From Streptomyces sp. CA-210063 (GTDB taxonomy: Bacteria > Actinomycetota > Actinomycetes > Streptomycetales > Streptomycetaceae), in assembly GCF_024612015.1 (NCBI RefSeq), contig NZ_CP102512.1, forward strand, positions 8,556,001 to 8,620,000: a stretch of DNA of 64,000 nt. The letters are read 5' to 3'. A program made the translations under genes and the position numbers. Below the pieces are notes generated by a model. That model was not told where the DNA came from. It was given only the letters and a program-made list of their open reading frames with translations, and did no database searches. Shown piece after piece: positions 1 to 64,000 of this stretch. Numbering within the stretch: the first letter of the stretch is position 1; the number at the start of each line of letters is the position of its first letter.

Positions 1-797
1 AAACAGGTCTGGCCGAACAGGGCCGCCTGCTGGTCGCCGAGCGCGGACGCGACCGGGATGCCGCCGAGCAGGTCACCGAGCTTGCCGCCGGTGATCTCGC
101 CGTAGACCTCGGCGGAGGAGCGGATCTCCGGGAGCATCGACAGCGGGACGCCGATGGACTCGGCGATCTTCTCGTCCCACTCCAGGGTGTGCAGGTTCAT
201 CAGGAGGGTGCGGGAGGCGTTGGTGACGTCGGTGACGTGGTGGCCGCCGTTGACACCACCGGTCAGGTTCCAGATGACCCAGCTGTCCATGGTGCCGAAG
301 AGGATGTCGCCGGCCTCGGCGCGCTCGCGCAGGCCCTCGACGTTGTCCAGCAGCCAGCGGGCCTTCGGACCGGCGAAGTACGAGGCCAGCGGCAGGCCGG
401 TCTCGCGGCGGAAGCGGTCCTGGCCGACGTTGCGGCCGAGCTCCTTGCAGAGCGCGTCGGTGCGGGTGTCCTGCCAGACGATGGCGTTGTGGACGGGCTC
501 ACCGGTGTTCTTGTCCCAGAGCAGCGTGGTCTCGCGCTGGTTGGTGATGCCGATGGCCTTGATGTCGTCGCGCGTGATGCCGGCCTTCTCGATGGCCCCG
601 GCGACGACCTCCTCGACGTTCGTCCAGATCTCGGTGGCGTTGTGCTCGACCCAGCCCGGCTTCGGGAAGATCTGCTCGTGCTCCTTCTGGTCGACGGAGA
701 CGATGCGCCCGTCGCGGTCGAAGACGATGCAGCGGCTGGAGGTGGTGCCCTGGTCGATGGCGGCGATGAATGGGCCGGCGGTGTGGGCGTCGGTCAC
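1..797 (-). CDS. glpK: Glycerol kinase, N-terminal part (cut by window edge)
   Basis: Phosphorylates cytoplasmic glycerol to glycerol 3-phosphate with ATP. About 265 codons are visible and the C-terminal half lies beyond the window. The FGGY-kinase start [16 protein letters not shown] is near residue 12, followed by [24 protein letters not shown] and [12 protein letters not shown], all typical of GlpK. The GTG start at 797 was chosen because AGGAG sits about 7 bases upstream. It lies 86 bp downstream of glpF on the same strand, so the two are probably one transcript, the gylCA part of the Streptomyces glycerol operon. Control is expected from GylR and its operator upstream of glpF. The gene is also known as gylA in Streptomyces. 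Confidence 0.96.
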
Positions 798-883
798 GGT
801 GTGCTCCTGAAAGTTCACTGGTCAAAGGGCTGTACGTACGGCGCGTGCTGAGCGTTTCGTGGAACTGCGGCTCGGGTGTGCTC

Positions 884-1684
884 TTAAGCAAATGCGACGT
901 TGTAGATACCTGCAGCGATGGCGGCGCCGATCAGGGGACCCACCACCGGGATCCAGGCATAGCCCCAGTCGGAGCCGCCCTTGTTGGGCAGGGGCAGAAG
1001 GGCGTGGACGATACGCGGACCGAGGTCACGGGCCGGGTTGATCGCGTAACCGGTCGGGCCGCCGAGGGACAGACCGATGGAGACCACGACGAGCGCGGTG
1101 ATCAGGGCGCCGAGAGTGCCGAGACCCTTGCCCTCGCCGTTCAGGCCCTGGGTGAGGATCGCCAGGACCAGGACCACGGTGCCGATGACCTCCGTGGCGA
1201 TGTTCTGCGCCACGTTCCGGATCTCGGGGCCGGTGGAGAAGATACCGAGCACGGGGCCGGCGCCGGCCTCGCGGGCCTCGACGGCCTTGGCCTTGGTGGT
1301 CTCCGCGCCCGGACCGCCGACGATCTCCCGGTCGGTGAGGTGGGCGTGGAACTGGCCGTAGTAGGCGACCCAGACCAGAGCGGCACCGATCATCGCGCCG
1401 AGCACCTGGCCGGCCCAGTAGGTGGGGACCTGGCTCCACTCGATGCCGTTGTCCTTCAGCGCGAGCGCGAGGGTCACGGCCGGGTTCAGGTGGGCGCCGG
1501 AGAGCGGCGCGGAGGTGTAGACGGCCGTCAGAACGGCGAAACCCCACCCGAAGGTGATGGCGAGCCAACCGGCGTTACGGGCCTTGGAGGCCTTCAGCGT
1601 GACGGCGGCGCACACGCCACCGCCCAGCAGGATGAGTATGGCGGTACCGATGGTCTCGCCGATGAAGATGTCGGAGCTGGACAC
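884..1684 (-). CDS. glpF: Glycerol uptake facilitator (aquaglyceroporin)
   Basis: A 266-residue membrane channel of the MIP/aquaporin family that lets glycerol diffuse in before phosphorylation by the next gene. Both NPA boxes are present: [10 protein letters not shown] (about residue 70) and [12 protein letters not shown] near residue 205. The Asp after the second NPAR is typical of glycerol rather than water channels. Several hydrophobic segments span the protein. A longer reading frame exists, but GTG at 1684 was chosen because AAAGGAG lies about 6 bases upstream and the protein then starts directly at the first helix. It corresponds to gylC. The promoter/operator lies about 60-100 bases upstream. 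Confidence 0.95.
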
Positions 1685-1740
1685 CCGCGACTCCTTTGTC
1701 CTTCGTCCAGGGGAAAGAGTTCGGCCCTTGGCGTTGTCAC

Positions 1741-1782
1741 ACTCTAGCGCGTATTGCCGGTAGGTGTTCGACAATGCCGACC
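1741..1782 (-). promoter_or_regulatory. glpF (gylC) promoter with probable GylR operator
   Basis: On the minus strand TAGAGT (1746-1741) is a good -10 hexamer. About 18 bp upstream is an inverted-repeat element, TGTTCGACAATGCCGACC on the plus strand (1765-1782), which covers the expected -35. Nearly the same element (TGTTCGACATTGCCGAAC in complement) lies upstream of gylR at 2847-2864. IclR-family GylR is known to repress the gyl operon and itself, so this is the likely operator. The assignment is inferred from the shared motif. Confidence 0.6.
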
Positions 1783-1918
1783 GATGGACGGGAGTCTCAC
1801 CGGGGGGTCAGTGGGTCGTCAAGGGCCCGGTTGTTGAAAACACCACCGTTGTTGGTTGTTGTTGGTTATTGATCCCGGGGCGGGTGCGGCATGTGTGCCC
1901 CTGTGGGCATGAGATGCG

Positions 1919-1954
1919 GAGAGGGCCGGGACACCGTGGTGTCCCGGCCCTCTC
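1919..1954 (-). terminator. Terminator of gylR
   Basis: A perfect 17-bp inverted repeat (GAGAGGGCCGGGACACC, 2-base centre, then its complement) lies 75 bp downstream of the gylR stop, between gylR and glpF. There is no T-run, as is usual in Streptomyces. It would separate gylR transcripts from the glpF-glpK operon. Confidence 0.75.
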
Positions 1955-2029
1955 GGGTCGATCGTCGAGGTCGTACCTCTGACTCGTACCTCTCGTACGT
2001 CTGGCTCGTACGTCCAGCTCGTACGGCGG

Positions 2030-2794
2030 TCAGAACCGCCCGGCGCCCAGGTCCCGGGACACCGCGCGGGCGCAGTCCCGTACGGCCGCGATCAGCTCGG
2101 GGCGCAGCTCGCCCTCGCGGCACAGGCGCTCCACGGCGCCGGTGATGCCGACCGCGCCGACGGGCATGCGCCGCCGGTCGTGGATGGGGGCGGCGATGGA
2201 CGCGACGCCCTCCCAGGTCTCCTCGACGTCGGCCGCGTACCCGCGCGCGCGGGTGATGTCCAGGACGCCTTCGAACTCGTCCGGCGTGCAGACGGTCCGG
2301 TCGGTGAACGCCTTGCGCTCGCCCTCCAGGACCTCGCTGTGCGCCACGGGGTCGTATGCCGCGAGGACCTTGCCCAGGGCCGTGGAGTGCAGAGGCTGCA
2401 TGGCCCCGATCTCCAGGACCTGCCGGCTGTCGTCGGGCCGGAACACGTGGTGCACGATCAGCACGCCCTGCTGGTGCAGCACCCCCAGATGGACGCTCTC
2501 GCCGCTGGAGCGGGCCAGGTCGTCCGTCCACACCAGGGCGCGGGCCCGCAGTTCGTGGACATCGAGATACGTGGTCCCGAGCCGCAGCAGCTCGGCCCCC
2601 AGCTGGTAGCGCCCGGATGCGTCGTCCTGCTCGACGAAGCCCTCCTGCTGGAGCGTGCGCAGTATGCCGTGGGCCGTGCCCTTGGCGAGGCCCAGCGACG
2701 AGGCGATGTCGGACAGGCCGAGCCGTCGCTCGCCGCCCGCGAGGAGCCGCAGCATCGCGGCCGCCCGTTCGAGCGACTGGATGTTCCGTGCCAT
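2030..2794 (-). CDS. gylR: IclR-family glycerol operon regulator GylR
   Basis: A 254-residue transcription factor. The N-terminal winged helix-turn-helix (residues 1-70, LSDIASSLGLAKGTAHGILRTL) binds DNA. The C-terminal IclR effector domain contains GVLHQQGVLIVHHV, MQPLHSTALGKVLAA and VGITGAVERL. The ATG at 2794 (MARNIQSLERAAAML) was chosen over an upstream extension because GGAGG and AGGACGG lie just before it. Its place directly upstream of glpF-glpK on the same strand matches the known gylR-gylCAB order. It is expected to repress the operon and itself, with glycerol 3-phosphate as inducer. Matching inverted repeats occur upstream of both units. Confidence 0.93.
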   Translation of the reverse strand: MARNIQSLERAAAMLRLLAGGERRLGLSDIASSLGLAKGTAHGILRTLQQEGFVEQDDASGRYQLGAELLRLGTTYLDVHELRARALVWTDDLARSSGESVHLGVLHQQGVLIVHHVFRPDDSRQVLEIGAMQPLHSTALGKVLAAYDPVAHSEVLEGERKAFTDRTVCTPDEFEGVLDITRARGYAADVEETWEGVASIAAPIHDRRRMPVGAVGITGAVERLCREGELRPELIAAVRDCARAVSRDLGAGRF

Positions 2795-2846
2795 CGCCGT
2801 CCTGCCTCCGTCCCCTTCGACCGCCGTACGCCGATGAGCTACCAAC

Positions 2847-2884
2847 GTTCGGCAATGTCGAACACTACCGGTCGTTGCCGACCT
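2847..2884 (-). promoter_or_regulatory. Probable GylR autoregulatory operator
   Basis: GTTCGGCAATGTCGAACA (2847-2864) is an inverted repeat with half-sites GTTCG and CGAAC. It shares about 16 of 18 positions, in opposite orientation, with the element at the glpF promoter. A second smaller repeat, GGTCG-TTGC-CGACC, follows at about 2870-2884. The position 50-90 bp upstream of the gylR start fits autoregulation. Confidence 0.55.
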
Positions 2885-3223
2885 CTCGCCAATGGCCGTC
2901 AACAGCTTTTGGGCCACAATCACCGCGCGGTGAACTTCTCGTGCCTGTCCGGTGCCCGCCCCGTGTCCATCAGGACTCCATCAGGACTCCATCGGGCGAT
3001 CGTGTGATCGTGGGGCGTACATCGTGGGGTGTACATACCGTGCGGGTCCGCTGTTCCGTCGTTGATCCGTCGTCGGAGTAAACCGCACCTTGCCGCGCAC
3101 GCCACGTCCGTCCGTCCCGTGGACGCCCCTGACCATCAGCGGCGCTCCGGGCTACCCTTGCCGGGTGCGTCTTCCACGAGAAGCCGCAAAGCCGACAGCC
3201 GTCGCACTCCAGGGAGCAGCTCC
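2885..3223. other. Intergenic region upstream of metH
   Basis: This is the divergent spacer between gylR and metH. It contains a short tandem duplication (CATCAGGACTC twice, about 2969-2990). A possible metH -10 TACCCT near 3153 has TGACCA about 18 bp upstream. I looked for a cobalamin riboswitch because metH is B12-dependent, but found no convincing B12 box or supporting helices. Confidence 0.35.
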
Positions 3224-6200
3224 ATGGCCTCGTTGCCGAACCCGTCCCCTACGTCCGCCGCCGCAGGCCGGGCCCGAGCCGACGCACTGCGCGAGGCCCT
3301 CACCACCCGGGTGGTGGTGGCCGACGGCGCGATGGGCACGATGCTTCAGGCCCAGGACCCGACTCTGGAGGACTTCCTGCAGCTGGAGGGCTGCAACGAG
3401 GTCCTGAACGTGACCCGCCCGGACATCGTCCGCTCGGTGCACTCCGCGTATTTCGACGCGGGTGTCGACTGCGTCGAGACCAACACCTTCGGTGCGAACC
3501 TCACCGCCCTCGGCGAGTACGACATCCCCGAGCGCACCGCCGAGCTGTCCGAGGCCGGCGCCCGCATCGCCCGCGAGACGGCCGACGAGTACGCCGCCCG
3601 CGACGGACGCCGGCGCTGGGTGCTCGGCTCGATCGGCCCCGGCACCAAACTCCCCACCCTCGGCCACACCACGTTCACCGCCATCCGTGACGCGTACCAG
3701 CAGAACGCCGAGGGCCTCCTCGCGGGCGGCGCCGACGCGCTGCTGGTGGAGACCACCCAGGACCTGCTGCAGACCAAGGCCTCCGTCCTCGCCGCCCGCC
3801 GGGCCATGCGGACGGCCGGATACGACGTCCCGCTCATCGTGTCGGTGACCGTGGAGACGACCGGCACCATGCTGCTCGGCTCCGAGATCGGCGCCGCGCT
3901 GACCGCGCTGGAGCCCCTCGGCATCGACATGATCGGCCTGAACTGCGCGACCGGCCCCGCCGAGATGAGCGAGCACCTGCGCTATCTGGCCCGGCACTCC
4001 CGCGTCCAGCTGTCCTGCATGCCCAACGCGGGCCTGCCGGTCCTCACCAAGGACGGCGCCCACTACCCGCTCACCGCGCCGGAACTCGCCGACGCCCAGG
4101 AGAACTTCGTCCGCGAGTACGGCCTCTCCCTCATCGGCGGCTGCTGCGGCACCACCCCCGAGCATCTGCGTCAGGTCGTCGAGCGCGTCCGGGACCTCAC
4201 CCCGACCGAGCGCGACCCGCGCCCGGAGCCCGGCGCCGCCTCCCTCTACCAGACGGTCCCGTTCCGCCAGGACACCTCGTACATGGCCATCGGCGAGCGG
4301 ACGAACGCCAACGGCTCGAAGAAGTTCCGCGATGCCATGCTGGAGGGCCGCTGGGACGACTGTGTGGAGATGGCCCGCGACCAGATCCGCGAGGGCGCCC
4401 ACATGCTCGACCTCTGTGTCGACTACGTGGGCCGCGACGGCGTCGCCGACATGGCCGAACTCGCGGGCCGCTTCGCCACCGCCTCCACGCTCCCGATCGT
4501 CCTCGACTCCACCGAAGTGCCCGTCATCCAGGCCGGGTTGGAGAAGCTCGGCGGCCGCGCGGTCATCAACTCCGTCAACTACGAGGACGGCGACGGCCCC
4601 GAGTCCCGCTTCGCCAAGGTCACCAGGCTGGCGCAGGAGCACGGCGCCGCGCTGATCGCGCTGACCATCGACGAGGAGGGCCAGGCCCGCACCCCTGAGA
4701 AGAAGGTCGAGATCGCCGAACGGCTCATCGACGACCTGACCGGCAACTGGGGCATCCACGAGTCGGACATCCTCATCGACACGCTGACCTTCACCATCTG
4801 TACCGGTCAGGAGGAGTCCCGCAAGGACGGCATCGCCACGATCGAGGCGATCCGTGAGCTGAAGCGCCGTCACCCGGACGTCCAGACCACCCTGGGTCTG
4901 TCGAACATCTCCTTCGGCCTCAACCCGGCCGCCCGCATCCTCCTCAACTCCGTCTTCCTGGACGAGTGCGTGAAGGCGGGCCTGGACTCGGCGATCGTGC
5001 ACGCGTCGAAGATCCTGCCGATCGCCCGCTTCAGCGAGGAGGAGGTCCAGACCGCCCTCGACCTCATCCACGACCGCCGCGCCGAGGGCTACGACCCGCT
5101 CCAGAAGCTCATGGAGCTGTTCGAGGGCGCCACCACCAAGTCACTGAAGGCCGGTCGGGCCGAGGAACTGGCCGCCCTCCCGCTGGAGGAGCGCCTCAAG
5201 CGCCGCATCATCGACGGCGAGAAGAACGGCCTCGAAGCCGACCTGGACGCCGCCCTCGAGGACCGCCCCGCCCTCGACATCGTCAACGAGACGCTCCTGG
5301 ACGGCATGAAGGTCGTCGGCGAGCTGTTCGGCTCCGGCCAGATGCAGTTGCCGTTCGTGCTCCAGTCCGCCGAGGTCATGAAGACCGCGGTGGCCTATCT
5401 GGAACCGCACATGGAGAAGACCGACGACGAGGGCAAGGGCACCATCGTGCTGGCCACCGTCCGTGGCGACGTGCACGACATCGGCAAGAACCTCGTGGAC
5501 ATCATCCTGTCCAACAACGGCTACACCGTGGTCAACCTCGGCATCAAGCAGCCCGTCTCCGCGATCCTGGAGGCCGCCGAGGAGCACCGCGCCGACGTCA
5601 TCGGCATGTCGGGCCTGCTGGTCAAGTCCACGGTGATCATGAAGGAGAACCTGGAGGAGCTCAACCAGCGCAAACTGGCCGCCGACTACCCCGTCATCCT
5701 CGGCGGCGCCGCCCTCACCAGGGCCTACGTCGAGCAGGACCTGCACGAGATCTACGAGGGCGAGGTCCGCTACGCCCGCGACGCCTTCGAGGGCCTGCGC
5801 CTCATGGACGCCCTCATCGGCGTCAAGCGCGGCGTGCCCGGCGCGAAGCTGCCCGAGCTGAAGCAGCGCCGGGTACGGGCGACGGCCGCGACCACCGAGG
5901 TCGAGGAGCGCCCGGAGGAGGGCCACGTCCGCTCCGACGTGGCCACCGACAACCCCGTCCCCACGCCCCCGTTCCGGGGCACGCGCGTCATCAAGGGCAT
6001 CCAGCTCAAGGAGTACGCGACCTGGCTGGACGAGGGCGCCCTCTTCAAGGGCCAGTGGGGGCTCAAGCAGGCCCGCACCGGCGACGGGCCGACGTACGAG
6101 GAGCTCGTGGAGACCGAGGGCCGGCCCCGGCTGCGCGGGCTGCTGGACAAGCTGCAGACCGAGAACCTGCTCGAAGCGGCCGTCGTCTACGGCTACTTCC

Positions 6201-6751
6201 CGTGTGTCTCCAAGGACGACGACCTGATCATCCTGGACGACGACGGCAACGAGCGGACCCGGTTCTCCTTCCCGCGCCAGCGCCGCGGCCGCCGCCTGTG
6301 CCTGGCCGACTTCTTCCGCCCGGAGGAGTCCGGTGAGACCGACGTCGTCGGCCTCCAGGTTGTCACCGTCGGCTCCCGCATCGGCGAGGAGACCGCCAAG
6401 CTCTTCGAGTCCAACTCCTACCGCGACTACCTCGAACTCCACGGCCTGTCCGTGCAGCTGGCCGAGGCGCTCGCCGAGTACTGGCACGCCCGCGTCCGTT
6501 CCGAGCTGGGCTTCGCCGGAGAGGACCCGGCCGCGATCGAGGAGATGTTCGACCTGAAGTACCGGGGCGCCCGCTTCTCCCTCGGCTACGGCGCCTGCCC
6601 CAACCTGGAGGACCGCGCCAAGATCGCGGAACTGCTGGAGCCCGAGCGGATCGGCGTCCAGCTCTCCGAGGAATTCCAGCTCCACCCCGAGCAGTCCACG
6701 GACGCCATCGTGATCCACCACCCCGAGGCGAAGTACTTCAACGCGAGGTAG
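3224..6751 (+). CDS. metH: Cobalamin-dependent methionine synthase
   Basis: A cytoplasmic enzyme of 1,175 residues that transfers a methyl group from 5-methyltetrahydrofolate through methylcobalamin to homocysteine. All four modules are present. The homocysteine domain starts at ADGAMGTMLQ, with zinc ligands in GLNCATG (about 240) and GGCCGTT (about 305). The pterin domain starts near IGERTNANGSKKFRDAM. The cobalamin domain carries DVHDIGKN near 750, whose His is the lower axial ligand. The C-terminal activation domain includes YGACPNLEDRAKI near 1121. An open frame extends 65 codons upstream, but ATG 3224 was chosen for its AGGGAG site 7 bases away. The length is normal for the family. It appears to be a single-gene unit ending in a hairpin. 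Confidence 0.97.
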   Translation: MASLPNPSPTSAAAGRARADALREALTTRVVVADGAMGTMLQAQDPTLEDFLQLEGCNEVLNVTRPDIVRSVHSAYFDAGVDCVETNTFGANLTALGEYDIPERTAELSEAGARIARETADEYAARDGRRRWVLGSIGPGTKLPTLGHTTFTAIRDAYQQNAEGLLAGGADALLVETTQDLLQTKASVLAARRAMRTAGYDVPLIVSVTVETTGTMLLGSEIGAALTALEPLGIDMIGLNCATGPAEMSEHLRYLARHSRVQLSCMPNAGLPVLTKDGAHYPLTAPELADAQENFVREYGLSLIGGCCGTTPEHLRQVVERVRDLTPTERDPRPEPGAASLYQTVPFRQDTSYMAIGERTNANGSKKFRDAMLEGRWDDCVEMARDQIREGAHMLDLCVDYVGRDGVADMAELAGRFATASTLPIVLDSTEVPVIQAGLEKLGGRAVINSVNYEDGDGPESRFAKVTRLAQEHGAALIALTIDEEGQARTPEKKVEIAERLIDDLTGNWGIHESDILIDTLTFTICTGQEESRKDGIATIEAIRELKRRHPDVQTTLGLSNISFGLNPAARILLNSVFLDECVKAGLDSAIVHASKILPIARFSEEEVQTALDLIHDRRAEGYDPLQKLMELFEGATTKSLKAGRAEELAALPLEERLKRRIIDGEKNGLEADLDAALEDRPALDIVNETLLDGMKVVGELFGSGQMQLPFVLQSAEVMKTAVAYLEPHMEKTDDEGKGTIVLATVRGDVHDIGKNLVDIILSNNGYTVVNLGIKQPVSAILEAAEEHRADVIGMSGLLVKSTVIMKENLEELNQRKLAADYPVILGGAALTRAYVEQDLHEIYEGEVRYARDAFEGLRLMDALIGVKRGVPGAKLPELKQRRVRATAATTEVEERPEEGHVRSDVATDNPVPTPPFRGTRVIKGIQLKEYATWLDEGALFKGQWGLKQARTGDGPTYEELVETEGRPRLRGLLDKLQTENLLEAAVVYGYFPCVSKDDDLIILDDDGNERTRFSFPRQRRGRRLCLADFFRPEESGETDVVGLQVVTVGSRIGEETAKLFESNSYRDYLELHGLSVQLAEALAEYWHARVRSELGFAGEDPAAIEEMFDLKYRGARFSLGYGACPNLEDRAKIAELLEPERIGVQLSEEFQLHPEQSTDAIVIHHPEAKYFNAR

Positions 6752-6804
6752 CTCCACGGCGGCGCTCGCTGGGAGGGCCGTGTCCGTCTGCGGGTACGTG
6801 GGCG

Positions 6805-6870
6805 GCTGGGCGCGCCCACGCGGCGGAGCCGCATATCGAGCGCAGCCCCGCGCCCCTCACGGGGCGCGGC
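6805..6870. terminator. Repeat-derived terminator hairpin after metH
   Basis: CCGCGCCCC-TCAC-GGGGCGCGG (6848-6869) forms a perfect 9-bp stem about 95 bp after the metH stop. The upstream bases (GCGGCGGAGCCGC, ATATCGAGCGCAG) resemble a common Streptomyces intergenic repeat. The CCCCGCGCCCC core is the complement of the repeat core seen at 15164 and 23735. It probably ends metH transcription. Confidence 0.6.
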
Positions 6871-6908
6871 ACCACTCCGGCGAAAGGCGCTTCCTCGCGC
6901 GGCGTCGT

Positions 6909-6958
6909 ACACTGGTCGGTCCACCGCAGGCCGGTTCCCCATCAGGGAACCGGCCTGC
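6909..6958 (+). promoter_or_regulatory. HAD gene promoter and 5' hairpin
   Basis: TACACT (about 6909-6914) is a plausible -10. Directly after it is a perfect 14-bp stem, GCAGGCCGGTTCCC (6926-6939), 5-base loop, then its complement (6945-6958). The stem lies just before the AAGGAGG ribosome-binding site (6968-6974). It would be the 5' leader if the promoter is right, or a second metH terminator if not. Confidence 0.4.
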
Positions 6959-6982
6959 TCGTCCCACAAGGAGGTGCGCCGG

Positions 6983-7687
6983 ATGACCACGACGATCCCC
7001 GCGCTAGGAACCCGTACGGCCGAAGGCTCCGCCCTGCAGGCCGTGCTCCTCGACATGGACGGCACTCTGGTGGACACCGAGGGCTTCTGGTGGGACGTGG
7101 AGGTCGAGGTCTTCGCGGGCCTCGGGCACACCCTCGACGACACCTGGCGCCATGTCGTGGTCGGCGGCCCGATGAGCCGCAGCGCGGGCTTCCTGATCGA
7201 GGCCACCGGCGCCGACATCACCCTCGCCGAACTGTCCGTGCTGCTCAACGACGGCTTCGAGGCCCGCATCGGCCACGCCCTGCCGTTGATGCCCGGCGCC
7301 TCCAGACTCCTCGCCGAGCTCGCCGCCCACGGTGTCCCCACGGCCCTGGTCTCCGCCTCGCACCGGCGCATCATCGACCGCGTCCTGACCTCCCTCGGCC
7401 CCCAGCACTTCGCGCTGACCATCGCGGGCGACGAGGTGGAGCGGACCAAGCCGTTCCCCGACCCCTACCTCCTGGCGGCCTCCGGTCTCGGCGCGGATCC
7501 GGCCAGGTGCGCGGTCATCGAGGACACCGCGACCGGCGTGGCCGCCGCCGAGGCCGCCGGCTGCCACGTGGTCGCCGTCCCGTCCGTGGCCCCCATCGCC
7601 CCCGCCGCCCGGCGCACCGTCGTGACCTCGCTGGAAGAGGTCGACCTGCCATTTCTGCGCGGCTTGATGGCGACCACGATCAATTGA
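6983..7687 (+). CDS. HAD-superfamily phosphatase (beta-phosphoglucomutase-like)
   Basis: A 234-residue cytoplasmic hydrolase of the haloacid dehalogenase superfamily. Motif I is VLLDMDGTLVDTEG (about residue 23), with the nucleophile and acid/base Asp pair. Motif II is ALVSASHRRI. Motif III Lys lies in ERTKPFPDPYLLAA. Motif IV is CAVIEDTATGVAAAEAAG. The helical cap between motifs I and II is of the PGMB/phosphatase type. The substrate cannot be told from sequence, and a small phosphorylated metabolite is likely. The ATG at 6983 was preferred over an upstream GTG that overlaps the AAGGAGG site. It is apparently monocistronic. Confidence 0.85.
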   Translation: MTTTIPALGTRTAEGSALQAVLLDMDGTLVDTEGFWWDVEVEVFAGLGHTLDDTWRHVVVGGPMSRSAGFLIEATGADITLAELSVLLNDGFEARIGHALPLMPGASRLLAELAAHGVPTALVSASHRRIIDRVLTSLGPQHFALTIAGDEVERTKPFPDPYLLAASGLGADPARCAVIEDTATGVAAAEAAGCHVVAVPSVAPIAPAARRTVVTSLEEVDLPFLRGLMATTIN

Positions 7688-8093
7688 AAGCGCAAGGAAT
7701 TCCAAGATCACCCACAGGGTGCGGTCCGGGAAATTCAGCCGGATCGCAATGAGGGAATTCCCGCGCCCGGGAACCCCTTTCGGGCTGTGACGTTTGACAC
7801 TCGAAAAGGGGCCCGGGGTGGTCTCCAGCCCCGTTCGATCCCCGCATTCAGGGGTGCCCGACGCGCCTTTGTGTCCCCATTGGCGAAGGGTGCACCCAAA
7901 CATTCCGTGCGTACTACACCGTTTGCGTCCGCGCCCGGTTCCGCAGCGTGAGGGGAACTCAACTCCGGTGTGTACGAGCCCCTCTGGCGGTGCGGGCTAA
8001 TCTCGACGCGACAACATCGCCGTACAGCCCGTGACGCGCTCGCACCACCCCGCCAGCACCCGTCTCGGACCACAGCTCTGGAGAAACTCGAGC
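7688..8093. other. Intergenic region between the HAD gene and the binding proteins
   Basis: About 400 bp without a convincing gene. It is less G/C-biased than its neighbours. It has a small hairpin (GCCCG...CGGGC, about 7766-7786) that could end the HAD transcript. Possible promoter pieces for the next gene are TTTGACAC near 7793 and TAATCT near 7998. Neither is paired convincingly with a partner hexamer. Confidence 0.35.
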
Positions 8094-9698
8094 ATGAACC
8101 GCAAGACCTTGGTGCTGCCGGCCGTGATCGGTCTGCTCACCCCGGTACTCGCCGCCTGCGGTGCCACCGACAGCGCGGGCGGCAGCGGTGACGCGATCGT
8201 CGTCGGCACCACCGACCGGTTCACCGCCTCGAAGGAGGCCCCGGCCCCGATCGACCCGGCCTACGCCTACGACGTCGGCACCTGGAACATCCTCCGCCAG
8301 ACCGTCCAGACCCTGCTGGTCCAGCCCCGCGGCGACGGCGAGCCGGAACCCGAGGCCGCCTCCAGCTGCGCCTTCACCGACAGCGGCAACGAGCGCTACG
8401 CCTGCACGCTGCGCGACGGCCTGAAGTTCGCCGACGGCGACCCGATCACCGCCGCGGACGTGAAGTTCTCCATCGACCGCGCCCGCTCCCTCAAGGCCGA
8501 CAGCGGTGTCTTTGCCCTGCTGTCCACCATCGACCTCGTCGAGACCAAGGGCGACAACGAGGTGATCTTCCACCTCAACACCCCCGACGCGACCCTCCCG
8601 TACAAGCTGTCCACCCCGGTCGCCGGCATCGTCAACCCGGCCGACTACGACAAGGGCACACTGCGCGACGGCTTCGAGGTCGACGGCTCCGGCCCCTACA
8701 CCCTGGACGCCGAGGTCGAGAACGACGAGCTGGTCAAGGCCGTCTTCACCAAGAACCCCCACTACAAGGGGCAGTTGGACCCGAAGAACGACAAGGTCGA
8801 GCTGCGCTCCTTCGCGAGCGCCGACGCCATGGGCACCGCGCTCCAGGACGGCGACATCGACCTGATGACCCGCACGATGACGCCGGAGCAGATCACCAAG
8901 CTCTCCGAGGCCGACGACAGCGACATCGACGTGATCGAGTCCGCCGGCCTGGAGATCCGCTACCTCGCCTTCAACACCGAGGCCTCCCCGGTGAAGAGCA
9001 CGGCCGTCCGCCGGGCCATGGCCGAGGTCGTCGACCGCGGCGAACTCGTCTCCCAGGTGTACGGCTCCCAGGCCGAACCCCTCTTCTCACTGGTCCCGGC
9101 CGGCATCACCGGCCACTCCAACTCGTTCTTCAACAAGTACGGCGACCCGGACGTCACCGAGGCCAGGTCGACCCTGGAGAAGGCCGGCGTCACCACCCCG
9201 GTGAAGCTGACCCTCCATTACACGACCGACCACTACGGCACGGCCACGAAGAAGGAGTTCGAGCTGCTGAAGAAGCAACTCGACGACAGCGGCCTGTTCG
9301 ACGTGACCATCAAGGGCGCACCCTGGTCGACGTTCCGCCCCGCCGAGCAGGAAGGCGAGTACGCGGTCTACGGCATGGGCTGGTTCCCGGACTTCCCCGA
9401 CGCCGACAACTACCTCGCGCCCTTCCTCGACAAGGACAACTTCCTCGGCTCGCCGTACGCGAACAGCGAGATCCGGAGCAAGCTGCTTCCGGAGTCCCGC
9501 CGCGAGGCCGACCGTCTCAGCGCCTCGGAGAGCCTCACCGGCATCCAGGACATCGTCGCCGACGACGTGCCGATCCTGCCGCTGTGGCAGGGCAAGCAGT
9601 TCGTCGCCGCCCGCGACGACATCACCGGCGCCGAGTACGCCCTCAACGCCGCCTCGACGCTCCAGCTCTGGGAGCTCGGCCGCGGCCGAGCCGACTGA
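8094..9698 (+). CDS. Peptide/nickel-type ABC substrate-binding lipoprotein (first of pair)
   Basis: A 534-residue extracytoplasmic solute-binding protein of family 5 (OppA/DppA). The signal peptide ends in the lipobox LAAC, so Cys22 would be lipidated. Family features include YACTLRDGLKFADGDPITAADVKFSIDRA, GSGPYTL and the C-terminal ADDVPILPLWQGKQF. The ATG at 8094 was chosen because GGAGA lies 9 bases upstream and the signal peptide starts there. No permease or ATPase gene is next to it, so it must share a transporter encoded elsewhere. The following gene is a paralogue. Confidence 0.9.
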   Translation: MNRKTLVLPAVIGLLTPVLAACGATDSAGGSGDAIVVGTTDRFTASKEAPAPIDPAYAYDVGTWNILRQTVQTLLVQPRGDGEPEPEAASSCAFTDSGNERYACTLRDGLKFADGDPITAADVKFSIDRARSLKADSGVFALLSTIDLVETKGDNEVIFHLNTPDATLPYKLSTPVAGIVNPADYDKGTLRDGFEVDGSGPYTLDAEVENDELVKAVFTKNPHYKGQLDPKNDKVELRSFASADAMGTALQDGDIDLMTRTMTPEQITKLSEADDSDIDVIESAGLEIRYLAFNTEASPVKSTAVRRAMAEVVDRGELVSQVYGSQAEPLFSLVPAGITGHSNSFFNKYGDPDVTEARSTLEKAGVTTPVKLTLHYTTDHYGTATKKEFELLKKQLDDSGLFDVTIKGAPWSTFRPAEQEGEYAVYGMGWFPDFPDADNYLAPFLDKDNFLGSPYANSEIRSKLLPESRREADRLSASESLTGIQDIVADDVPILPLWQGKQFVAARDDITGAEYALNAASTLQLWELGRGRAD

Positions 9699-9792
9699 CC
9701 CCACCTCATCCCCGCTCCGGGCGAGGCCGAGTGGCCTCGGGGGACCTCCGGAGCGTGCCCGCAATGCACCCGACGACACAAGGCACTCATAC

Positions 9793-11376
9793 GTGAACAT
9801 GCGCACCCAGTGGCCCGTCCTGACCATCGCGACAGGGCTTGCCGCCGGCCTGCTGACCGGTTGCGGCTCCGAATCGGGGGGATCCGGGGACTCCGGCTCC
9901 AACGTGGTGATGGGGATGTCCGAAGACGTCCTGGCCACCGACCCCGCCTCCGGCTACGACCCCGGGTCCTGGCTTCTCTTCAACAACGTCTTCCAGTCCC
10001 TGCTGAGCTTCCCCAACGGCGCCACCGAGCCCGAACCGGACCTCGCCGAGGAGTGCTCCTTCGCCGACAGCGGCACCACGGTCTACGAGTGCACCCTCAA
10101 GGACGGCCTGAAGTTCAGCAACGGTGAGGCGCTCACCGCGAAGGACGTCAAGTTCTCCTTCGACCGCATGCTGAAGATCAACGACGACGCCGGCCCCGCG
10201 ATCATGTTCCCGATGCTCGACAAGGTCGAGACGCCGGACGACAAGACCGTCCGCTTCGTCCTCAAGTACGCCGACGCCACCTTCCCCAGCAAGATAGCCT
10301 CCGGCGCCGGCTCGATCGTCGACGAGAGTTCCTACGACGCCGACGGCCTCCGCAAGGACGGCGAGGCGGTCGGCTCCGGCCCCTACAAGCTGGAGTCCTT
10401 CGGCGAGGACGAGGCCGTCTTCTCCGTCAACGAGAACTACACGGGCACCGCCGACGTCGAGAACGAGGGCGTCACCCTCAAGTTCTTCCACGGCGACCAG
10501 AAAGCCCTGAAGAAGGCCCTGCTGGAGGGCGACCTCGACATCACCTACCGCGGCCTCAGCGCGGGCGACATCTCCGACATCGAGACCGACACCTCCACCG
10601 CCGACGGCATCGACATCGTCGACGGCACCGGCGCCGAGGTCCAGCACCTCGTCTTCAACATGGACGACCCGGTCACCGGCAAGCTCGGCGTCCGCCAGGC
10701 CATCGCCCATCTCCTCGACCGCGACGCCCTCGTCAACGAGGTCTACCAGGGCACCGCCACACCGCTGTACTCGATCATCCCGGCCGGCATCACCGGCCAC
10801 AACACGGCCTTCTTCGACACCTACGGCGCCCGCCCCTCCCATGACAAGGCCGAGGCCGCGCTGCGCGCCGACAACATCACCGGCAAGGTCGAACTGACCC
10901 TCTGGTCCACGCCGACGCGCTACGGCCCCTCCACCGACCAGGAGTTGGAGGCCATCGCCAAGCAGCTCAACGACAGCGGGCTGTTCGACGCGAAGGTGAA
11001 GTCCGTCGCCTTCGACCAGTACGAGAAGGACATCGCCGCCGGCAAGTACGGCGTCTACGTGAAGGGCTGGATCCCGGACTACCCGGACCCCGACAACTTC
11101 ACCAGCCCCTTCTTCGGCAAGGACAACGTGCTGGGCAACAACTACACCAACGACACCATCACCGGTGAACTCCTCACGAAGACCGCCGCCCAGAGCGAGC
11201 GCTCCTCCACGGAGAAGGAGTACGCCGAACTGCAGAACATCGTCGCCACCGACGTCCCCCTCATCCCCATCTGGCAGGCCAAGCAGTACGCCGTGGTCCG
11301 CGACAACGTCTACGGCCTGGAGTACTGCCTCGACGCGTCGACCGTCTTCCGCTTCTGGGAGATCAGCAAGGGCTGA
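9793..11376 (+). CDS. Peptide/nickel-type ABC substrate-binding lipoprotein (second of pair)
   Basis: A 527-residue family 5 solute-binding lipoprotein, paralogous to the upstream gene. For example PLYSIIPAGITGHNTAFFDTYG here parallels PLFSLVPAGITGHSNSFFNKYG there. The lipobox LLTGC gives Cys24. The conserved region VYECTLKDGLKFSNGEALTAKDVKFSFDRM marks the family. The start is GTG 9793 or ATG 9799; neither has a strong ribosome site. The two genes are 94 bp apart and probably cotranscribed, ending at a strong hairpin. No transmembrane or ATPase partner is encoded nearby, and the ligand is unknown. Confidence 0.88.
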   Translation: MNMRTQWPVLTIATGLAAGLLTGCGSESGGSGDSGSNVVMGMSEDVLATDPASGYDPGSWLLFNNVFQSLLSFPNGATEPEPDLAEECSFADSGTTVYECTLKDGLKFSNGEALTAKDVKFSFDRMLKINDDAGPAIMFPMLDKVETPDDKTVRFVLKYADATFPSKIASGAGSIVDESSYDADGLRKDGEAVGSGPYKLESFGEDEAVFSVNENYTGTADVENEGVTLKFFHGDQKALKKALLEGDLDITYRGLSAGDISDIETDTSTADGIDIVDGTGAEVQHLVFNMDDPVTGKLGVRQAIAHLLDRDALVNEVYQGTATPLYSIIPAGITGHNTAFFDTYGARPSHDKAEAALRADNITGKVELTLWSTPTRYGPSTDQELEAIAKQLNDSGLFDAKVKSVAFDQYEKDIAAGKYGVYVKGWIPDYPDPDNFTSPFFGKDNVLGNNYTNDTITGELLTKTAAQSERSSTEKEYAELQNIVATDVPLIPIWQAKQYAVVRDNVYGLEYCLDASTVFRFWEISKG

Positions 11377-11412
11377 CGCGAACACCCGCCGACGCCGACA
11401 GCCCCGCAGACG

Positions 11413-11446
11413 GAGGGCGCCCCCTTCACCGGAAGGGGGCGCCCTC
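11413..11446. terminator. Terminator after the binding-protein pair
   Basis: A perfect 14-bp stem (GAGGGCGCCCCCTT, loop CACCGG, complement) lies 37 bp after the second binding-protein stop and 45 bp before the stop of the convergent response-regulator gene. It probably works in both directions. Confidence 0.8.
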
Positions 11447-11490
11447 GGCGCGTTGTAGCGGCGGCTGTTGTGGCGCGGCCGCCGGCTCGC

Positions 11491-12162
11491 CTACTGCGCG
11501 CCGGGGCGCACCAACCCGCTCTCGTACGCGTACACCGCCGCCTGCACCCGGTCGCGCAGCCCCAGTTTGGTCAGCACATGCCCCACATGCGTCTTGACGG
11601 TGGTCTCGCTGACGAACAGATCGGCGGCGATCTCCGCGTTCGACAGACCCCGGGCCACCAGCTTCAGCACCTCGACCTCACGGTCGGTCAGCGTGTGCAG
11701 CGTGTCCGGCACCGGCTCGTCGCCCGACGGCAGATGCTCCGCGTACTTGTCGAGGAGCCGCCGCGTGATGCTCGGCGCGAGCATCGCCTCCCCGCCCGCC
11801 ACCACCCGGATCGCCTGCACCAGCTCATTGGCCGGCGCGTCCTTCAGCAGGAACCCGCTGGCACCCGCCCGCAGCGCCTCCACCACGTACTCGTCCAGAT
11901 CGAACGTGGTCAGCACCAGCACCTTCGCCGGACCGTCCCGCCCGGGCCCGGTGATCTGCCGGGTCGCCTCCACCCCGTCCATCCGGGGCATACGGATGTC
12001 CATCAGAACCACATCGGGCTGCAACGCCCGCACCTGGTCGAGCGCCTGAAGGCCGTCCCCGGCCTCCCCGACGACCGCGAGGTCCTGCTCCGCCTCCAGA
12101 ATCATCCGGAACCCGGTACGCAGCAGCGGCTGGTCGTCGACCAGTAGGACGCGGATGGCCAC
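11491..12162 (-). CDS. NarL/LuxR-family response regulator (orphan)
   Basis: A 223-residue two-component regulator. The receiver domain has the acidic pair VDD (9-10), the phospho-acceptor Asp55 in LMDIRMP, the TTF switch and the conserved Lys in FLLKD. The C-terminal LuxR helix-turn-helix is LTDREVEVLKLVARGLSNAEIAADLFVSETTVKTHV. The GTG at 12162 has AAGGAG about 7 bases upstream. No histidine kinase is adjacent, which is unusual for this family in Streptomyces. The gene follows the RecB-like nuclease after 15 bp and is probably transcribed with it, which would tie it to that gene's promoter. Confidence 0.93.
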   Translation of the reverse strand: MAIRVLLVDDQPLLRTGFRMILEAEQDLAVVGEAGDGLQALDQVRALQPDVVLMDIRMPRMDGVEATRQITGPGRDGPAKVLVLTTFDLDEYVVEALRAGASGFLLKDAPANELVQAIRVVAGGEAMLAPSITRRLLDKYAEHLPSGDEPVPDTLHTLTDREVEVLKLVARGLSNAEIAADLFVSETTVKTHVGHVLTKLGLRDRVQAAVYAYESGLVRPGAQ

Positions 12163-12177
12163 GAAAGTCTCCTTCGG

Positions 12178-13101
12178 CTAGTCCGGGCCCATTCTGCCCT
12201 GCCCCTCGTCGGCGGCCTCGGGTGACCTCACCTGGAGGGGGTAGGGCGGGGGAGTACCGCCGAACTCCGGACACACCGACTGGTGGTCGCACCAGCCGCA
12301 CAGCTTCGTCGGCCGCGGCCGCCAGTCACCGCTCTCCGTGGCCAGCCGGATCGCCTCCCACAGCGCGAGCAGCTTCCGCTCCACCCGCTCCAGATCCGCC
12401 ACCACCGGGTCGTACGTCAGCACATCACCGCTGCCGAGATAGACGAGCTGGAGCCGGCGCGGCACCACCTGCTTCAGCCGCCACACCACCAGGGCGTAGA
12501 ACTTCATCTGGAACAGCGCGCCCTCGGCGTACTCGGGTCTCGGCGCCTTGCCCGTCTTGTAGTCGACGATCCGCACCTCACCCGTGGGCGCCACGTCCAC
12601 CCGGTCGATGATCCCGCGCAGCCTGAGCCCCGAGTCCAGCTCCGCCTCCACGAACAACTCCCGCTCGGCGGGCTCCAGACGCGTCGGGTCCTCCAGCGTG
12701 AACCAGCGCTCCACCAGCCGCTCGGCCTCGGCCAGCCAGCGCGCCAGCCGCTCACCCTCCGGGTCGTCCGCGAACAGCTCCACGACCTCCGGCCGGCTCT
12801 CCCGCAGCCGGTCCCACTGCCCGGGCACCAACGACCTCGCCCGCGGCGCCGTCCGCTCGGCCGCCGGGGCGTCGAAGAGTCTCTCCAGCACCGCGTGCAC
12901 CAGCGTCCCGCGCGTCGCCGCCTCGCTCGGCTTCTCCGGCAGCCGGTCGATCACCCGGAACCGATACAGCAGCGGACACTGCATGAAGTCACTGGCACGC
13001 GAGGGCGACAGCGAGGCAGGCGGCGCGGCGGCCCGCACGGCAGGACGATCATCCTCGCCGCCCACGGGGACGGTACCGGTGCCGTCGGTGCTGGTTTCCA
13101 T
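12178..13101 (-). CDS. RecB-like PD-(D/E)XK nuclease with Fe-S cysteines
   Basis: A 307-residue nuclease of the RecB/AddB/Cas4-type superfamily, expected to act on DNA ends. The region SPSRASDFMQCPLLYRF carries the first Cys and RGTLVHAVLERLF a conserved His. The catalytic core is GIIDRVDV...VRIVDYKTGK. A C-terminal cysteine cluster, LCGWCDHQSVC, with the first Cys, is arranged like the AddB-type 4Fe-4S staple. ATG 13101 has no ribosome site. It lies 8 nt after a -10 hexamer of a DNA-damage-type promoter, so the message is probably leaderless. That supports this start over longer in-frame extensions. No Cas genes are nearby. Confidence 0.88.
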   Translation of the reverse strand: METSTDGTGTVPVGGEDDRPAVRAAAPPASLSPSRASDFMQCPLLYRFRVIDRLPEKPSEAATRGTLVHAVLERLFDAPAAERTAPRARSLVPGQWDRLRESRPEVVELFADDPEGERLARWLAEAERLVERWFTLEDPTRLEPAERELFVEAELDSGLRLRGIIDRVDVAPTGEVRIVDYKTGKAPRPEYAEGALFQMKFYALVVWRLKQVVPRRLQLVYLGSGDVLTYDPVVADLERVERKLLALWEAIRLATESGDWRPRPTKLCGWCDHQSVCPEFGGTPPPYPLQVRSPEAADEGQGRMGPD

Positions 13102-13109
13102 GACCACAG

Positions 13110-13132
13110 ACCATACGACCCACCACTGACAG
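13110..13132 (-). promoter_or_regulatory. PafBC/RecA-NDp-type promoter of the RecB-like nuclease
   Basis: On the minus strand CTGTCAGTG (13132-13124) is followed after exactly 8 bp by TATGGT (13115-13110). This fits the RecA-NDp consensus TTGTCRVTG-N8-TAnnnT with one mismatch. The start codon is 8 nt past the -10, so transcription and translation would start together. The activator genes pafB and pafC are in this window. The call rests on consensus from memory. Confidence 0.65.
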
Positions 13133-13222
13133 TGACAGCCACGGGCCCGTACCACCGCCCGGTGACACGGCACACGTCAACACTCGTGTGCCGCATGCGA
13201 CGCGGGGGAAAACAGAGGGGGT

Positions 13223-13245
13223 GCCGGGGCGGAACGTGCCCCGGC
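13223..13245. promoter_or_regulatory. Inverted repeat in the divergent nuclease/protease spacer
   Basis: GCCGGGGC-GGAACGT-GCCCCGGC is a perfect 8-bp inverted repeat lying 8 bp upstream of a possible -10 TAGCAT (13253-13258) for the protease gene. It could be an operator or a hairpin. No regulator is assigned. Confidence 0.3.
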
Positions 13246-13319
13246 GACGACATAGCATCGACCGCAGACCCTTCCGCCCGGTGACCGGGCGCGGAAGACG
13301 CTTCGAACGAGGGGACATC

Positions 13320-15149
13320 GTGGAGACGAGCGGCGGGAGCGGGCAGCCGCGGTCCGGCAGCGACGAGGCGCCCGAGCGCGCGCACCGCGACGCGAACGGG
13401 ACACCGCCGGAGAGTGGCGCCCCCACCCCGGCCGGGTCCCGCCGCCACGCCGGCGAGTCCGACAGCGCCTCCGTGCCGGCCCCCGAGGCCCCCCGAGCGG
13501 CTGACGCTCCGGAAGAGCCCCGTGACTCCGAAGCGCCGACCGCAACCAAGCGCTCCGGCGACTCGGAGGGGCATGGCGCCGCAGAGAGGCAGGGTGCCGC
13601 CGAGGGACAGAGCGCCGCCGAGACGCCGGGCGCCGCCGAAGGACAGGGAGTCGCCGAGCAGCACGGCTCCGCCGAGGAATCCGCCGCTGCCAAGTCCCCC
13701 GGCGACTCCGAGGCCGCGAAGCCCTCGGGAACCCCCGTGCACGAGCCGTCCTCGGGCCCCGCGGACCAACCGCCGACGGACTCCGCGGACCAACCGTCGA
13801 CAGACGCGGTGAGCGAACCGCCGTCGGACCCGGTGAACAAGCCCTCGACAACCCCAGCGACCCCAGCGACCCCGGCGACATCGGCGACATCGGCCGACCT
13901 GAACAAGGCGCCGGCGGACGAATCGGAGCGCACGGCCACCTCCCCACGCCCCCACGTCCACTCGGACGCCACCCCCAAGCCCCCCGAGCGCCCGAAGGAT
14001 CCCGGCGGCGGCATCCTCATGGGCCGCCCCTTCGGCGTACCCGTGTACGTCGCGCCCAGCTGGTTCCTCGTCGCCGCACTGATCACCTGGGTCTTCGGCG
14101 GCCAACTCGACCGCGTCCTGCCCGAACTCGGCGCCGCCCGCTACCTGGTCTCCCTCTTCTTCGCGGTCGCCTTCTACGCCTCCGTGCTCGTCCACGAACT
14201 CGCGCACACCATCGCCGCCCTGCGCTTCAAACTGCCGGTGCGCCGCATCCAGCTCCAGTTCTTCGGCGGCGTCTCGGAGATCGAGAAGGAGTCCGAGACC
14301 CCCGGCCGCGAGTTCGTCCTGGCCTTCGTCGGCCCTCTGCTCTCCCTGGTCCTCGCGGGCGTCTTCTACGTCGCCCTGCTCGCCGTCGAGCCGGGCACCG
14401 TCCCCGGCGTACTGCTCGCCGGCCTGATGATCTCCAACCTGATCGTCGCCGCGTTCAACCTGCTGCCCGGCCTCCCCCTCGACGGCGGCCGCATGCTCCG
14501 CGCCGTCGTCTGGAAGCTCACCGGCAAACCGATGACCGGCACCATCGCCGCCGCCTGGGTCGGCCGCGCCCTCGCCGTCTCCGTCCTCATCGGACTCCCG
14601 CTGCTCACCCAGTCAGGACTGCTCGGCTCCGCTGCCGAGGACAGCGTCGGCATGGACACCGTCCTGGACGCCCTGCTGGCCGCGATCCTCGCCGCGATCA
14701 TCTGGACCGGCGCCGGCAACAGCCTCCGCATGGCCCGCCTGCGCGAACACCTCCCCGAACTCCAGGCCCGCGCCCTCACCCGCCGCGCCGTCCCCGTCGA
14801 GACCGACACCCCCCTCTCCGAGGCCCTGCGCCGCGCCAACGAAGCCGGCGCCCGCGCCCTCGTCGTCGTCGACCCCGACGGCGAACCCCTCTCCCTCGTC
14901 CGCGAGGCCGCCATCGTCGGCGTCCCCGAACACCGCCGCCCCTGGGTCGCCGTCAGCGGCCTCGCCCAGGACCTCACCGACGGCATGCGAGTCTCCGCGG
15001 AACTGGCGGGCGAAGCCCTCCTGGAGGCCCTCCGCGCCGCCCCCGCCACCGAGTACCTGGTGGTGGAGGAATCGGGCGAGATCTACGGCGTCCTCTCGGC
15101 GGCCGACGTGGAGCGCGCCTTCGTGAAGGCGATGGCACGGCCCAGCTGA
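13320..15149 (+). CDS. Site-2 protease (peptidase M50) with CBS domains and disordered N-terminus
   Basis: A 609-residue intramembrane metalloprotease that probably cleaves a membrane-bound substrate such as an anti-sigma factor. The zinc motif HELAH is near residue 294 within a hydrophobic segment. The second ligand motif NLLPGLPLDGG is near 380. Several further membrane segments follow, then a cytoplasmic CBS pair (about 490-600, LSEALRRANEAGARALVVVD). The first roughly 220 residues are a low-complexity Ala/Glu/Pro/Ser tail with short repeats such as TPATPATPAT, absent from most relatives. The GTG at 13320 has GAGGGG about 6 bases upstream. A shorter start near MGRPFGVPVYVAPSW (about 14019) is possible but has no clear ribosome site. 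Confidence 0.88.
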   Translation: METSGGSGQPRSGSDEAPERAHRDANGTPPESGAPTPAGSRRHAGESDSASVPAPEAPRAADAPEEPRDSEAPTATKRSGDSEGHGAAERQGAAEGQSAAETPGAAEGQGVAEQHGSAEESAAAKSPGDSEAAKPSGTPVHEPSSGPADQPPTDSADQPSTDAVSEPPSDPVNKPSTTPATPATPATSATSADLNKAPADESERTATSPRPHVHSDATPKPPERPKDPGGGILMGRPFGVPVYVAPSWFLVAALITWVFGGQLDRVLPELGAARYLVSLFFAVAFYASVLVHELAHTIAALRFKLPVRRIQLQFFGGVSEIEKESETPGREFVLAFVGPLLSLVLAGVFYVALLAVEPGTVPGVLLAGLMISNLIVAAFNLLPGLPLDGGRMLRAVVWKLTGKPMTGTIAAAWVGRALAVSVLIGLPLLTQSGLLGSAAEDSVGMDTVLDALLAAILAAIIWTGAGNSLRMARLREHLPELQARALTRRAVPVETDTPLSEALRRANEAGARALVVVDPDGEPLSLVREAAIVGVPEHRRPWVAVSGLAQDLTDGMRVSAELAGEALLEALRAAPATEYLVVEESGEIYGVLSAADVERAFVKAMARPS

Positions 15150-15151
15150 AA

Positions 15152-15186
15152 CGCGCCCCGAAAGGGGCGCGGGGAACCGCGCGACC
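15152..15186. terminator. Terminator and dispersed GGGGCGCGGGGAACC repeat
   Basis: CGCGCCCC-GAAA-GGGGCGCG (15152-15171) is an 8-bp stem with a GAAA tetraloop directly after the protease stop. It runs into a dispersed repeat core, GGGGCGCGGGGAACCGCGCG (from 15164). The same core occurs at 23735 and in diverged form at 23666. Confidence 0.75.
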
Positions 15187-15250
15187 AGCCACGAACCACC
15201 CGCACCCTCCGCACTCACCGGCAGTGGTCGGCGCCCTTCCCGGGGACCGG

Positions 15251-15263
15251 TAGGCTGGTCACA
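15251..15263 (+). promoter_or_regulatory. Leaderless promoter of trmI
   Basis: TAGGCT (15251-15256) is a -10 hexamer with 6 bases between it and the ATG at 15263, the geometry of a leaderless transcript. No ribosome-binding sequence precedes the ATG, which fits. No clear -35 is seen. Confidence 0.5.
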
Positions 15264-16165
15264 TGTCCGAACCGACCGGTGCCGCCCGCCGACGCGGGCC
15301 CTTCAAGGTCGGGGACCAGGTACAGCTGACCGACCCCAAGGGCCGCCACTACACGTTCACGCTCGAAGCGGGGAAGAACTTCCACACCCACAAGGGTTCC
15401 TTCCCGCACGACGAGCTGATCGGCGCACCCGAGGGCAGCGTTGTCCGCACCACGGGGAACGTCGCCTATCTGGCACTGCGCCCCCTGCTCCCCGACTACG
15501 TCCTGTCCATGCCCCGCGGCGCCGCCGTGGTCTACCCCAAGGACGCGGGGCAGATCCTGGCCTTCGCCGACATCTTCCCCGGCGCCCGCGTCGTCGAGGC
15601 CGGCGTCGGCTCCGGCTCGCTCAGCAGCTTCCTGCTGCGCGCCATCGGCGACCAGGGCATGCTGCACAGCTACGAGCGCCGCGCGGACTTCGCCGAGATC
15701 GCGCAAGCGAACGTGGAGCGCTACTTCGGCGGGCCCCACCCCGCCTGGCAGCTCACCGTCGGCGACCTCCAGGACAACCTTTCGGACACCGACGTCGACC
15801 GCGTCATCCTCGACATGCTCGCCCCCTGGGAGTGCCTGGAGGCCGTCTCCAAGGCCCTCGTCCCCGGCGGCATCGTCTGCTGCTACGTGGCGACCACCAC
15901 CCAGCTCGCCCGGACCGTCGAGTCCCTCCGCGAGATCGGCTGCTTCAACGAGCCGAGCGCCTGGGAGTCGATGATCCGCAACTGGCACATCGAGGGCCTG
16001 GCCGTCCGCCCCGACCACCGGATGATCGGCCACACCGGCTTCCTGCTCACCGCCCGCCGCCTCGCCGACGGCGTCGAGCCGCCCATGCGCCGCCGCCGCC
16101 CCGCCAAGGGCGCGTACGGCGAGGACTACGCCGGCCCCAACGCCGACGGCGGCAACGGCCGCTGA
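15263..16165 (+). CDS. trmI: tRNA (adenine-58-N1)-methyltransferase
   Basis: A 300-residue SAM-dependent enzyme that methylates N1 of A58 in the T-loop of tRNAs. The N-terminal beta domain is VGDQVQLTDPKGRHYTFTLEAGKNFHTHKG. The Rossmann domain has the SAM-binding glycine loop VVEAGVGSGSLSSFLL near residue 110, the acidic residue in LHSYERR, and VILDMLAPWE (catalytic Asp). The C-terminal Arg/Gly tail is usual in actinobacteria. It lies upstream of the proteasomal ATPase gene, a synteny shared with mycobacteria. The start is at ATG 15263 without a Shine-Dalgarno. Confidence 0.95.
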   Translation: MSEPTGAARRRGPFKVGDQVQLTDPKGRHYTFTLEAGKNFHTHKGSFPHDELIGAPEGSVVRTTGNVAYLALRPLLPDYVLSMPRGAAVVYPKDAGQILAFADIFPGARVVEAGVGSGSLSSFLLRAIGDQGMLHSYERRADFAEIAQANVERYFGGPHPAWQLTVGDLQDNLSDTDVDRVILDMLAPWECLEAVSKALVPGGIVCCYVATTTQLARTVESLREIGCFNEPSAWESMIRNWHIEGLAVRPDHRMIGHTGFLLTARRLADGVEPPMRRRRPAKGAYGEDYAGPNADGGNGR

Positions 16166-16248
16166 GCCCCGACCCACCCGGTGAGCGGCCCCGCGCCGCC
16201 CACCCGCCACCGTAGGCGGCAGCCCGCCGCGTACAACGCGCCATTGAC

Positions 16249-16286
16249 GTGGCCGAGTTCCCAGCAGCGCCCGGGAACTCGGCCAC
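16249..16286 (+). terminator. Terminator after trmI
   Basis: A perfect 14-bp stem (GTGGCCGAGTTCCC, 10-base loop, complement) lies about 85 bp after the trmI stop. An outer GCGCC/GGCGC pair can extend it. Confidence 0.75.
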
Positions 16287-16415
16287 GGCGCATTCCCGTT
16301 GACGCGCCACCAGAAAGCTGCGCGAACCACGTACCCCGCCGTTCCACGCCCCCTGTGACGTATGGCACCATGCGGGTCATCCCAACCGGCACAGCACCCT
16401 CAGGAGACGCTCCTA

Positions 16416-16991
16416 GTGCAGCAATCCGCCGTCCCGGAACTGGCACACGCGCACGCCCGCCCCATCCACTGGCTCGCCACGGCCACCGCCCTCGCCGGAG
16501 TCATGGCCCTGTCGTCCGCCCTCCAACCCGACGCGGCCAGAGCGGCCCAGCCCGGCCCGAAGGCCCAGCCTGCCCCGGCCGTCGTGACGGCCCCCGACCC
16601 CACCGAAGTGGACCTCCCGCTCGACTGCGGACCCGTCGGGATCGTCGTGAAGCAGAAGCGCTCCGGGGACCTCGACGGAGACGGCCGTCCGGAGACCGTG
16701 GCCGTCGTGCACTGCGACGCCAGCATGGGCACCCCACCCGACGGCGTGTACGTCCTCACCCGCTCCACGGACGCGGCGGACCCCCGCGTGGTCGCCACCC
16801 TCGTGAACCCCAAGGACCGCAAGACCGTCACGGACTTCGCCGTCCGTGACGCCGTCGTCACCGCGACCCTGCACGGCTACTCGTCGGCCGACGTACCCAA
16901 CTGCTGCCCGGACGTGACGGACCCCGTCAAGTGGCAATGGAAGAACGGGGCGTTCACGCGCTCGACGCCCGCCGGAGCACAAAGCGTCTGA
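16416..16991 (+). CDS. Secreted protein of unknown function
   Basis: A 191-residue protein with a Sec-type signal: HARPIHWLATATALAGVMALSSA, then a possible AxA cleavage site (ARAAQ) and a Pro-rich linker. The mature part contains SGDLDGDGRPETVAVVHC, an acidic Asp/Gly loop like a calcium-binding or FG-GAP-type element, and paired cysteines (C near 65, HCD, NCCPD). The GTG at 16416 was chosen for AGGAG nine bases upstream; the frame is open further up. I do not recognise a function. It sits between trmI and the ferredoxin gene, convergent with the latter. Confidence 0.75.
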   Translation: MQQSAVPELAHAHARPIHWLATATALAGVMALSSALQPDAARAAQPGPKAQPAPAVVTAPDPTEVDLPLDCGPVGIVVKQKRSGDLDGDGRPETVAVVHCDASMGTPPDGVYVLTRSTDAADPRVVATLVNPKDRKTVTDFAVRDAVVTATLHGYSSADVPNCCPDVTDPVKWQWKNGAFTRSTPAGAQSV

Positions 16992-17061
16992 CACCGCCCG
17001 CCGGAAGACGAACGGGAAATGATCACCCGGCAAACCCGGTGTGAGAAAACAGACACGGAAC

Positions 17062-17093
17062 GACGCGGAGTGTCCGCCGGATCACTCCGCGTC
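17062..17093. terminator. Bidirectional hairpin between secreted protein and ferredoxin genes
   Basis: GACGCGGAGTG-N10-CACTCCGCGTC is a perfect 11-bp stem. Its right arm overlaps the ferredoxin stop codon (17082-17084). It lies 70 bp after the convergent secreted-protein stop. Confidence 0.65.
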
Positions 17094-17387
17094 AGGGCCG
17101 AAGACCTCGACCCTGTCCGAAACCCGACGTACGTGAATGCACTCACCCGGGCATTCCTTCGCGGAGTCCACCACATCCGTGAGAAGCGGCAGCGGAACGG
17201 GCGTTGTGGCCCCCGGGGCCTGCAACAACTCCTCGCCCGGACTCTTCACATAGGCCAGTCCGTCGATGTCCAGCTCGAACACCTCGGGCGCGTACTGGGC
17301 ACAGATGCCGTCGCCCGTGCACAGGTCCTGGTCGATCCAGACCTCGAGCGCCTCACCCTCGGCTCCGGCCTCCTGCTGCACGGTCAT
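17082..17387 (-). CDS. Small single-cluster ferredoxin
   Basis: A 101-residue electron carrier. The first cluster motif, CTGDGICAQYAPEVF (Cys-x5-Cys), and the distal CPGECIHV fit the 3Fe-4S or 4Fe-4S ferredoxins that serve actinobacterial P450s. The acidic C-terminus (VFGPDAE) is common. ATG 17387 has AGGAG nearby. A ferredoxin at this place next to the proteasome ATPase gene is conserved in actinobacteria as I recall. No P450 is adjacent; the nearest is rarE 30 kb away, so its partner is unknown. Confidence 0.88.
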   Translation of the reverse strand: MTVQQEAGAEGEALEVWIDQDLCTGDGICAQYAPEVFELDIDGLAYVKSPGEELLQAPGATTPVPLPLLTDVVDSAKECPGECIHVRRVSDRVEVFGPDAE

Positions 17388-17632
17388 CTCTCCTGCCGTT
17401 TCATTCGTCGAGCCGGTCGGGAACGATGCAGGCTCTGACGGGTGTTGAACACTTCGACCCTACCTGGGGCGGCTTCCCAATCATGTTCAGTGGGTATTCC
17501 CCTGGCGTGAGGGAGAGCGCAAGGGTGAAGATCGGACACACCCCGACCGTCTTTGTGATCTAGGGGTTTCAATCGACACCCACCCAGGTAGGGTCTGGAA
17601 GCGTCCAGCTCCCCTTGGAGGAGGTGAGGACC

Positions 17633-19399
17633 GTGGCAGCCCACGACGACGACATGAACCGCGGCATCCGCCCGGGACGAGGGTCCGACGACCCGGCCGG
17701 GCAGATTGCCTACCTTGAGCAGGAGATCGCCGTCCTGCGACGCAAGCTCGCCGACTCTCCGCGACACACGAGGATTCTCGAAGAGCGGATCGTCGAGTTG
17801 CAGACCAATCTGGCCGGCGTGTCCGCACAGAACGAGCGGCTCGCCAACACGCTCCGTGAGGCCCGCGACCAGATCGTGGCCCTCAAGGAAGAAGTCGACC
17901 GGCTCGCACAGCCGCCGGCCGGCTTCGGTGTCTTCCTCACGGCGAACGAGGACGGCACGGCCGACATCTTCACCGGAGGCCGAAAGCTCCGGGTGAACGT
18001 CAGCCCGAGCGTCGACCTGGAAGAGCTCCGGCGCGGCCAGGAAGTGATGCTCAACGAAGCGCTCAACGTGGTCGAGGCCATGGAGTACGAGCGCGTCGGG
18101 GACATCGTCACCCTCAAGGAGATCCTCGAGGACGGCGAGCGCGCCCTGGTGCTCGGGCACACCGACGAGGAACGGGTGGTACGGCTCGCCGAGCCGCTGC
18201 TGGACGTCACCATCCGCGCCGGCGACGCCCTCCTGCTCGAACCCCGCTCCGGCTACGTCTACGAGGTCGTGCCCAAGAGCGAGGTCGAGGAACTCGTCCT
18301 CGAAGAGGTCCCGGACATCGGCTACGAGCAGATCGGTGGCCTCGGCAACCAGATCGAGATGATCCGCGACGCGGTCGAGCTCCCCTACCTCTACCCGGAC
18401 CTGTTCAAGGAGCACGAACTGCGCCCGCCCAAGGGCGTCCTCCTCTACGGACCCCCCGGATGTGGCAAGACGCTCATCGCCAAGGCCGTCGCGAACTCAC
18501 TCGCCAAAAAGGTCGCCGAAGTGACCGGCCAGGCCACAGGCAAGAGCTTCTTCCTCAACATCAAGGGCCCCGAGCTCCTCAACAAGTACGTCGGTGAGAC
18601 CGAGCGGCAGATCCGGCTCGTCTTCCAGCGCGCCAGGGAGAAGGCCAGCGAGGGCACCCCCGTCATCGTCTTCTTCGACGAGATGGAATCCCTCTTCCGC
18701 ACCCGCGGCTCCGGCGTCAGCTCGGACGTGGAGAACACCATCGTCCCGCAGCTGCTCGCCGAGATCGACGGCGTGGAAGGCCTGCAGAACGTCGTGGTCA
18801 TCGGCGCCTCCAACCGCGAGGACATGATCGACCCCGCGATCCTGCGCCCCGGCCGCCTCGACGTGAAGATCAAGATCGAGCGTCCGGACGCCGAAGCGGC
18901 CAAGGACATCTTCCAGAAGTACCTCACCGAGCGCCTCCCGCTGCACGCGGACGACCTCGGCGAACACGGCGGGTCCAGGGCCACCACCGTCCAGAGCATG
19001 ATCCAGACGGCAGTGGAACACATGTACGCCGAATCCGAGGAGAACCGCTTCCTGGAAGTCACCTACGCCAACGGAGACAAGGAAGTCCTCTACTTCAAGG
19101 ACTTCAACTCCGGCGCCATGATCGAGAACATCGTCGGCCGCGCCAAGAAAATGGCGATCAAGGACTTCCTCGACAAGAACCAGAAGGGCCTCCGCGTCTC
19201 CCACCTCCTCCAGGCCTGCGTGGACGAGTTCAAGGAGAACGAGGACCTGCCCAACACCACCAACCCGGACGACTGGGCCCGAATCTCCGGAAAGAAGGGC
19301 GAACGGATCGTCTACATCCGTACGCTGATCACCGGAAAGCAGGGTGCCGACACCGGACGCTCCATCGACACGGTGGCGAACACCGGACAGTACCTGTAA
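17633..19399 (+). CDS. arc: Proteasome-associated AAA ATPase (ARC/Mpa)
   Basis: A 588-residue hexameric unfoldase that recognises Pup-tagged proteins and feeds them to the 20S core. The N-terminal coiled coil (about 25-85, [21 protein letters not shown]) binds Pup. Two OB-fold regions follow. The AAA domain has Walker A GPPGCGKT (about 272) and Walker [11 protein letters not shown] (about 345). The C-terminus GQYL is the motif that docks into the proteasome and opens its gate. The GTG at 17633 was chosen because a very strong GGAGGAGGTGAGG site (17617-17629) precedes it. A TTG further up lies inside that site. It is followed by a terminator, then dop. Confidence 0.97.
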
Positions 19400-19408
19400 A
19401 AGACAGGG

Positions 19409-19450
19409 CGGCTGCGGGTGCCCTCAGTGGGTACCCGCAGCCGACTGTTT
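19409..19450 (+). terminator. Terminator after arc
   Basis: GGCTGCGGGT (19410-19419) pairs with ACCCGCAGCC (19433-19442) around a 13-base loop and is followed by a short T-run (CTGTTTT). It lies 10 bp after the arc stop. Confidence 0.75.
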
Positions 19451-19632
19451 TCCAGGTAAAGCCGGAGCAAGGCAATGACGCAAATGATCTCCCCACCAGC
19501 GCAGAGCCGTTCTAGGCTCTTTCGTACCGCCGAGTCGCGCAGTGCGGGGACGGGCACCGCACACGCACCGGAGCGCCAGCGGTACTTGAGCAGCGTCCCC
19601 GACCGAGGACGCCGCCGGGCAAGGAGGGCCGC

Positions 19633-21144
19633 ATGACCGTACGGCGAGTAATGGGCATCGAGACGGAGTACGGGATCTCCGTCCCCGGCCACCCCAATGC
19701 CAATGCCATGCTCACCTCGTCCCAGATCGTCAACGCCTACGCCGCGGCGATGCACCGGGCCCGCCGGGCCCGCTGGGACTTCGAGGAGGAGAACCCGCTG
19801 CGCGACGCGCGAGGCTTCGACCTCGCCCGCGAGGCCGCCGACTCCAGCCAGCTCACCGACGAGGACATCGGCCTCGCCAATGTCATCCTCACCAACGGCG
19901 CGCGGCTCTACGTCGACCACGCACACCCCGAATACAGCGCCCCCGAGGTCACCAACCCCATGGACGCCGTCCTCTGGGACAAGGCCGGCGAACGCATCAT
20001 GGCCGAAGCCGCCGAACGCGCCGCCCAGCTCCCCGGCGCCCAGCCGATCCACCTCTACAAGAACAACACCGACAACAAGGGCGCCTCCTACGGCACGCAC
20101 GAGAACTACCTGATGAAGCGGGAGACCCCCTTCTCGGACATCGTGCGCCACCTCACGCCGTTCTTCGTCTCCCGCCAGGTCTTCGCCGGCGCCGGCCGCG
20201 TCGGCATCGGCCAGGACGGCCACGAACACGGCTTCCAGCTCAGCCAGCGCGCCGACTACTTCGAGGTCGAGGTCGGCCTGGAGACGACGCTGAAGCGCCC
20301 CATCATCAACACACGGGACGAACCGCACGCGGACGCGGAGAAATACCGCCGCCTCCACGTGATCATCGGCGACGCCAACCTCTCGGAGATCTCCACCTAC
20401 CTGAAGCTGGGCACGACCGCCCTGGTCCTGTCCATGATCGAGGACGGCTTCATCGCGGTGGACCTCGCGGTCGACCAACCGGTCCGCACCCTCCACCAGG
20501 TCTCGCACGACCCGTCCCTGCAACGCCTCGTCACCCTCCGCAGCGGCCGCACGCTGACCGCCGTACAACTCCAGATGGAGTACTACGAGCTGTCGCGCAA
20601 GTACGTGGAGGAGCGGTTCGGGGCGGATGCCGACGACCAGACCAAGGATGTCCTGAGCAGGTGGGAGGACACGCTCAACCGGCTCGAGCACGACCCGATG
20701 AGCCTTTCCGGGGAACTCGACTGGGTCGCCAAGCGGGAACTCATGGAGGGCTACCGCCGCCGCGACGACCTCGACTGGGACGCAGCCCGGCTCCACCTCG
20801 TCGACCTCCAGTACGCCGACGTACGCGCCGAGAAGGGCCTCTACAACCGCCTCGCGACCCGCGGCAAGATGAAGCGGCTCCTGACCGAGACGGACGTCGA
20901 CAGGGCCCGTACGAAGCCACCGGAGGACACCCGGGCGTACTTCCGCGGCCGCTGCCTGGAGCAGTACGCCGACGACGTCGCGGCCGCCTCCTGGGACTCG
21001 GTGATCTTCGATCTCCCGGGCCGGGATTCGCTGCAGCGCGTCCCAACCCTCGAACCGCTTCGCGGAACGCGAAATCACGTCAAGGAGCTCCTGGACCGCT
21101 GCCGCACGGCAGAAGACCTGGTCAGGGTCCTGTCCGGCAACTGA
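19633..21144 (+). CDS. dop: Depupylase / Pup deamidase Dop
   Basis: A 503-residue carboxylate-amine ligase-like enzyme that removes Pup from substrates and, where Pup ends in Gln, deamidates it. The N-terminal MGIETEYG carries the metal ligand Glu10. The catalytic Asp95 lies in [17 protein letters not shown]. An insert of about 40 residues before it ([14 protein letters not shown]) is the Dop loop missing in PafA. Other shared motifs are [20 protein letters not shown] and [26 protein letters not shown] 19633 has AAGGAGG 5 bases before. A -10 like TAGGCT (19513) is the likely promoter. pup follows after 181 bp. Confidence 0.97.
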
Positions 21145-21240
21145 ACCGGGGTTCGCCCCCGATCAGCTGGGCAGGGTGGAAACAGCGGCGTCCGGGAATC
21201 ATCGAGGTGGTCCCCGGACGTTGTGGAAACAACGGGGCCA

Positions 21241-21263
21241 ATGTCAGACCCGGCTTGTAGGGT
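21241..21263 (+). promoter_or_regulatory. Probable pup promoter, weak PafBC-type match
   Basis: ATGTCAGAC (21241-21249), then exactly 8 bp, then TAGGGT (21258-21263). The -10 and spacing fit the RecA-NDp layout; the -35 matches TGTCRV but not the last two positions. It lies 63 bp before the pup ATG. Confidence 0.4.
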
Positions 21264-21325
21264 CTGATCATGACCGATCGGCAGCAATGCCGACCATGTC
21301 GGGCGAACTGAGCGGGGTGAGGGTT

Positions 21326-21541
21326 ATGGCGACCAAGGACACCGGCGGCGGCCAGCAGAAGGCCACGCGTTCCACCGAAGAGGTCGAGGAGGCACCCGAG
21401 GCGCAGGCTTCGGAGGACCTCAAGGAGCGGCAGGAGAAGCTGAGCGACGACGTGGACTCGGTTCTCGACGAAATCGATGATGTGCTCGAAGAGAACGCCG
21501 AGGATTTCGTTCGGTCATTCGTTCAGAAGGGCGGCGAGTAG
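21326..21541 (+). CDS. pup: Prokaryotic ubiquitin-like protein Pup
   Basis: A 71-residue intrinsically disordered tag that PafA links to lysines of target proteins. The conserved C-terminal half is SDDVDSVLDEIDDVLEENAEDFVRSFVQKGGE. The last residue is Glu, not Gln, so it can be ligated without prior deamidation. The N-terminus MATKDTGGGQQKATR is rich in Gly and Gln. ATG 21326 follows GGGGTGAGGG; the frame is open 50 codons upstream, but only this start gives the family length. It lies between dop and the proteasome core genes. Confidence 0.96.
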   Translation: MATKDTGGGQQKATRSTEEVEEAPEAQASEDLKERQEKLSDDVDSVLDEIDDVLEENAEDFVRSFVQKGGE

Positions 21542-21591
21542 CCTTCGAATCGAAGGGTGCGAGGGTTCTCGGGTCGTCAAACGGAGGCGGC

Positions 21592-21958
21592 GTGAAACGC
21601 TGCGTGCGGTGCGGTGAGTGCAAACCGCGCGCAGCGTTCGCCCGCAAGCGGTCAAACCTTGACGGCTTGCAACAGCAAGCGCCTGTGGCGCGAGTACGGC
21701 CTCACCGAAGGTGAACGAGACGAACTGATCGCCTCCCAGGGCGGGGTCTGTCGTATATGCCTATCCGCTCCTGTGACGCATGTGGATCACTGCCTTAAGA
21801 CGGGTAGGGTCCGAGGCGTACTGTGCTTCAACTGCAATTCTGGCCTCGGTCTGTTGAGGGACGACCCCGATGCGATGAACCGAGCTGCCGACTACCTGGA
21901 AGGAAACGCGTGGAAGCCAACACTCGTAGCACCGGGCGTCTACCAGCTGCCTTCCTGA
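21592..21958 (+). pseudogene. Frameshifted endonuclease VII (HNH) remnant
   Basis: From GTG 21592 (after GGAGG) one frame reads VKRCVRCGECKPRAAFARKR then SNLDGLQ, the zinc-ribbon start of endonuclease VII-like proteins, and stops at 21714. The next frame, from about 21675, reads CNSKRLWREYGLTEGE, GGVCRICLSAPVTHVDHC and [19 protein letters not shown], the HNH part of the same family, to 21958. The join near 21666-21675 lacks the usual CxxC linker, which suggests a small out-of-frame deletion. The 3' end overlaps prcB by 49 bp. Either half could still be translated; a 114-codon frame from GTG 21614 covers the HNH part. The position between pup and prcB is unexpected for this family. Confidence 0.55.
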
Positions 21959-22755
21959 CGCCTGGGTCGTCGTCCTTCATGGACTTTCTGTCGGAGCACC
22001 AGCCGGAGCTGCTCCCCGGCAAGCGGCAGCTGCCGCCGACCCAGGGCGTGATCGAGGCCCCGCACGGCACGACCATTGTCGCTGCCACGTTTCCCGGTGG
22101 TGTGGTGCTCGCCGGTGACCGCCGGGCCACGATGGGGAACATGATCGCGCAGCGGGACATCGAGAAGGTGTTCCCGGCGGACGAGTACTCCGCGGTGGGT
22201 ATCGCCGGCACGGCCGGTCTGGCCGTGGAGATGGTGAAGCTGTTCCAGTTGGAGCTGGAGCACTTCGAGAAGGTGGAAGGCGCCCAGCTCTCCCTGGAGG
22301 GCAAGGCCAACCGTCTGTCGACCATGATCCGTTCCAACCTGGGCATGGCCATGCAGGGTCTGGCCGTGGTCCCGCTCTTCGCCGGGTTCGACGTCGACCG
22401 TGGGAAGGGCCGCATCTTCTCCTACGACGTGACGGGCGGCCGTTCCGAGGAGAGCGGCTTCGCTGCCACCGGCTCCGGCTCGATCTTCGCGCGCGGCGCC
22501 ATGAAGAAGCTCTTCCGTGCCGACCTCTCCGAGGACGACGCCACGACCCTGGTGATCCAGGCCCTCTACGACGCGGCAGACGACGACTCGGCGACCGGTG
22601 GTCCCGATGTCGCCCGCCGGATCTACCCCATCGTCACCGTGATCACCGAGGACGGCTTCCGTCGGCTCACCGACGAGGAGTCCTCCGAGATCGCCCGCTC
22701 GATCCTGGAGCGGCGCCTGGAGCAGCCCGACGGCCCGCGCGCCGCGCTGCTCTAG
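21910..22755 (+). CDS. prcB: 20S proteasome beta subunit
   Basis: A 281-residue proteolytic subunit of the core particle. A 53-residue propeptide is removed autocatalytically to expose Thr54 ([24 protein letters not shown]), the N-terminal nucleophile. Lys and Asp of the catalytic set lie in GDRRAT and the following strands, and [14 protein letters not shown] is conserved. GTG 21910 was chosen because GGAAGGAAA precedes it and it gives the usual Streptomyces propeptide; the internal ATG at [12 protein letters not shown] is a weaker alternative. The start lies inside the 3' end of the endonuclease remnant, so coupling is possible. prcA follows 67 bp downstream. Confidence 0.96.
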
Positions 22756-22822
22756 CCGGTCCGGTCGACGGCCCTCTTATCAAGGTGATCCAGTGACTTC
22801 GACAGAAAGGGACGGATAGCCG

Positions 22823-23560
22823 GTGTCGACGCCGTTCTATGTCTCACCCCAGCAGGCCATGGCCGACCGGGCGGAGTACGCCCGCAAGGGCATCGCCCGT
22901 GGCCGCAGCCTGGTCGTGCTGCAGTATGCCGACGGCATCGTGTTCGTCGGCGAGAACCCGTCCCGTGCGCTGCACAAGTTCAGCGAGATCTACGACCGGA
23001 TCGGCTTCGCGGCCGCCGGCAAGTACAACGAGTACGAGAACCTGCGGATCGGCGGTGTGCGGTACGCCGATCTCCGCGGTTACACCTACGACCGTGACGA
23101 TGTGACCGCCCGCGGTCTCGCCAATGTCTACGCCCAGACCCTGGGCACGATCTTCTCCTCGTCGGCCGAGAAGCCGTACGAGGTGGAGCTGGTCGTGGCC
23201 GAGGTGGGGGAGGCTCCCGAGGGCGATCAGATCTATCGGCTGCCGCATGACGGTTCGATCGTCGACGAGCACGGCTCGGTCGCGGTCGGTGGCAACGCCG
23301 AGCAGATCAGCAGCTACCTGGACCAGCGTCACCAGGACGGGATGTCCCTGGCAGATGCCCTGAAGCTCGCCGTTCAGGCCCTGTCCCGCGACACCAACGG
23401 CACTCAGCGGGAGATTCCCGCCGAGCGCCTGGAGGTCGCCGTCCTCGATCGCACCCGCCCGCAGCAGCGCAAGTTCAAGCGCATCGTCGGCCGCCAGCTC
23501 GCCCGTCTCCTGGAGACGGACGGCGCCAGCACGGAAGCCGAAAGCGCCGAGGAGGAGTAG
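22823..23560 (+). CDS. prcA: 20S proteasome alpha subunit
   Basis: A 245-residue subunit of the outer, gating rings of the 20S core. The start [33 protein letters not shown] gives the gate-forming N-terminus and H0 helix. [19 protein letters not shown] is conserved. The Glu-rich C-terminal tail (TEAESAEEE) is typical of actinobacteria. The GTG start at 22823 has AAAGGGACGG upstream with wide spacing. It probably shares a transcript with prcB and is ended by the hairpin at 23588. Confidence 0.95.
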
Positions 23561-23587
23561 ACCCCCGCCTCGCCCCCAGCCCGTAGT

Positions 23588-23615
23588 GCGCCCCGGCCGA
23601 CTGAGGCCGGGGCGC
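23588..23615 (+). terminator. Terminator after prcA
   Basis: GCGCCCCGGCC-GACTGA-GGCCGGGGCGC is a perfect 11-bp stem 28 bp after the prcA stop. Confidence 0.8.
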
Positions 23616-23650
23616 GCGGCATAGAACGGCATCGGTGGAGGGGCTCGACA

Positions 23651-23757
23651 ACAACGCGCCCTGAAGAGGCGCGGGGAACCGCGCGATCAACCACGGACCA
23701 CGCGCGGACTCACGACGGCCTCAGCCACCCCCAAGGGGCGCGGGGAACCGCGCGACC
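23651..23757. repeat. Two dispersed GGGGCGCGGGGAACC repeats
   Basis: Two copies of the intergenic repeat seen at 15164 lie head to tail here. The diverged one has its core at about 23666-23688, with a partial hairpin CGCGCC...GGCGCG. The other, at 23735-23757, is identical over 23 bp to the 15164 copy. Both sit between prcA and the convergent LacI gene. Confidence 0.6.
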
Positions 23758-23804
23758 GGCCGGCGACGACCCGCAGACACACGACCGGCCATCCCCGGTG
23801 GCGC

Positions 23805-24833
23805 TCAACGGTGCCCCGGCGGAGCCCCTGGCGATGCCGTAGACCCCCGAACCACCAGCTCCACGGGAATGTCCCCCTCCGCCGGCGTACGTCCCTCCAG
23901 AACCGCCAGCAGGGCCTCCATGCCCCGTTCCCCGAACAGCTCCGCGTCCAGCCGCACGGTCGTCAGCTCGGGATCGAGTGCCGTGGCCAGCGCGAGATCG
24001 TCCAGCCCGGTCACCGAGACGTCCTCCGGCACGCGCAGCCCCAGCCGCCGTAGGGCCTTGTACGCCCCGGCCGCCAGTTTGTCGTCGTCGCAGACCAGCG
24101 CGGTCGGCCGGGCGCCGGCTTCGGTCAGCGCTGCCTCCGCCGCGGCCAGCGCCCCGTCGATGGAGATGGGCGCGGCGGCTGTCCGCAGGGATGTGCCCGG
24201 CATCGAACCCACCCGCGCGGCCAGCTCCCGCGCGCGCACGTCGAAGGTCCAGGAGGGCACGTCCGCGGCCAGATGCAGAAAGTGGCGGTGTCCCAGTCCG
24301 AGCAGATGGTCGGCGACCTGGCGTACCCCGTCCTGGATGTCGAGGTTGACGGTGGCGGCCCCCAGGCTGCCGTCCGGGTCGCTGTCCAGCATCACCAGCG
24401 GTAGCTGGTCGCCCCGGATCGCGGTGAGCGCGTCCGCGGCCATCGACGAGGCGATCACGCCGTCCAGGGCGGCCTGGGCGGAGGCGAAGGGGTCGCGGGC
24501 GGGGCCGATGCCCTCCGGGGAGGGATAGAGGACCACGCCGAAACCGTGCTCGGCGGCGACGCGGGCCGCGCCCGTGTACACGCCCGCGAAGAACTCGGTC
24601 GTGAGGGCAGGGACCACGAGCAGGACGGTCCGGGTGCGGCCGAGGCGGAGGTTGCGGGCGGCGAGATTGGGTCGGTAGCCGAGTTCTCGTGCGGCTTCCC
24701 GTACGCGTTCGGCCGTGGTCTCCGAGACGCGGCCGCGCCATTTGTCGCCGAGGACCAGGGAGACCGCGGCCTGGGAGACCCCGGCGGCCCGGGCGACGTC
24801 GCGGCTCGTGGGTCGCGTCCTACCTGGTGCCAC
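23805..24833 (-). CDS. LacI-family transcriptional regulator
   Basis: A 342-residue repressor. The helix-turn-helix RPTSRDVARAAGVSQAAVSLVLGDKWRGRVSETTAERV is at the N-terminus, with the hinge helix RPNLAARNLRLGRTRTV. The periplasmic-binding-protein-like effector domain contains FFAGVYTGAARVAAEHGFGVVLY, LVCDDDKLAAGAYKALRRLGLRVPEDVSVTGLDD and the end ELVVRGSTA. GTG 24833 was chosen because AGCAGG lies six bases before it. ATG 24875 (MCPVRESRRK) would add 14 residues but abuts the operator and lacks a ribosome site. It is divergent from an MFS transporter across a 27-bp palindrome and probably represses it. Confidence 0.9.
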   Translation of the reverse strand: MAPGRTRPTSRDVARAAGVSQAAVSLVLGDKWRGRVSETTAERVREAARELGYRPNLAARNLRLGRTRTVLLVVPALTTEFFAGVYTGAARVAAEHGFGVVLYPSPEGIGPARDPFASAQAALDGVIASSMAADALTAIRGDQLPLVMLDSDPDGSLGAATVNLDIQDGVRQVADHLLGLGHRHFLHLAADVPSWTFDVRARELAARVGSMPGTSLRTAAAPISIDGALAAAEAALTEAGARPTALVCDDDKLAAGAYKALRRLGLRVPEDVSVTGLDDLALATALDPELTTVRLDAELFGERGMEALLAVLEGRTPAEGDIPVELVVRGSTASPGAPPGHR

Positions 24834-24877
24834 CGTCGGCCTGCTCTTTCGTCTGGACTCGCGGACAGGGCACATGG

Positions 24878-24904
24878 TACGTATGACGGGGCACGTTATA
24901 CGTA
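24878..24904. promoter_or_regulatory. Operator palindrome between LacI regulator and MFS gene
   Basis: A 27-bp imperfect palindrome whose ends are TACGTATGACG and, on the other side, CGTTATACGTA. It lies 38 bp before the MFS start and in the leader of the LacI gene. The symmetric centre and divergent context are typical of a LacI-type operator controlling both genes. Confidence 0.6.
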
Positions 24905-24941
24905 ACACTTCGCTCGTCGAGAGCCCATCGAGAGGCAGGAC

Positions 24942-26201
24942 ATGGCCGCCGGATATCTCGAGATCCTCAGGGCGCGGTACGCCGCGCGCCTGCTCGCCGG
25001 AACGCTGGTGGGCCGGCTGCCGAACGCCACTGCCGCGATCGCCGTCGTGCTCTTCGTGCGTGCGGAGGGCGGCACGTACAGCCTCGCGGGGGCGCTGGCC
25101 GCCGTGTACGGGGTCGCGAACGCGGTGGGGCAGCCGCTGCTGGGGCGGCTGGTGGATCTGTACGGGCAGCCGCGGGTGCAGTTGCCGGCGGCGCTCGTCT
25201 CGGCTCTCGGGATGACCGCGTTCGCGTTCGTGGGCCTCGATCCGCTGCCGGTGGCGTATGTCTCGATGGTGGTCGCCGGGTTCTTCACGCCGCCGCTGGA
25301 GGGCGGTCTGCGGGCGCTGTGGTCGAACGTCCTCCGCAAGGAGGAGCAGGTGCACACGGCGTACGCGATGGACGCGGTGGCGCAGGAGGTCATGTTCACG
25401 GTCGGGCCGCTGCTGGTGACGCTGTGTGTGTCGCTGTGGTCGGCGCAGGCGGCGCTGATCGTGCTGAACGTCATCGGGGTGCTCGGCGCGCTCTGGGTGG
25501 TGGTGTCGCCGCCCTCGCGCGCCTGGCGCTCCGCGCCGCGCGAGGCGCACTGGCTCGGCGCGTTGCGCTCGCCCGGGCTCCTGGCGCTGCTGGGCGCGTT
25601 CCTGTTCGTCGGGATCGCGCTGGGCTCGATCACGGTGGCCTCCGTGTCGTACGCGGACGGGCACGGTGGGGACGCCGTGTACGGATGGCTGATGGCGGGT
25701 GTCGGTTTCGGGGCGCTGGTCGGTGGGACGGCGTACGGGGCGCGGCGGTGGGGTGGTGCGCCGGAGCGGCGGCTTCAGGTGCTGGTGGCGTTGCTGGCGG
25801 TGTGTTACGTGCCGTTGACGCTGATGCCGGGTCCGGTGGCGATGACGGCGCTCACGGCGCTCGCCGGTGTGTTCCTGGCGCCCGCTCTCGCATGTGCGTT
25901 CGTGCTGGTCGACAGGCATGCGCCGCGTGGCACGGTGACCGAGGCGTTCTCGTGGATCGTGACGACGTTCACGGTGGGCGCGTCGGTCGGAACGGGTGTC
26001 GCGGGTCCTGTCGTGGAGTGGGGTGGAACGCTGTGGGGCTTCGTCGTTCCGGGGGCCGCGGGGGCCGTGTCGTTGCTGGTTCTGCTGGCCACCGGGCGGG
26101 TTCTCGCTGTTCCTTCCGAGGGTGCGGTGGTTGCGGTCTCATCGGAAAATGATCCAAACCGTGCTGTCGAACCCCGTTTCAGCTCGGTGGATCGGGCGTA
26201 A
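24942..26201 (+). CDS. MFS transporter
   Basis: A 419-residue inner-membrane transporter of the major facilitator superfamily with about 12 hydrophobic segments. Motif A-like loop GQPLLGRLVDLYGQPR lies between helices 2 and 3, and VVVSPPSRAW ends the first half. FSWIVTTFTVGASVGTGVAGPVVEWGG is a conserved helix 11 region of drug or sugar efflux types. The hydrophilic C-terminal tail is short. ATG 24942 has GAGAGGCAGG upstream. The substrate is unknown; control by the divergent LacI protein suggests a small ligand. The TAA stop overlaps the pafA -10 region. This pair interrupts the proteasome locus between prcA and pafA. Confidence 0.9.
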   Translation: MAAGYLEILRARYAARLLAGTLVGRLPNATAAIAVVLFVRAEGGTYSLAGALAAVYGVANAVGQPLLGRLVDLYGQPRVQLPAALVSALGMTAFAFVGLDPLPVAYVSMVVAGFFTPPLEGGLRALWSNVLRKEEQVHTAYAMDAVAQEVMFTVGPLLVTLCVSLWSAQAALIVLNVIGVLGALWVVVSPPSRAWRSAPREAHWLGALRSPGLLALLGAFLFVGIALGSITVASVSYADGHGGDAVYGWLMAGVGFGALVGGTAYGARRWGGAPERRLQVLVALLAVCYVPLTLMPGPVAMTALTALAGVFLAPALACAFVLVDRHAPRGTVTEAFSWIVTTFTVGASVGTGVAGPVVEWGGTLWGFVVPGAAGAVSLLVLLATGRVLAVPSEGAVVAVSSENDPNRAVEPRFSSVDRA

Positions 26202-26211
26202 TGTTCAGTCA
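26199..26211 (+). promoter_or_regulatory. Leaderless promoter of pafA
   Basis: TAATGT (26199-26204) is a good -10 with 6 bases to the ATG at 26211, and no ribosome site is present, so pafA probably has a leaderless message. The -10 overlaps the stop codon of the MFS gene. AGCTCGGTG with 9-bp spacing upstream is only a weak PafBC-type match. Confidence 0.45.
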
Positions 26212-27572
26212 TGGACCGCCGCATTTTCGGGCTGGAGAACGAGTACGGCGTCACGTGCACGTTCAGGGGACAGCGCCGTCTGTCTCCTGACGAGGTGGCT
26301 CGGTACCTCTTCCGCCGTGTCGTGTCATGGGGCCGCAGCAGCAATGTGTTTCTGCGGAACGGGGCCCGCCTCTATCTCGACGTGGGCTCACATCCGGAAT
26401 ACGCGACACCCGAATGTGACAACGTGACCGAACTGGTCACTCACGACAAGGCCGGCGAGCGCATTCTCGAAGGACTGCTGGTCGACGCCGAACGCCGCCT
26501 GCACGAGGAGGGAATCGCGGGCGACGTCTACCTCTTCAAGAACAACACGGACTCGGCGGGCAACTCATACGGTTGCCATGAGAACTATCTGGTGGCCCGG
26601 CACGGGGAGTTCTCCCGGCTCGCGGACATCCTGATTCCGTTCCTCGTCACCCGGCAGCTGCTGTGCGGCGCGGGCAAGGTGCTGCAGACCCCGCGTGGTG
26701 CGGTGTACTGCGTGAGCCAGCGCGCGGAGCACATCTGGGAGGGCGTCAGCTCGGCGACCACCCGCTCCCGGCCGATCATCAACACCCGCGACGAGCCGCA
26801 CGCGGACGCCGAGCGGTACCGCCGTCTCCACGTCATCGTGGGCGACTCGAACATGTCCGAGACGACCATGCTGCTCAAGGTCGGTGCCACCGACCTGGTG
26901 CTGCGCATGATCGAGGCGGGCACGGTCATGCGCGACCTCACCCTGGAGAACCCGATCCGGGCGATCCGCGAGGTCAGCCATGACATCACCGGCCGCCGCA
27001 AGGTGCGGCTGGCCAGCGGCCGTGAGGCCTCCGCGCTGGAGGTGCAGCGCGAGTACTACGAGAAGGCCGTGGACTTCGTCGAGCGCCGCGGCATCCGTAC
27101 GGGCACCGTCGAGCAGGTCCTGGAGCTGTGGGGCCGCACGCTGGACGCGATCGAGGCCGAGGACCTCGACCGGATCGGCACCGAAATCGACTGGGTGATG
27201 AAGTACAAGCTCATCGAGCGGTACCGCGCCAAGCACAACATGACCATGTCGCATCCGCGGGTCGCGCAGATAGACCTCGCGTATCACGACATCCACCGCC
27301 GTCGTGGTCTGTACTACCTCCTGGAGAGGAAAGGGCAAGCCGCCCGTATCTGCAATGACTTGAAGATCTTCGAGGGCAAGTCGGTTCCGCCCCAGACCAC
27401 TCGGGCCCGGCTGCGCGGGGACTTCATCCGGCGCGCCCAGGAACAGCGTCGTGATTTCACGGTCGACTGGGTGCATCTCAAGCTCAACGACCAGGCGCAA
27501 CGCACCGTGTTGTGCAAGGACCCGTTCCGTTCCGTCGACGACCGGGTGGAGAAGCTGATCGCGGGAATGTGA
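26211..27572 (+). CDS. pafA: Pup-protein ligase PafA
   Basis: A 453-residue ATP-dependent ligase that joins the C-terminal Glu of Pup to substrate lysines. It is homologous to Dop but lacks the Dop loop. GLENEYGV carries Glu9, [18 protein letters not shown] the catalytic Asp57, [20 protein letters not shown] the nucleotide-binding loop, and [26 protein letters not shown] a metal- and ATP-binding stretch. Its length is usual. It is separated from prcA by the LacI/MFS pair and followed by a terminator, then the FKBP genes and pafBC. Confidence 0.97.
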
Positions 27573-27596
27573 CCTCCGGTTGAGGAAACCGGCCGT

Positions 27597-27624
27597 GGGC
27601 CCCGTACGTTCTCGTACGGGGCCC
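27597..27624 (+). terminator. Terminator after pafA
   Basis: GGGCCCCGTACG-TTCT-CGTACGGGGCCC is a perfect 12-bp stem 25 bp after the pafA stop. Confidence 0.8.
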
Positions 27625-27680
27625 GTCGCACGCCCTAGAGTGGCGGGCGACCAGAGTGCCGTCTGAGATCTGAGGAACAC

Positions 27681-28625
27681 GTGCGCCGAATTGCCGGCCT
27701 TCTCGTCGTGCCGCTGCTGCTGCTCTCCGCAGCGGCCTGCGGCAGCGACGACGACAAGGGCTCCGACTCCACCTCCACGAAGAACGGAGTGCCCGCGATC
27801 ACCGAGGGCGCCGAGTTCGGGAAGAAGCCGACCCTCGCGAAGGGGGAGGGTGACCCGCCGAAAGAGTTGAAGGCCGAGGTCATCAGCGAGGGCGACGGCG
27901 CGAAGCTGAAGAAGGGTGACGTCGCCGAGGTGAACTACCTCGGCCAGGAGTACGACGAGTCGGAGCCCTTCGACAACAGCTTCGACAAGAAGCAGACGTT
28001 CCCGGTCACTCTGGGGGCGGGTGGTGTCATCCAGGGCTGGGAGCAGGGCCTGGAGGGCCAGAAGATCGGCAGCCGGGTGGAGCTGGTGATCCCCCCGGAG
28101 CTGGGGTACGGGGCGCAGGGCCAGGGCGACATCAAGGCGAACGCCACGCTGGTCTTCGTCGTGGACATCGTGAAGGGCACGTCGATCCCCGCCTCGGCGA
28201 AGGGTACGGAGGTCGCGCAGGACAACATCGACCTGCCGAAGGTCGGCACGAACGCCGACGGCAAGGCGCCCACGGTGACGATGCCGAAGGACAGTGACCC
28301 ACCGACGAAGCTCGTCTCGAACTACGTCCTGGAGAGCGACGGCGCCGTCGTGAAGGACACGGACAGTGTGGTCGTGAACTATGTCGCCCTGCTCTGGGAG
28401 GGCGGCAAGAAGTTCGACAGTACGTACGACACGGGTAAGACGGTGACGTTCCCGCTGGACCAGCTGACGCTGAAGGGCCTGAAGGACGGTCTGGTGGGGA
28501 AGAAGGCCGGTAGCCGGGTGCTTCTCGTCGTGCCGCCCGACCAGGCCTTCGGCGACAAGGAGCAGCAGGGCATCCCGAAGAACTCCACGTTGGTCTTCGC
28601 TGTCGACATTCTGGCCGTGGTGTAA
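27681..28625 (+). CDS. FKBP-type peptidyl-prolyl isomerase lipoprotein with two FKBP domains
   Basis: A 314-residue extracytoplasmic folding factor. The signal peptide ends in the lipobox SAAAC with Cys20. A Ser/Thr/Lys-rich linker is followed by an FKBP domain (about 65-165) with GVIQGWEQGLEGQKIGSRVELVIPPELGYGAQ. A second, more diverged domain (about 205-314) has FPLDQLTLKGLKDGLVGKKAGSRVLLVVPPDQAFGD. The second lacks the aromatic VIPGWE-type motif, so it may be less active or structural. GTG 27681 has TGAGGAA upstream. It pairs with the cytoplasmic FKBP next door, an arrangement common in actinobacteria downstream of pafA. Confidence 0.9.
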   Translation: MRRIAGLLVVPLLLLSAAACGSDDDKGSDSTSTKNGVPAITEGAEFGKKPTLAKGEGDPPKELKAEVISEGDGAKLKKGDVAEVNYLGQEYDESEPFDNSFDKKQTFPVTLGAGGVIQGWEQGLEGQKIGSRVELVIPPELGYGAQGQGDIKANATLVFVVDIVKGTSIPASAKGTEVAQDNIDLPKVGTNADGKAPTVTMPKDSDPPTKLVSNYVLESDGAVVKDTDSVVVNYVALLWEGGKKFDSTYDTGKTVTFPLDQLTLKGLKDGLVGKKAGSRVLLVVPPDQAFGDKEQQGIPKNSTLVFAVDILAVV

Positions 28626-28687
28626 GACTGGGCAGGTTGCCCATCAGTCATCGCGCATGACGTTCGTACGACATAGGAGCCAGTGCA

Positions 28688-29059
28688 GTGAGTATCGAAA
28701 AGCCCGAGATCGACTTCCCCGGTGGCGAGCCCCCGAAGGACCTTGAGATCAAGGACATCTGGGTGGGCGACGGCGCGGAGGCCAAGGCGGGCGACACCGT
28801 CCTGGTGCACTACGTGGGCGTGGCCTTCTCCACCGGTGAGGAGTTCGACGCGTCCTGGAACCGCGGCACGCCGCTGGAGTTCCGGCTCGGCGTCGGCCAG
28901 GTCATCGCCGGCTGGGACCAGGGCGTGCAGGGCATGAAGGTCGGCGGCCGTCGTCAGCTGATCATCCCGGCGCACCTCGCGTACGGCGACCGCGGTGCCG
29001 GCGGCCGTATCGGCCCCGGCGAGACGCTGATCTTCGTCTGCGACCTGGTCAAGGTCTGA
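28688..29059 (+). CDS. FKBP-type peptidyl-prolyl cis-trans isomerase
   Basis: A 123-residue single-domain cytoplasmic FKBP that isomerises X-Pro bonds. Conserved active-site stretches are TVLVHYVGVAFSTGEEFDASW, FRLGVGQVIAGWDQGVQGMKVGGRRQLIIPAHLAYGDRG and IGPGETLIFVCDLVKV. No signal peptide is present. GTG 28688 has AGGAG 10 bases before. Its last codons are part of a 19-bp tandem duplication that runs past the stop. It is probably cotranscribed with the lipoprotein FKBP, 62 bp upstream. Confidence 0.93.
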   Translation: MSIEKPEIDFPGGEPPKDLEIKDIWVGDGAEAKAGDTVLVHYVGVAFSTGEEFDASWNRGTPLEFRLGVGQVIAGWDQGVQGMKVGGRRQLIIPAHLAYGDRGAGGRIGPGETLIFVCDLVKV

Positions 29060-29082
29060 TCGACTGGTCAAGGTCTGATCGA
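29045..29082 (+). repeat. 19-bp tandem duplication across the FKBP stop codon
   Basis: CTGGTCAAGGTCTGATCGA occurs twice in direct tandem (29045-29063 and 29064-29082). The first copy holds the last codons and TGA of the gene. A third partial copy (GGGTCTGATCG) and GTCGTACCGG-type repeats follow to about 29140, so the 29060-29305 spacer looks built from small duplications. Confidence 0.8.
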
Positions 29083-29305
29083 CCGGAGTGGGGTCTGATC
29101 GTCGTACCGGTCGACTGTCTGGTCGTCGTACCGGATGGTTGTCCGGTCGACCGATCCGCTTGATCGTCGGTCCATGTGGGTCTGGGATCCGACCGGACTC
29201 GATCACCTGGGGTCCATGCCTGTCCGGGCATGGGCCCTCGGCTTTTGCCGCGACGCTTCGTAGCGGTACGGTCGTGCCGCAGAAGCACCCATAGGAAGGG
29301 CGTCG

Positions 29306-30283
29306 ATGGCCATTGCCAAGGCCGAGCGGCTGATGAACCTGGCGCTGTGTCTGCTGGGGACGCGCCGGCCGCTCAGCAAGCGCGAGCTGCGGGATTCCAT
29401 CGAGGCGTACGTCGAGGCCGTCAGGCCGGAAAACGGTGCGGCCGGCTCCGACGACTCCTTCAACCGCATGTTCGAGCGCGACAAGGACGATCTGCGCGAA
29501 CTCGGCCTGGTCATCGAGACGGTGGAGAACCTCGACGGCGAGGTCGGCTATCTGGCCCGCCGCGACAGCAACAGCCTCCCGCCCATCACCCTCGACGCCG
29601 AGGAGGCCGCAGCCCTCGGACTCGCCGCGAAGGTCTGGCAGCAGGCCCGCCTCGCCGGTGCCGCGAGCGGCGCCCTGCAGAAGCTGCGCGCGGCCGGGCT
29701 GCCCGAGGACGTCGACCCGTACGAGCCCCATGGGGCCCTGGAGCCGCGTATCCCGGTGCACGAGGCCGCCTTCGAGCCGCTGATGCTGGCCTGCCGCGAC
29801 CGCCGCCCGGTCGTGTTCGAGTATCGCAAGGCCACCGCCGCCCGCCCCGAGCCCCGGCATGTGGAGCCGTGGGCGCTGGAGTGCTGGCGCGGCCACTGGT
29901 ACCTCGCCGGCTGGGACCGCGACCGGGGCGCCGAGCGCGTCTTCCGGCTCTCGCGGATCACCGGCAAGGTCCGCAGCCGGGGCGGCGCCTTCACCGTCGA
30001 GGTGCCGGACGTCGTCACCGTCCGGGAGACGGTCGCGAGCTGGGCGGGGGAGACCGCCGACCGCTCCGCGCTGATCCGGCTGCGTACGGGCGCCGGCTAC
30101 CCGCTGCGCGCGAAGGCCTCCGCCGCACGGGAACTCGGCGACGGCTGGGACGAGTTGGAGATTCCGTACGGGCACGGTCTGGACGCCTGGCTGGTCGAGT
30201 TCGGGCCCGACGTGGTGGTCCTGGAGCCCGCCGAGCTGCGGGCCGACGTGGTGGACCGGCTGCGTGCCGTGGCCAAGGGTTGA
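29306..30283 (+). CDS. pafB: WYL-domain transcriptional regulator PafB
   Basis: A 325-residue subunit of the PafBC complex, which activates DNA-damage genes independently of LexA. The N-terminal winged helix (ERLMNLALCLLGTRRPLSKRELRDSI) binds DNA. The central WYL domain (about 150-230) has VVFEYRK, HVEPWALECWRGHWYLAGWDRDRGAERVFRLSRI. The C-terminal WCX part is ALIRLRTGAGYPLRAKA...ELEIPYG. ATG 29306 has AGGAAGGGC before it. pafC follows after 15 bp. Candidate targets carrying its promoter type are found elsewhere in this window. Confidence 0.93.
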   Translation: MAIAKAERLMNLALCLLGTRRPLSKRELRDSIEAYVEAVRPENGAAGSDDSFNRMFERDKDDLRELGLVIETVENLDGEVGYLARRDSNSLPPITLDAEEAAALGLAAKVWQQARLAGAASGALQKLRAAGLPEDVDPYEPHGALEPRIPVHEAAFEPLMLACRDRRPVVFEYRKATAARPEPRHVEPWALECWRGHWYLAGWDRDRGAERVFRLSRITGKVRSRGGAFTVEVPDVVTVRETVASWAGETADRSALIRLRTGAGYPLRAKASAARELGDGWDELEIPYGHGLDAWLVEFGPDVVVLEPAELRADVVDRLRAVAKG

Positions 30284-30298
30284 GGGGGACGTAAGAAC

Positions 30299-31297
30299 GT
30301 GGTGGGAAAACCGGCGCGGCCGGGGAACGCCATCGACCAGACCCGGCGGATGCTCTCCCTGGTGACGTATCTGCGGGAGCGGCCCGGCGCCCGGATCGAG
30401 GACGTCGCCCGCGCCTTCGGGATCACCGAGGACGAACTGGTCTCGGACCTCGATGTGCTGCCCATGTGCGGGACCAGCTTCCGCGGCGGTGATCTGCTCG
30501 ACATCGACACCGACGGTGAGCGCATCTGGTGGCACAACCCGGCCGCCCTCGGCGCGGAGGCCGCAGAGCCGCTGCGGCTGGCCGCCGACGAGGCCACCGC
30601 CCTGCTGGTGGCCGCCCGCGCGGTCGCCACGCTGCCCGGGCTGCGGGAGAGCGACCGGCAGGCCCTGCTGCGGGCCACCGCCAAGGTCGAGACCGCGGCC
30701 GGGGAGGCGGCGGGCGCCAGCTCCCGCCTGTCGGTCACCTTCGAGGCCGAGGGCGGGGTCTTCGCCGACGTCGACCGGGCCATCTCGGAGCGGCGGCGGC
30801 TGTGGATCCGCTACTACTCGCCCGCCCGCGACGAGGTCACCGAACGCGAGATCGACCCGATCCGTCTGGTCAGCGTCGGCCACACCTATGTCGAGGCCTG
30901 GTGCCGCCGCTCCGAGGCCCGCCGTACCTTCCGGCTGGACCGGGTCGCCGAGATCAAGATCCTCGACGAGCCGTCCGCGCCGCCCGAGATCGAGCTGCGG
31001 GACCTGTCGGAGGCGCTGGTGCAGCCCGCCGCCGAGGACCCCGAGGTCGTCGTCGAGGTCGGCCCCGGCGGGCGCTGGGTCGCCGAGTACTACCCGCACG
31101 ACAGCGCCGAGGAGCTGCCGGACGGCGGGCTGCGCATCAGTCTGCGCACCCCCGAGCCCGCCTCGCTGCGGCGCCTGGCGCTGCGGCTCGGGCGCGACGG
31201 ACGGATCGTCTCCCCGCAGGACCTCGCCGACAGCGCCCGCCGGGCGGCCCGCGAGGCACTGGCGGCCTACGACGAGACCGTGACGACGAGACCGTGA
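30299..31297 (+). CDS. pafC: WYL-domain transcriptional regulator PafC
   Basis: A 332-residue partner of PafB. The N-terminal helix-turn-helix is RRMLSLVTYLRERPGARIEDVARAFGITEDELVSDLDVL. The WYL domain is LWIRYYSPARDEVTEREIDPIRLVSVGHTYVEAWCRRSEARRTFRLDRVAEI. The C-terminal WCX domain ends near PASLRRLALRLGRDGRI. The GTG start at 30299 lies 15 bp after pafB, with GAGGGGGACG before it, so the two are cotranscribed and probably coupled. Both act as one heterodimer on promoters with a TTGTCRVTG-N8-TAnnnT pattern. Confidence 0.93.
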   Translation: MVGKPARPGNAIDQTRRMLSLVTYLRERPGARIEDVARAFGITEDELVSDLDVLPMCGTSFRGGDLLDIDTDGERIWWHNPAALGAEAAEPLRLAADEATALLVAARAVATLPGLRESDRQALLRATAKVETAAGEAAGASSRLSVTFEAEGGVFADVDRAISERRRLWIRYYSPARDEVTEREIDPIRLVSVGHTYVEAWCRRSEARRTFRLDRVAEIKILDEPSAPPEIELRDLSEALVQPAAEDPEVVVEVGPGGRWVAEYYPHDSAEELPDGGLRISLRTPEPASLRRLALRLGRDGRIVSPQDLADSARRAAREALAAYDETVTTRP

Positions 31298-31334
31298 CGA
31301 CGGCGTACGACCGGAAAAGGGAGATGCGAGGGCT

Positions 31335-31664
31335 GTGAGCGGCGGGTCGGTTGTGTCGGGTGTGAAGGCCGGCGTGAAGTCCGGTGTGCAGGAGATCCAG
31401 GAGATGACCGTGGCGGTCGCCTTCGCGGGCATGAAGAGGGCCGTCGACGTGGTGTTCAGAGCCGGCTGCCCCGACTGCCGGGCCAACGTCGAGCTGGGCG
31501 CGAGCGCGCTGCGCCTGGCCATCGGCGCCACCAGCAAGACCACCTTCTACTCCTTCACCTGCCCCGAGTGCGGCATCGCCGTCCGCAAGCCGGCCGGCGA
31601 ACGGATCATCGAGCTGCTGACCGGGGGCGGGGTGCGGACCCTGCGGCTGCATTCGGCGGGCTAG
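31335..31664 (+). CDS. Small zinc-ribbon-like protein, unknown function
   Basis: A 109-residue protein. CPDCRAN and, about 30 residues later, CPECGIAV form a four-cysteine metal-binding pair. The N-terminus (SGVKAGVKSGVQEIQEMTVAVAFAGMKRAV) is helical and amphipathic. GTG 31335 has GGGAG and AGGG nearby. It follows pafC by 37 bp and may belong to the same transcript. I do not recognise a named family. Its stop codon overlaps the -10 of the next gene. Confidence 0.75.
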   Translation: MSGGSVVSGVKAGVKSGVQEIQEMTVAVAFAGMKRAVDVVFRAGCPDCRANVELGASALRLAIGATSKTTFYSFTCPECGIAVRKPAGERIIELLTGGGVRTLRLHSAG

Positions 31665-31674
31665 GGTCGGCGCC

Positions 31675-31869
31675 ATGTTCTGGGCGATGTTCGCGGTAGC
31701 CATGGGTTTCATGGGGCTCGTCGTGCTCGGCGTGCTCGCCGTGCGGGTCTTTCTGGAGGCTCAGCGGCTGGGCGCGCAGGTCACGGAGTCGGCGCGGCGG
31801 ATCAACCGGGCGGCGGAGGACCTGGAGCGGGCGACGGCGAGCGCGGCCCGCTCTGTGGACACTCTGTGA
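31675..31869 (+). CDS. Small single-pass membrane protein
   Basis: A 64-residue protein with one hydrophobic helix (MFWAMFAVAMGFMGLVVLGVLAVRVFL) followed by an amphipathic, probably coiled-coil cytoplasmic helix (EAQRLGAQVTESARRINRAAEDLERATASAAR). ATG 31675 lies 7 bases after TAGGGT (31662-31667) and lacks a ribosome site, so it may have its own leaderless promoter. The function is unknown. It sits upstream of tatA, but a 258-bp spacer intervenes. Confidence 0.7.
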   Translation: MFWAMFAVAMGFMGLVVLGVLAVRVFLEAQRLGAQVTESARRINRAAEDLERATASAARSVDTL

Positions 31870-32127
31870 GTTGCGACCGAGGCCCCTGTGAGTTGGCAGC
31901 CGGGTGCGTTTTGCGCCACTTCGCCCTGTCACCTTCTCACCTTCGGCAGGTACGCTGCCTGTCGCGGCGCGGAGAACGAGGCCCGGGTCGCGAATCGGGA
32001 GTACGCACAGGGATTGCCTGACATTCACCCCTGAGCGTTACGATCGCTGCCAACACGATCGTTCGGACACTTGTCCGACCGGTCGGACGGCCCCCACCCG
32101 CCGCCTCGGTGAAGAAGGAAGACAGCT

Positions 32128-32415
32128 ATGGGTAACCTCGGCCCCACCGAGATCATTCTGATCCTCGTCGTCATCATCCTGCTGTTCGGTGCGAAGAAGC
32201 TTCCGGACATGGCGCGCTCGCTGGGCAAGTCCGCCCGCATCCTCAAGAGCGAGGCCAAGGCCATGAAGTCCGACGGTCAGGACGACACCACCGCGGCGGC
32301 CGCGCCTCCGCACCAGAACAGCGAGGCCGCGGCGCAGCGCACCATCCAGGCCGCTCCCGGCGATGTGACCAGCTCCCGCCCGGTCGCCGAGCCGACGGAC
32401 ACGACCAAGCGCTGA
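32128..32415 (+). CDS. tatA: Sec-independent translocase protein TatA
   Basis: A 95-residue component that forms the variable pore of the twin-arginine pathway for folded proteins. A short N-terminal membrane helix (LGPTEIILILVVIILLFGAKKLPDMARSLGKSARIL) is followed by the FGxKKLP hinge and an amphipathic helix. A flexible Ala/Thr/Pro-rich tail follows. ATG 32128 has AAGAAGGAAGA upstream. A possible promoter is TTGCCT (32014) with TACGAT (32039). tatC follows after 50 bp. Confidence 0.95.
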   Translation: MGNLGPTEIILILVVIILLFGAKKLPDMARSLGKSARILKSEAKAMKSDGQDDTTAAAAPPHQNSEAAAQRTIQAAPGDVTSSRPVAEPTDTTKR

Positions 32416-32465
32416 CGCAAGGCCGGACAAGACTTCCGGCCTGCCGCACGAGATGAGGACGTGGG

Positions 32466-33434
32466 TTGCTCAAGTCTGCCCGCAAAACGGAGAAGGACAA
32501 GGATCCGGAGGGGCGGATGCCCCTCGCGGAGCACCTGCGCGAGCTGCGAAACCGCCTTGTCAAGAGCCTGCTGGCGATCGTCGTCACGACGGTCATCGCG
32601 ATCATGTTCTACAAGGACATCATCCAGTTCTTCACGGATCCCATTCTCGAAGCGGTGGGATGCCAATACAGCTTCGCCGAACTGGCGAAGGACAGTAGTC
32701 AGACCAGTTGCGCGCGCATCGTGCAGAACGGCCTGCTGAGCCCGTTCACACTGGCCCTCACGGTTGCGCTGTCATCGGGCGTGGTGCTCGCCGCCCCGGT
32801 CTGGCTGTACCAGCTCTGGGCGTTCGTCGCGCCCGGTCTGCACCGGAACGAGAAGAAGTACAGCCTCGGCTTCGTGGCGGCGGGCTTCCCTCTGTTCCTC
32901 ATGGGCTCGTACTTCGCCTACTGGTCGTTGCCCAAGATGGCGTCGGTCATGCTGCAGTTCTCGATCATCGGAAGCGACAACCAGCTTCCCCTCGATGATC
33001 TGCTGAACCTGATCATGCGGATGATCGTCGTCTTCGGCCTCTCCTTCGAGCTGCCCCTGTTGCTCGTGATGCTGAACTTCGGAGGCGTCCTCTCCGGCAA
33101 GAAGATGGCCGGCTGGTGGCGGGCGATGATCCTGGGCATCACGCTGTTCGCGGCGATCGCCACCCCCAGTACCGACCCCATCTCCATGATGGCGCTGGCG
33201 GGCCCGATCTGGGTCCTGTACTTCTGCGCGTGTGCCGTCGCGCTGATCAACGACAGGCGCCGGGCCCGCGTCGAGGCCATGAAGCCGAGCGACGACGAGG
33301 CGTCCGAGCTGGACCTCACCCCCGACGAGGTCGAGGAGGTCGAGGCCGTCTCGGCGAGCCGGGCACTGCCCGCGCCGTCGCCGGCGCCGGAGATCGAACG
33401 CGACCGGGTCAACGGCTACGACGACGTCACCTGA
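32466..33434 (+). CDS. tatC: Sec-independent translocase protein TatC
   Basis: A 322-residue membrane protein with six helices that recognises twin-arginine signal peptides. The conserved N-terminal region is MPLAEHLRELRNRLVKSLLAI. The first periplasmic loop and LSPFTLALTVALSSGVVLAAPVWLYQLWAFVAPGLHRNEKK are typical, and FGLSFELPLLLVMLNFGG marks helix 4. The C-terminal tail is long and acidic. The TTG start at 32466 was chosen because GAGGACG precedes it and it gives the usual short Lys-rich N-terminus. It is cotranscribed with tatA. Confidence 0.95.
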   Translation: MLKSARKTEKDKDPEGRMPLAEHLRELRNRLVKSLLAIVVTTVIAIMFYKDIIQFFTDPILEAVGCQYSFAELAKDSSQTSCARIVQNGLLSPFTLALTVALSSGVVLAAPVWLYQLWAFVAPGLHRNEKKYSLGFVAAGFPLFLMGSYFAYWSLPKMASVMLQFSIIGSDNQLPLDDLLNLIMRMIVVFGLSFELPLLLVMLNFGGVLSGKKMAGWWRAMILGITLFAAIATPSTDPISMMALAGPIWVLYFCACAVALINDRRRARVEAMKPSDDEASELDLTPDEVEEVEAVSASRALPAPSPAPEIERDRVNGYDDVT

Positions 33435-33463
33435 CCCGAGGAAGACACCTCGCAGGCCGCCAC

Positions 33464-33497
33464 ACGGCCGGGGCGCCCACACGGCGCACCCGGCCGT
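33464..33497 (+). terminator. Probable terminator after tatC
   Basis: ACGGCCGGG (33464-33472) pairs with CCCGGCCGT (33489-33497), a 9-bp stem around a 16-base loop, 29 bp after the tatC stop. Confidence 0.55.
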
Positions 33498-33637
33498 TCG
33501 CGCGTCCTGGCGCGACATCACGCCCCGTGCCTCGTGCGCCGCCGTGGGCGCCGGACCACGACCGTATCCAGGCCCGAGGCCCTGAACTGCGGTGATCCTG
33601 TGCCGCCCAGGCACCGATCCGGATAATGATCGTCCTG

Positions 33638-33660
33638 TTGTCAGTGGGGGCCGGTAGTCT
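33638..33660 (+). promoter_or_regulatory. PafBC/RecA-NDp-type promoter of the Ski2-like helicase
   Basis: TTGTCAGTG (33638-33646), then exactly 8 bp, then TAGTCT (33655-33660). This is a full match to TTGTCRVTG-N8-TAnnnT. The ATG is 10 bases after the -10, leaving a leader of only a few nucleotides and no ribosome site. Confidence 0.75.
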
Positions 33661-33670
33661 CGAAAGCACG

Positions 33671-36475
33671 ATGACAGAGGACCTCTCACCGGCCGAGCGG
33701 TACGCGGCAGCCCGCAAGCGCGCTGCCGAGCAGGCCACCGCACTCGCCTCCTTCCGCGAGATGTACGACTTCGGTCTCGACCCCTTCCAGATCGAGGCCT
33801 GCCAGGCGCTGGAGGCGGGCAAGGGCGTCCTGGTGGCCGCCCCCACCGGCTCGGGCAAGACGATCGTCGGCGAGTTCGCCGTCCACCTCGCCCTCCAACA
33901 GGGCAAGAAGTGCTTCTACACGACACCCATCAAGGCGCTGTCCAACCAGAAGTACGCCGACCTGTGCCGCCGCTACGGCGCCGACAAGGTCGGCCTGCTC
34001 ACCGGCGACAACAGCGTCAACTCCGACGCCCCCGTGGTCGTGATGACCACCGAGGTGCTGCGGAACATGCTGTACGCGGGCTCCCAGACGCTCCTGGGCC
34101 TCGGCCACGTGGTCATGGACGAGGTGCACTACCTCTCCGACCGCTTCCGCGGCGCCGTCTGGGAAGAGGTGATCATCCACCTCCCCGAGTCGGTCACCCT
34201 CGTCTCGCTGTCGGCCACCGTGTCGAACGCGGAGGAGTTCGGCGACTGGCTGGACACCGTGCGCGGCGACACCCAGGTGATCGTCTCGGAGCACCGGCCC
34301 GTGCCGCTGTTCCAGCATGTGCTCGCCGGACGGCGGATGTACGACCTCTTCGAGGAGGGCGAGGGCAGCAAGAAGGCCGTCAACCCCGACCTCACGCGCA
34401 TGGCGCGCATGGAGGCCAGCCGCCCCTCGTTCCAGGACCGCAGACGTGGCCGGGCCATGCGCGAGGCCGACCGTGAGCGCGAGCGCAGACAGCGCTCGAG
34501 GATCTGGATCCCGAGCCGCCCCGAAGTCATCGAACGGCTCGACTCCGAAGGCCTGCTGCCCGCCATCACCTTCATCTTCAGCCGCGCCGCCTGCGAGGCC
34601 GCCGTCCAGCAGTGCCTGTACGCGGGGCTCCGGCTGAACGACGACGACGCCCGGCTCAGAGTGCGCGCCCTGGTCGAGGAGCGCACGGCGTCGATCCCGC
34701 ACGAGGACCTCCATGTCCTCGGCTACTACGAGTGGCTGGAAGGCCTGGAGCGCGGTATCGCGGCCCACCACGCGGGCATGCTGCCGACCTTCAAGGAAGT
34801 CGTCGAGGAACTCTTCGTACGCGGCCTGGTCAAGGCCGTGTTCGCCACCGAGACCCTCGCCCTCGGCATCAACATGCCCGCCCGCTCGGTCGTGTTGGAG
34901 AAGCTCGTCAAGTGGAACGGCGAGCAGCACGCCGACATCACACCGGGTGAGTACACGCAGCTGACCGGCCGTGCCGGGCGGCGCGGCATCGACGTCGAGG
35001 GCCACGCGGTCGTGCTCTGGCAGCGCGGCCTGAACCCCGACCACCTGGCCGGGCTCGCGGGCACCCGTACGTATCCGCTGCGCTCCAGCTTCAAGCCGTC
35101 GTACAACATGGCGGTCAACCTGGTCGAGCAGTTCGGCAGGCACCGCTCGCGCGAGCTGCTGGAGACGTCCTTCGCGCAGTTCCAGGCCGACAAGTCGGTC
35201 GTCGGGATCTCCCGGCAGGTGCAGCGCAACGAGGAGGGTCTGGAGGGCTACCAGGAGTCCATGACCTGCCACCTCGGGGACTTCGAGGAGTACGCGCGCC
35301 TCAGGCGGGAGCTGAAGGACCGCGAGACCGAGCTGGCGAAGCAGGGCGCGGCCCAGCGGCGGGCCGAGGCGGCCGTCGCCCTGGAGAAGCTGAAGCCGGG
35401 CGATGTCATCCATGTCCCCACGGGCAAGTACGCGGGGCTGGCGCTGGTGTTGGACCCCGGGCTGCCCGCCGGGCGGTCCAACGGCCACCGCGGGTTCGAG
35501 CAGCACGACGGGCCGCGGCCGCTGGTGCTGACCGCCGAGCGGCAGGTCAAGCGGCTGGCGTCGATGGACTTCCCGGTGCCTGTCGAAGCGCTGGAGCGGA
35601 TGCGGATTCCGAAGTCCTTCAATCCGCGTTCGCCGCAGTCGCGGCGGGATCTGGCGTCCGCGCTCCGCACCAAGGCCGGGCATCTCGTGCCCGACCGGCA
35701 CCGCAAGCGGCGGGCCGCGGCCGCGGACGACCGCGAGATCGCCCGGCTGCGTGCCGAGTTGCGGGCGCATCCGTGCCATGGGTGCACCGACCGTGAGGAT
35801 CACGCGCGTTGGGCCGAGCGGTACTACCGTCTCAAGCGGGACACCGCGCAGTTGGAGCGGCGTATCGAGGGGCGGACGAACACGATCGCGCGGACCTTCG
35901 ACCGCATCGTCGCCCTGCTGACCGAGCTGGACTACCTGCGGGGCGACGACGTCACCGAGCACGGGAAGCGGCTGGCGCGGCTGTACGGCGAGCTGGATCT
36001 GCTGGCGAGTGAGTGTCTGCGGGCGGGCGTGTGGGAGGGGCTCGGGCCTGCGGAGCTGGCCGCGTGTGTTTCGGCGCTGGTCTACGAGGCGCGCGTCAGC
36101 GATGACGCGATGGCGCCGAAGCTGCCGTCCGGGAACGCCAAGGCCGCGCTGGGGGAGATGGTGCGGATCTGGGGGCGGCTGGATGCGCTGGAGGAGGAGT
36201 TCCGGATCACGCAGAGCGAAGGGGTTGGGCAGCGGGAGCCGGACCTTGGGTTCGCCTGGGCCGCGTATATGTGGGCCTCGGGGAAGGGGCTGGACGAGGT
36301 GCTGCGGGAGGTGGAGATGCCGGCCGGGGACTTTGTGCGGTGGTGCAAGCAGGTGATTGACGTGCTGGGGCAGATCTCGGCGGCGGCGCCCTCCGGGTCG
36401 ACCGTGGGGAAGAGTGCGCGTAAGGCTGTTGATGGGCTGTTGAGGGGGGTTGTGGCTTACTCCTCGGTGGGGTGA
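33671..36475 (+). CDS. Ski2/Mtr4-like DEAD/DEAH-box helicase
   Basis: A 934-residue superfamily 2 helicase, related to actinobacterial HelY. Motif I AAPTGSGKT is near residue 56, motif II DEVH near 152, motif III SLSATVSN near 180, and motif VI QLTGRAGRRGIDVEG near 435. ALGINMPARSVV is motif V. A C-terminal Ski2 region (DSHCT-like, LVYEARVSDD...) completes it. A His/Cys segment HPCHGCTDREDHARW may bind metal. ATG 33671 is nearly leaderless, with the damage-type promoter just upstream. A role in RNA turnover or DNA repair cannot be decided from sequence; the promoter favours a damage link. Confidence 0.93.
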   Translation: MTEDLSPAERYAAARKRAAEQATALASFREMYDFGLDPFQIEACQALEAGKGVLVAAPTGSGKTIVGEFAVHLALQQGKKCFYTTPIKALSNQKYADLCRRYGADKVGLLTGDNSVNSDAPVVVMTTEVLRNMLYAGSQTLLGLGHVVMDEVHYLSDRFRGAVWEEVIIHLPESVTLVSLSATVSNAEEFGDWLDTVRGDTQVIVSEHRPVPLFQHVLAGRRMYDLFEEGEGSKKAVNPDLTRMARMEASRPSFQDRRRGRAMREADRERERRQRSRIWIPSRPEVIERLDSEGLLPAITFIFSRAACEAAVQQCLYAGLRLNDDDARLRVRALVEERTASIPHEDLHVLGYYEWLEGLERGIAAHHAGMLPTFKEVVEELFVRGLVKAVFATETLALGINMPARSVVLEKLVKWNGEQHADITPGEYTQLTGRAGRRGIDVEGHAVVLWQRGLNPDHLAGLAGTRTYPLRSSFKPSYNMAVNLVEQFGRHRSRELLETSFAQFQADKSVVGISRQVQRNEEGLEGYQESMTCHLGDFEEYARLRRELKDRETELAKQGAAQRRAEAAVALEKLKPGDVIHVPTGKYAGLALVLDPGLPAGRSNGHRGFEQHDGPRPLVLTAERQVKRLASMDFPVPVEALERMRIPKSFNPRSPQSRRDLASALRTKAGHLVPDRHRKRRAAAADDREIARLRAELRAHPCHGCTDREDHARWAERYYRLKRDTAQLERRIEGRTNTIARTFDRIVALLTELDYLRGDDVTEHGKRLARLYGELDLLASECLRAGVWEGLGPAELAACVSALVYEARVSDDAMAPKLPSGNAKAALGEMVRIWGRLDALEEEFRITQSEGVGQREPDLGFAWAAYMWASGKGLDEVLREVEMPAGDFVRWCKQVIDVLGQISAAAPSGSTVGKSARKAVDGLLRGVVAYSSVG

Positions 36476-36508
36476 GTGTCTGCCGCCCGGTGTGTGTAGG
36501 GGTGGGGA

Positions 36509-38167
36509 TCAGCTGGTCAGATAGTGTCTCCAGCTGCCGTGGGCGGTGATGTCCGGGGCGTCCTGCAGGGCTGTCGGCTCGCAGAGGAAACCCGGGGCCT
36601 GGGTGCCGTCGGAGAGTTCGATGGTGCCCAGGGTCATGGGGCGGGGGAGGGTGGTGAGGAGGCGGCCCAGGCCCTCCGCGGGGAGGCGCCAGATCTCTGT
36701 CTCGATCGGGGCGCCGCCTTCTCCTACGTGGACCAGGCCCGGCTTGGGTGGGGTCGTGCGGAGGGCGTGGAGGCGGTAGACGGGGGCCGTGGTGGTGGTT
36801 TGCTCCAGCTGGGCGCCCAGGGACAGGAGTTGGGGGTTCAGGGGCTGGCCCGAGAGGTGGGCGCCGACGACCGCCAGACGGGCTTCCGGCTGGAGGAGCG
36901 TGGCGATGCGGGCCAGTCGATCGTCCGTGAAGGCCGGGCCGATCAGCATGACGCCGAAGGGGAGGCCGTTCACCTCGCCTGAAGGGACGGCGACCGCCGC
37001 CAGGTCGAAGAGGTTCGTGGAGTTGGTGAAACGGCCCAGGCGGGCGTTCGCGCCCAGCGGGTCGGCGGCGACCTCGGCCAGCGTGGGGTGGCCCGGTGCG
37101 GTCGGCAGCAACAGGGCGTCCACGTCGGCCAGTTCGGCGAGTGCGCGGGCGCGCAGGGCCGTCAGGCGGTCCTGGTCGGCGAAGAGCTGGTGGGCCGGGA
37201 TGTCGCGGGCGCGGGTGATGATGCCGGCGACGGTGGGGTCGAGGGAGTCGACGCCGTCCGCAATTGCTTTGTCGATAAAGCTTCCCACTGCGGTGTAGCG
37301 CTCGGCTACGAACGCGCCCTGGTAGAGCATCGCCGCGGCCTCGGTGAAGGGGGTGAGGTCCAGTGCGCGTACGTCCGCGCCCGCGGCGGTCATACGGGCC
37401 ACGGTCGCCTCGTATGCCTCCGTCCAGCCCTTGTCCAGCTCGCCCAGCTGCTCGCGCGGGGGGACCGCGATGCGCCACGGGCCCGGGGTGCGCTGGGGGA
37501 GCGGTGGGAGGGGACGGCCGGGTGGAGAGGTCATGTGGGCGAGGGCCTGTTCGGCCTCCGGGAGGGTGCGGGCGAACACCGTCACACAGTCGATCGAGGC
37601 GCAGGCCGGGACCACGCCGGTGGTGGGGACCAGGCCTCGGGTGGGCTTCAGGCCGACGATGCCGTTGAAGGCGGCGGGGACCCTGCCGGAGCCGGCCGTG
37701 TCGGTGCCGAGGGCGAAGTCGACGATGCCCAGCGCCACCGCTACGGCCGAGCCGGAGCTGGAGCCGCCGCTGATCCTGGACGGGTCGTGGGCGCCCCGGA
37801 CGGCGCCGTGGGGGGAGCGGGTGCCGACCAGGCCTGTGGCGAACTGGTCCAGGTTGGTGGTGCCGAGAACGAGGGCGCCGGCCTCGCGGAGGCGGGCGAC
37901 GACCGGGGCGTCGGCGTCGGGGGTGTAGGCGTAGGCCGGGCAGCCTGCGGTGGTGGGGAGGCCGTGGACGTCGATGTTGCCCTTGACGGCGAAGAGGCGG
38001 CCGGCCAAGGGGAGGCGGTCACCTGCGGCCAGGCGGGCGTCGAGGGCTCGGGCTTCGGCCTCCACCTCGGGCTGGGGGCGTAGGTCGATCCAGATCTCGG
38101 GGCGGTCCACGGCGTCGATGCGGGCGTAGGCCATGCGGACTCTGGTGAGGGTGCGGGACTGCGACAT
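36509..38167 (-). CDS. atzF: Allophanate hydrolase (AtzF type)
   Basis: A 552-residue amidase-signature enzyme that hydrolyses allophanate to ammonia and carbon dioxide. The Ser-cisSer-Lys triad region is visible: Lys62 in FAVKGNID, GGSSSGSAVAVA (about 134-145), and Ser160 in GTDTAGSGR. The C-terminal domain (about 430-552, VYRLHALRTTPPKPGLVHVGEGG...) is the AtzF-specific extension. ATG 38167 has AGGAG seven bases before; the open frame continues far upstream but only as antisense or repeat sequence. It is the last gene of the carboxylase operon, separated from the carboxylase by 326 bp of repeats and a hairpin. Confidence 0.94.
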   Translation of the reverse strand: MSQSRTLTRVRMAYARIDAVDRPEIWIDLRPQPEVEAEARALDARLAAGDRLPLAGRLFAVKGNIDVHGLPTTAGCPAYAYTPDADAPVVARLREAGALVLGTTNLDQFATGLVGTRSPHGAVRGAHDPSRISGGSSSGSAVAVALGIVDFALGTDTAGSGRVPAAFNGIVGLKPTRGLVPTTGVVPACASIDCVTVFARTLPEAEQALAHMTSPPGRPLPPLPQRTPGPWRIAVPPREQLGELDKGWTEAYEATVARMTAAGADVRALDLTPFTEAAAMLYQGAFVAERYTAVGSFIDKAIADGVDSLDPTVAGIITRARDIPAHQLFADQDRLTALRARALAELADVDALLLPTAPGHPTLAEVAADPLGANARLGRFTNSTNLFDLAAVAVPSGEVNGLPFGVMLIGPAFTDDRLARIATLLQPEARLAVVGAHLSGQPLNPQLLSLGAQLEQTTTTAPVYRLHALRTTPPKPGLVHVGEGGAPIETEIWRLPAEGLGRLLTTLPRPMTLGTIELSDGTQAPGFLCEPTALQDAPDITAHGSWRHYLTS

Positions 38168-38212
38168 CTGTGCTCCTGGGCTGGGGTGGTTCCGTCGGCT
38201 GCGGGCCGGTGG

Positions 38213-38263
38213 GTGGTGTGTGCCCACCCGTTCCGCCCTGCGGAACGACTGCCCACACACCAC
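38213..38263 (-). repeat. Two-tier hairpin upstream of the allophanate hydrolase gene
   Basis: The outer arms GTGGTGTGTG (38213-38222) and CACACACCAC (38254-38263) pair perfectly. Inside, CGTTCCGC (38229-38236) pairs with GCGGAACG (38240-38247). On the minus-strand transcript it lies 46 bp before the start codon. It could be an intercistronic terminator, attenuator or RNA-stability element. Confidence 0.65.
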
Positions 38264-38475
38264 CAGCGGGGCTGTAAGGCACCCGGCGGGGCGGCCGGCG
38301 GTGCACCACGGCTGGGGTGTGAGGTACCTGGTAGGGCGGCTGGCCGTACACCACCGCTGGGGTGAGGTGGGGCAGCAGCCTGCGCACCACCGGCCGGGTT
38401 GTGGGTGCCTGGCGGGGCGGCCGGCTGTACACCACCGGCCCGGTTGTGAGGTGCCTGGTGGAGTGGGCGGTCGCC
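38257..38475. repeat. Degenerate tandem repeat, about 46-bp unit, five copies
   Basis: The anchor [AG]CACCAC recurs at 38257, 38303, 38348, 38384 and 38430, giving spacings of 46, 45, 36 and 46 bp. Shared pieces are GGCTGGGGTGTGAGGT, GTGCCTGGCGGGGCGGCC and GTACACCACCGG. The period is not a multiple of three, so it is not a coding repeat. It fills the spacer between the carboxylase and hydrolase genes. Confidence 0.7.
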
Positions 38476-38493
38476 GACCATCCGGCGAGGGTG

Positions 38494-41400
38494 TCACTCC
38501 TCCCCGGTGGCTGTCGGCGTCAGAATGACGAGCGCTGTGCCCGCTTCCACCTGAGCGCCCGGCCTGGTCAGGATCTGTTCGACCGTGCCGTCCATCGGCG
38601 CGTGGACGCGGGACTCCATCTTCATCGCCTCCAGGGTCAGCAAGGGCTGGTCGGTGGTCACCCGGTCTCCCGGTTGTATGTGCAGTTGCCAGACCGAGGC
38701 GGCGAACTCGGCTTCGATCAGGTGGCCGCCCTCGGGGACGTGAATCTCCGCCGGGGGACCCGGCGCGGCGGTCGTCGTCTCCGCTCTCGTGAACTCGCCG
38801 GCGGCCTCCCAGGCCGCCCTCTCCGCCGCGAAGGCGGTCTGTTGCCCGGACCTGAACTCGGCTATGGAGTCGGCGTGTTCGGTCAGGAACGTCTGGTACT
38901 CGGCGAGGGAGAAGGTGCCCTGCTCCACGCGCGGCACGAACCGGCCCGAGATGATGTCCGACCGGAGGGACAGGAGTTCGTCGGCGTCGACCGGGTACCA
39001 CTTGACGCGGTCGAAGAAGCGGAGGAGCCAGGGGGAGCCGGACTCGAAGGCGCCGCGTTGTTGCCAGGGGGACCAGACCTGGGTGGTGCGGCCGACGAAC
39101 TGGTAGCCGCCGGGGCCCTCCATGCCGTAGACGCAGAGGTACGCGCCGCCGATGCCGACCGAGTTCTCGGCGGTCCAGGTGCGGGCCGGGTTGTACTTCG
39201 TCGTGACCAGGCGGTGGCGGGGGTCCAGCGGGGTCGCGACCGGGGCGCCCAGGTAGACGTCGCCGAGGCCCAGGACCAGGTACTCCGCGGCGAAGACCGT
39301 GTCGTAGACGTCGGCCGGCGAGTCCAGGCCGTTGACGCGGCGGATGAACTCGATGTTCCAGGGGCACCAGGGCGCGTCGTCGCGGACGCCCGCCATGTAG
39401 CGGGCGATGGCCTCGCGGGTCGCGGGGTCGTCCCAGGAGAGCGGGAGGTGGATGGTGCGGGAGGGGACGACCAGTTCGTCCGCCGGGGGGATGGTCGCGA
39501 CGATCTCCCTTACCGCAGCGAGGAGTTCGGGTTGCGGGAGCAGCGTCGGGTCCGTCTGGATCTGGAGGGAGCGGATGCCGGGGGTGAGGTCGGTGACGCC
39601 GTCGAGGGCGGCCTCCGCGACCGCTTCCATCAGGGCGTGCACCCGCATGCGCAGCGCCAGATCGAGCTGCATGGGGCCGAACTCGATCAGGAGGTTGTCG
39701 TCGCCGCTGCGGCGGTAGGTCACATCGCCGTCGCGGGCCAGGACGCCGCCGTCGACGATCGCGGGGCGGGGCGAGGTGTCGTCCGCCACCGGGAGGAAGC
39801 GGACCGTGTCTCCCGGGCGCAGCTGGCCGAGCTTCCAGCGCTCGGTGGAGACGACCGTGGCCGGGCAGACGAAGCCGCCGAGGGAGGGGCCGTCGGGGCC
39901 GAGGAGGACCGGCATGTCGCCGGTGTAGTCGACGGCGCCGACCGAGTACGGGGTGTCGTGGATGTTGGAGGGGTGCAGGCCCGCCTCGCCGCCGTCGGTG
40001 CGGGCCCAGCGGGGCTTCGGCCCGACCAGCCGTACACCGGTGCGGGCCGAGTTGAAGTGGACCTTCCAGTCGGCCGCGTAGAACTCGTGGATGTCCTCCT
40101 CGGTGAAGAACTCCGGTGCCGCGTGCGGGCCTTCGAGGGCGGCCACCTGCCAGGAGGAGGTGAAGGGAGGTCGTGCTTCGGGCGGGACGGGGCGGCCTTC
40201 CGTGACTGTGCCGCCGTGCAGGACGTCGCCCGTGCGCAGCGCCCGTCCGCCGTGGCCGCCGAAGCGGCCCAGGGTGAAGGTGGCCGCGCTGCCCAGGAAC
40301 GGGGGGACGTCCAGGCCGCCGCCCGCGAAGAGGACGTACGTGCGGAGCCCGTGGTCCGTGGGCGCCCCGACGGCCAGTACCGCTCCGGCGGGCACCGTCA
40401 CCGGCTCCCACCGCGCGACCGGTGAGCCGTCCACGGTCACCGGGGCGGGGGCGCCCGTCACACAGACCGTGGTGGCGTGGGTGAAGCGGAGGGACGGCCC
40501 CTGGAGGGTGCATTCGAGGCCGGGGGCGCCCTCGGGGTTGCCGAGCGCCCGGTTGCCGAGGCGGAAGGAGAGGTCGTCCATGGGGCCGCAGGGCGGGACG
40601 CCGACCTGCCAGTAGCCGGTACGGCCGGGCCAGTCCTGGACGGTGGTGAGGGTGCCGCCCGAGACGACCTCGATCCGGGGGGTCGGGTCGGTCACGGACG
40701 CGAGGGTGGCCGTGGTGTGGGTGGCCTGCCGGAAGTCCCGGTCGTCGAGGGCCGCCCGGAGCTGGCCCAGGTTGGTCTCGATGCCGTCGACGCGGGTCCG
40801 GGCCAGCGCCTCGTCGAGCCGGCGCAGGGCGTGGGCGCGGTCGGAGCCGTGGGCGACGACCTTGGCGAGCAGCGGGTCGTACGCCGTGGTGACCTCGGTG
40901 CCCGTCTCCACCCAGCCGTCCACGCGGACGTCCTGGGGGAACTCGACCCGGGTCAACAGGCCCGCGCTCGGCCGGTGTGCACGCGAGGGGTCCTCGGCGT
41001 AGACGCGGGCCTCGACGGCGTGCCCGAGGGGTTGGGCCGGGGCCTGTACGACGGCGGAGTCGCCGCGCGCCAGGCGCAGCATCCAGGCGACGAGGTCGAC
41101 GCCGTAGATCTCCTCGGTGACCGGATGCTCCACCTGGAGGCGGGTGTTGACCTCCAGGAAGTACGCCTCCTCGCGCGCGGCGTCGTAGACGAACTCGACG
41201 GTGCCGGCGGAGCGGTACTCGACGCTCGCGCACAGGTCGCGGGCAGAGGCGGTCAGTCGCGCGCGGACGTGGTCGGGGAGGCCGGGGGCCGGGGCCTCCT
41301 CGACGACCTTCTGGTTGCGGCGCTGGAGGGTGCAGTCGCGGTCGCCGAAGGTGACGACGAGGCCGTCGCCGTCGCCGAAGACCTGCACCTCGACATGGCG

Positions 41401-42024
41401 GGCCCGCTCGACGAGGCGTTCGAGATAGACACCTGACGAGGCCGCGGAGAAGGAGGCGGCGGCGATGCGCCGCACCCGGTCCCAGGCCTCGGTCAGTTCA
41501 TCGGCGGAACGACATGCCGACATACCGATACCACCGCCACCGCCGGTGGCCTTGAGCATCACCGGATAGCCGATGGCCGAGGCCTGGTCGAGGGCTTCGG
41601 CGAGGGAAGGCAGCAGGTCGGTGCCGGGAAGGAGCGGAACGCCCGCGGCCTCGGCGGCCGCGCGTGCGGTGTGCTTGGCGCCGAACAGCTCCAACTGGTC
41701 GGGGGTCGGGCCGACGAACACGATGTCCGCGTCCGCGCAGCGGCGGGCGAAGGCCGCGTCCTCGGAGAGGAAGCCGTAGCCGGGGTGGATGGCGCCCGCG
41801 CCCGTGTCCTTGGCGGCCTTCAGGACCAGGTCCGTGTCGAGGTACGACTCCTTCGCGGGTGCCGGGCCGAGCCGCACCGCCTCGTCGGCGAGCCGGACAT
41901 GGGCGGCGGCGCGGTCGGCGTCGGAGTACACGGCGACCGTACGCAGGCCCAGTGCGCGGGCGGTGCGGATGATCCGGACGGCGATCTCGCCCCGGTTCGC
42001 CACCAGCAGCGTGTCGAAGGTCAT
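38494..42024 (-). CDS. Urea/guanidine carboxylase (biotin-dependent)
   Basis: A 1,176-residue fused enzyme. The biotin carboxylase part (1-450) begins FDTLLVANRGEIAVRIIRTARALG and has KATGGGGGIGM (ATP loop) and EVNTRLQVEHPVTEE. The carboxyltransferase part (about 465-1030) is built of the AHS2- and AHS1-like halves (GRTGYWQVGVPPCGPMDDLSFRLGN). The biotin carrier ends the chain with EAMKMES, biotinyl Lys1135. The family makes allophanate from urea or carboxyguanidine from guanidine. The two flanking DUF1989 genes point to guanidine, since such pairs form carboxyguanidine deiminase. ATG 42024 has GAGGAG upstream and overlaps the previous stop (ATGA). Confidence 0.93.
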   Translation of the reverse strand: MTFDTLLVANRGEIAVRIIRTARALGLRTVAVYSDADRAAAHVRLADEAVRLGPAPAKESYLDTDLVLKAAKDTGAGAIHPGYGFLSEDAAFARRCADADIVFVGPTPDQLELFGAKHTARAAAEAAGVPLLPGTDLLPSLAEALDQASAIGYPVMLKATGGGGGIGMSACRSADELTEAWDRVRRIAAASFSAASSGVYLERLVERARHVEVQVFGDGDGLVVTFGDRDCTLQRRNQKVVEEAPAPGLPDHVRARLTASARDLCASVEYRSAGTVEFVYDAAREEAYFLEVNTRLQVEHPVTEEIYGVDLVAWMLRLARGDSAVVQAPAQPLGHAVEARVYAEDPSRAHRPSAGLLTRVEFPQDVRVDGWVETGTEVTTAYDPLLAKVVAHGSDRAHALRRLDEALARTRVDGIETNLGQLRAALDDRDFRQATHTTATLASVTDPTPRIEVVSGGTLTTVQDWPGRTGYWQVGVPPCGPMDDLSFRLGNRALGNPEGAPGLECTLQGPSLRFTHATTVCVTGAPAPVTVDGSPVARWEPVTVPAGAVLAVGAPTDHGLRTYVLFAGGGLDVPPFLGSAATFTLGRFGGHGGRALRTGDVLHGGTVTEGRPVPPEARPPFTSSWQVAALEGPHAAPEFFTEEDIHEFYAADWKVHFNSARTGVRLVGPKPRWARTDGGEAGLHPSNIHDTPYSVGAVDYTGDMPVLLGPDGPSLGGFVCPATVVSTERWKLGQLRPGDTVRFLPVADDTSPRPAIVDGGVLARDGDVTYRRSGDDNLLIEFGPMQLDLALRMRVHALMEAVAEAALDGVTDLTPGIRSLQIQTDPTLLPQPELLAAVREIVATIPPADELVVPSRTIHLPLSWDDPATREAIARYMAGVRDDAPWCPWNIEFIRRVNGLDSPADVYDTVFAAEYLVLGLGDVYLGAPVATPLDPRHRLVTTKYNPARTWTAENSVGIGGAYLCVYGMEGPGGYQFVGRTTQVWSPWQQRGAFESGSPWLLRFFDRVKWYPVDADELLSLRSDIISGRFVPRVEQGTFSLAEYQTFLTEHADSIAEFRSGQQTAFAAERAAWEAAGEFTRAETTTAAPGPPAEIHVPEGGHLIEAEFAASVWQLHIQPGDRVTTDQPLLTLEAMKMESRVHAPMDGTVEQILTRPGAQVEAGTALVILTPTATGEE

Positions 42025-42674
42025 TCCCGGTCTCCTCGGCTGTCGGCGGGCGCGTCGACGGTCATCTCCACGGCCGTCGGGTCGAAGCCGTTGCAGGGGT
42101 TGTTGATCTGGGGGCAGTTGGAGACCAGCACGAGCACATCGCACTCGGCGCGCAGGGTCAGGGCGAGGCCGGGGGCGGAGATGCCGTCGACGATGCCGAG
42201 GGTGCCGTCCTTCTCGACCGGCACGTTCATGTACCAGTTGATGTTCGACACGAGGTCGCGTTTGCCGAGGCCGTGCTTGGCGCCCTCCGCGAGGAAGTTG
42301 TCCACGCAGGCGTGCTGCGACCAGGTGTGGTGCCCGTACCGCAGCGTGTTCGACTCCTTGGAGCAGGCGCCGCCGACCGTGTCGTGCCGGCCCACGTCGT
42401 CGGCGACCACGGTCATCAGCGGGGTGTGCTCGTTGGACATCAGCACGCTGCCGGTGGTGAGGAAGATGCCGCCCTGGGCGTGGATCGTGTCGGGCGCGCT
42501 GTAGCGGACGGATGTGTCGTGGGCGTCGTAGACGAGGAAGTCGACGGCCTGGTTGCCGTGCAGATCGGTGAGGGTGAGGGTCTCGCCGGTGCGGAGCACG
42601 GACGACCAGGCCGCCCGGGCCGGAACGACGGTCTTCATGCGGTCCCCGGTCTCCGTACGATTCCCGGTCTTCAT
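42021..42674 (-). CDS. Urea carboxylase-associated protein 1 (DUF1989; probable carboxyguanidine deiminase subunit)
   Basis: A 217-residue DUF1989 protein. Family landmarks are NQAVDFLVYDAHD, RYSAPDTIHAQGGIFLTTGSVLMSNEHTPLMTVVADDVGRHDTVGG, SKESNTLRYGHH and SNCPQINNPCNGFDPTAVEM. Paired DUF1989 proteins are reported to form the CgdAB carboxyguanidine deiminase in guanidine degradation; older annotation calls them urea carboxylase-associated. ATG 42674 overlaps the stop of the upstream gene (ATGA) and the stop overlaps the carboxylase start the same way, so translation is coupled. An internal ATG (MKTVVPARAAW) is less likely. Confidence 0.9.
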   Translation of the reverse strand: MKTGNRTETGDRMKTVVPARAAWSSVLRTGETLTLTDLHGNQAVDFLVYDAHDTSVRYSAPDTIHAQGGIFLTTGSVLMSNEHTPLMTVVADDVGRHDTVGGACSKESNTLRYGHHTWSQHACVDNFLAEGAKHGLGKRDLVSNINWYMNVPVEKDGTLGIVDGISAPGLALTLRAECDVLVLVSNCPQINNPCNGFDPTAVEMTVDAPADSRGDRE

Positions 42675-43495
42675 GCGATCCCCCTCGCGGCGAGGAACTC
42701 GGCGGTGTTCAGGAAGGCGCGGCGGCCCTCGGGGGTGGCGTCCCACAGCGGGTCACCCGGTCGGGTCGGCTCGGCGCGCCAGGCGAGCACCTCCAGCGGG
42801 GTGCTGACGTACTCGGGGCGCGGGTCGGCCGGGTGCGGCACGTTGGCGATCAGGACGGTCACGTCCTGCTCGGCGCGCAGGGTCACACGGGCGCCGGGGC
42901 CGGCGGAGCCGGTGAAGTCGAGGGTGCCGTCCTCGCGTACCCGCACCCCCTGGAAGAAGGACAGCGAGGGCGGCAGGTCCCGGGGTTCGAGGCCGTTCTT
43001 GGCGGCGGCCAGCTTGAACAGCTCACGGCCGGCGGGGGAGGGCGACTGCGGGGTGCCGTCCCCGTACCGCTCGGTGTTGCGGACGAGCGTGGAGGTGCCG
43101 CACAGCGCGTCGTGCCGGCCGGAGGTGTCCGCGACGACCGAGGCGAGGACGCGGCCCTGGTCGGACAGGAGCAGCACGCCCTCGCCGAGGTAGGCGTTCC
43201 ACTGGACCTTGACCGTGTCCGCGACGTTCAGCCGCTCCCAGGGGCGGTCGGCGTGGTGCAGCAGCAGATGCGCGCACGCGTCGCCGCGCAGGTCGGTCAG
43301 CCGGAACTCCGTGCCCCGGGCCAGCACCCGGTGGGTGTAGTTCCCGCCCGCCACGGTCTCCGCCCACACCAGCCGATCCGCCTCGCGGGGTGGTGTCGGC
43401 CAGCTGCTCGCCGGGACCACGGGCATCGCCTCGGTCCGGACGCCCTCCTGAGCGCGGGCGTGATCACGTGCTCCGTACGTCGTCGATGTCGCCAT
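42671..43495 (-). CDS. Urea carboxylase-associated protein 2 (DUF1989; probable carboxyguanidine deiminase subunit)
   Basis: A 274-residue DUF1989 protein and first gene of the operon. Landmarks are GGNYTHRVLARGTEFRLTDLRGDACAHLLLHHADRPWERLNVADTVKVQWNAYLGEGVLLLSDQGRVLASVVADTSGRHDALCGT and NVPHPADPRPEYVSTPLEVLAWRA. It pairs with the next gene. ATG 43495 has GGAGG seven to eight bases upstream. The promoter region contains a perfect 10-bp inverted repeat shared with another locus, so control by the divergent TetR protein is likely. I saw no guanidine riboswitch. Confidence 0.9.
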   Translation of the reverse strand: MATSTTYGARDHARAQEGVRTEAMPVVPASSWPTPPREADRLVWAETVAGGNYTHRVLARGTEFRLTDLRGDACAHLLLHHADRPWERLNVADTVKVQWNAYLGEGVLLLSDQGRVLASVVADTSGRHDALCGTSTLVRNTERYGDGTPQSPSPAGRELFKLAAAKNGLEPRDLPPSLSFFQGVRVREDGTLDFTGSAGPGARVTLRAEQDVTVLIANVPHPADPRPEYVSTPLEVLAWRAEPTRPGDPLWDATPEGRRAFLNTAEFLAARGIA

Positions 43496-43520
43496 CGTCG
43501 GACCTCCGAGTGCGGTGCGT

Positions 43521-43546
43521 ATTTCTGTCGTCCGACAGAAATTAGG
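43521..43546. promoter_or_regulatory. TetR-type operator between carboxylase operon and its regulator
   Basis: ATTTCTGTCG-TC-CGACAGAAAT (43521-43542) is a perfect inverted repeat 26 bp upstream of the operon's first start codon and about 145 bp upstream of the divergent TetR gene. The extended half CGACAGAAATTAGG (43533-43546) recurs exactly at 53597-53610. Confidence 0.7.
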
Positions 43547-43687
43547 TCGGGGGCGGGTCGCCGCCATGTCCCGTGCGTTGCGCGGCGGTTACCGAGCTCT
43601 CACGAATGGTCGTGCCTCGTCAGGGCTCCGGTGAACCGCGCGATCGGTCACACGGGCTCGCGGGCGCCGTGTGCGAGGATCGAACGC

Positions 43688-44323
43688 ATGGGCAGCGTGG
43701 AGGGCACGGGTGGGCGGCGCGTCGGCAGGCCCCGGGCCGAGCGGCGGCCGGAGAGCGGCCTGTCACCCCGCGACGAACTGTTGGCCGCCGCCGCGGAGTT
43801 GTTCACGACACGGGGCTACGCGGCCACCACCACCCGGGCCGTCGCCGAGCGCGCCGGCCTGCGGCAGGCCTCCATGTACCACCACGTCTCCGGCAAGGAG
43901 GAGCTGCTCGCCGAGCTCCTGGAGTCCACGGTCACACCGTCGCTCACCTGCGCCCGGGAACTCCTCGCCCGGGACGCCGTCCCTGCCGAGCGACGACTGT
44001 GGGAGTTGTGCCGCGCCGACGTCGCCCTCCTGTGCGGCGGCCCGCACAACCTCGGCGGCCTCTACCTCCTCCCGGAGGTCCGCGCCGAACGCTTCGCCGG
44101 CTTCCACGCCGTACGGGCCGAACTCAAGGACGCCTACCGGCAGTTGATCGCGTCGACGGCTGCGGGCGGGGCACTCGCCAAGAGTGAGCTGGATCTGCGT
44201 ACCGACCTGGTCTTCGGGCTGATCGAGGGCGTCATCCTCGTCCATCGCTCCGACCCCGACCGCTCCGTGTCCGCCTTCGCCGAGGCGACGGCGGACGCCG
44301 CGCTGCGCATCGCCGGCGTCTGA
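43688..44323 (+). CDS. TetR-family regulator of the carboxylase operon
   Basis: A 211-residue one-component regulator. After a short basic tail (GGRRVGRPRAERR) the helix-turn-helix is ELLAAAAELFTTRGYAATTTRAVAERAGLRQASMYHHVSGKEELLAELLE. The C-terminal helical domain would bind the inducer, perhaps guanidine, urea or a derivative. ATG 43688 has GAGGATCG upstream; the frame is open much further up but overlaps the antisense operon. It is divergent from the operon across the palindrome at 43521 and probably also governs the permease locus near 53.5 kb, where the same half-sites recur. Confidence 0.9.
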   Translation: MGSVEGTGGRRVGRPRAERRPESGLSPRDELLAAAAELFTTRGYAATTTRAVAERAGLRQASMYHHVSGKEELLAELLESTVTPSLTCARELLARDAVPAERRLWELCRADVALLCGGPHNLGGLYLLPEVRAERFAGFHAVRAELKDAYRQLIASTAAGGALAKSELDLRTDLVFGLIEGVILVHRSDPDRSVSAFAEATADAALRIAGV

Positions 44324-44678
44324 GGAAAACGCCCCCGGCGTCCTTCGGCGCCCCGCCTCCGGCGCCGGTTCACCCCGGCAAGAGGTTCTTTTCGTACACC
44401 CGTGCATCGTCACGCATTGTGTGCGAATGACCTCCCAGCGTGTAAATCACCAGAGCGTACTCCTGTCCTGAGAGTGATTTCAGACGGTTGCTGAATATGA
44501 CGCAGCGATGATCCGGTCGGACTAAGCTCGCCCGCAGCGCACCGAGTTGAGGTGTATTCGTGCGCTTGTTCCAGAAAATACCGAAGATCCAGTTTGAATC
44601 GGTGATGAACCCCAACAACCCACAGCATCTCCCCGCAAGTCCCCCGACCTTCAGCCGAACTGTCTTTAGAGGGCATAC
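44324..44678. other. Intergenic region upstream of the rar operon
   Basis: About 355 bp, clearly more A/T-rich than its surroundings, with no believable gene. ATGACG (about 44497) and TAAGCT (44523-44528) could form a weak promoter with a long spacer. An imperfect dyad (GTCACGCA...TGCGAATGAC, about 44409-44431) lies further upstream. The A/T-rich 150 bases before the start suggest a long untranslated leader. Confidence 0.35.
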
Positions 44679-46328
44679 ATGGTGAGTGTTCAAAAGCCTC
44701 CCGGTGGCCGTGAACTTCCCTACGCGCGCGTGCTGCCGCTACCGGCGATACTGATGGCCGCGGCGACCGGGATCACCGTCTCCCTGGTGACGGGGCCGGC
44801 CCGGCTCGCCGTCGGCTTGTGCGGAGCCGTCGCGACGCTCCTGCTGATCGTGGTCGCCGTCGTCGCGGTGCGCGGCGGCCGTCGTACGGTCCGCGGACTA
44901 CGTGGCGAACAGGAGCGGCAGACCGCCTTCCTCGAACAGCGGATCGCCGCCCACGACCAGGAATTCACCCGGCTGGGCAAGGAGATCCTGCCCGCCGCGC
45001 TGTACCGGCTGCGCGGTGGAGAATCCCCCCCAGAGGTGATTCGTCACGTCGTCGACGGTGACGCGGAGTGGCGCGAACTGCCCGAGTCCCAGCGAGACTT
45101 GCTGCAGACGGTGCTCACCATCGTCGACCGCGAGGAAGCGCTGCGCGACTCCTCGCAGCGGTCCTTCGTCAACATCGCCCGTCGCGTCCAGGCGATCGTC
45201 CACCAGCAGAACAAGGAACTCCGGGAGATGGAGGAGGACCACGGGCGCAACCCCGAGGTCTTCGACGACCTCCTGCGCATCGACCACGGCACTGCGCTGA
45301 TCGGCCGCCTGGCCGACTCCATCGCCGTCCTCGGCGGCAGCCGCCCCGGCCGTGTCTGGCCCCGGCCCGTCCCCCTGTACAGCGTGCTGCGCGGCGCCAT
45401 GTCCCGCATCCTGGAGTACCGCCGCATCGAGCTCGACTCGATCGCCAAGGTCAACGTCAACGGCGTCTCCGTCGAACCGGTCATCCACGCCTGCGCCGAA
45501 CTCCTGGACAACGCCACCCGCTACTCGCCGCCCCACACCAAGGTGCACGTCACCGCCGTGGAGGTGCAGACCGGCATCGCCATCGAGATCGAGGACGGTG
45601 GCATCAGCCTCGGCGAGGAGAACCGCGCCAAGATCGAGGACATGCTGGCCAAGGCCCAGCAGGGTCTGGACATCCAGGACATGAGCGGCAGTCCGCGCCT
45701 CGGCCTCGCCGTCGTGGGCCGGCTGTCGACGATGTACAACATGCAGATCTCCCTGCGGCCGTCCGCCTACGGAGGCGTCCGCGCCGTCGTCGTCGTCCCC
45801 CGCGACATGCTCACCGACGAGCCCGCCCCCGGCCTCGCCCACGGCATCGGCGCCGCCGCCGTACCGACCATGGACACCGGCGGTGTCGAAGGCCCCAACC
45901 GCAAGGCCAAGCGTCGCCGCCCGACCACAGGACCGCGGATCCCGAGCTCCGCGGAGGAGATGGGACGGGACCTGGAGGACGACGTTCCCGTCGTCACCGA
46001 GTGGACGGCCAACGGCCTGCCGCAGCGTCGCAGCCGGATGACGATCCCGCTCAGCCAGCGCTACGCCGAGGCCGCCGCGGCGGAGGCCGCCGCCGAGGCC
46101 GCGATCGCCGCCTCACCCGTGTGGCAGCCCGAGCCCGAGCCGGAGAAGGAGCTGCCGCCGCCCGGCATGTGGGTCGAGGCGTTCATGGCCGGACTGAAGG
46201 GCGACCCGGACCCGGCCGCACTCACCCAGAACCCGGACGACCCGGACGAGTCCACCGGCATCACCGCTCTCACCACGAACAACGAGTCGGCCCGCACGGA
46301 CACCGACGACGAGGGGGACCTCAAGTGA
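44679..46328 (+). CDS. rarA: Conservon histidine-kinase-like sensor (CvnA9/RarA)
   Basis: A 549-residue membrane protein. Two N-terminal hydrophobic segments (about 18-65) precede a cytoplasmic helical region. A HATPase-like domain has the N-box HACAELLDNATRYSPPHTKVHV, then IEIEDGGISLGEENRAKI and SPRLGLAVVGRLSTMYNMQISLRPSAYGGVRAVVVVP. No phospho-acceptor His motif is evident, as in other conservon A proteins. The C-terminal tail is Ala/Glu/Pro-rich. It is shorter than many CvnA proteins because it lacks a large sensor domain. ATG 44679. It heads a five-gene operon with the B, C, D and P450 genes, known as rar in Streptomyces, which affects aerial mycelium formation. Confidence 0.9.
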   Translation: MVSVQKPPGGRELPYARVLPLPAILMAAATGITVSLVTGPARLAVGLCGAVATLLLIVVAVVAVRGGRRTVRGLRGEQERQTAFLEQRIAAHDQEFTRLGKEILPAALYRLRGGESPPEVIRHVVDGDAEWRELPESQRDLLQTVLTIVDREEALRDSSQRSFVNIARRVQAIVHQQNKELREMEEDHGRNPEVFDDLLRIDHGTALIGRLADSIAVLGGSRPGRVWPRPVPLYSVLRGAMSRILEYRRIELDSIAKVNVNGVSVEPVIHACAELLDNATRYSPPHTKVHVTAVEVQTGIAIEIEDGGISLGEENRAKIEDMLAKAQQGLDIQDMSGSPRLGLAVVGRLSTMYNMQISLRPSAYGGVRAVVVVPRDMLTDEPAPGLAHGIGAAAVPTMDTGGVEGPNRKAKRRRPTTGPRIPSSAEEMGRDLEDDVPVVTEWTANGLPQRRSRMTIPLSQRYAEAAAAEAAAEAAIAASPVWQPEPEPEKELPPPGMWVEAFMAGLKGDPDPAALTQNPDDPDESTGITALTTNNESARTDTDDEGDLK

Positions 46329-46732
46329 TCCAGCAACGAGCCAATTTCGACTGGCTGCTGAAGGATCTGGCCGACGGCGTACCCGGCATCCAGCAGATCG
46401 TGGTGCTCTCCGCCGACGGTCTGCGGATCGCCCGCTACGGCGGTGACGCCGATGCCGCCGACCGGGTCGCCGCGGCCTGCGCGGGACTGCAGAGCCTGGC
46501 CGGCGCCGTGGCCAGTGAGATCCCGCAGAGCGACGGCCACATGCGGATGGTCATCATCCAGATCAACGGCGGCTACTTCTATCTGATGGCCGCCGGCTCC
46601 AACGCCTATCTCGCGGTGCTCGCCAACGAGATCGCCGAGCCCGGGCTGATGAGCAACCGCATGCGCGATCTCGTCGACCGGATCGGCTCCCACCTCACCA
46701 GTCCGCCGCGGCGGAACGGGCAGACCGTATGA
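46325..46732 (+). CDS. rarB: Roadblock/LC7 conservon protein (CvnB9/RarB)
   Basis: A 135-residue Roadblock/LC7 protein. VIQQRANFDWLLKDLADGVPGIQQIVVLSADGLRIARYG starts it, and GHMRMVIIQINGGYFYLMAAGSNAYLAVLANEIAEPGLMSNRMRDLVDRI completes the fold. It is thought to regulate the small GTPase encoded two genes on, like MglB with MglA. The GTG start at 46325 overlaps the rarA stop (GTGA), so translation is coupled. Confidence 0.92.
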   Translation: MIQQRANFDWLLKDLADGVPGIQQIVVLSADGLRIARYGGDADAADRVAAACAGLQSLAGAVASEIPQSDGHMRMVIIQINGGYFYLMAAGSNAYLAVLANEIAEPGLMSNRMRDLVDRIGSHLTSPPRRNGQTV

Positions 46733-47142
46733 CGCCTCCGCGGCGCCAGCGGCGCCAGCCCAAACACGAGCCGCCCGCACCGCCGCCGCCCCTGGACGCC
46801 CCCACGAGCGGAACGGGGGAGCGCCCCCCGGAGCGGCTCTACATCCTCACCGGCGAGGACGGCGAGCGAGCCCCGATCGACCTCGTCACGTTAATCGTGG
46901 CGTGTGCCGACGCGCCGCCGTCCGCCGCGCCGGAGCAGTCGGCGCTGCTCCGGATCTGTCAGGCACCCCTGTCCGTGGCCGAGATCTCGGCCTATCTCAA
47001 CCTGCCGATCAGCGTGGTGACCGTCCTGCTCACCGAGCTGCTGACGGCCGAACTGGTACAGGCACGCGCACCGGTCGTCCGGCAGGCGCGGGCAGACCGT
47101 TCCCTCCTCGAAGCGGTGATGCATGGACTTCAAAAGCTCTGA
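46729..47142 (+). CDS. rarC: DUF742 conservon protein (CvnC9/RarC)
   Basis: A 137-residue DUF742 protein with a Pro-rich N-terminus. RPPERLYILTGEDGERAPIDLVTLIVAC and AEQSALLRICQAPLSVAEISAYLNLPISVVTVLLTELLTAELVQARAP form a winged helix-like domain. Its exact role in the conservon complex is unknown. ATG 46729 overlaps the rarB stop (ATGA), and its 3' end overlaps rarD by 20 bp. Confidence 0.92.
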   Translation: MTPPRRQRRQPKHEPPAPPPPLDAPTSGTGERPPERLYILTGEDGERAPIDLVTLIVACADAPPSAAPEQSALLRICQAPLSVAEISAYLNLPISVVTVLLTELLTAELVQARAPVVRQARADRSLLEAVMHGLQKL

Positions 47143-47746
47143 CACCATCACGGGTCCACGGACCGAGGACCACCTGCCGCACACTGCGCAGGCCGCGGCG
47201 AAGATCGTGATCGTGGGCGGTTTCGGGGTCGGCAAGACGACCATGGTGGGGTCCGTCAGCGAGATCAGGCCGCTGACGACCGAGGAGACCATGACGCAGG
47301 CCGGCATCGGAGTCGACGACAACTTCGGCTCCAAGACCAAGACGGCCACCACCGTGGCCATGGACTTCGGCCGCATCAGCATCACGGACGAGCTGGTGCT
47401 CTATCTGTTCGGCACCCCCGGACAGGAGCGCTTCTGGTTCCTGTGGAACGGCCTGTTCGAAGGCGCCCTCGGCGCGGTCGTCCTGGTCGACACCCGCAGG
47501 CTGGAGGTCAGCTTCGACGTCATGGGCCGCCTGGAGGAGCGGGGTGTGCCGTTCGTCGTCGCGATCAACGACTTCCCGGACGCTCCTCGCTACGCGATCG
47601 AGGAACTGCGTCAGGCACTCGACCTGCCCGAGGAGCTCCCGATCCTCCGCTGCGACGCGCGGCGCCGGGCCTCCAGCCGGGATGTCCTGATGACCCTCAT
47701 GCGCTTCCTGCACTCCCTGACCATGTCGGGATCGGCGTCCGCGTGA
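47123..47746 (+). CDS. rarD: Ras-like conservon GTPase (CvnD9/RarD)
   Basis: A 207-residue small GTP-binding protein. Walker A is GGFGVGKTT (32-40). Switch and G3 motif is LYLFGTPGQERFWFLWNGL. VVLVDTRRLE and VVAINDFPDA (variant of NKxD) complete nucleotide binding. The catalytic Gln is present in GQERF. It is the signalling switch of the conservon. ATG 47123 lies 20 bp inside rarC with coupled translation. rarE follows after 132 bp. Confidence 0.93.
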   Translation: MDFKSSDTITGPRTEDHLPHTAQAAAKIVIVGGFGVGKTTMVGSVSEIRPLTTEETMTQAGIGVDDNFGSKTKTATTVAMDFGRISITDELVLYLFGTPGQERFWFLWNGLFEGALGAVVLVDTRRLEVSFDVMGRLEERGVPFVVAINDFPDAPRYAIEELRQALDLPEELPILRCDARRRASSRDVLMTLMRFLHSLTMSGSASA

Positions 47747-47878
47747 ACCCTGTGAGCCCTGTACGAGTCCCGTGAACATCCTCAGGCCGGGAGCCGTGTC
47801 GTCCCGCACGGTGTCCCTCTCCCGGCCTCCCCAGCAACTCCCCAGACACCGGATCCACCTCAGTTCGGAGCGATCACC

Positions 47879-49357
47879 GTGACGCCTGAATCCCACTCCC
47901 TGACCGGCACGGCCGACCCCACGCCCGGGCCGCCCCCCGGTTGCCCCGCCCATGGCATGGGTCCCGGCGGGCTGCGCCGCCTGTACGGCCCCGAGGCGGA
48001 GGACCTGGGAGCCGTGTACGAGAAACTGCGCGCGGAGCACGGGCCGGTGGCCCCCGCGCTGCTCCACGAGGACGTGCCGATCTGGGTGGTGCTCGGCCAC
48101 GCCGAGAACCTGCACATGGTGAGCACTCCCTCGCAGTACTGCAAGGACAGCCGGTCGTGGACTCCCATGCTGGATGGCACGGTCAAGCCCGACCACCCGC
48201 TGATGCCGCACTTCGCCTGGCAGCCCATCTGCGCGCACGCCGAAGGCGATGAGCATCTGCGGCTGCGCGGTGCGGTCACCGGCGCCATGTCGACCATTGA
48301 CCACCGGGGCATCCGCCGCCACATCAACCGTGCGACCCAGCACCTCGTCAACCAGTTCTGCGAGGACGGCAGGGCCGACCTGGTCGGCCAGTTCGCCGAG
48401 CATCTGCCGATGGCGGTCATGTGCGAGATCCTCGGCATGCCCGAGGAGTACGGCGACCGGCTGGTGCAGGCCGCCCGCGACTGTCTCAAGGGTAGCGAGA
48501 CCGCGCTCGCCAGCCACGCCTACCTCATGGAAGTCCTCAGCCGGCTCGCCGTCCGTCGCCGGGCCCAGCCTCAGGAGGACTTCACCAGCCACCTCGTCAC
48601 GCACCCGGCCGGGCTCACCGACGAGGAGCTCAGGGAACACCTGCGCGTGGTGCTCCTCGCCTCCTACGAGGCCACGGCCAACCTCCTCGCCAACGTGCTG
48701 CGCATGGTGCTCACCGAACCGGGCTTCCGGGCCCAGCTGAACGGCGGCCAGATGACCGTGCCCGAGGCGGTCGAGCAGTCCCTGTGGGACGAGCCGCCGT
48801 TCAGCACCGTCTTCGCCTACTTCGCCAAACAGGAGACGGAGCTGGGTGGCCAGCGCATCCGCAAGGGCGACGGACTCCTCCTCGGCATGGCACCGGGCAA
48901 CGTCGATCCGCGCGTCCGCCCCGACCTCAAGGCGAACATGCAGGGCAACCGCTCGCACCTCGCCTTCAGCGGCGGCCCTCATGAGTGCCCGGGCCAGGAC
49001 ATCGGCCGCGCCATCGCCGACGTCGGCGTCGACGCACTGCTGGCCCGCGTTCCGGACATCCAACTGGCCTGTGCGGAGCACGAGCTGCGCTGGCGGTCGT
49101 CCGTCTCCACCCGGCACCTGGTGGAACTGCCGGTGAAGTTCGAGCCGAAGTCACCGCAGGAGATCATGGAGCGGCCCACCGTCAAGCCGGTGCCGTCGCA
49201 GCGCGCGAACAACTGGCAGGTCGGCAGGGAGCAGCCCCAGCCCACGGCTCCGGAACCCGCGGTCCCGGCCGACGAGCCCACACCGGCGTCGGCGCCCGAA
49301 CCGGCCGGACGGCCGGGCGTGTTCCGGCGTCTCCTGCGCTGGTGGCGCGGCAACTGA
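47879..49357 (+). CDS. rarE: Cytochrome P450 of the rar conservon (RarE)
   Basis: A 492-residue P450, CYP family of the conservon type. The heme loop FSGGPHECPGQ holds the axial Cys370. The ExxR region is EQSLWDEPPFSTVFAYFAKQETELGGQRI. In the I helix, where A-G-x-[DE]-T-[TS] is expected, the sequence is ASYEAT (261-266), so the usual catalytic Thr is replaced by Ala. The C-terminal 80 residues are Pro/Ala/Glu-rich and end RRLLRWWRGN, a tail not found in most P450s. GTG 47879 has GGAG nine bases before. The substrate is unknown. It converges with the pseudouridine synthase gene, 18 bp away. Confidence 0.92.
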   Translation: MTPESHSLTGTADPTPGPPPGCPAHGMGPGGLRRLYGPEAEDLGAVYEKLRAEHGPVAPALLHEDVPIWVVLGHAENLHMVSTPSQYCKDSRSWTPMLDGTVKPDHPLMPHFAWQPICAHAEGDEHLRLRGAVTGAMSTIDHRGIRRHINRATQHLVNQFCEDGRADLVGQFAEHLPMAVMCEILGMPEEYGDRLVQAARDCLKGSETALASHAYLMEVLSRLAVRRRAQPQEDFTSHLVTHPAGLTDEELREHLRVVLLASYEATANLLANVLRMVLTEPGFRAQLNGGQMTVPEAVEQSLWDEPPFSTVFAYFAKQETELGGQRIRKGDGLLLGMAPGNVDPRVRPDLKANMQGNRSHLAFSGGPHECPGQDIGRAIADVGVDALLARVPDIQLACAEHELRWRSSVSTRHLVELPVKFEPKSPQEIMERPTVKPVPSQRANNWQVGREQPQPTAPEPAVPADEPTPASAPEPAGRPGVFRRLLRWWRGN

Positions 49358-49375
49358 GCCGACCGGGCACTGGGG

Positions 49376-50317
49376 CTACCCTGCCCACTCCTCGTACGAG
49401 GGCCAGGCCCGCAGCACCCGCGGGCTGACGAACCGGTGCTCGCGCCCCGTGACCGGATCGGTGAACTCCAGGACCCGCGCGAGCAGTTGGAGCGGGCGCC
49501 GGAAGTCACCGGCCGCCACGGGGCCGGTCACCACCGGATAGAGGGGGTCGCCGAGGATCGGCACCCCCAACGCGCTCATGTGCACCCGCAGTTGGTGTGT
49601 CTGCCCGGTACTCGGTGTCAACCGGTACCGGGCCCGCCCGTTTCGGTGCTCGAGCAACTCGACCCGGCTCTCGGCGTTGGGCTCGCCCTCGACCTCGTAG
49701 GCCGCCGGCACCCCGCGCTCCTTGACGATCCGGCTGCGCACGGTACGGGGCAGGACCAGTGCGGGATCGTACGGGGCCACCGCCTCGTACTCCTTCGCCA
49801 CCCGCCTGTCGCGGAACAGCGTCTGGTACGCGCCGCGCTCCTTCGGCCTCACGGTGAACAGCACCAGGCCGGCCGTCAGCCGGTCCAGGCGGTGAGCCGC
49901 GCTCAGTGTCGGGATTCCCAGCTGTCGACGCAGCCGCGCCAGGGCCGTCTCGGCGACATGGCTGCCGCGCGGGGTCGTGGCCAGGAAGTGCGGCTTGTCG
50001 GCCACCACCACGTGTTCGTCCCGATACGCGACGTCGACCGTGAACGGTACGCGCTCCTCGTCCGGCAGGTCCCGGTGGAACCACACGAACATCCCCGGCA
50101 CGTACGCCATGTCCCACGGCACCGGGCGCCCGGTGGCGTCCACGATGTGTCCCTCGTCGAGCATGTTGTCGATCAACCCGGCCCTGGCCGGGAGCCGCGC
50201 TACGAGATAATCCCGCACGGTCGCCCACGTGTCCCCGGTCGGCAACCGCACCCGCACCGGATCCACCCCGTCGCGCTGCGGCAGGGGAGAGGGCGGGGGT
50301 GGAGTACGGCGTCTCAT
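49376..50317 (-). CDS. RluA-family pseudouridine synthase
   Basis: A 313-residue enzyme that isomerises uridine in rRNA or tRNA. After a Pro-rich N-terminus, the RluA core has VVADKPHFLATTP, the catalytic Asp in SAAHRLDRLTAGLVLFT, and TPSTGQTHQLRVHMSALGVPILGDPLYP. ATG 50317 was chosen because it lies 8 nt after a TACGCT -10, giving a leaderless start, while TTG and GTG codons just upstream have no ribosome site. The promoter resembles the PafBC-dependent type. The RNA target cannot be told from sequence. Confidence 0.9.
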   Translation of the reverse strand: MRRRTPPPPSPLPQRDGVDPVRVRLPTGDTWATVRDYLVARLPARAGLIDNMLDEGHIVDATGRPVPWDMAYVPGMFVWFHRDLPDEERVPFTVDVAYRDEHVVVADKPHFLATTPRGSHVAETALARLRRQLGIPTLSAAHRLDRLTAGLVLFTVRPKERGAYQTLFRDRRVAKEYEAVAPYDPALVLPRTVRSRIVKERGVPAAYEVEGEPNAESRVELLEHRNGRARYRLTPSTGQTHQLRVHMSALGVPILGDPLYPVVTGPVAAGDFRRPLQLLARVLEFTDPVTGREHRFVSPRVLRAWPSYEEWAG

Positions 50318-50325
50318 CACGATCA

Positions 50326-50348
50326 AGCGTACGTGGCGGTACCGACAG
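50326..50348 (-). promoter_or_regulatory. PafBC/RecA-NDp-like promoter of the pseudouridine synthase gene
   Basis: On the minus strand CTGTCGGTA (50348-50340), 8 bp, then TACGCT (50331-50326). It matches TTGTCRVTG-N8-TAnnnT except at the first and last positions of the -35 element. Confidence 0.5.
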
Positions 50349-50389
50349 GATGCCGATCACGCCCTGGATCTTGTTGGACGAGATGATGT

Positions 50390-51373
50390 CTACGCATCTC
50401 CTGGGGCAGGTGCCTGATACCGCGGGGCAATCGTCGTCCACACGTCCACGGCGGCGAGGTGGTAACGCATCGCTTCGAGGACGGCCGACAGTTGCTCACG
50501 ATCGTTGCCGTTCAGCTGCAGCTGTTCGCAGAGTGCCGGGAGTCGAGTGCTCTCGAGATACTCGTATTCCGACTGCCTGGCCGCACGCAGTCGGGTGACC
50601 AAGGCCGCGGCCTCGTCGACGGAGATGTCCAAGAACCTCGCGAATACGAGGACGAAGTTACACGTCTCGTCCTCCTTCTCGACCTCTCGGCGGTAGGAGC
50701 GGACGTCGTTGTACAGAGTTTGAAGGTCTGTCCAGGCGTCCATCAGCGCACGGAACGGACGGGACTGGCGCACGCGCGCCGGCACTTCCGCGGCTGCTAC
50801 GTGCTCGGCAAGGCAGATCCCGACGTGGCCGCCGAAGGAGCCGCGGCGGCGGACAAGGTACTCGGCAGGATCAGGGATTCGCCCAGTGCACATGCATTCC
50901 AGCTCCCAGCACTGCCCGTCGGCATATTCCATCACGGCGTTCAGCATGTTGCGTTTCCAAGCCGCCGACCGGGTTGGCGTCATCCGTAGCCATATGTCAG
51001 CGAGGGACCTCTCAATGGGGTGGTCCGGTATCGCGCGGGAGGTGCCGTCGAGCGGCATGAACGCAGAGAGCCGGTCGACCATGGCCCGCGCCCCTGTGAG
51101 GTCGCGCTCAGCTTTGAACGTCCGTACAAACAGCAGGTCGAGGGCGAACATCCACGCGTACAAGTGGTATGCCAGGAACAGCTCATCCTCTTCCGCGAAG
51201 GGATAGCACCACGCAGTGATATCGGCGAGTCCGATGGCCTCCCACTCGTCCGGGTCGGCCGCGAGGGGCAGGAGCCCCATGTTGTACGTCCACACGTCGC
51301 CGTCGCGATTCAGCAGGTCAACGCTCGGGTTCCCCTGCCATGTGTAAAGCGCTCGGAGCGAGGGTGTGCTCAT
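50390..51373 (-). CDS. Terpene synthase-like protein with degenerate Asp-rich motif
   Basis: A 327-residue class I terpene cyclase fold. The NSE motif is intact: NDVRSYRRE, with Asn222, Ser226 and Glu230. Arg176, the pyrophosphate sensor, is 46 residues before Asn222, and the C-terminal Arg-Tyr pair is 318-319. The first metal motif, normally DDxxD/E, reads LDLLFVR (Asp79 only). ATG 51373 has AGGAGATC eight bases upstream. Codon use is less G/C-rich than its neighbours. No prenyltransferase or P450 is adjacent. It may be an active cyclase with an unusual metal site, or a decayed one; the product is unknown. Confidence 0.8.
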   Translation of the reverse strand: MSTPSLRALYTWQGNPSVDLLNRDGDVWTYNMGLLPLAADPDEWEAIGLADITAWCYPFAEEDELFLAYHLYAWMFALDLLFVRTFKAERDLTGARAMVDRLSAFMPLDGTSRAIPDHPIERSLADIWLRMTPTRSAAWKRNMLNAVMEYADGQCWELECMCTGRIPDPAEYLVRRRGSFGGHVGICLAEHVAAAEVPARVRQSRPFRALMDAWTDLQTLYNDVRSYRREVEKEDETCNFVLVFARFLDISVDEAAALVTRLRAARQSEYEYLESTRLPALCEQLQLNGNDREQLSAVLEAMRYHLAAVDVWTTIAPRYQAPAPGDA

Positions 51374-51942
51374 CGTGCTGATCTCCTGTCGGGTATTCAA
51401 GAGCTGGCATGAGCGGTAACTCTCAGTCCATGGACTACGCGCTGTTCCGTACGCTGCGACCGCGGCGTGGCTGACTCGTGCATGAAGGGGGCTCGCCGGC
51501 TGAACCGGTCGAGCGGGGCCTCGGCGACCGGTGCGCCGGGGTGGCACCGTCGACCACACATTCCGGTGCGCCTGCGGCTTTAGTCAACTGTTCGAGGCAA
51601 ACTGGAGCTTGTGGAAGGCGCCGTCGCGCAGCAGCGCGAAGAGTGCCTCGGGCGGCACCCGGTCCCGTGTTCTGGGTGATCCACTGGATGGCCCGGCCGA
51701 CGGTGTGTGCATCCGGACACCACCTCCACGGGCCCGGGCACGACACCCTTTCATGCCGTCAATTCACCCTGAAAGACCCTTGCTTTGGACCATGCAATGG
51801 TATTCGGCGCTTGGAAAGGGCGCCCGGCCCCGGCGCATGGAGCTACCCCGGCGCATGCAGCGGCCCTGCACTCGCCGGATGCGCGGCTTCACACGCCGTC
51901 CAGTGTGCCGTCCGTGCGCTGTCCGATCTGGGACAACAAGGC
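51374..51942. other. 569-bp spacer with low codon bias and a possible short ORF
   Basis: No family is recognised here. On the minus strand a 56-codon frame (ATG 51754 to stop 51584) ends VPPEALFALLRDGAFHKLQF then ASNS, which looks more protein-like than its Arg/Gly-rich first half. Another frame just upstream reads VGRAIQWITQNTG, and the two would join by a frameshift. This may be the remnant of a small gene or a short peptide. The rest holds nothing I can support. Confidence 0.3.
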
Positions 51943-53508
51943 TTATTGTGGCGGCAATTGGGCCGGATCCGCGAGAGCCCGAGCAGGTTCCGCGGCAGAG
52001 CGCACGCGTCGCGAGCGCATCAGCCGGTACAGAACTCCGAGCACTACCGTGACCAGCAAGAACAGCACGGTGAACCACTGGAAGTACCAATGTCCACCCG
52101 CCGGGTCATAAACCGCCGCACGCGGCCAGGCCAGGTTGACGGTCATGAACAGGCCGTAGAGGAGGGCGAGGGCGTTGACGGGGACGCCCCAGCGGCCGAG
52201 GGAGAAGAGGGGCTTGCCGGTCTCGTCGGTGCCGTCCGAGGCGAAAGTGCCCTTCAGGCGCCGTACGAGGAGCGGGCCGGTGACCATCGCGTAGGCGAGG
52301 TAGAGCATCACGATGCAGGTGGTGCCGATGGCCAGGAACGCCTCGGGTGAGGCGAAGTTGAGGAGCAGGAGGGCGGCGGCGAGGAGGCCGACGACCACGG
52401 CGGGGGCGGTGGGCATGCCGGTGCGCGCGTTGACCTTGGCGAGCCGCCCGGCGAAGGGGAGCTGGCCGTCGCGGGCCATCGAGAAGAGCATGCGGCAGGC
52501 CGACGTCTGGATCGCGAGCGTGGCCACGGTGATCGCCACCACCACGTCCGCGAGCAGGAAGCGGCCCAGTCCGTCGCCGAGGCTGCTGGTCAGGACGTAG
52601 CTCAGGCCCTCCACACCCAGCCTGCCGTCGGTGAGGCTGGGCGCGGCGAGCAGGCCGGCGAGGACGAGGAGGCCGCCGAGCAGACCGGCCGCGCCGAGTG
52701 CCGTGAGGATCGTACGGGGCGCGGTGCGGCGGGGGTGGTGGGTCTCCTCGCTCATCTCGCCCGCGCTGTCGAAGCCGATCATCACGTACGCCGCCATGAA
52801 CGAGCCCACGAGGAGGGCGCCGAGGAGGTCGGTGCTGCCCTCGGCGGTGTGGAAGGTGATGCCGGGGGAACGCTCGGAGTGGGTGAGGAGCAGGACGACG
52901 ATCAGGATCGCGCCGATGATCTCGGCGGTGACGCCGACCCGGTTGACCACGGACAGCACCCGGTTGTCGAGGAGGTTCACGACCGTGGTGAGGACCAGCA
53001 GGATCACGCCCAGGACGGCCGCGTTCGCCGCACCCGTGGCCGAGGTGGGTGTCGGGTCGCCGCCGACGAGCTGGAAGCCCGACCAGATCGCGGGCATCAC
53101 CATCTGCAGCGCGAGCGCGGCCGCCGCGACCACCACGATCTGTCCGATCACCATGATCCAGCCGGCGAACCAGCCGAACGTCTGGGTGGACAGCCGCGAG
53201 GACCACTGGTAGATCGCGCCCGATATCGGATAGCGCGCCGCCAGCTCCGCGAAGCACGCGGCCACCAGCAGCTGGCCGATCAGCACCGCCGGCCAGGTCC
53301 AGAAGAAGACCGGGCCGCCGAACGCGTACCCGAAGGCGAAGAACTGGAAGACGGTCGTGAGGACCGAGATGAAGGAGAAACCGGCGGCGAACGAGGCGTA
53401 TCTGTTCAGGCTGCGGTGCAGCTCCTGGCGGTAGCCGAACTCGGTCAGGGAACGGTCGTCGGGGGAGTGGGGTGGTTCCGGTCGGACATCGGGGGCGGTG
53501 CTCGTCAT
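51943..53508 (-). CDS. APC-family amino acid permease
   Basis: A 521-residue inner-membrane transporter with about 12 hydrophobic segments. The N-terminal region SLTEFGYRQELHRSLNRYASFAAGFSFISVLTTVFQFFAFGYAFGGP and AARYPISGAIYQWSSRLST mark the APC (amino acid/polyamine/choline) type; GFDSAGEMSEETHHPRRTAPR is a further signature. Permeases of this subtype are often annotated as urea carboxylase-related. ATG 53508 has only a weak AGCAGG site. About 56-100 bp upstream are copies of the same operator half-sites as at the carboxylase operon, so it may import that pathway's nitrogen substrate. Confidence 0.9.
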   Translation of the reverse strand: MTSTAPDVRPEPPHSPDDRSLTEFGYRQELHRSLNRYASFAAGFSFISVLTTVFQFFAFGYAFGGPVFFWTWPAVLIGQLLVAACFAELAARYPISGAIYQWSSRLSTQTFGWFAGWIMVIGQIVVVAAAALALQMVMPAIWSGFQLVGGDPTPTSATGAANAAVLGVILLVLTTVVNLLDNRVLSVVNRVGVTAEIIGAILIVVLLLTHSERSPGITFHTAEGSTDLLGALLVGSFMAAYVMIGFDSAGEMSEETHHPRRTAPRTILTALGAAGLLGGLLVLAGLLAAPSLTDGRLGVEGLSYVLTSSLGDGLGRFLLADVVVAITVATLAIQTSACRMLFSMARDGQLPFAGRLAKVNARTGMPTAPAVVVGLLAAALLLLNFASPEAFLAIGTTCIVMLYLAYAMVTGPLLVRRLKGTFASDGTDETGKPLFSLGRWGVPVNALALLYGLFMTVNLAWPRAAVYDPAGGHWYFQWFTVLFLLVTVVLGVLYRLMRSRRVRSAAEPARALADPAQLPPQ

Positions 53509-53563
53509 GGCGGCAACCTGCTTTCGCAACAAGCGGCGCGAGCTTTCGCGCGAGAGCGGCGCG

Positions 53564-53610
53564 AATTCCTGTCGGGCGACAGAAATTGGGGAGTGGCGAC
53601 AGAAATTAGG
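53564..53610. promoter_or_regulatory. Second TetR-type operator, with duplicated half-site
   Basis: AATTCCTGTCG-GG-CGACAGAAATT (53564-53587) is an inverted repeat with one mismatch and the same half-sites as at 43521. The right half is repeated: CGACAGAAATTGGG (53577) and CGACAGAAATTAGG (53597) are exactly 20 bp apart, about two helical turns. It lies between the permease and the divergent N-formylglutamate amidohydrolase. Confidence 0.7.
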
Positions 53611-53620
53611 GGAGTCCTGT

Positions 53621-53639
53621 GTCGCGTGTGTCACGCGAC
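53621..53639. promoter_or_regulatory. 19-bp palindrome in the permease/amidohydrolase spacer
   Basis: GTCGCGTG-TGT-CACGCGAC is a perfect 8-bp inverted repeat, 130 bp upstream of the amidohydrolase start and 11 bp beyond the TetR-type half-site. It could be a second regulator's operator. Confidence 0.4.
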
Positions 53640-53768
53640 CGTGTCCGGGGCGGGCCCAAATCCTCACGACTTTTTCAGGGTGGGCAGTTGGGGGCAAGGG
53701 AGGGGAGCGAGGAGGTGTCGTCGAGCGGCACGCCCCACACCGCAGACCCCCACAGCGAGGATCCCCGG

Positions 53769-54584
53769 ATGAACGACGCGTCGCCCTCCTACCGGTTCCT
53801 TCCGGGCGCGCCGGAGTCCCCCGTGCTCCTGCACGTGCCGCACAGCTCACGGGTGATCCCGGCGGCCGTACGGGACGGGATCGTCCTCGACGACGCCGCG
53901 CTGGAACGGGAGTTGGACCACATCACCGACGGGCACACGGACCGGATCGCCGAGCAGGCCGCCGACCGGTCGGCCGTGCGCCCCTGGCGGTTCGTCAACC
54001 AGCTGTCCCGTCTCGTGATCGATCCGGAGCGGTTCCCGGACGAGCGGGAGGAGATGCTGGCCGTGGGGATGGGTGCCGTCTATACGAGGACCACGCACGG
54101 GGAGGTGCTCCGCGCGGCCGGCCCGGACGGCCTGCCACTCGGCGGACAGCCGCTCATCGACGGTTACTTCCACCCGTACGCCGACGCCATGACCGACGCC
54201 GTGACGGATCGCCTCGATGCCGTCGGCCGGGCCGTGGTCATCGACGTCCACTCCTACCCGACCGGGCCCCTGCCCTACGAGCTCCACGGCGACGGCCCTC
54301 GCCCGCCCGTCTGCCTGGGCAGCGACGCCTTCCACACCCCGCCCGGCCTGCTGGGCGCCGCCGAGGACGCGTTCGCCGGTTTCGGCGGCACCGGCGTCAA
54401 CAGCCCGTTCGGGGGCGCGTACGTCCCGCTGACGTACTACGGGCACGACCGCCGGGTGACCGCCCTGATGATCGAGATCCGCCGGGATGTCTACATGGCG
54501 GAGCCGGGCGGGGCTGCGGGGCCGGGGCTGGGCCGACTCGCGGACGCGCTGGCCCGGTTGGTGGACGTACTCACGAGCGCCTGA
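53769..54584 (+). CDS. N-formylglutamate amidohydrolase family protein
   Basis: A 271-residue hydrolase that would release formate from N-formyl amino acids such as N-formylglutamate. Conserved stretches are VLLHVPHSSRVIP, ELDHITDGHTDRIAEQA, RFVNQLSRLVIDPERF and VIDVHSYPTGPLP, which carry the metal-binding His and Asp residues, plus ALMIEIRRDVY. ATG 53769 has GAGG eight bases upstream; the frame is open 50 codons further up. It is divergent from the APC permease and shares its regulatory spacer. The stop overlaps the convergent serine hydrolase stop by 14 bp. Its link to carboxylase metabolism is inferred from the operator. Confidence 0.88.
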   Translation: MNDASPSYRFLPGAPESPVLLHVPHSSRVIPAAVRDGIVLDDAALERELDHITDGHTDRIAEQAADRSAVRPWRFVNQLSRLVIDPERFPDEREEMLAVGMGAVYTRTTHGEVLRAAGPDGLPLGGQPLIDGYFHPYADAMTDAVTDRLDAVGRAVVIDVHSYPTGPLPYELHGDGPRPPVCLGSDAFHTPPGLLGAAEDAFAGFGGTGVNSPFGGAYVPLTYYGHDRRVTALMIEIRRDVYMAEPGGAAGPGLGRLADALARLVDVLTSA

Positions 54585-56205
54585 ACGTCCCCAACCCGGT
54601 CTCGTCGAACGCCTCGATCGTCACCTCGGTGGCCTTGCCGTTCGCGTCGCCCTTGAAGGTGACGCCGGAGGGGCCGCTCGCGTTCTCGCCCACCGTTTCG
54701 AAGAAGTACGTGTCGCCGGCGTAGTGGGTCAGGCGGAAGGTCATGGGTTTGGGGCCGAGGCGCATGGTCAGGTCGCCGCCGGTTTTCGTGACGGTGAGGG
54801 GGCCGTAGTACGCGTTGGTGTAGGTGCCCGTGTAGGTGGCGTCGGCGCGGGCGTCGGAGGCGTCCTCCGGGGGCTTGCCGTAGTCGGTGGGGGAGCGGGA
54901 CTTCTGGGCCTCCTGCTCATAGAGCCGGCCGGCCAGGTCCAGCCAGTCCTCGGTCGGCTTGCCGTGCTGGGCCGTGTCGAGGAAGTCCAGGGAGACGGCG
55001 TCGGCGAGGCCGACGGGTTCGCCGTTGGTGAGGACGGCGATGCCGAGCTGTTCGCCGGGCAGCATCATGACGTTGGTGTTGGCGCCGAGGGCGAAGGCCC
55101 CGGAGTGGCTGAGGCGGAGGCGGCCCAGGTCGTCGTAGGAGACGTTCCAGCCGAGGCCGTAGAAGCCGGCGCGGCCCGCCGGGGCGGGCGGCGGCTGGGA
55201 GACGATCTCGGGGACGTGGGTGCGTTCGAGGGGGTCGGCGGCGATGACACGGTCGCCGTCCAGCTCGCCGTTCGCGAGCTGGAGCCGCAGCCAGAGGGAG
55301 AGGTCGCGGACCGTGGAGCTCGCACCGCCGGCCGGGGACTGGGCGTCGGCGTCCCGGACGTGCCTCGCCTCCCAGGTGCCGGTGCCGGTGCCGGTGCCGG
55401 TGTCATCGTCGCCGGTGTCGCCGTCGCGGACGTGCGCGAAGGCCTTGTCGGTCGCGGCCTCGTAGTCGTTGAAGCGGGAGCTGGTGGCGTCCATGCCGGC
55501 CGGCTTGTAGAGCGTGTCCTCGGCGAGCTTCTCCCAGCTCGTCCCGGCGGCGTCGGCGACGGCCTCGCCCGCCGCCGTGACGCCGAAGTTGGTGTAGGCG
55601 TAGCTCGCGCGGAACGGCGTCAGGGGCTCCAGGCGGAGGTGTTCGAGGACGTAGTCGCGGTCGTAGCCGAGGTCCTCCAGGAGATCCCCGGCGTGGTCGG
55701 GGAGGCCGCTGCGGTGGGAGAAGAGGTCCGCGATGGTGACGTGGTCGGTCACCCAGGGGTCCTTCAGGGCGAAGGACGGGAGGTGCTCGGACACCGGGTC
55801 GTCCCAGTCGACGGTCTTGTCGCCGACGGCCCCGGCGACGACGGTCGAGGCCAGTGGCTTCGACAGGGAGGCCAGCTGGAACACCGTGTCGGGGCCGACC
55901 TCGGCGTCCTGGCCGACATGCCGCTTGCCGTAGCCGTCCAGGTGGACGACCCGGTCCTGGTACACGACGGCCACCGCGACGCCCGGCACCCCGGTCCGGT
56001 CCATGCCGCGCTCGACGATGCCGTCCAGGGCGTCGACCGCCCGGTCGACGTCCTCCTGGGTCAGCTGGGGCGGCGGCTGCGGCGGGGGAGCCGCCGAGAC
56101 GGTGCCGATGCCGTACGGGACACAGCCGAGGACGAGGAGCGAGGCGAGGGCCGTCGCGCCCCGGGTCCTGCTTCGGTGGTGTGTCCTCGCGTGCCGAACA
56201 CCCAT
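54571..56205 (-). CDS. Secreted serine hydrolase of the beta-lactamase/D-Ala-D-Ala carboxypeptidase fold
   Basis: A 544-residue exported penicillin-binding-like esterase or peptidase. The signal peptide (TALASLLVLGCVPYG) includes a possible lipobox ending at Cys28. The catalytic Ser113-x-x-Lys116 lies in QLASLSKPLAS, YTN in SYAYTNFG, and HSG in LRLSHSGAF. A C-terminal beta domain (about 460-544) follows. A hexanucleotide run (CCGGTG repeats, about 55377-55405) encodes a DDDTGTGTGTGTW linker, a likely slippage site. ATG 56205 was chosen as nearest to the signal peptide; the ribosome site is weak. The substrate is unknown. Confidence 0.88.
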   Translation of the reverse strand: MGVRHARTHHRSRTRGATALASLLVLGCVPYGIGTVSAAPPPQPPPQLTQEDVDRAVDALDGIVERGMDRTGVPGVAVAVVYQDRVVHLDGYGKRHVGQDAEVGPDTVFQLASLSKPLASTVVAGAVGDKTVDWDDPVSEHLPSFALKDPWVTDHVTIADLFSHRSGLPDHAGDLLEDLGYDRDYVLEHLRLEPLTPFRASYAYTNFGVTAAGEAVADAAGTSWEKLAEDTLYKPAGMDATSSRFNDYEAATDKAFAHVRDGDTGDDDTGTGTGTGTWEARHVRDADAQSPAGGASSTVRDLSLWLRLQLANGELDGDRVIAADPLERTHVPEIVSQPPPAPAGRAGFYGLGWNVSYDDLGRLRLSHSGAFALGANTNVMMLPGEQLGIAVLTNGEPVGLADAVSLDFLDTAQHGKPTEDWLDLAGRLYEQEAQKSRSPTDYGKPPEDASDARADATYTGTYTNAYYGPLTVTKTGGDLTMRLGPKPMTFRLTHYAGDTYFFETVGENASGPSGVTFKGDANGKATEVTIEAFDETGLGTFRRS

Positions 56206-56270
56206 GTGTTCATTCAAACGGGTGAGCCGGGCTTTGTCCTGTGGAGGACGGGGCCCGGCCGCCGGGGGGC

Positions 56271-56461
56271 ACGCGGGTGGGAGGTGGGAGTCGTCCGAGG
56301 TCACGCGGGTGGGAGGTGGGAGTCTCCGGAGGTCACGCGAGTGGGAGGTGGGAGTCTCCGGAGGTCACGGGGTGGGAGGTGGGAGTCGTCCGAGGTCACG
56401 GGGTGGGAGGTGGGGGTCGCCCGAGGCCTCAGGCTCGGATGTCGGAGTCGTCCGATGCCTC
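56271..56461. repeat. Tandem repeat array A, 32-bp period, about six copies
   Basis: Units start at 56271, 56303, 56335, 56367, 56398 and about 56430. The shared core is GGGAGGTGGGAGTC then TCCGAGGTCACG. Copies 1-5 differ at a few positions; copy 6 is more diverged (GGATGTCGGAGTCGTCCGAT). The period is not a multiple of three, so no conserved protein is encoded. It lies upstream of the serine hydrolase. Confidence 0.8.
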
Positions 56462-56469
56462 GGCGGTCG

Positions 56470-56590
56470 GATCGCCGCCCGGCCGCCGAGGCTGCGTGGG
56501 GCAGCCGCCACGGCCGCGCAAGGCTGTGTGGTTCAGCCGCCACAGCCGCGCAAAGCTGTGAGGGTCAGCCGCCGCAGTCGTGCGAGGCGG
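56470..56590. repeat. Tandem repeat array B, 32-bp period, about three and a half copies
   Basis: Units CAGCCGCCACGGCCGCGCAA... begin at 56502, 56534 and 56566, with a degenerate copy before (about 56470). The sequence differs from array A, but the 32-bp period and phase continue from it, so about ten units of 32 bp fill 56271-56590. Confidence 0.7.
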
Positions 56591-56629
56591 CGCTTCCCCG
56601 ATCGCCCCGATCACCCCGGTCGTCCGACG

Positions 56630-57475
56630 TCACGCCGTCGCGGACACGCCATCCTGTTCCGCCTCGACGCGCGCGTTCCACTCCTTCTTCGCGGCCTGCC
56701 AGCCGTCCTCGTCGTGGCCGAGGCGCCAGTAGCCGGAGACGGACAAGTCCTCGCGCGGGACGGAGAGTTCGACGCGCAGCAGTCGGCGCAGCTCCTTCAC
56801 GAAGCCCGCCTCGCCGTGGACGAAGGCGTGCAGCCGGCCCTCGGGGAACTCCAGCGCGCGTACGGCCTCGACGAGGGCGGCGCCGATGGGACGGTCGCCG
56901 CGGTGCAGCCAGACGACGTCCACATCGGAGTTGATCTTCTGCTCCTCCTCGGGACCGGCGACCTCGACGAGCGCGTGGACCCGGGCGCCGTCGGGAAGGG
57001 CCTCCAGGGAGGCGCCGATCGCGGGCAGGGCGCTCTCGTCGCCGACGAGCAGATGCCAGTCGGCCTCCGGGTTGGGCGCGTAGGCACCGCCCGGGCCCAG
57101 GAAACGGACCAGCTCGCCCGGCTGGACGCGGGTCGCCCAGGGACCGGCGAGACCCTCGTCGCCGTGGAGCACGAAGTCGATGGTCAGCTCGCGCAGTCCG
57201 GGATCCCAGGCCCGCACGGTGTACGTCCGGGTCACCGGCCACTGGTCCCGGGGGAACTCCGCACGGATCCGCTCCAGGTCGAAGGGCTCCGGATACGTCA
57301 TGCCCTCGGGGCCGAACAGGAGCTTCACATAATGGTCGGTGCTGCCGCGCGGGGAGAACTCCGCGAGGCCGTCGCCCCCCAGCACGACGCGCTGCATGTG
57401 CGGGGTGAGCCGCTCTGTGCGGACGACTCGCCCGGAGTGGGGCTTCGGGGTCCTGCGTACCGGACGCTCTGCCAT
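56630..57475 (-). CDS. Siderophore-interacting protein (ferric-siderophore reductase)
   Basis: A 281-residue FAD-binding SIP/ViuB-family reductase that frees iron from ferric siderophores in the cytoplasm using NAD(P)H or ferredoxin. Landmarks are RTERLTPHMQRVVLGGDGL, HYVKLLF, the FAD motif RTYTVRAWDPGLRELTIDFVLHGDEGLAGPWA, VRFLGPGGAY, LLVGDESALPAIGASLEALP and FVHGEAGFVKELRRLLR. ATG 57475. An iron-box-like sequence overlaps its promoter region, so repression by a DtxR-type regulator when iron is plentiful is expected. No siderophore transport genes are adjacent. Confidence 0.93.
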   Translation of the reverse strand: MAERPVRRTPKPHSGRVVRTERLTPHMQRVVLGGDGLAEFSPRGSTDHYVKLLFGPEGMTYPEPFDLERIRAEFPRDQWPVTRTYTVRAWDPGLRELTIDFVLHGDEGLAGPWATRVQPGELVRFLGPGGAYAPNPEADWHLLVGDESALPAIGASLEALPDGARVHALVEVAGPEEEQKINSDVDVVWLHRGDRPIGAALVEAVRALEFPEGRLHAFVHGEAGFVKELRRLLRVELSVPREDLSVSGYWRLGHDEDGWQAAKKEWNARVEAEQDGVSATA

Positions 57476-57491
57476 GACGGCCTCCCAAGTA

Positions 57492-57513
57492 CCTACTAAG
57501 GCTTACCTAAGTT
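57492..57513 (-). promoter_or_regulatory. Iron box (DmdR/IdeR-type) upstream of the siderophore reductase
   Basis: CTAAGGCTTACCTAAGTTAG around 57496-57513 contains GCTTACCTAA, nine of ten bases of the IdeR/DmdR half-site GCTAACCTAA; the other half (AAGGCTTA) is looser. It lies about 20 bp upstream of the start codon. Confidence 0.55.
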
Positions 57514-57529
57514 AGCATCTCCCCCTGTT

Positions 57530-57555
57530 GTACACCTCATGCTTGAGAGGTGTAC
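57530..57555. terminator. Hairpin in the exonuclease/siderophore-reductase spacer
   Basis: GTACACCTC-N8-GAGGTGTAC is a perfect 9-bp stem, about 95 bp after the exonuclease stop on the minus strand. It may be a terminator or an operator. Confidence 0.5.
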
Positions 57556-57624
57556 GCGGACTTCATGGTGTGAATCGCGCCTCAAAGCCCTCACCACCGA
57601 AGTGTCTCCCCACCCTCCGGCGTG

Positions 57625-57643
57625 CGCCCCGCCCGGGGGGGCG
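57625..57643 (-). terminator. Terminator after the 5'-3' exonuclease gene
   Basis: CGCCCC (57625-57630) pairs with GGGGCG (57638-57643) in a G/C-rich hairpin 7 bp after the exonuclease stop. Confidence 0.5.
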
Positions 57644-57649
57644 TCCACC

Positions 57650-58570
57650 TCACGCCTGCAGCGTCGTGAGCAACCGCTGCAGCGATCCCCCGAGGCCCCA
57701 GCGCGCCGCGAGCTCCTCCAGCGCCGCCGGATCTCGCGGCGCGCGCGGCAGCGCCGTGTCGACCTCCGGCAACGGTACGTCGGCCGCCACCTGGACGACC
57801 GTGGGTGCGACCGCGACATAAGGTCGCGCCTCGTCGAGTCTCTTGCGCTGTGACGGCGTCAGCTTGGCCGCCGGGTCGTCGACCGCGGCCATGATCCCGG
57901 CCAGGTCGCCGAACTGGTCGAGGAGTTTCGCGGCCGTCTTCTCGCCGATGCCGGGCACACCCGGCAGACCGTCGCTCGGGTCGCCGCGCAGCAGGGCCAG
58001 ATCCGCGTACCCGCGGCCGTCCACGCCATACTTCTCGCGCAGCCATGCCTCGTCGGTCAGCTGCAGCGAGCCCACGCCCTTCAGCGGGTACAGCACACGC
58101 ACGCCGCGCCCGTCGTCGACCAGCTGGTACAGGTCGCGGTCGCCGGTGACGATGTCGACCGGGTCCTTCGCTCGGGCCGTGAAGGTGCCGATCACATCGT
58201 CCGCCTCGTACCCGGCGACGCCCACGCGCGCGATGCCGAGCGCGTCCAGCACCTCCTCGATGACCGGCACCTGCGGCGACAGCGTGTCCGGCACCTCCTC
58301 CTCGTCCGGGCCGACCTCGTGCTCCTCGGCGACGCGGTGCGCCTTGTAGGAGGGGATCAGGTCGACCCGCCACTGCGGGCGCCAGTCCGCGTCCATGCAT
58401 GCCACCAGGTCCGTCGGCCGGTGGTCCCGGACCAGGCGGTCGATGAATTCGAGCAGCCCGCGCACGGCGTTCACCGGGGTGCCGTCCGGGGCCTTCACGG
58501 AGTCCGGTACCCCGAAGTAGGCGCGGAAGTACAGGGAGGCGGTGTCGAGGAGCATCAGGCGTCGGGTCAC
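57650..58570 (-). CDS. 5'-3' exonuclease (FEN/Pol I N-domain-like)
   Basis: A 306-residue nuclease like the N-terminal domain of DNA polymerase I. Metal-binding acids are in LMLLDTASLYFRAYF, LVACMDADWRPQWR, GYEADDVIGT and VDIVTGDRDLYQLV. The helix-hairpin-helix motif is GLPGVPGIGEKTAAKLLDQFG. The expected role is flap or RNA-primer removal and repair. GTG 58570 was chosen because it lies 7 nt past a -10-like CATGAT and gives the common MTRRLMLLDTAS-type start; ATG 58579 and 58582 lack ribosome sites. A damage-type promoter is likely. Confidence 0.9.
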   Translation of the reverse strand: MTRRLMLLDTASLYFRAYFGVPDSVKAPDGTPVNAVRGLLEFIDRLVRDHRPTDLVACMDADWRPQWRVDLIPSYKAHRVAEEHEVGPDEEEVPDTLSPQVPVIEEVLDALGIARVGVAGYEADDVIGTFTARAKDPVDIVTGDRDLYQLVDDGRGVRVLYPLKGVGSLQLTDEAWLREKYGVDGRGYADLALLRGDPSDGLPGVPGIGEKTAAKLLDQFGDLAGIMAAVDDPAAKLTPSQRKRLDEARPYVAVAPTVVQVAADVPLPEVDTALPRAPRDPAALEELAARWGLGGSLQRLLTTLQA

Positions 58571-58577
58571 GCCCCGC

Positions 58578-58600
58578 ATCATGCCGCACGGCACCGACAC
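58578..58600 (-). promoter_or_regulatory. PafBC-type promoter of the 5'-3' exonuclease (imperfect)
   Basis: On the minus strand GTGTCGGTG (58600-58592), 8 bp, then CATGAT (58583-58578). The -35 matches except its first base, and the -10 has C for T. The GTG at 58570 would be transcription start +1 or +2. Confidence 0.45.
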
Positions 58601-58871
58601 GCGGCTCCCGACCCAACCGCGCGTGGCATGCGTGCACGCGTTCCGTGAAGACCCCGTCCCGTGTTCCGTGAATACCTCTGGCCTGCGGTGAATGCACTGT
58701 GAAGCGGGCCACTGTCGCGTTTGCCGTGGTGGGGGCAGGGCAGGCGCGGCCCCGGAGCAGCGCCGGTCGTGTGCTGAGACCACCGACCGGGCGGGCCGAT
58801 CCCGCCGCGCTCCACGGCCGGCCTGCGGGCGGGGGAGGCGGGCCGTTCCTGTCGCTATCCAAGAGGTGCAT
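58601..58871. other. Divergent spacer, exonuclease to glycine betaine transporter
   Basis: About 270 bp. It holds no gene I can support. TATCCA near 58856 is a possible but poorly supported -10 for the transporter. An osmotic-control element would be expected but none is recognisable. Confidence 0.3.
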
Positions 58872-59972
58872 GTGTCAGCCAGGGAGTCATCCAGACTCGA
58901 AGCCGAAGGCCTGTACAAGGTCTTCGGCAGACGACCCGACGACGCGGTGGACCGGCTCCGGGCCGGCGCCGACCGCGAGGAACTGCGCGCCGAGGGCACC
59001 ACCGCCGCCGTGATCGACGCCTCCTTCACGGTGGAGCCGGGCCAGATCTTCGTCGTCATGGGCCTGTCCGGGTCCGGCAAGTCCACGCTGCTGCGCATGC
59101 TCAACGGGCTCCTGGAGCCCACCGCCGGGCACGTCCGCTTCGACGGCCGGGACCTGACCGCGCTGAGCGACCGCGAGCTGCGCGCGGTCCGTGCCGGGAG
59201 CATCAGCATGGTCTTCCAGCACTTCGCGCTGTTCCCGCACCGCAGCGTCCTGGAGAACGCCGCGTACGGCCTGGAGGTCCAGGGCGTGCCGCGTGCCGAA
59301 CGCGTGAGGCGTGCCACCGAGGCGCTGGGCCTGTGCGGTCTGGCCGGCTGGGAGACGTCCTGGCCCGACGAACTGTCCGGCGGTATGCAGCAGCGTGTGG
59401 GCCTGGCCCGCGCCCTCGCCACCGACGCCGATCTGCTGCTGATGGACGAGTCGTTCAGCGCGCTCGACCCGCTGATCCGCCGTGACATGCAGGACCAGCT
59501 GCTGGAGCTGCAGCAGACCCTGAAGAAGACCATCGTCTTCATCACGCACGACCTCAACGAGGCCATGCGCCTGGGCGACCGCATCGCCGTCATGCGCGAC
59601 GGCCGCATCGTCCAGACCGGCACCGCCGAGGACATCCTGATCCGCCCCGCCGACGACTACGTGGCCTCCTTCACCCAGGACGTCGACCGCTCCCGGGTGC
59701 TCACCGCCGGTGCCGTCATGGACACGGCCGTACGCGGCGACGAGGCGGACTGCGGCTGTGAGACCGCGACGCCGGGCACGCCGTTCACGGAACTCTGCGC
59801 GATCAGCGCCCGCCTGTCCCATCCGGTCGCGGTGCTCGACAAGCAGGGCGCCCTCGTCGGCGTCGTACCGCGCCACCGCCTGATCGGCTTCCTCGGCGAC
59901 CAGCAGGTCGAGCCCACGCCGTGCGACGCCCCGCGCGACAAGGCCGTACGGGCGGTGAAGGCCAGTGCCTAG
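58872..59972 (+). CDS. proV: Glycine betaine/proline ABC transporter ATP-binding protein
   Basis: A 366-residue cytoplasmic ATPase that drives osmoprotectant uptake. Walker A GLSGSGKST (64-72), Q-loop VFQHFALFPH, signature DELSGGMQQRVGLARALA, Walker B DLLLMDESFSALDPL and the H-loop FITHD are all present. A C-terminal CBS-like region (about 285-355, LCAISARLSHPVAVLDKQGALVGVVPR) may sense ionic strength. GTG 58872 was chosen for AAGAGG five bases before; GTG 58866 overlaps that site. It overlaps the next gene by 8 bp, so the two are translationally coupled. Confidence 0.93.
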   Translation: MSARESSRLEAEGLYKVFGRRPDDAVDRLRAGADREELRAEGTTAAVIDASFTVEPGQIFVVMGLSGSGKSTLLRMLNGLLEPTAGHVRFDGRDLTALSDRELRAVRAGSISMVFQHFALFPHRSVLENAAYGLEVQGVPRAERVRRATEALGLCGLAGWETSWPDELSGGMQQRVGLARALATDADLLLMDESFSALDPLIRRDMQDQLLELQQTLKKTIVFITHDLNEAMRLGDRIAVMRDGRIVQTGTAEDILIRPADDYVASFTQDVDRSRVLTAGAVMDTAVRGDEADCGCETATPGTPFTELCAISARLSHPVAVLDKQGALVGVVPRHRLIGFLGDQQVEPTPCDAPRDKAVRAVKASA

Positions 59973-62577
59973 GATCCACATCGGCGACTGGGTCTCCCAC
60001 GGCGTCGACTGGCTGCGCGACAACCTCGGCTGGCTCTTCGACCTCATCAAGATCGTCGTCGAGTCCCTGTACGACGGGGCGAACGCGGTGCTCACCGCGC
60101 CCGACCCGCTGCTCCTCGCCGGCATCCTCGCCCTGCTCGCCTTCTGGCTGCGCGGCCTGCTGCCCGGTGTCCTGGCCTTCGCCGGCCTGGCGCTGATCGA
60201 CTCGATCGAGCAGTGGGAACCGGCGATGAACTCGCTCTCGCTGGTGCTCGTCTCCTGCGTGATCATCTTCGCCTTCGCGGTGCCGATCGGCATCTGGGCG
60301 GCCCGCAGTCGCGCGGTCAGCGGAGCGGTGCGGCCGGTGCTCGACCTCATGCAGACCATGCCGGCGATGGTCTATCTGATCCCGGGCATCTTCTTCTTCG
60401 GCGTAGGCCCGGTGCCCGGCATGGTCGCCACCATCGTCTTCGCGATGCCGCCCGCCGTACGCCTCACCGAGCTCGGCATCCGGCAGGTCGACGCCGAACT
60501 GGTCGAGGCCGCCGAGGCGTTCGGCACCCACCCGCGCCGCACGCTGTGGCGGGTGCAGCTGCCGCTGGCGCTGCCCACGATCATGGCGGGCGTCAACCAG
60601 GTGATCATGCTGGCCCTCTCGATGGTCGTCATCGCGGGCATGGTCGGCGGTGGCGGCCTCGGCTCCACCGTGTACGACGGCATCAGCTCCGTCGACGTCG
60701 GCCTCGGCTTCGAGGGCGGTGTCGCGGTGGTCATCCTCGCGATCTACCTCGACCGTATGACCAGCGCCCTCAACCAGCGCGTGTCCCCGCTCGGCCGCCG
60801 CGCCCTCGCCAAGGCGAACACGGCACTCGGCGGCCTGAGGTTCCTCCGCTGGAAGCCGGCCACGCCGGTCGCGATGGTCGGTGTGCTCGTCCTCGCACTG
60901 GTCGCCGGCGGCCTGAACGTCTTCGGCAGGACGGACGACGGCACCGAGGTCGGCGCGAACGTCGGCCAGGGCCGCCCGGTCAGCATGGGCTACATCGACT
61001 GGCCCGAGGGCGTGGCCTCCACGTACCTCTGGAAGGAGATCCTCCACCAGCGCGGCTTCACCCCCGAGGTGAAGTCGCTGGAGGTCGGCGCCCTCTACAA
61101 CGGTCAGGCGCAGGGCAGCGTCGACATCCAGACCAACTCCTGGCTCCCGGCCACGCACGCCTCGTACTGGGCGAAGTACAAGGACCGGCTGGAGGACTAC
61201 GGCAGCTGGTACGACAAGACCTCGCTGGAGATCGCCGTCCCGTCCTACGTCAAGGGCGTGGACTCGCTCGACGACCTCAAGGGCAAGGGCGATCTGTTCA
61301 AGGGGAAGATCTACGGCATCGAGCCGGGCGCGGGCGAGACCAAGCTCTACGAGGACAAGGTCCGACACGCCTATGGCCTCAAGGGCGAGTACCAGCTGGT
61401 CAAGTCCAACACCTCGGCGATGCTGGCCCAGTTGGACCGTGCGTACCAGAAGAAGGAGCCGATAGCGGTCACGCTCTGGTCGCCGCACTGGGCGTACGAC
61501 AAGTACGAGCTGACCAAGCTGAAGGACCCCGAGGGCGCCTTCGGCGCGGGCGACGGGATTCACACGATCGGGCGGAAGGGCTTCGCCGAGAAGGAGCCCC
61601 AGGTCGCCCAGTGGCTCAAGGACTTCAAGCTCACCGACACGCAGCTCACCTCCCTCGAAGGCGCCATCCAGGACGCCGGCAAGGGGCACCAGGAAGAGGG
61701 CGTCAAGGCCTGGCTGAAGAAGAACCCGGGCCTCGTCGACAAGCTGGCCCCGGTCGCCAGGACCCGCTACGAGCAGGGCAGGCAGGCCGGAGCCGCGCCG
61801 GTCATCGGCTACCCCGCGTGGGACGAGGGCATCGCCGTCACCCACCTCTGGGAGAACGTCCTGGAGAAGCGCGGCTACCGGCCGAAGAAGACCAAGCTCG
61901 ACATCGGCCCGCTGTTCACCGGTCTCTCCACCGGGCAGGTCGACGTCGAGTTCGACGCCTGGCTGCCGGTCGCGCAGAAGCAGTACTGGGACAAGTACAA
62001 GAACGATCTCGTCGATGTCGGCGCCTGGTACGACAAGACCTCGCTGGAGATCGCCGTCCCGTCCTATGTCGAGGGCGTGACCACGATGGACGATCTGCGG
62101 GAGCACAAGGACGAGTTCCAGGGCCGGATCGTCGGCATCGAGCCCGGCACGGGGGAGATGGTCCGCCTGGAGAACACGGTCATGCCGGCGTACGGCCTGT
62201 CGGACTTCAAGCTCACCAAGGCCGGCACGAGTTCGATGCTCGCCGAGCTGGAGCGCGCGTACGCGAAGAAGGAGCCGATCGCGGTCGTGCTCTGGTCGCC
62301 GCACTGGGCGTACGACAAGTACGACCTCACCCGGCTCGCCGACCCCGAGAAGACCTGGGGAGCCAACAACCAGATCCGGACGCTCGCGCACAGGAGCTTC
62401 CCCGAGAAGTACTCCGAGCTGAACGGCTGGCTGAAGAACTGGCACATGACCCCGGACGAGCTGATGAGCCTGGAGCAGGCGATTCAGAAGGCCGGGCGGG
62501 GCAAGGAGGACGAGGGCGTCCAGCAGTGGATCGACGCCCATCCGGGCATCGTCGACGAGATGGCGCCCGTGAAGTAG
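59965..62577 (+). CDS. proWX: Glycine betaine ABC transporter permease fused to two substrate-binding domains
   Basis: An 870-residue fusion. The permease part (1-320) has about six membrane helices and the loop EAAEAFGTHPRRTLWRVQLPLALPTIMAG that contacts the ATPase. A tethering helix (about 290-315) leads to two OpuAC-type glycine betaine-binding domains outside the membrane, about 330-600 and 610-870. The two share IAVPSYVKGVDSLDDLK / IAVPSYVEGVTTMDDLR and VTLWSPHWAYDKYEL / VVLWSPHWAYDKYDL, so they arose by duplication. The GTG start at 59965 overlaps proV. A 21-bp terminator stem follows. Confidence 0.92.
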   Translation: MPRIHIGDWVSHGVDWLRDNLGWLFDLIKIVVESLYDGANAVLTAPDPLLLAGILALLAFWLRGLLPGVLAFAGLALIDSIEQWEPAMNSLSLVLVSCVIIFAFAVPIGIWAARSRAVSGAVRPVLDLMQTMPAMVYLIPGIFFFGVGPVPGMVATIVFAMPPAVRLTELGIRQVDAELVEAAEAFGTHPRRTLWRVQLPLALPTIMAGVNQVIMLALSMVVIAGMVGGGGLGSTVYDGISSVDVGLGFEGGVAVVILAIYLDRMTSALNQRVSPLGRRALAKANTALGGLRFLRWKPATPVAMVGVLVLALVAGGLNVFGRTDDGTEVGANVGQGRPVSMGYIDWPEGVASTYLWKEILHQRGFTPEVKSLEVGALYNGQAQGSVDIQTNSWLPATHASYWAKYKDRLEDYGSWYDKTSLEIAVPSYVKGVDSLDDLKGKGDLFKGKIYGIEPGAGETKLYEDKVRHAYGLKGEYQLVKSNTSAMLAQLDRAYQKKEPIAVTLWSPHWAYDKYELTKLKDPEGAFGAGDGIHTIGRKGFAEKEPQVAQWLKDFKLTDTQLTSLEGAIQDAGKGHQEEGVKAWLKKNPGLVDKLAPVARTRYEQGRQAGAAPVIGYPAWDEGIAVTHLWENVLEKRGYRPKKTKLDIGPLFTGLSTGQVDVEFDAWLPVAQKQYWDKYKNDLVDVGAWYDKTSLEIAVPSYVEGVTTMDDLREHKDEFQGRIVGIEPGTGEMVRLENTVMPAYGLSDFKLTKAGTSSMLAELERAYAKKEPIAVVLWSPHWAYDKYDLTRLADPEKTWGANNQIRTLAHRSFPEKYSELNGWLKNWHMTPDELMSLEQAIQKAGRGKEDEGVQQWIDAHPGIVDEMAPVK

Positions 62578-62603
62578 TCCGACGCGGTGTCGCGCGCGGT
62601 GCC

Positions 62604-62650
62604 GCGCAGAGCCCCGGCCGACGGTCCTGCCGTCGGCCGGGGCTCTGCGC
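62604..62650 (+). terminator. Very strong terminator after proWX
   Basis: A perfect 21-bp stem (begins GCGCAGAGCCCCGGCC, loop TCCTG, ends GGGGCTCTGCGC) lies 27 bp after the proWX stop. Confidence 0.85.
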
Positions 62651-62761
62651 GTCGTGGGCCGCCGACCGGGTGTGGTGAACCCCACCCCTCGTCGCGTTCC
62701 CGGGCCCGGGGGGCGTCCGTAGTCTCGACTCGCCGCTTCCGCCCGTTCCTGTGAGCCCCGC

Positions 62762-63748
62762 ATGCCCGTTCGCCGCCGTCCCCCGCCCTTCGCCGTCGTG
62801 GTCGCGCTGGTGCTCGCCGTGCCGTTGGCGGCGCGGCTGCCGGTGGCGAACGCGGAGCCGGTGTCGGTGGCGGCCGAGCGGTTCGTCGAGCTGGCCGGGG
62901 ATGTGCGGGAGGCGGACGGGTTCGCGTACGACGTGCGGGACGACGGCGGGCGGACGATGGACACCGCCCAGATCGTCCAGGCCCCGGACGGGAACACGTA
63001 TCTCGCCGTCTACCACTCGACGCTCGCCGACGGCCGATTCCACGCGGCGGTCGCCACCTCCACGGACCTGCGCACCTGGACCCGCCGCCACGACTTCGGC
63101 GCGGGCACCAGCCAGCCGTCGCTCGCACCGAACGGCCGAGGCGGTTACGTACTGGCGTACGAGAAAGATCCGGACAACCACATCGCCGTCCGCGGCTACC
63201 CCGGTCTCGACGCCCTTCTGGCAGGTGAGGCGGACCGCGCGTACGACGCCCCGCGCACCCTGTCGCCCTGCGCCGAGGGCACACCGGACGTGACCGCCGT
63301 GCACGGCGACACGGTCGAACTCACCGGGCACTACCAGGAGTCGTGCGGCACGGACCGCCAACTCCGGGCGAGCCTGCGGGACTTCACGGCGTGGCACGTC
63401 GAGGCCGATGACCGGCTGGACCGGGCCGTGGTGGCCTGGGGGACCGCCGGGAACATCGGCGACCGCACCCGTGTCGAACTGGGCGGCGAACCCCTGGTAC
63501 TGGTGGAGGGCCAGCGCCTGCGGGACGACTTCGGCAGCTGGCGGACGTACGCCTACGATCCGGTGACAGGACGTGCCGACCGTGTCACCCCACGCACCCA
63601 CGGCGGCAGCACCTCCCTCGCCAACCCGTCGGCCGCCCTCGTCAACAGTCCCGACGGGCGTCCCGCCCTCCTGGTCAGCCTCTTCGTGCCCCGCGAGGGA
63701 GCGGCGAAAGGGGAGGCGGGACAGCTGCTCTACTGGCGAGAACTGTGA
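62762..63748 (+). CDS. Secreted protein, possible beta-propeller (GH43/GH32-like fold)
   Basis: A 328-residue exported protein of unknown function. The signal peptide (FAVVVALVLAVPLAARLPVANAEP) ends in an AxA site. Sequences such as MDTAQIVQAPDGNTYLAVYHST, RFHAAVATSTDLRTWTRRHDFG and SQPSLAPNGRGGYVLAYEKD recall the repeated blades of glycoside-hydrolase propellers. No catalytic triad could be assigned with confidence. ATG 62762 is used; the ribosome site is weak (GTGAG). TAGTCT (62720-62725) is a possible -10. It is probably monocistronic. Confidence 0.75.
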   Translation: MPVRRRPPPFAVVVALVLAVPLAARLPVANAEPVSVAAERFVELAGDVREADGFAYDVRDDGGRTMDTAQIVQAPDGNTYLAVYHSTLADGRFHAAVATSTDLRTWTRRHDFGAGTSQPSLAPNGRGGYVLAYEKDPDNHIAVRGYPGLDALLAGEADRAYDAPRTLSPCAEGTPDVTAVHGDTVELTGHYQESCGTDRQLRASLRDFTAWHVEADDRLDRAVVAWGTAGNIGDRTRVELGGEPLVLVEGQRLRDDFGSWRTYAYDPVTGRADRVTPRTHGGSTSLANPSAALVNSPDGRPALLVSLFVPREGAAKGEAGQLLYWREL

Positions 63749-63812
63749 GCATGGACCCCGTCCCGGTTCACCGGGATGTGACGGGCGCATGAAACGGTTT
63801 GCCGAACATGCG

Positions 63813-63955
63813 TAGGGTGCAGAGAACTCATCAGGAGAAGTGCGCGCGATGAGTGCCGGACGGGTGGGCATCCGTAACCGGAACAGTAAGCGTTCGCAAG
63901 CCGACCCAGCGGGCGTCTGCGAGCCGACCGACGAGCGAAGGAGGGAGCCGGAGCG
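63813..63955 (+). promoter_or_regulatory. Promoter and leader of the last gene
   Basis: TAGGGT (63813-63818) is a plausible -10. Downstream, AGGAGAAG (about 63834) precedes ATG 63849, which opens a frame MSAGRVGIRNRNSKRSQADP that runs off the window in a different phase from the ATG at 63956. It could be a leader ORF, or the true start if a frameshift exists. A small hairpin (TCCCGG-TTCA-CCGGGA, 63761-63776) may end the previous gene. Confidence 0.35.
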
Positions 63956-64000
63956 ATGGGCGACCACAAAGAACAGCCCCTTCGGGTGGGCGCGGCCGTC
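63956..64000 (+). CDS. Start of an unknown gene, cut by the window end
   Basis: Fifteen codons, MGDHKEQPLRVGAAV, follow a strong GAAGGAGGGAGCC site, so this is probably a true start. From memory a similar opening occurs in Streptomyces XRE/cupin-type regulators, but too little is visible for a function. Confidence 0.5.
   Translation, partial: MGDHKEQPLRVGAAV

Follow-up and report, generated by a model that had tools for sequence, protein, structure and literature searches.

The window, that is, the whole stretch of 64,000 nucleotides of Streptomyces DNA analysed here, encodes both PafB and PafC, as the first-pass annotation had claimed, and the two products match chains of a solved transcription complex (7p5x) over nearly their whole length (Table 1). 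The same annotation had quoted five PafBC-type promoter motifs with an exact 8-bp spacer, before the genes for a RecB-like nuclease, the Ski2-like helicase HelY, a 5'-3' exonuclease, an RluA-type enzyme (an RNA pseudouridylate synthase by family) and Pup. The 8-bp spacer is present at all five, namely at the three motifs quoted as stronger, whose cores lie at 33639-33660 (+), 13131-13110 (-) and 50347-50326 (-) of the window sequence, and at the weaker sites at 58600 (-) and 21241 (+). For matches of the stronger kind, shuffled windows give an expectation of 0.05, and none of 100 shuffles reached three. The ATG of the RecB-like gene (13101) lies 8 nt past the -10, nearly leaderless, that of helY (33671) 10 nt past it, and the GTG of the exonuclease gene (58570) 7 nt past a -10 whose first base is C instead of T. 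The pup site lies 62 nt before pup. The proteins concerned belong to ordinary families.

Table 1. Genes and candidate promoter sites in the window, with the basis of each assignment
Feature	Position	Strand	Basis
RecB-like PD-(D/E)XK nuclease, 307 aa	12178..13101	-	Pfam PF12705 E 2e-42
Predicted PafBC-type promoter, RecB-like nuclease: CTGTCAGTG-N8-TATGGT	13110..13132	-	strict site; conservation; matrix score
pup-upstream site, status undecided: ATGTCAGAC-N8-TAGGGT	21241..21263	+	TGTC-4-N8-TAGGGT in 88/89 loci
pup	21326..21541	+	Pfam PF05639 E 1.9e-29
pafB (WYL + WCX)	29306..30283	+	best PDB match 7p5x chain AY, E 4.1e-55
pafC (HTH_PafC + WYL + WCX)	30299..31297	+	PF19187 E 1.2e-27; 7p5x chain AX PafC, E 7.4e-52
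Predicted PafBC-type promoter, helY: TTGTCAGTG-N8-TAGTCT	33638..33660	+	motif + same-genus conservation
Ski2-like helicase HelY (DEAD + DSHCT)	33671..36475	+	Pfam PF08148 E 4.8e-41, PF00270 (scan begun at ORF start 33626)
Unsupported target site, RluA-type gene: CTGTCGGTA-N8-TACGCT	50326..50348	-	site in 2/30 loci
5'-3' exonuclease, 306 aa	57650..58570	-	Pfam PF02739 E 4.4e-46 + PF01367
Predicted PafBC-type promoter, 5'-3' exonuclease: GTGTCGGTG-N8-CATGAT	58578..58600	-	motif + same-genus conservation

Genome-wide occurrence and conservation of the sites

TGTCRGTG and TANNNT were found together 65 times at N8 in the whole genome, against 8 times summed over 14 other spacings, and in an independent sample of 1.2 Mb from two other same-genus genomes TGTCAGTG gave 9 at N8 against 2 over 14 other spacings. 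The strict set of this genome includes recA, uvrA, uvrB, ruvC, dnaG and dnaX, and also genes for AlkZ-like, MGMT and UDG proteins, two UvrD-type helicases and a RarA-like ATPase; replication, repair or nuclease/helicase families account for 18 of the 52 proteins scanned. The excess at N8 and the presence of recA place helY and the RecB-like nuclease in a PafBC/RecA-NDp promoter set that spans the genome, in agreement with the type to which the motif had been assigned. Strict sites numbered 24-72 per genome in all 16 same-genus genomes counted, own included (reversed control, 0-3). Moreover, the start codon lies 5-9 nt past the -10 at 35 of the 65 strict sites; about 21% of the mRNAs of S. coelicolor have been reported to be leaderless (PMC4895711).

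The first-pass annotation had suggested comparing matrix scores with recA and with shuffled promoters. In leave-one-out scoring, for which the best match in each of 20 Markov-1 windows served as random reference, helY (30.1) and the RecB-like nuclease (24.6) were comparable with recA (28.0) and above the random best matches (2.4-14.8). The RluA-type gene (13.7, exceeded by one of the 20 random windows), the exonuclease (9.0) and pup (7.7), on the other hand, were inside the random range by motif alone.

All 34 same-genus loci (own included) and 75 of 76 named loci have TGTC-4-N8-TAnnnT before helY at a constant distance to the ATG, and all 30 same-genus loci compared for the RecB-like gene (again with the own one) have the strict site before it, followed by a start codon after 7-8 nt; same-genus loci are kin and not independent trials. 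Together with the strict core and the recA-like scores, these counts support the earlier proposal that both genes are targets. Among the same-genus loci, TGTC and TA..T of the helY site are invariant and its upstream flank averages 61%, while the box drifts in the more distant ones (TGTCRGTG kept in 21 of 34, counted by eye). Outside the genus, the helY site was sought in 24 class loci and found in none, thus the control of helY is not ancient; the RecB-like site had the strict form in 6 of 24 class loci and a looser one in 11, and was missing from the remaining 7.

The exonuclease site does not fit TANNNT, since its CATGAT is outside the published -10 consensus, and is otherwise PafBC/RecA-NDp-like. 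Of 30 same-genus loci (own included), 28 have TGTC-4-N8-CATSAT, and 25 have both TGTCRGTG and the start codon. With the 28 loci, the suggestion that this 'weaker' site marks a target becomes very probable despite the low score. By family and gene order, we take the 5'-3' exonuclease MSMEG_3883 of M. smegmatis and the recB-like rv2119 of M. tuberculosis to be orthologues of the exonuclease and the RecB-like gene of the window, respectively. Loss of pafBC lowered MSMEG_3883 1.6-fold in the absence of stress (PMC5656591), and a recA mutant exposed to mitomycin C over-expressed rv2119 (PMC8151990).

A local damage regulon beside pafBC had also been proposed. The window holds 2 of the 65 strict sites, where 0.38 are expected (P(>=2) = 0.057), which is not clearly above chance; three sites would give P = 0.007, the third of the three quoted motifs being that of the RluA-type gene. 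When the 65 sites were placed at random, the densest 64-kb window held 3 in 320 of 500 trials. One 64-kb window elsewhere in the genome holds 5 strict sites, a number reached in 16 of 500 random placements. The sites cluster somewhat genome-wide, not notably in this window, and a local cluster was rejected on the density and the random placements. A local regulon is not supported: helY, the RecB-like gene and the exonuclease gene are an ordinary slice of the genome-wide set, with no private local circuit.

Possible readers of the box

Judging from the sites, helY, the RecB-like gene and the exonuclease gene most likely have PafBC-type (RecA-NDp) promoters, and the spacing test, the presence of recA in the set and the conservation among orthologs argue that the three genes are very probably PafBC targets. 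We infer their dependence on PafBC; the mechanism is carried over from the work of others on M. smegmatis. According to it, single-stranded DNA would activate the PafB-PafC heterodimer upon DNA damage, PafB would read TGTCRGTG at about -26 and PafC would hold sigma region 4; the housekeeping polymerase could then start at a promoter with a -10 but without a usable -35. As the distances suggest, transcription would start at or a few bases from the start codon and give leaderless or nearly leaderless mRNA. Binding of PafB to the -26 motif by sigma adaptation has been described (PMC11804915).

An unlikely alternative accepts real, damage-responsive promoters but lets another WYL/HTH_PafC paralogue or ClgR read the box. 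The genome holds six HTH_PafC matches, which leaves room for a different WYL protein as reader; SiwR, a second WYL activator, depends on the -26 region too (PMC10693628), and mycobacterial ClgR has been reported to recognise the same RecA-independent P1 motif (PMC5656591). On the other hand, the box of M. tuberculosis PafBC, TGTCGG/AG/AC-10N-TA-3N-T, is the same (PMC8151990), and the match of the window PafB and PafC to the solved complex over nearly their whole length also favors PafBC. Across the class, the link between motif and PafC is weak. A PafC match is absent in 8 of 197 class genomes (G029, G050, G060, G067, G070, G080, G083 and G096, with 1, 0, 13, 1, 1, 0, 2 and 0 sites, respectively), most of which are incomplete. 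G060 with its 13 sites fits another reader, though it is only 78% complete; those at least 90% complete (G029, G070 and G080) have 1, 1 and 0 sites, and many PafC-bearing genomes likewise have 0-3.

It is very unlikely that these are plain housekeeping promoters, with a poor variant of the -35 in TGTCAGTG and without need of an activator. They do have a -10-like hexamer, and just over half of the strict sites stand at leaderless distance from the start codon, but the distance from the start of TGTC to the -10 is 16 bp, as against about 23 bp for an ordinary -35, and both the exactness of the 8-bp spacing and the share of replication, repair and nuclease/helicase proteins speak for PafBC-type promoters instead. 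Chance matching, which could apply to the RluA-type gene and, as far as PafBC is concerned, perhaps also to pup, is scarcely credible as a general account, and the conservation at helY, the RecB-like gene and the exonuclease gene speaks strongly against it.

The RluA-type site had been listed as a strong target. Its box TGTCGGTA is non-core, the site is present in 2 of 30 same-genus loci, one of which is the window, and absent from the other 28, and its score is within the random range; we rejected it as a target, and it is probably a chance match. For pup, the evidence is divided: TGTC-4-N8-TAGGGT is kept in 88 of 89 loci and TGTCRGAC in 84 of 89, but the TGTCRGTG core in none of the 89. Because of the 88 loci, some factor probably reads this site, while the place of pup among the PafBC targets is undecided.

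Two possible forms of the -10 element

TGTCAGTG-N8 was also found before CANNNT or GANNNT at 47 sites (48 counting one AANNNT). An extended -10 TG accompanies 23 of these 48 non-T sites and none of the 65 TANNNT sites. The non-T sites precede polA, holA, dinB and other polymerase genes; a DnaN-family clamp gene, a holB-like gene and lhr are among the genes of this group, and the polA site was retained in all of 20 other genomes. We give about an even chance to the reading that, behind the TGTCAGTG box and the 8-bp spacing, the -10 of Streptomyces PafBC promoters takes one of two forms that almost exclude each other. Form one would have T as the first -10 base and lack the extended -10 TG; form two would have C or G there, often offset by TGn just before the -10, by A as its fifth base, or by both. 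Form two would add up to 48 sites, missed by the TANNNT consensus, to the 65.

The 1.2-Mb sample reproduced the N8 spacing and the C/G sites. Its TG contrast (2 of 5 C/G sites against 1 of 6 T sites, p = 0.55) was not significant, and A at the fifth -10 base was found in 3 of 5 against 0 of 6 (p = 0.06). The one T-type site with TG in this sample means that the two-form rule is not absolute. In the window, the exonuclease gene has a form-two-like -10 behind an TGTCGGTG box. Among the first 100 of the 184 matches listed, TGTCGGTG and CANNNT were found together 11 times at N8 against 12, 7, 13 and 12 times at N2, N5, N11 and N14, that is, with no enrichment over other in-phase spacings.

Relation to known systems

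The mycobacterial RecA-NDp/PafBC promoters share the TGTC[AG]G box with exact spacing to TANNNT, a repair regulon with recA, uvrA and ruvC, and the position of pafBC next to the Pup-proteasome locus (PMC8223512, PMC8151990). Unlike them, A dominates the fifth base of TGTCRGTG here (50 of 65 strict sites), helY has a site in this genus and in none of the 24 other class loci, and the first -10 base can be C or G, often with added -10 features. In the same genus, the TGTCAGT motif set of S. coelicolor (SIGffRid, 2008) has the same box and spacing and comprises 67 genes, among which uvrB, ung, radA, dinP, polymerase I and dnaN were named (PMC2375139). Its account, the supplementary gene table aside, names no activator, makes no two-form -10 split and leaves helY, the RecB-like gene and the 5'-3' exonuclease unmentioned (PMC2375139). 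In addition, the macrodomain gene SCO6735 of S. coelicolor has a RecA-NDp promoter and was induced 5-fold by UV in qRT-PCR, in an account that reports no test of PafBC dependence (PMC5087735); a macrodomain-like gene (L005, named by eye; no Pfam match) adjoins a strict site here.

In 2022, a DNA-damage study of S. venezuelae stated that an initial search pointed to a lack of conservation of the PafBC motif of mycobacteria in this species, and that a response independent of RecA/LexA had yet to be demonstrated (PMC9380542). The sites in all 16 same-genus genomes counted contrast with this statement, S. venezuelae itself being outside the comparison. The strict sites of this genome before recA, uvrA, uvrB, ruvC and replication genes provide a ready target list and make the question directly testable. 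If confirmed, the two-form rule would nearly double the predicted regulon and would suggest how an activator-dependent promoter stays silent, as each promoter would be left just short of the strength needed to fire in the absence of its activator.

Sites in the window and across the genome

The first-pass annotation had quoted three PafBC-type sites as strong (RecB-like nuclease, helY and RluA) and two as weaker (exo and pup). A sequence check of the window (C1:8556001-8620000 in a single-contig genome of 10.86 Mb) found all five in place, with spacers of exactly 8 bp. Pfam names in the window are RecB-like nuclease, HelY, pseudouridylate synthase, 5'-3' exonuclease, Pup, PafB and PafC, and the PafB and PafC align nearly full-length with chains of the solved complex 7p5x.

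Coordinates of the features in the window and leave-one-out matrix scores
Feature	Position	Strand	Score
Site of RecB-like nuclease	13110..13132	-	24.6
Site of pup	21241..21263	+	7.7
Recombination endonuclease VII-type gene (between pup and proteasome subunit gene)	21614-21958		
Site of helY	33638..33660	+	30.1
Site of RluA	50326..50348	-	13.7
Site of exo	58578..58600	-	9.0
Site of recA (for comparison)			28.0

The relaxed pattern of the first-pass annotation has 68 matches genome-wide vs 5 for the pattern read backward. The strict box TGTCRGTG precedes TANNNT 65 times at N8, vs 8 times summed over the 14 other spacings (N2-N16, whole genome), where chance would give about 0.6 at N8 as estimated from the other spacings, 1.1 from the reversed control of the spacing scan (17 over 15 spacings) or 2 from the reversed fixed pattern. 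All 16 same-genus genomes (own included) have 24-72 strict sites each, with 0-3 control matches. We infer that this genus is Streptomyces, because 79 of the best 80 PafC matches are from Streptomyces and one is from an 'Actinobacteria bacterium'; the nearest by PafC among these 80 named loci are S. caniscabiei and S. europaeiscabiei, and none carries the name S. venezuelae. Two genomes of genus g37 (family f19), G174 and G154, contain 198 and 118 strict sites with 0 control matches vs 31-63 in the eight other g37 genomes listed, perhaps due to regulon expansion or to a repeat carrying the site. A genome of family f20 (G060) has 13 strict sites and no PafC match, possibly just because pafC is missing from an assembly that is only 78% complete.

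All five sites had been proposed as PafBC targets. The helY and RecB sites have the strict core and score like recA, while RluA, exo and pup fall inside the range of top matrix scores in random Markov-1 windows (2.4-14.8, n=20). The RluA box, TGTCGGTA, is among the three matches that depart from the core.

The protein scan covered 50 proteins downstream of strict sites outside the window plus HelY and the RecB-like protein; it left out 11 strict sites (L007, L014, L015, L017, L021, L028, L034, L035, L048, L054 and L061), and two (L029 and L044) had no called ORF. Replication, repair or nuclease/helicase families account for 18 of the 52 proteins, the window's two included: RecA, UvrA, UvrB, RuvC, a RarA-like ATPase, two UvrD-type helicases, a RadA-like protein (assigned by eye from generic ATPase hits), DnaG, DnaX, an HhH-GPD glycosylase, an AlkZ-like protein, MGMT, UDG, a RecD2-type HHH protein and a DEAD helicase. 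At locus L011, a strict site precedes a thymidylate synthase ThyX split by an intein that contains an HNH nuclease. A start codon lies 5-9 nt downstream of the -10 at 35/65 strict sites, an estimate since the gene starts come from a simple script, and transcripts would start at or near it there. About 21% of S. coelicolor mRNAs are reported to be leaderless (PMC4895711).

The idea of a local damage regulon beside pafBC was not supported. The window has 2 strict sites vs 0.38 expected (P(>=2)=0.057), and the densest 64-kb window, with 5 strict sites, lies elsewhere in the genome; 16/500 random placements of 65 sites matched it, the densest window having 3 sites in 320 runs and 4 in 150. No site stands directly in front of pafA or pafB among the best matrix hits listed, in agreement with reports that PafBC levels stay constant under damage (PMC8223512).

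Conservation site by site

The compared loci are relatives and hence not independent trials. Among the best 30 RecB matches from 61 genomes (own included), all same-genus, the strict site and a start codon 7-8 nt downstream were found in 30/30; outside the genus (24 class loci) the site was strict in 6, loose in 11 and absent in 7. In several of the loci L094-L123, a TCGATGGTATGC-like second element was seen by eye immediately upstream of the RecB site, perhaps as part of a divergent M50-protease promoter. The helY site, TGTC-4-N8-TAnnnT at a constant distance from ATG, is present in 34/34 same-genus loci (own included; full core in 21), where TGTC and TA..T are invariant and the upstream flank averages 61%. 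A helY gene was not detected in 4 of the 80 named loci, and 75 of the 76 comparable ones keep the site (strictly in 72), the remaining locus having a spacer of 7 bp. The helY site was absent in all 24 class loci examined outside the genus.

The ranking of the RluA and exo sites is inverted, because exo keeps TGTC-4-N8-CATSAT in 28/30 loci (strict with start codon in 25) and RluA keeps its site in only 2/30, own genome included in both. Thus the exo site, called weak, is real as judged from its conservation, and the supposedly strong RluA site, with its off-core box, is probably a chance match. For pup, TGTC-4-N8-TAGGGT is kept in 88/89 loci (own genome not among them), 84 of them with TGTCRGAC, and the GTG core of the PafBC box occurs in 0/89. 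This may be a distinct conserved Pup-gene promoter with a putative reader.

A possible second form of the -10 element

Since exo carries CATGAT, other first -10 bases were tested. TGTCAGTG-N8-CANNNT is enriched, with 17 at N8 vs 6 at 14 other spacings in the first 100 of 184 matches, and TGTCGGTG-N8-CANNNT, with the box of exo, showed no over-representation at N8 among matches listed. In the full count, the first -10 base behind TGTCAGTG-N8 is T in 50, C in 33, G in 14 and A in 1; the reversed control for the non-T set gave 3 matches. An extended -10 (TG one base upstream) is present in 23/48 non-T sites vs 0/65 T sites (both boxes), a contrast reached in 0/100,000 label shuffles, and A at the fifth -10 base in 19/48 vs 2/65 (p=7e-7). 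The exo -10 has only this A and no TG.

Seven of the 22 proteins scanned behind non-T sites (from 42 ORF references) belong to replication or repair, namely PolA, a DnaN-family clamp, HolA, a HolB-like protein, DinB, Lhr and a DnaQ-type exonuclease. The polA arrangement, TGTC[AG]G[TC]G-N5-TGG-CAGGAT then GTG after 6-7 nt, recurs in 20/20 other same-genus loci. A tandem pair of C-form sites, 28 bp apart, is located upstream of a methyltransferase gene (L298:2001-2050, + strand). In an independent 1.2-Mb sample drawn from two further genomes, G242 (40 stretches) and G201 (20), the 8-bp spacing and non-T sites were found again, and the TG contrast was not significant there (non-T 2/5 vs T 1/6). 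The two-form rule is therefore based on one genome and the conservation of polA and exo.

Earlier reports and the predicted role of PafBC

The box was described at S. rimosus recA (Ahel 2002, as cited in PMC2375139), and a 2008 computation placed it before 67 S. coelicolor genes, including polymerase I and dnaN (PMC2375139). An S. coelicolor gene carrying it is reported to be induced 5-fold by UV (PMC5087735). A 2022 paper stated that S. venezuelae, to judge from an initial search, does not appear to conserve the PafBC motif of M. smegmatis (PMC9380542). Among the open-licence papers listed by the literature searches, none describes PafBC control in Streptomyces or two -10 forms, as judged from title and opening of the abstract.

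PafB is reported to touch the -26 motif and PafC to hold sigma domain 4, with ssDNA activating both (PMC11804915). With its constant 8-bp distance to the -10, the TGTCRGTG box agrees with this geometry, and we predict that PafBC is the reader of the box, binding and inducing these promoters. A limit of one strong -10 feature per promoter would restrict promoter strength without PafBC.
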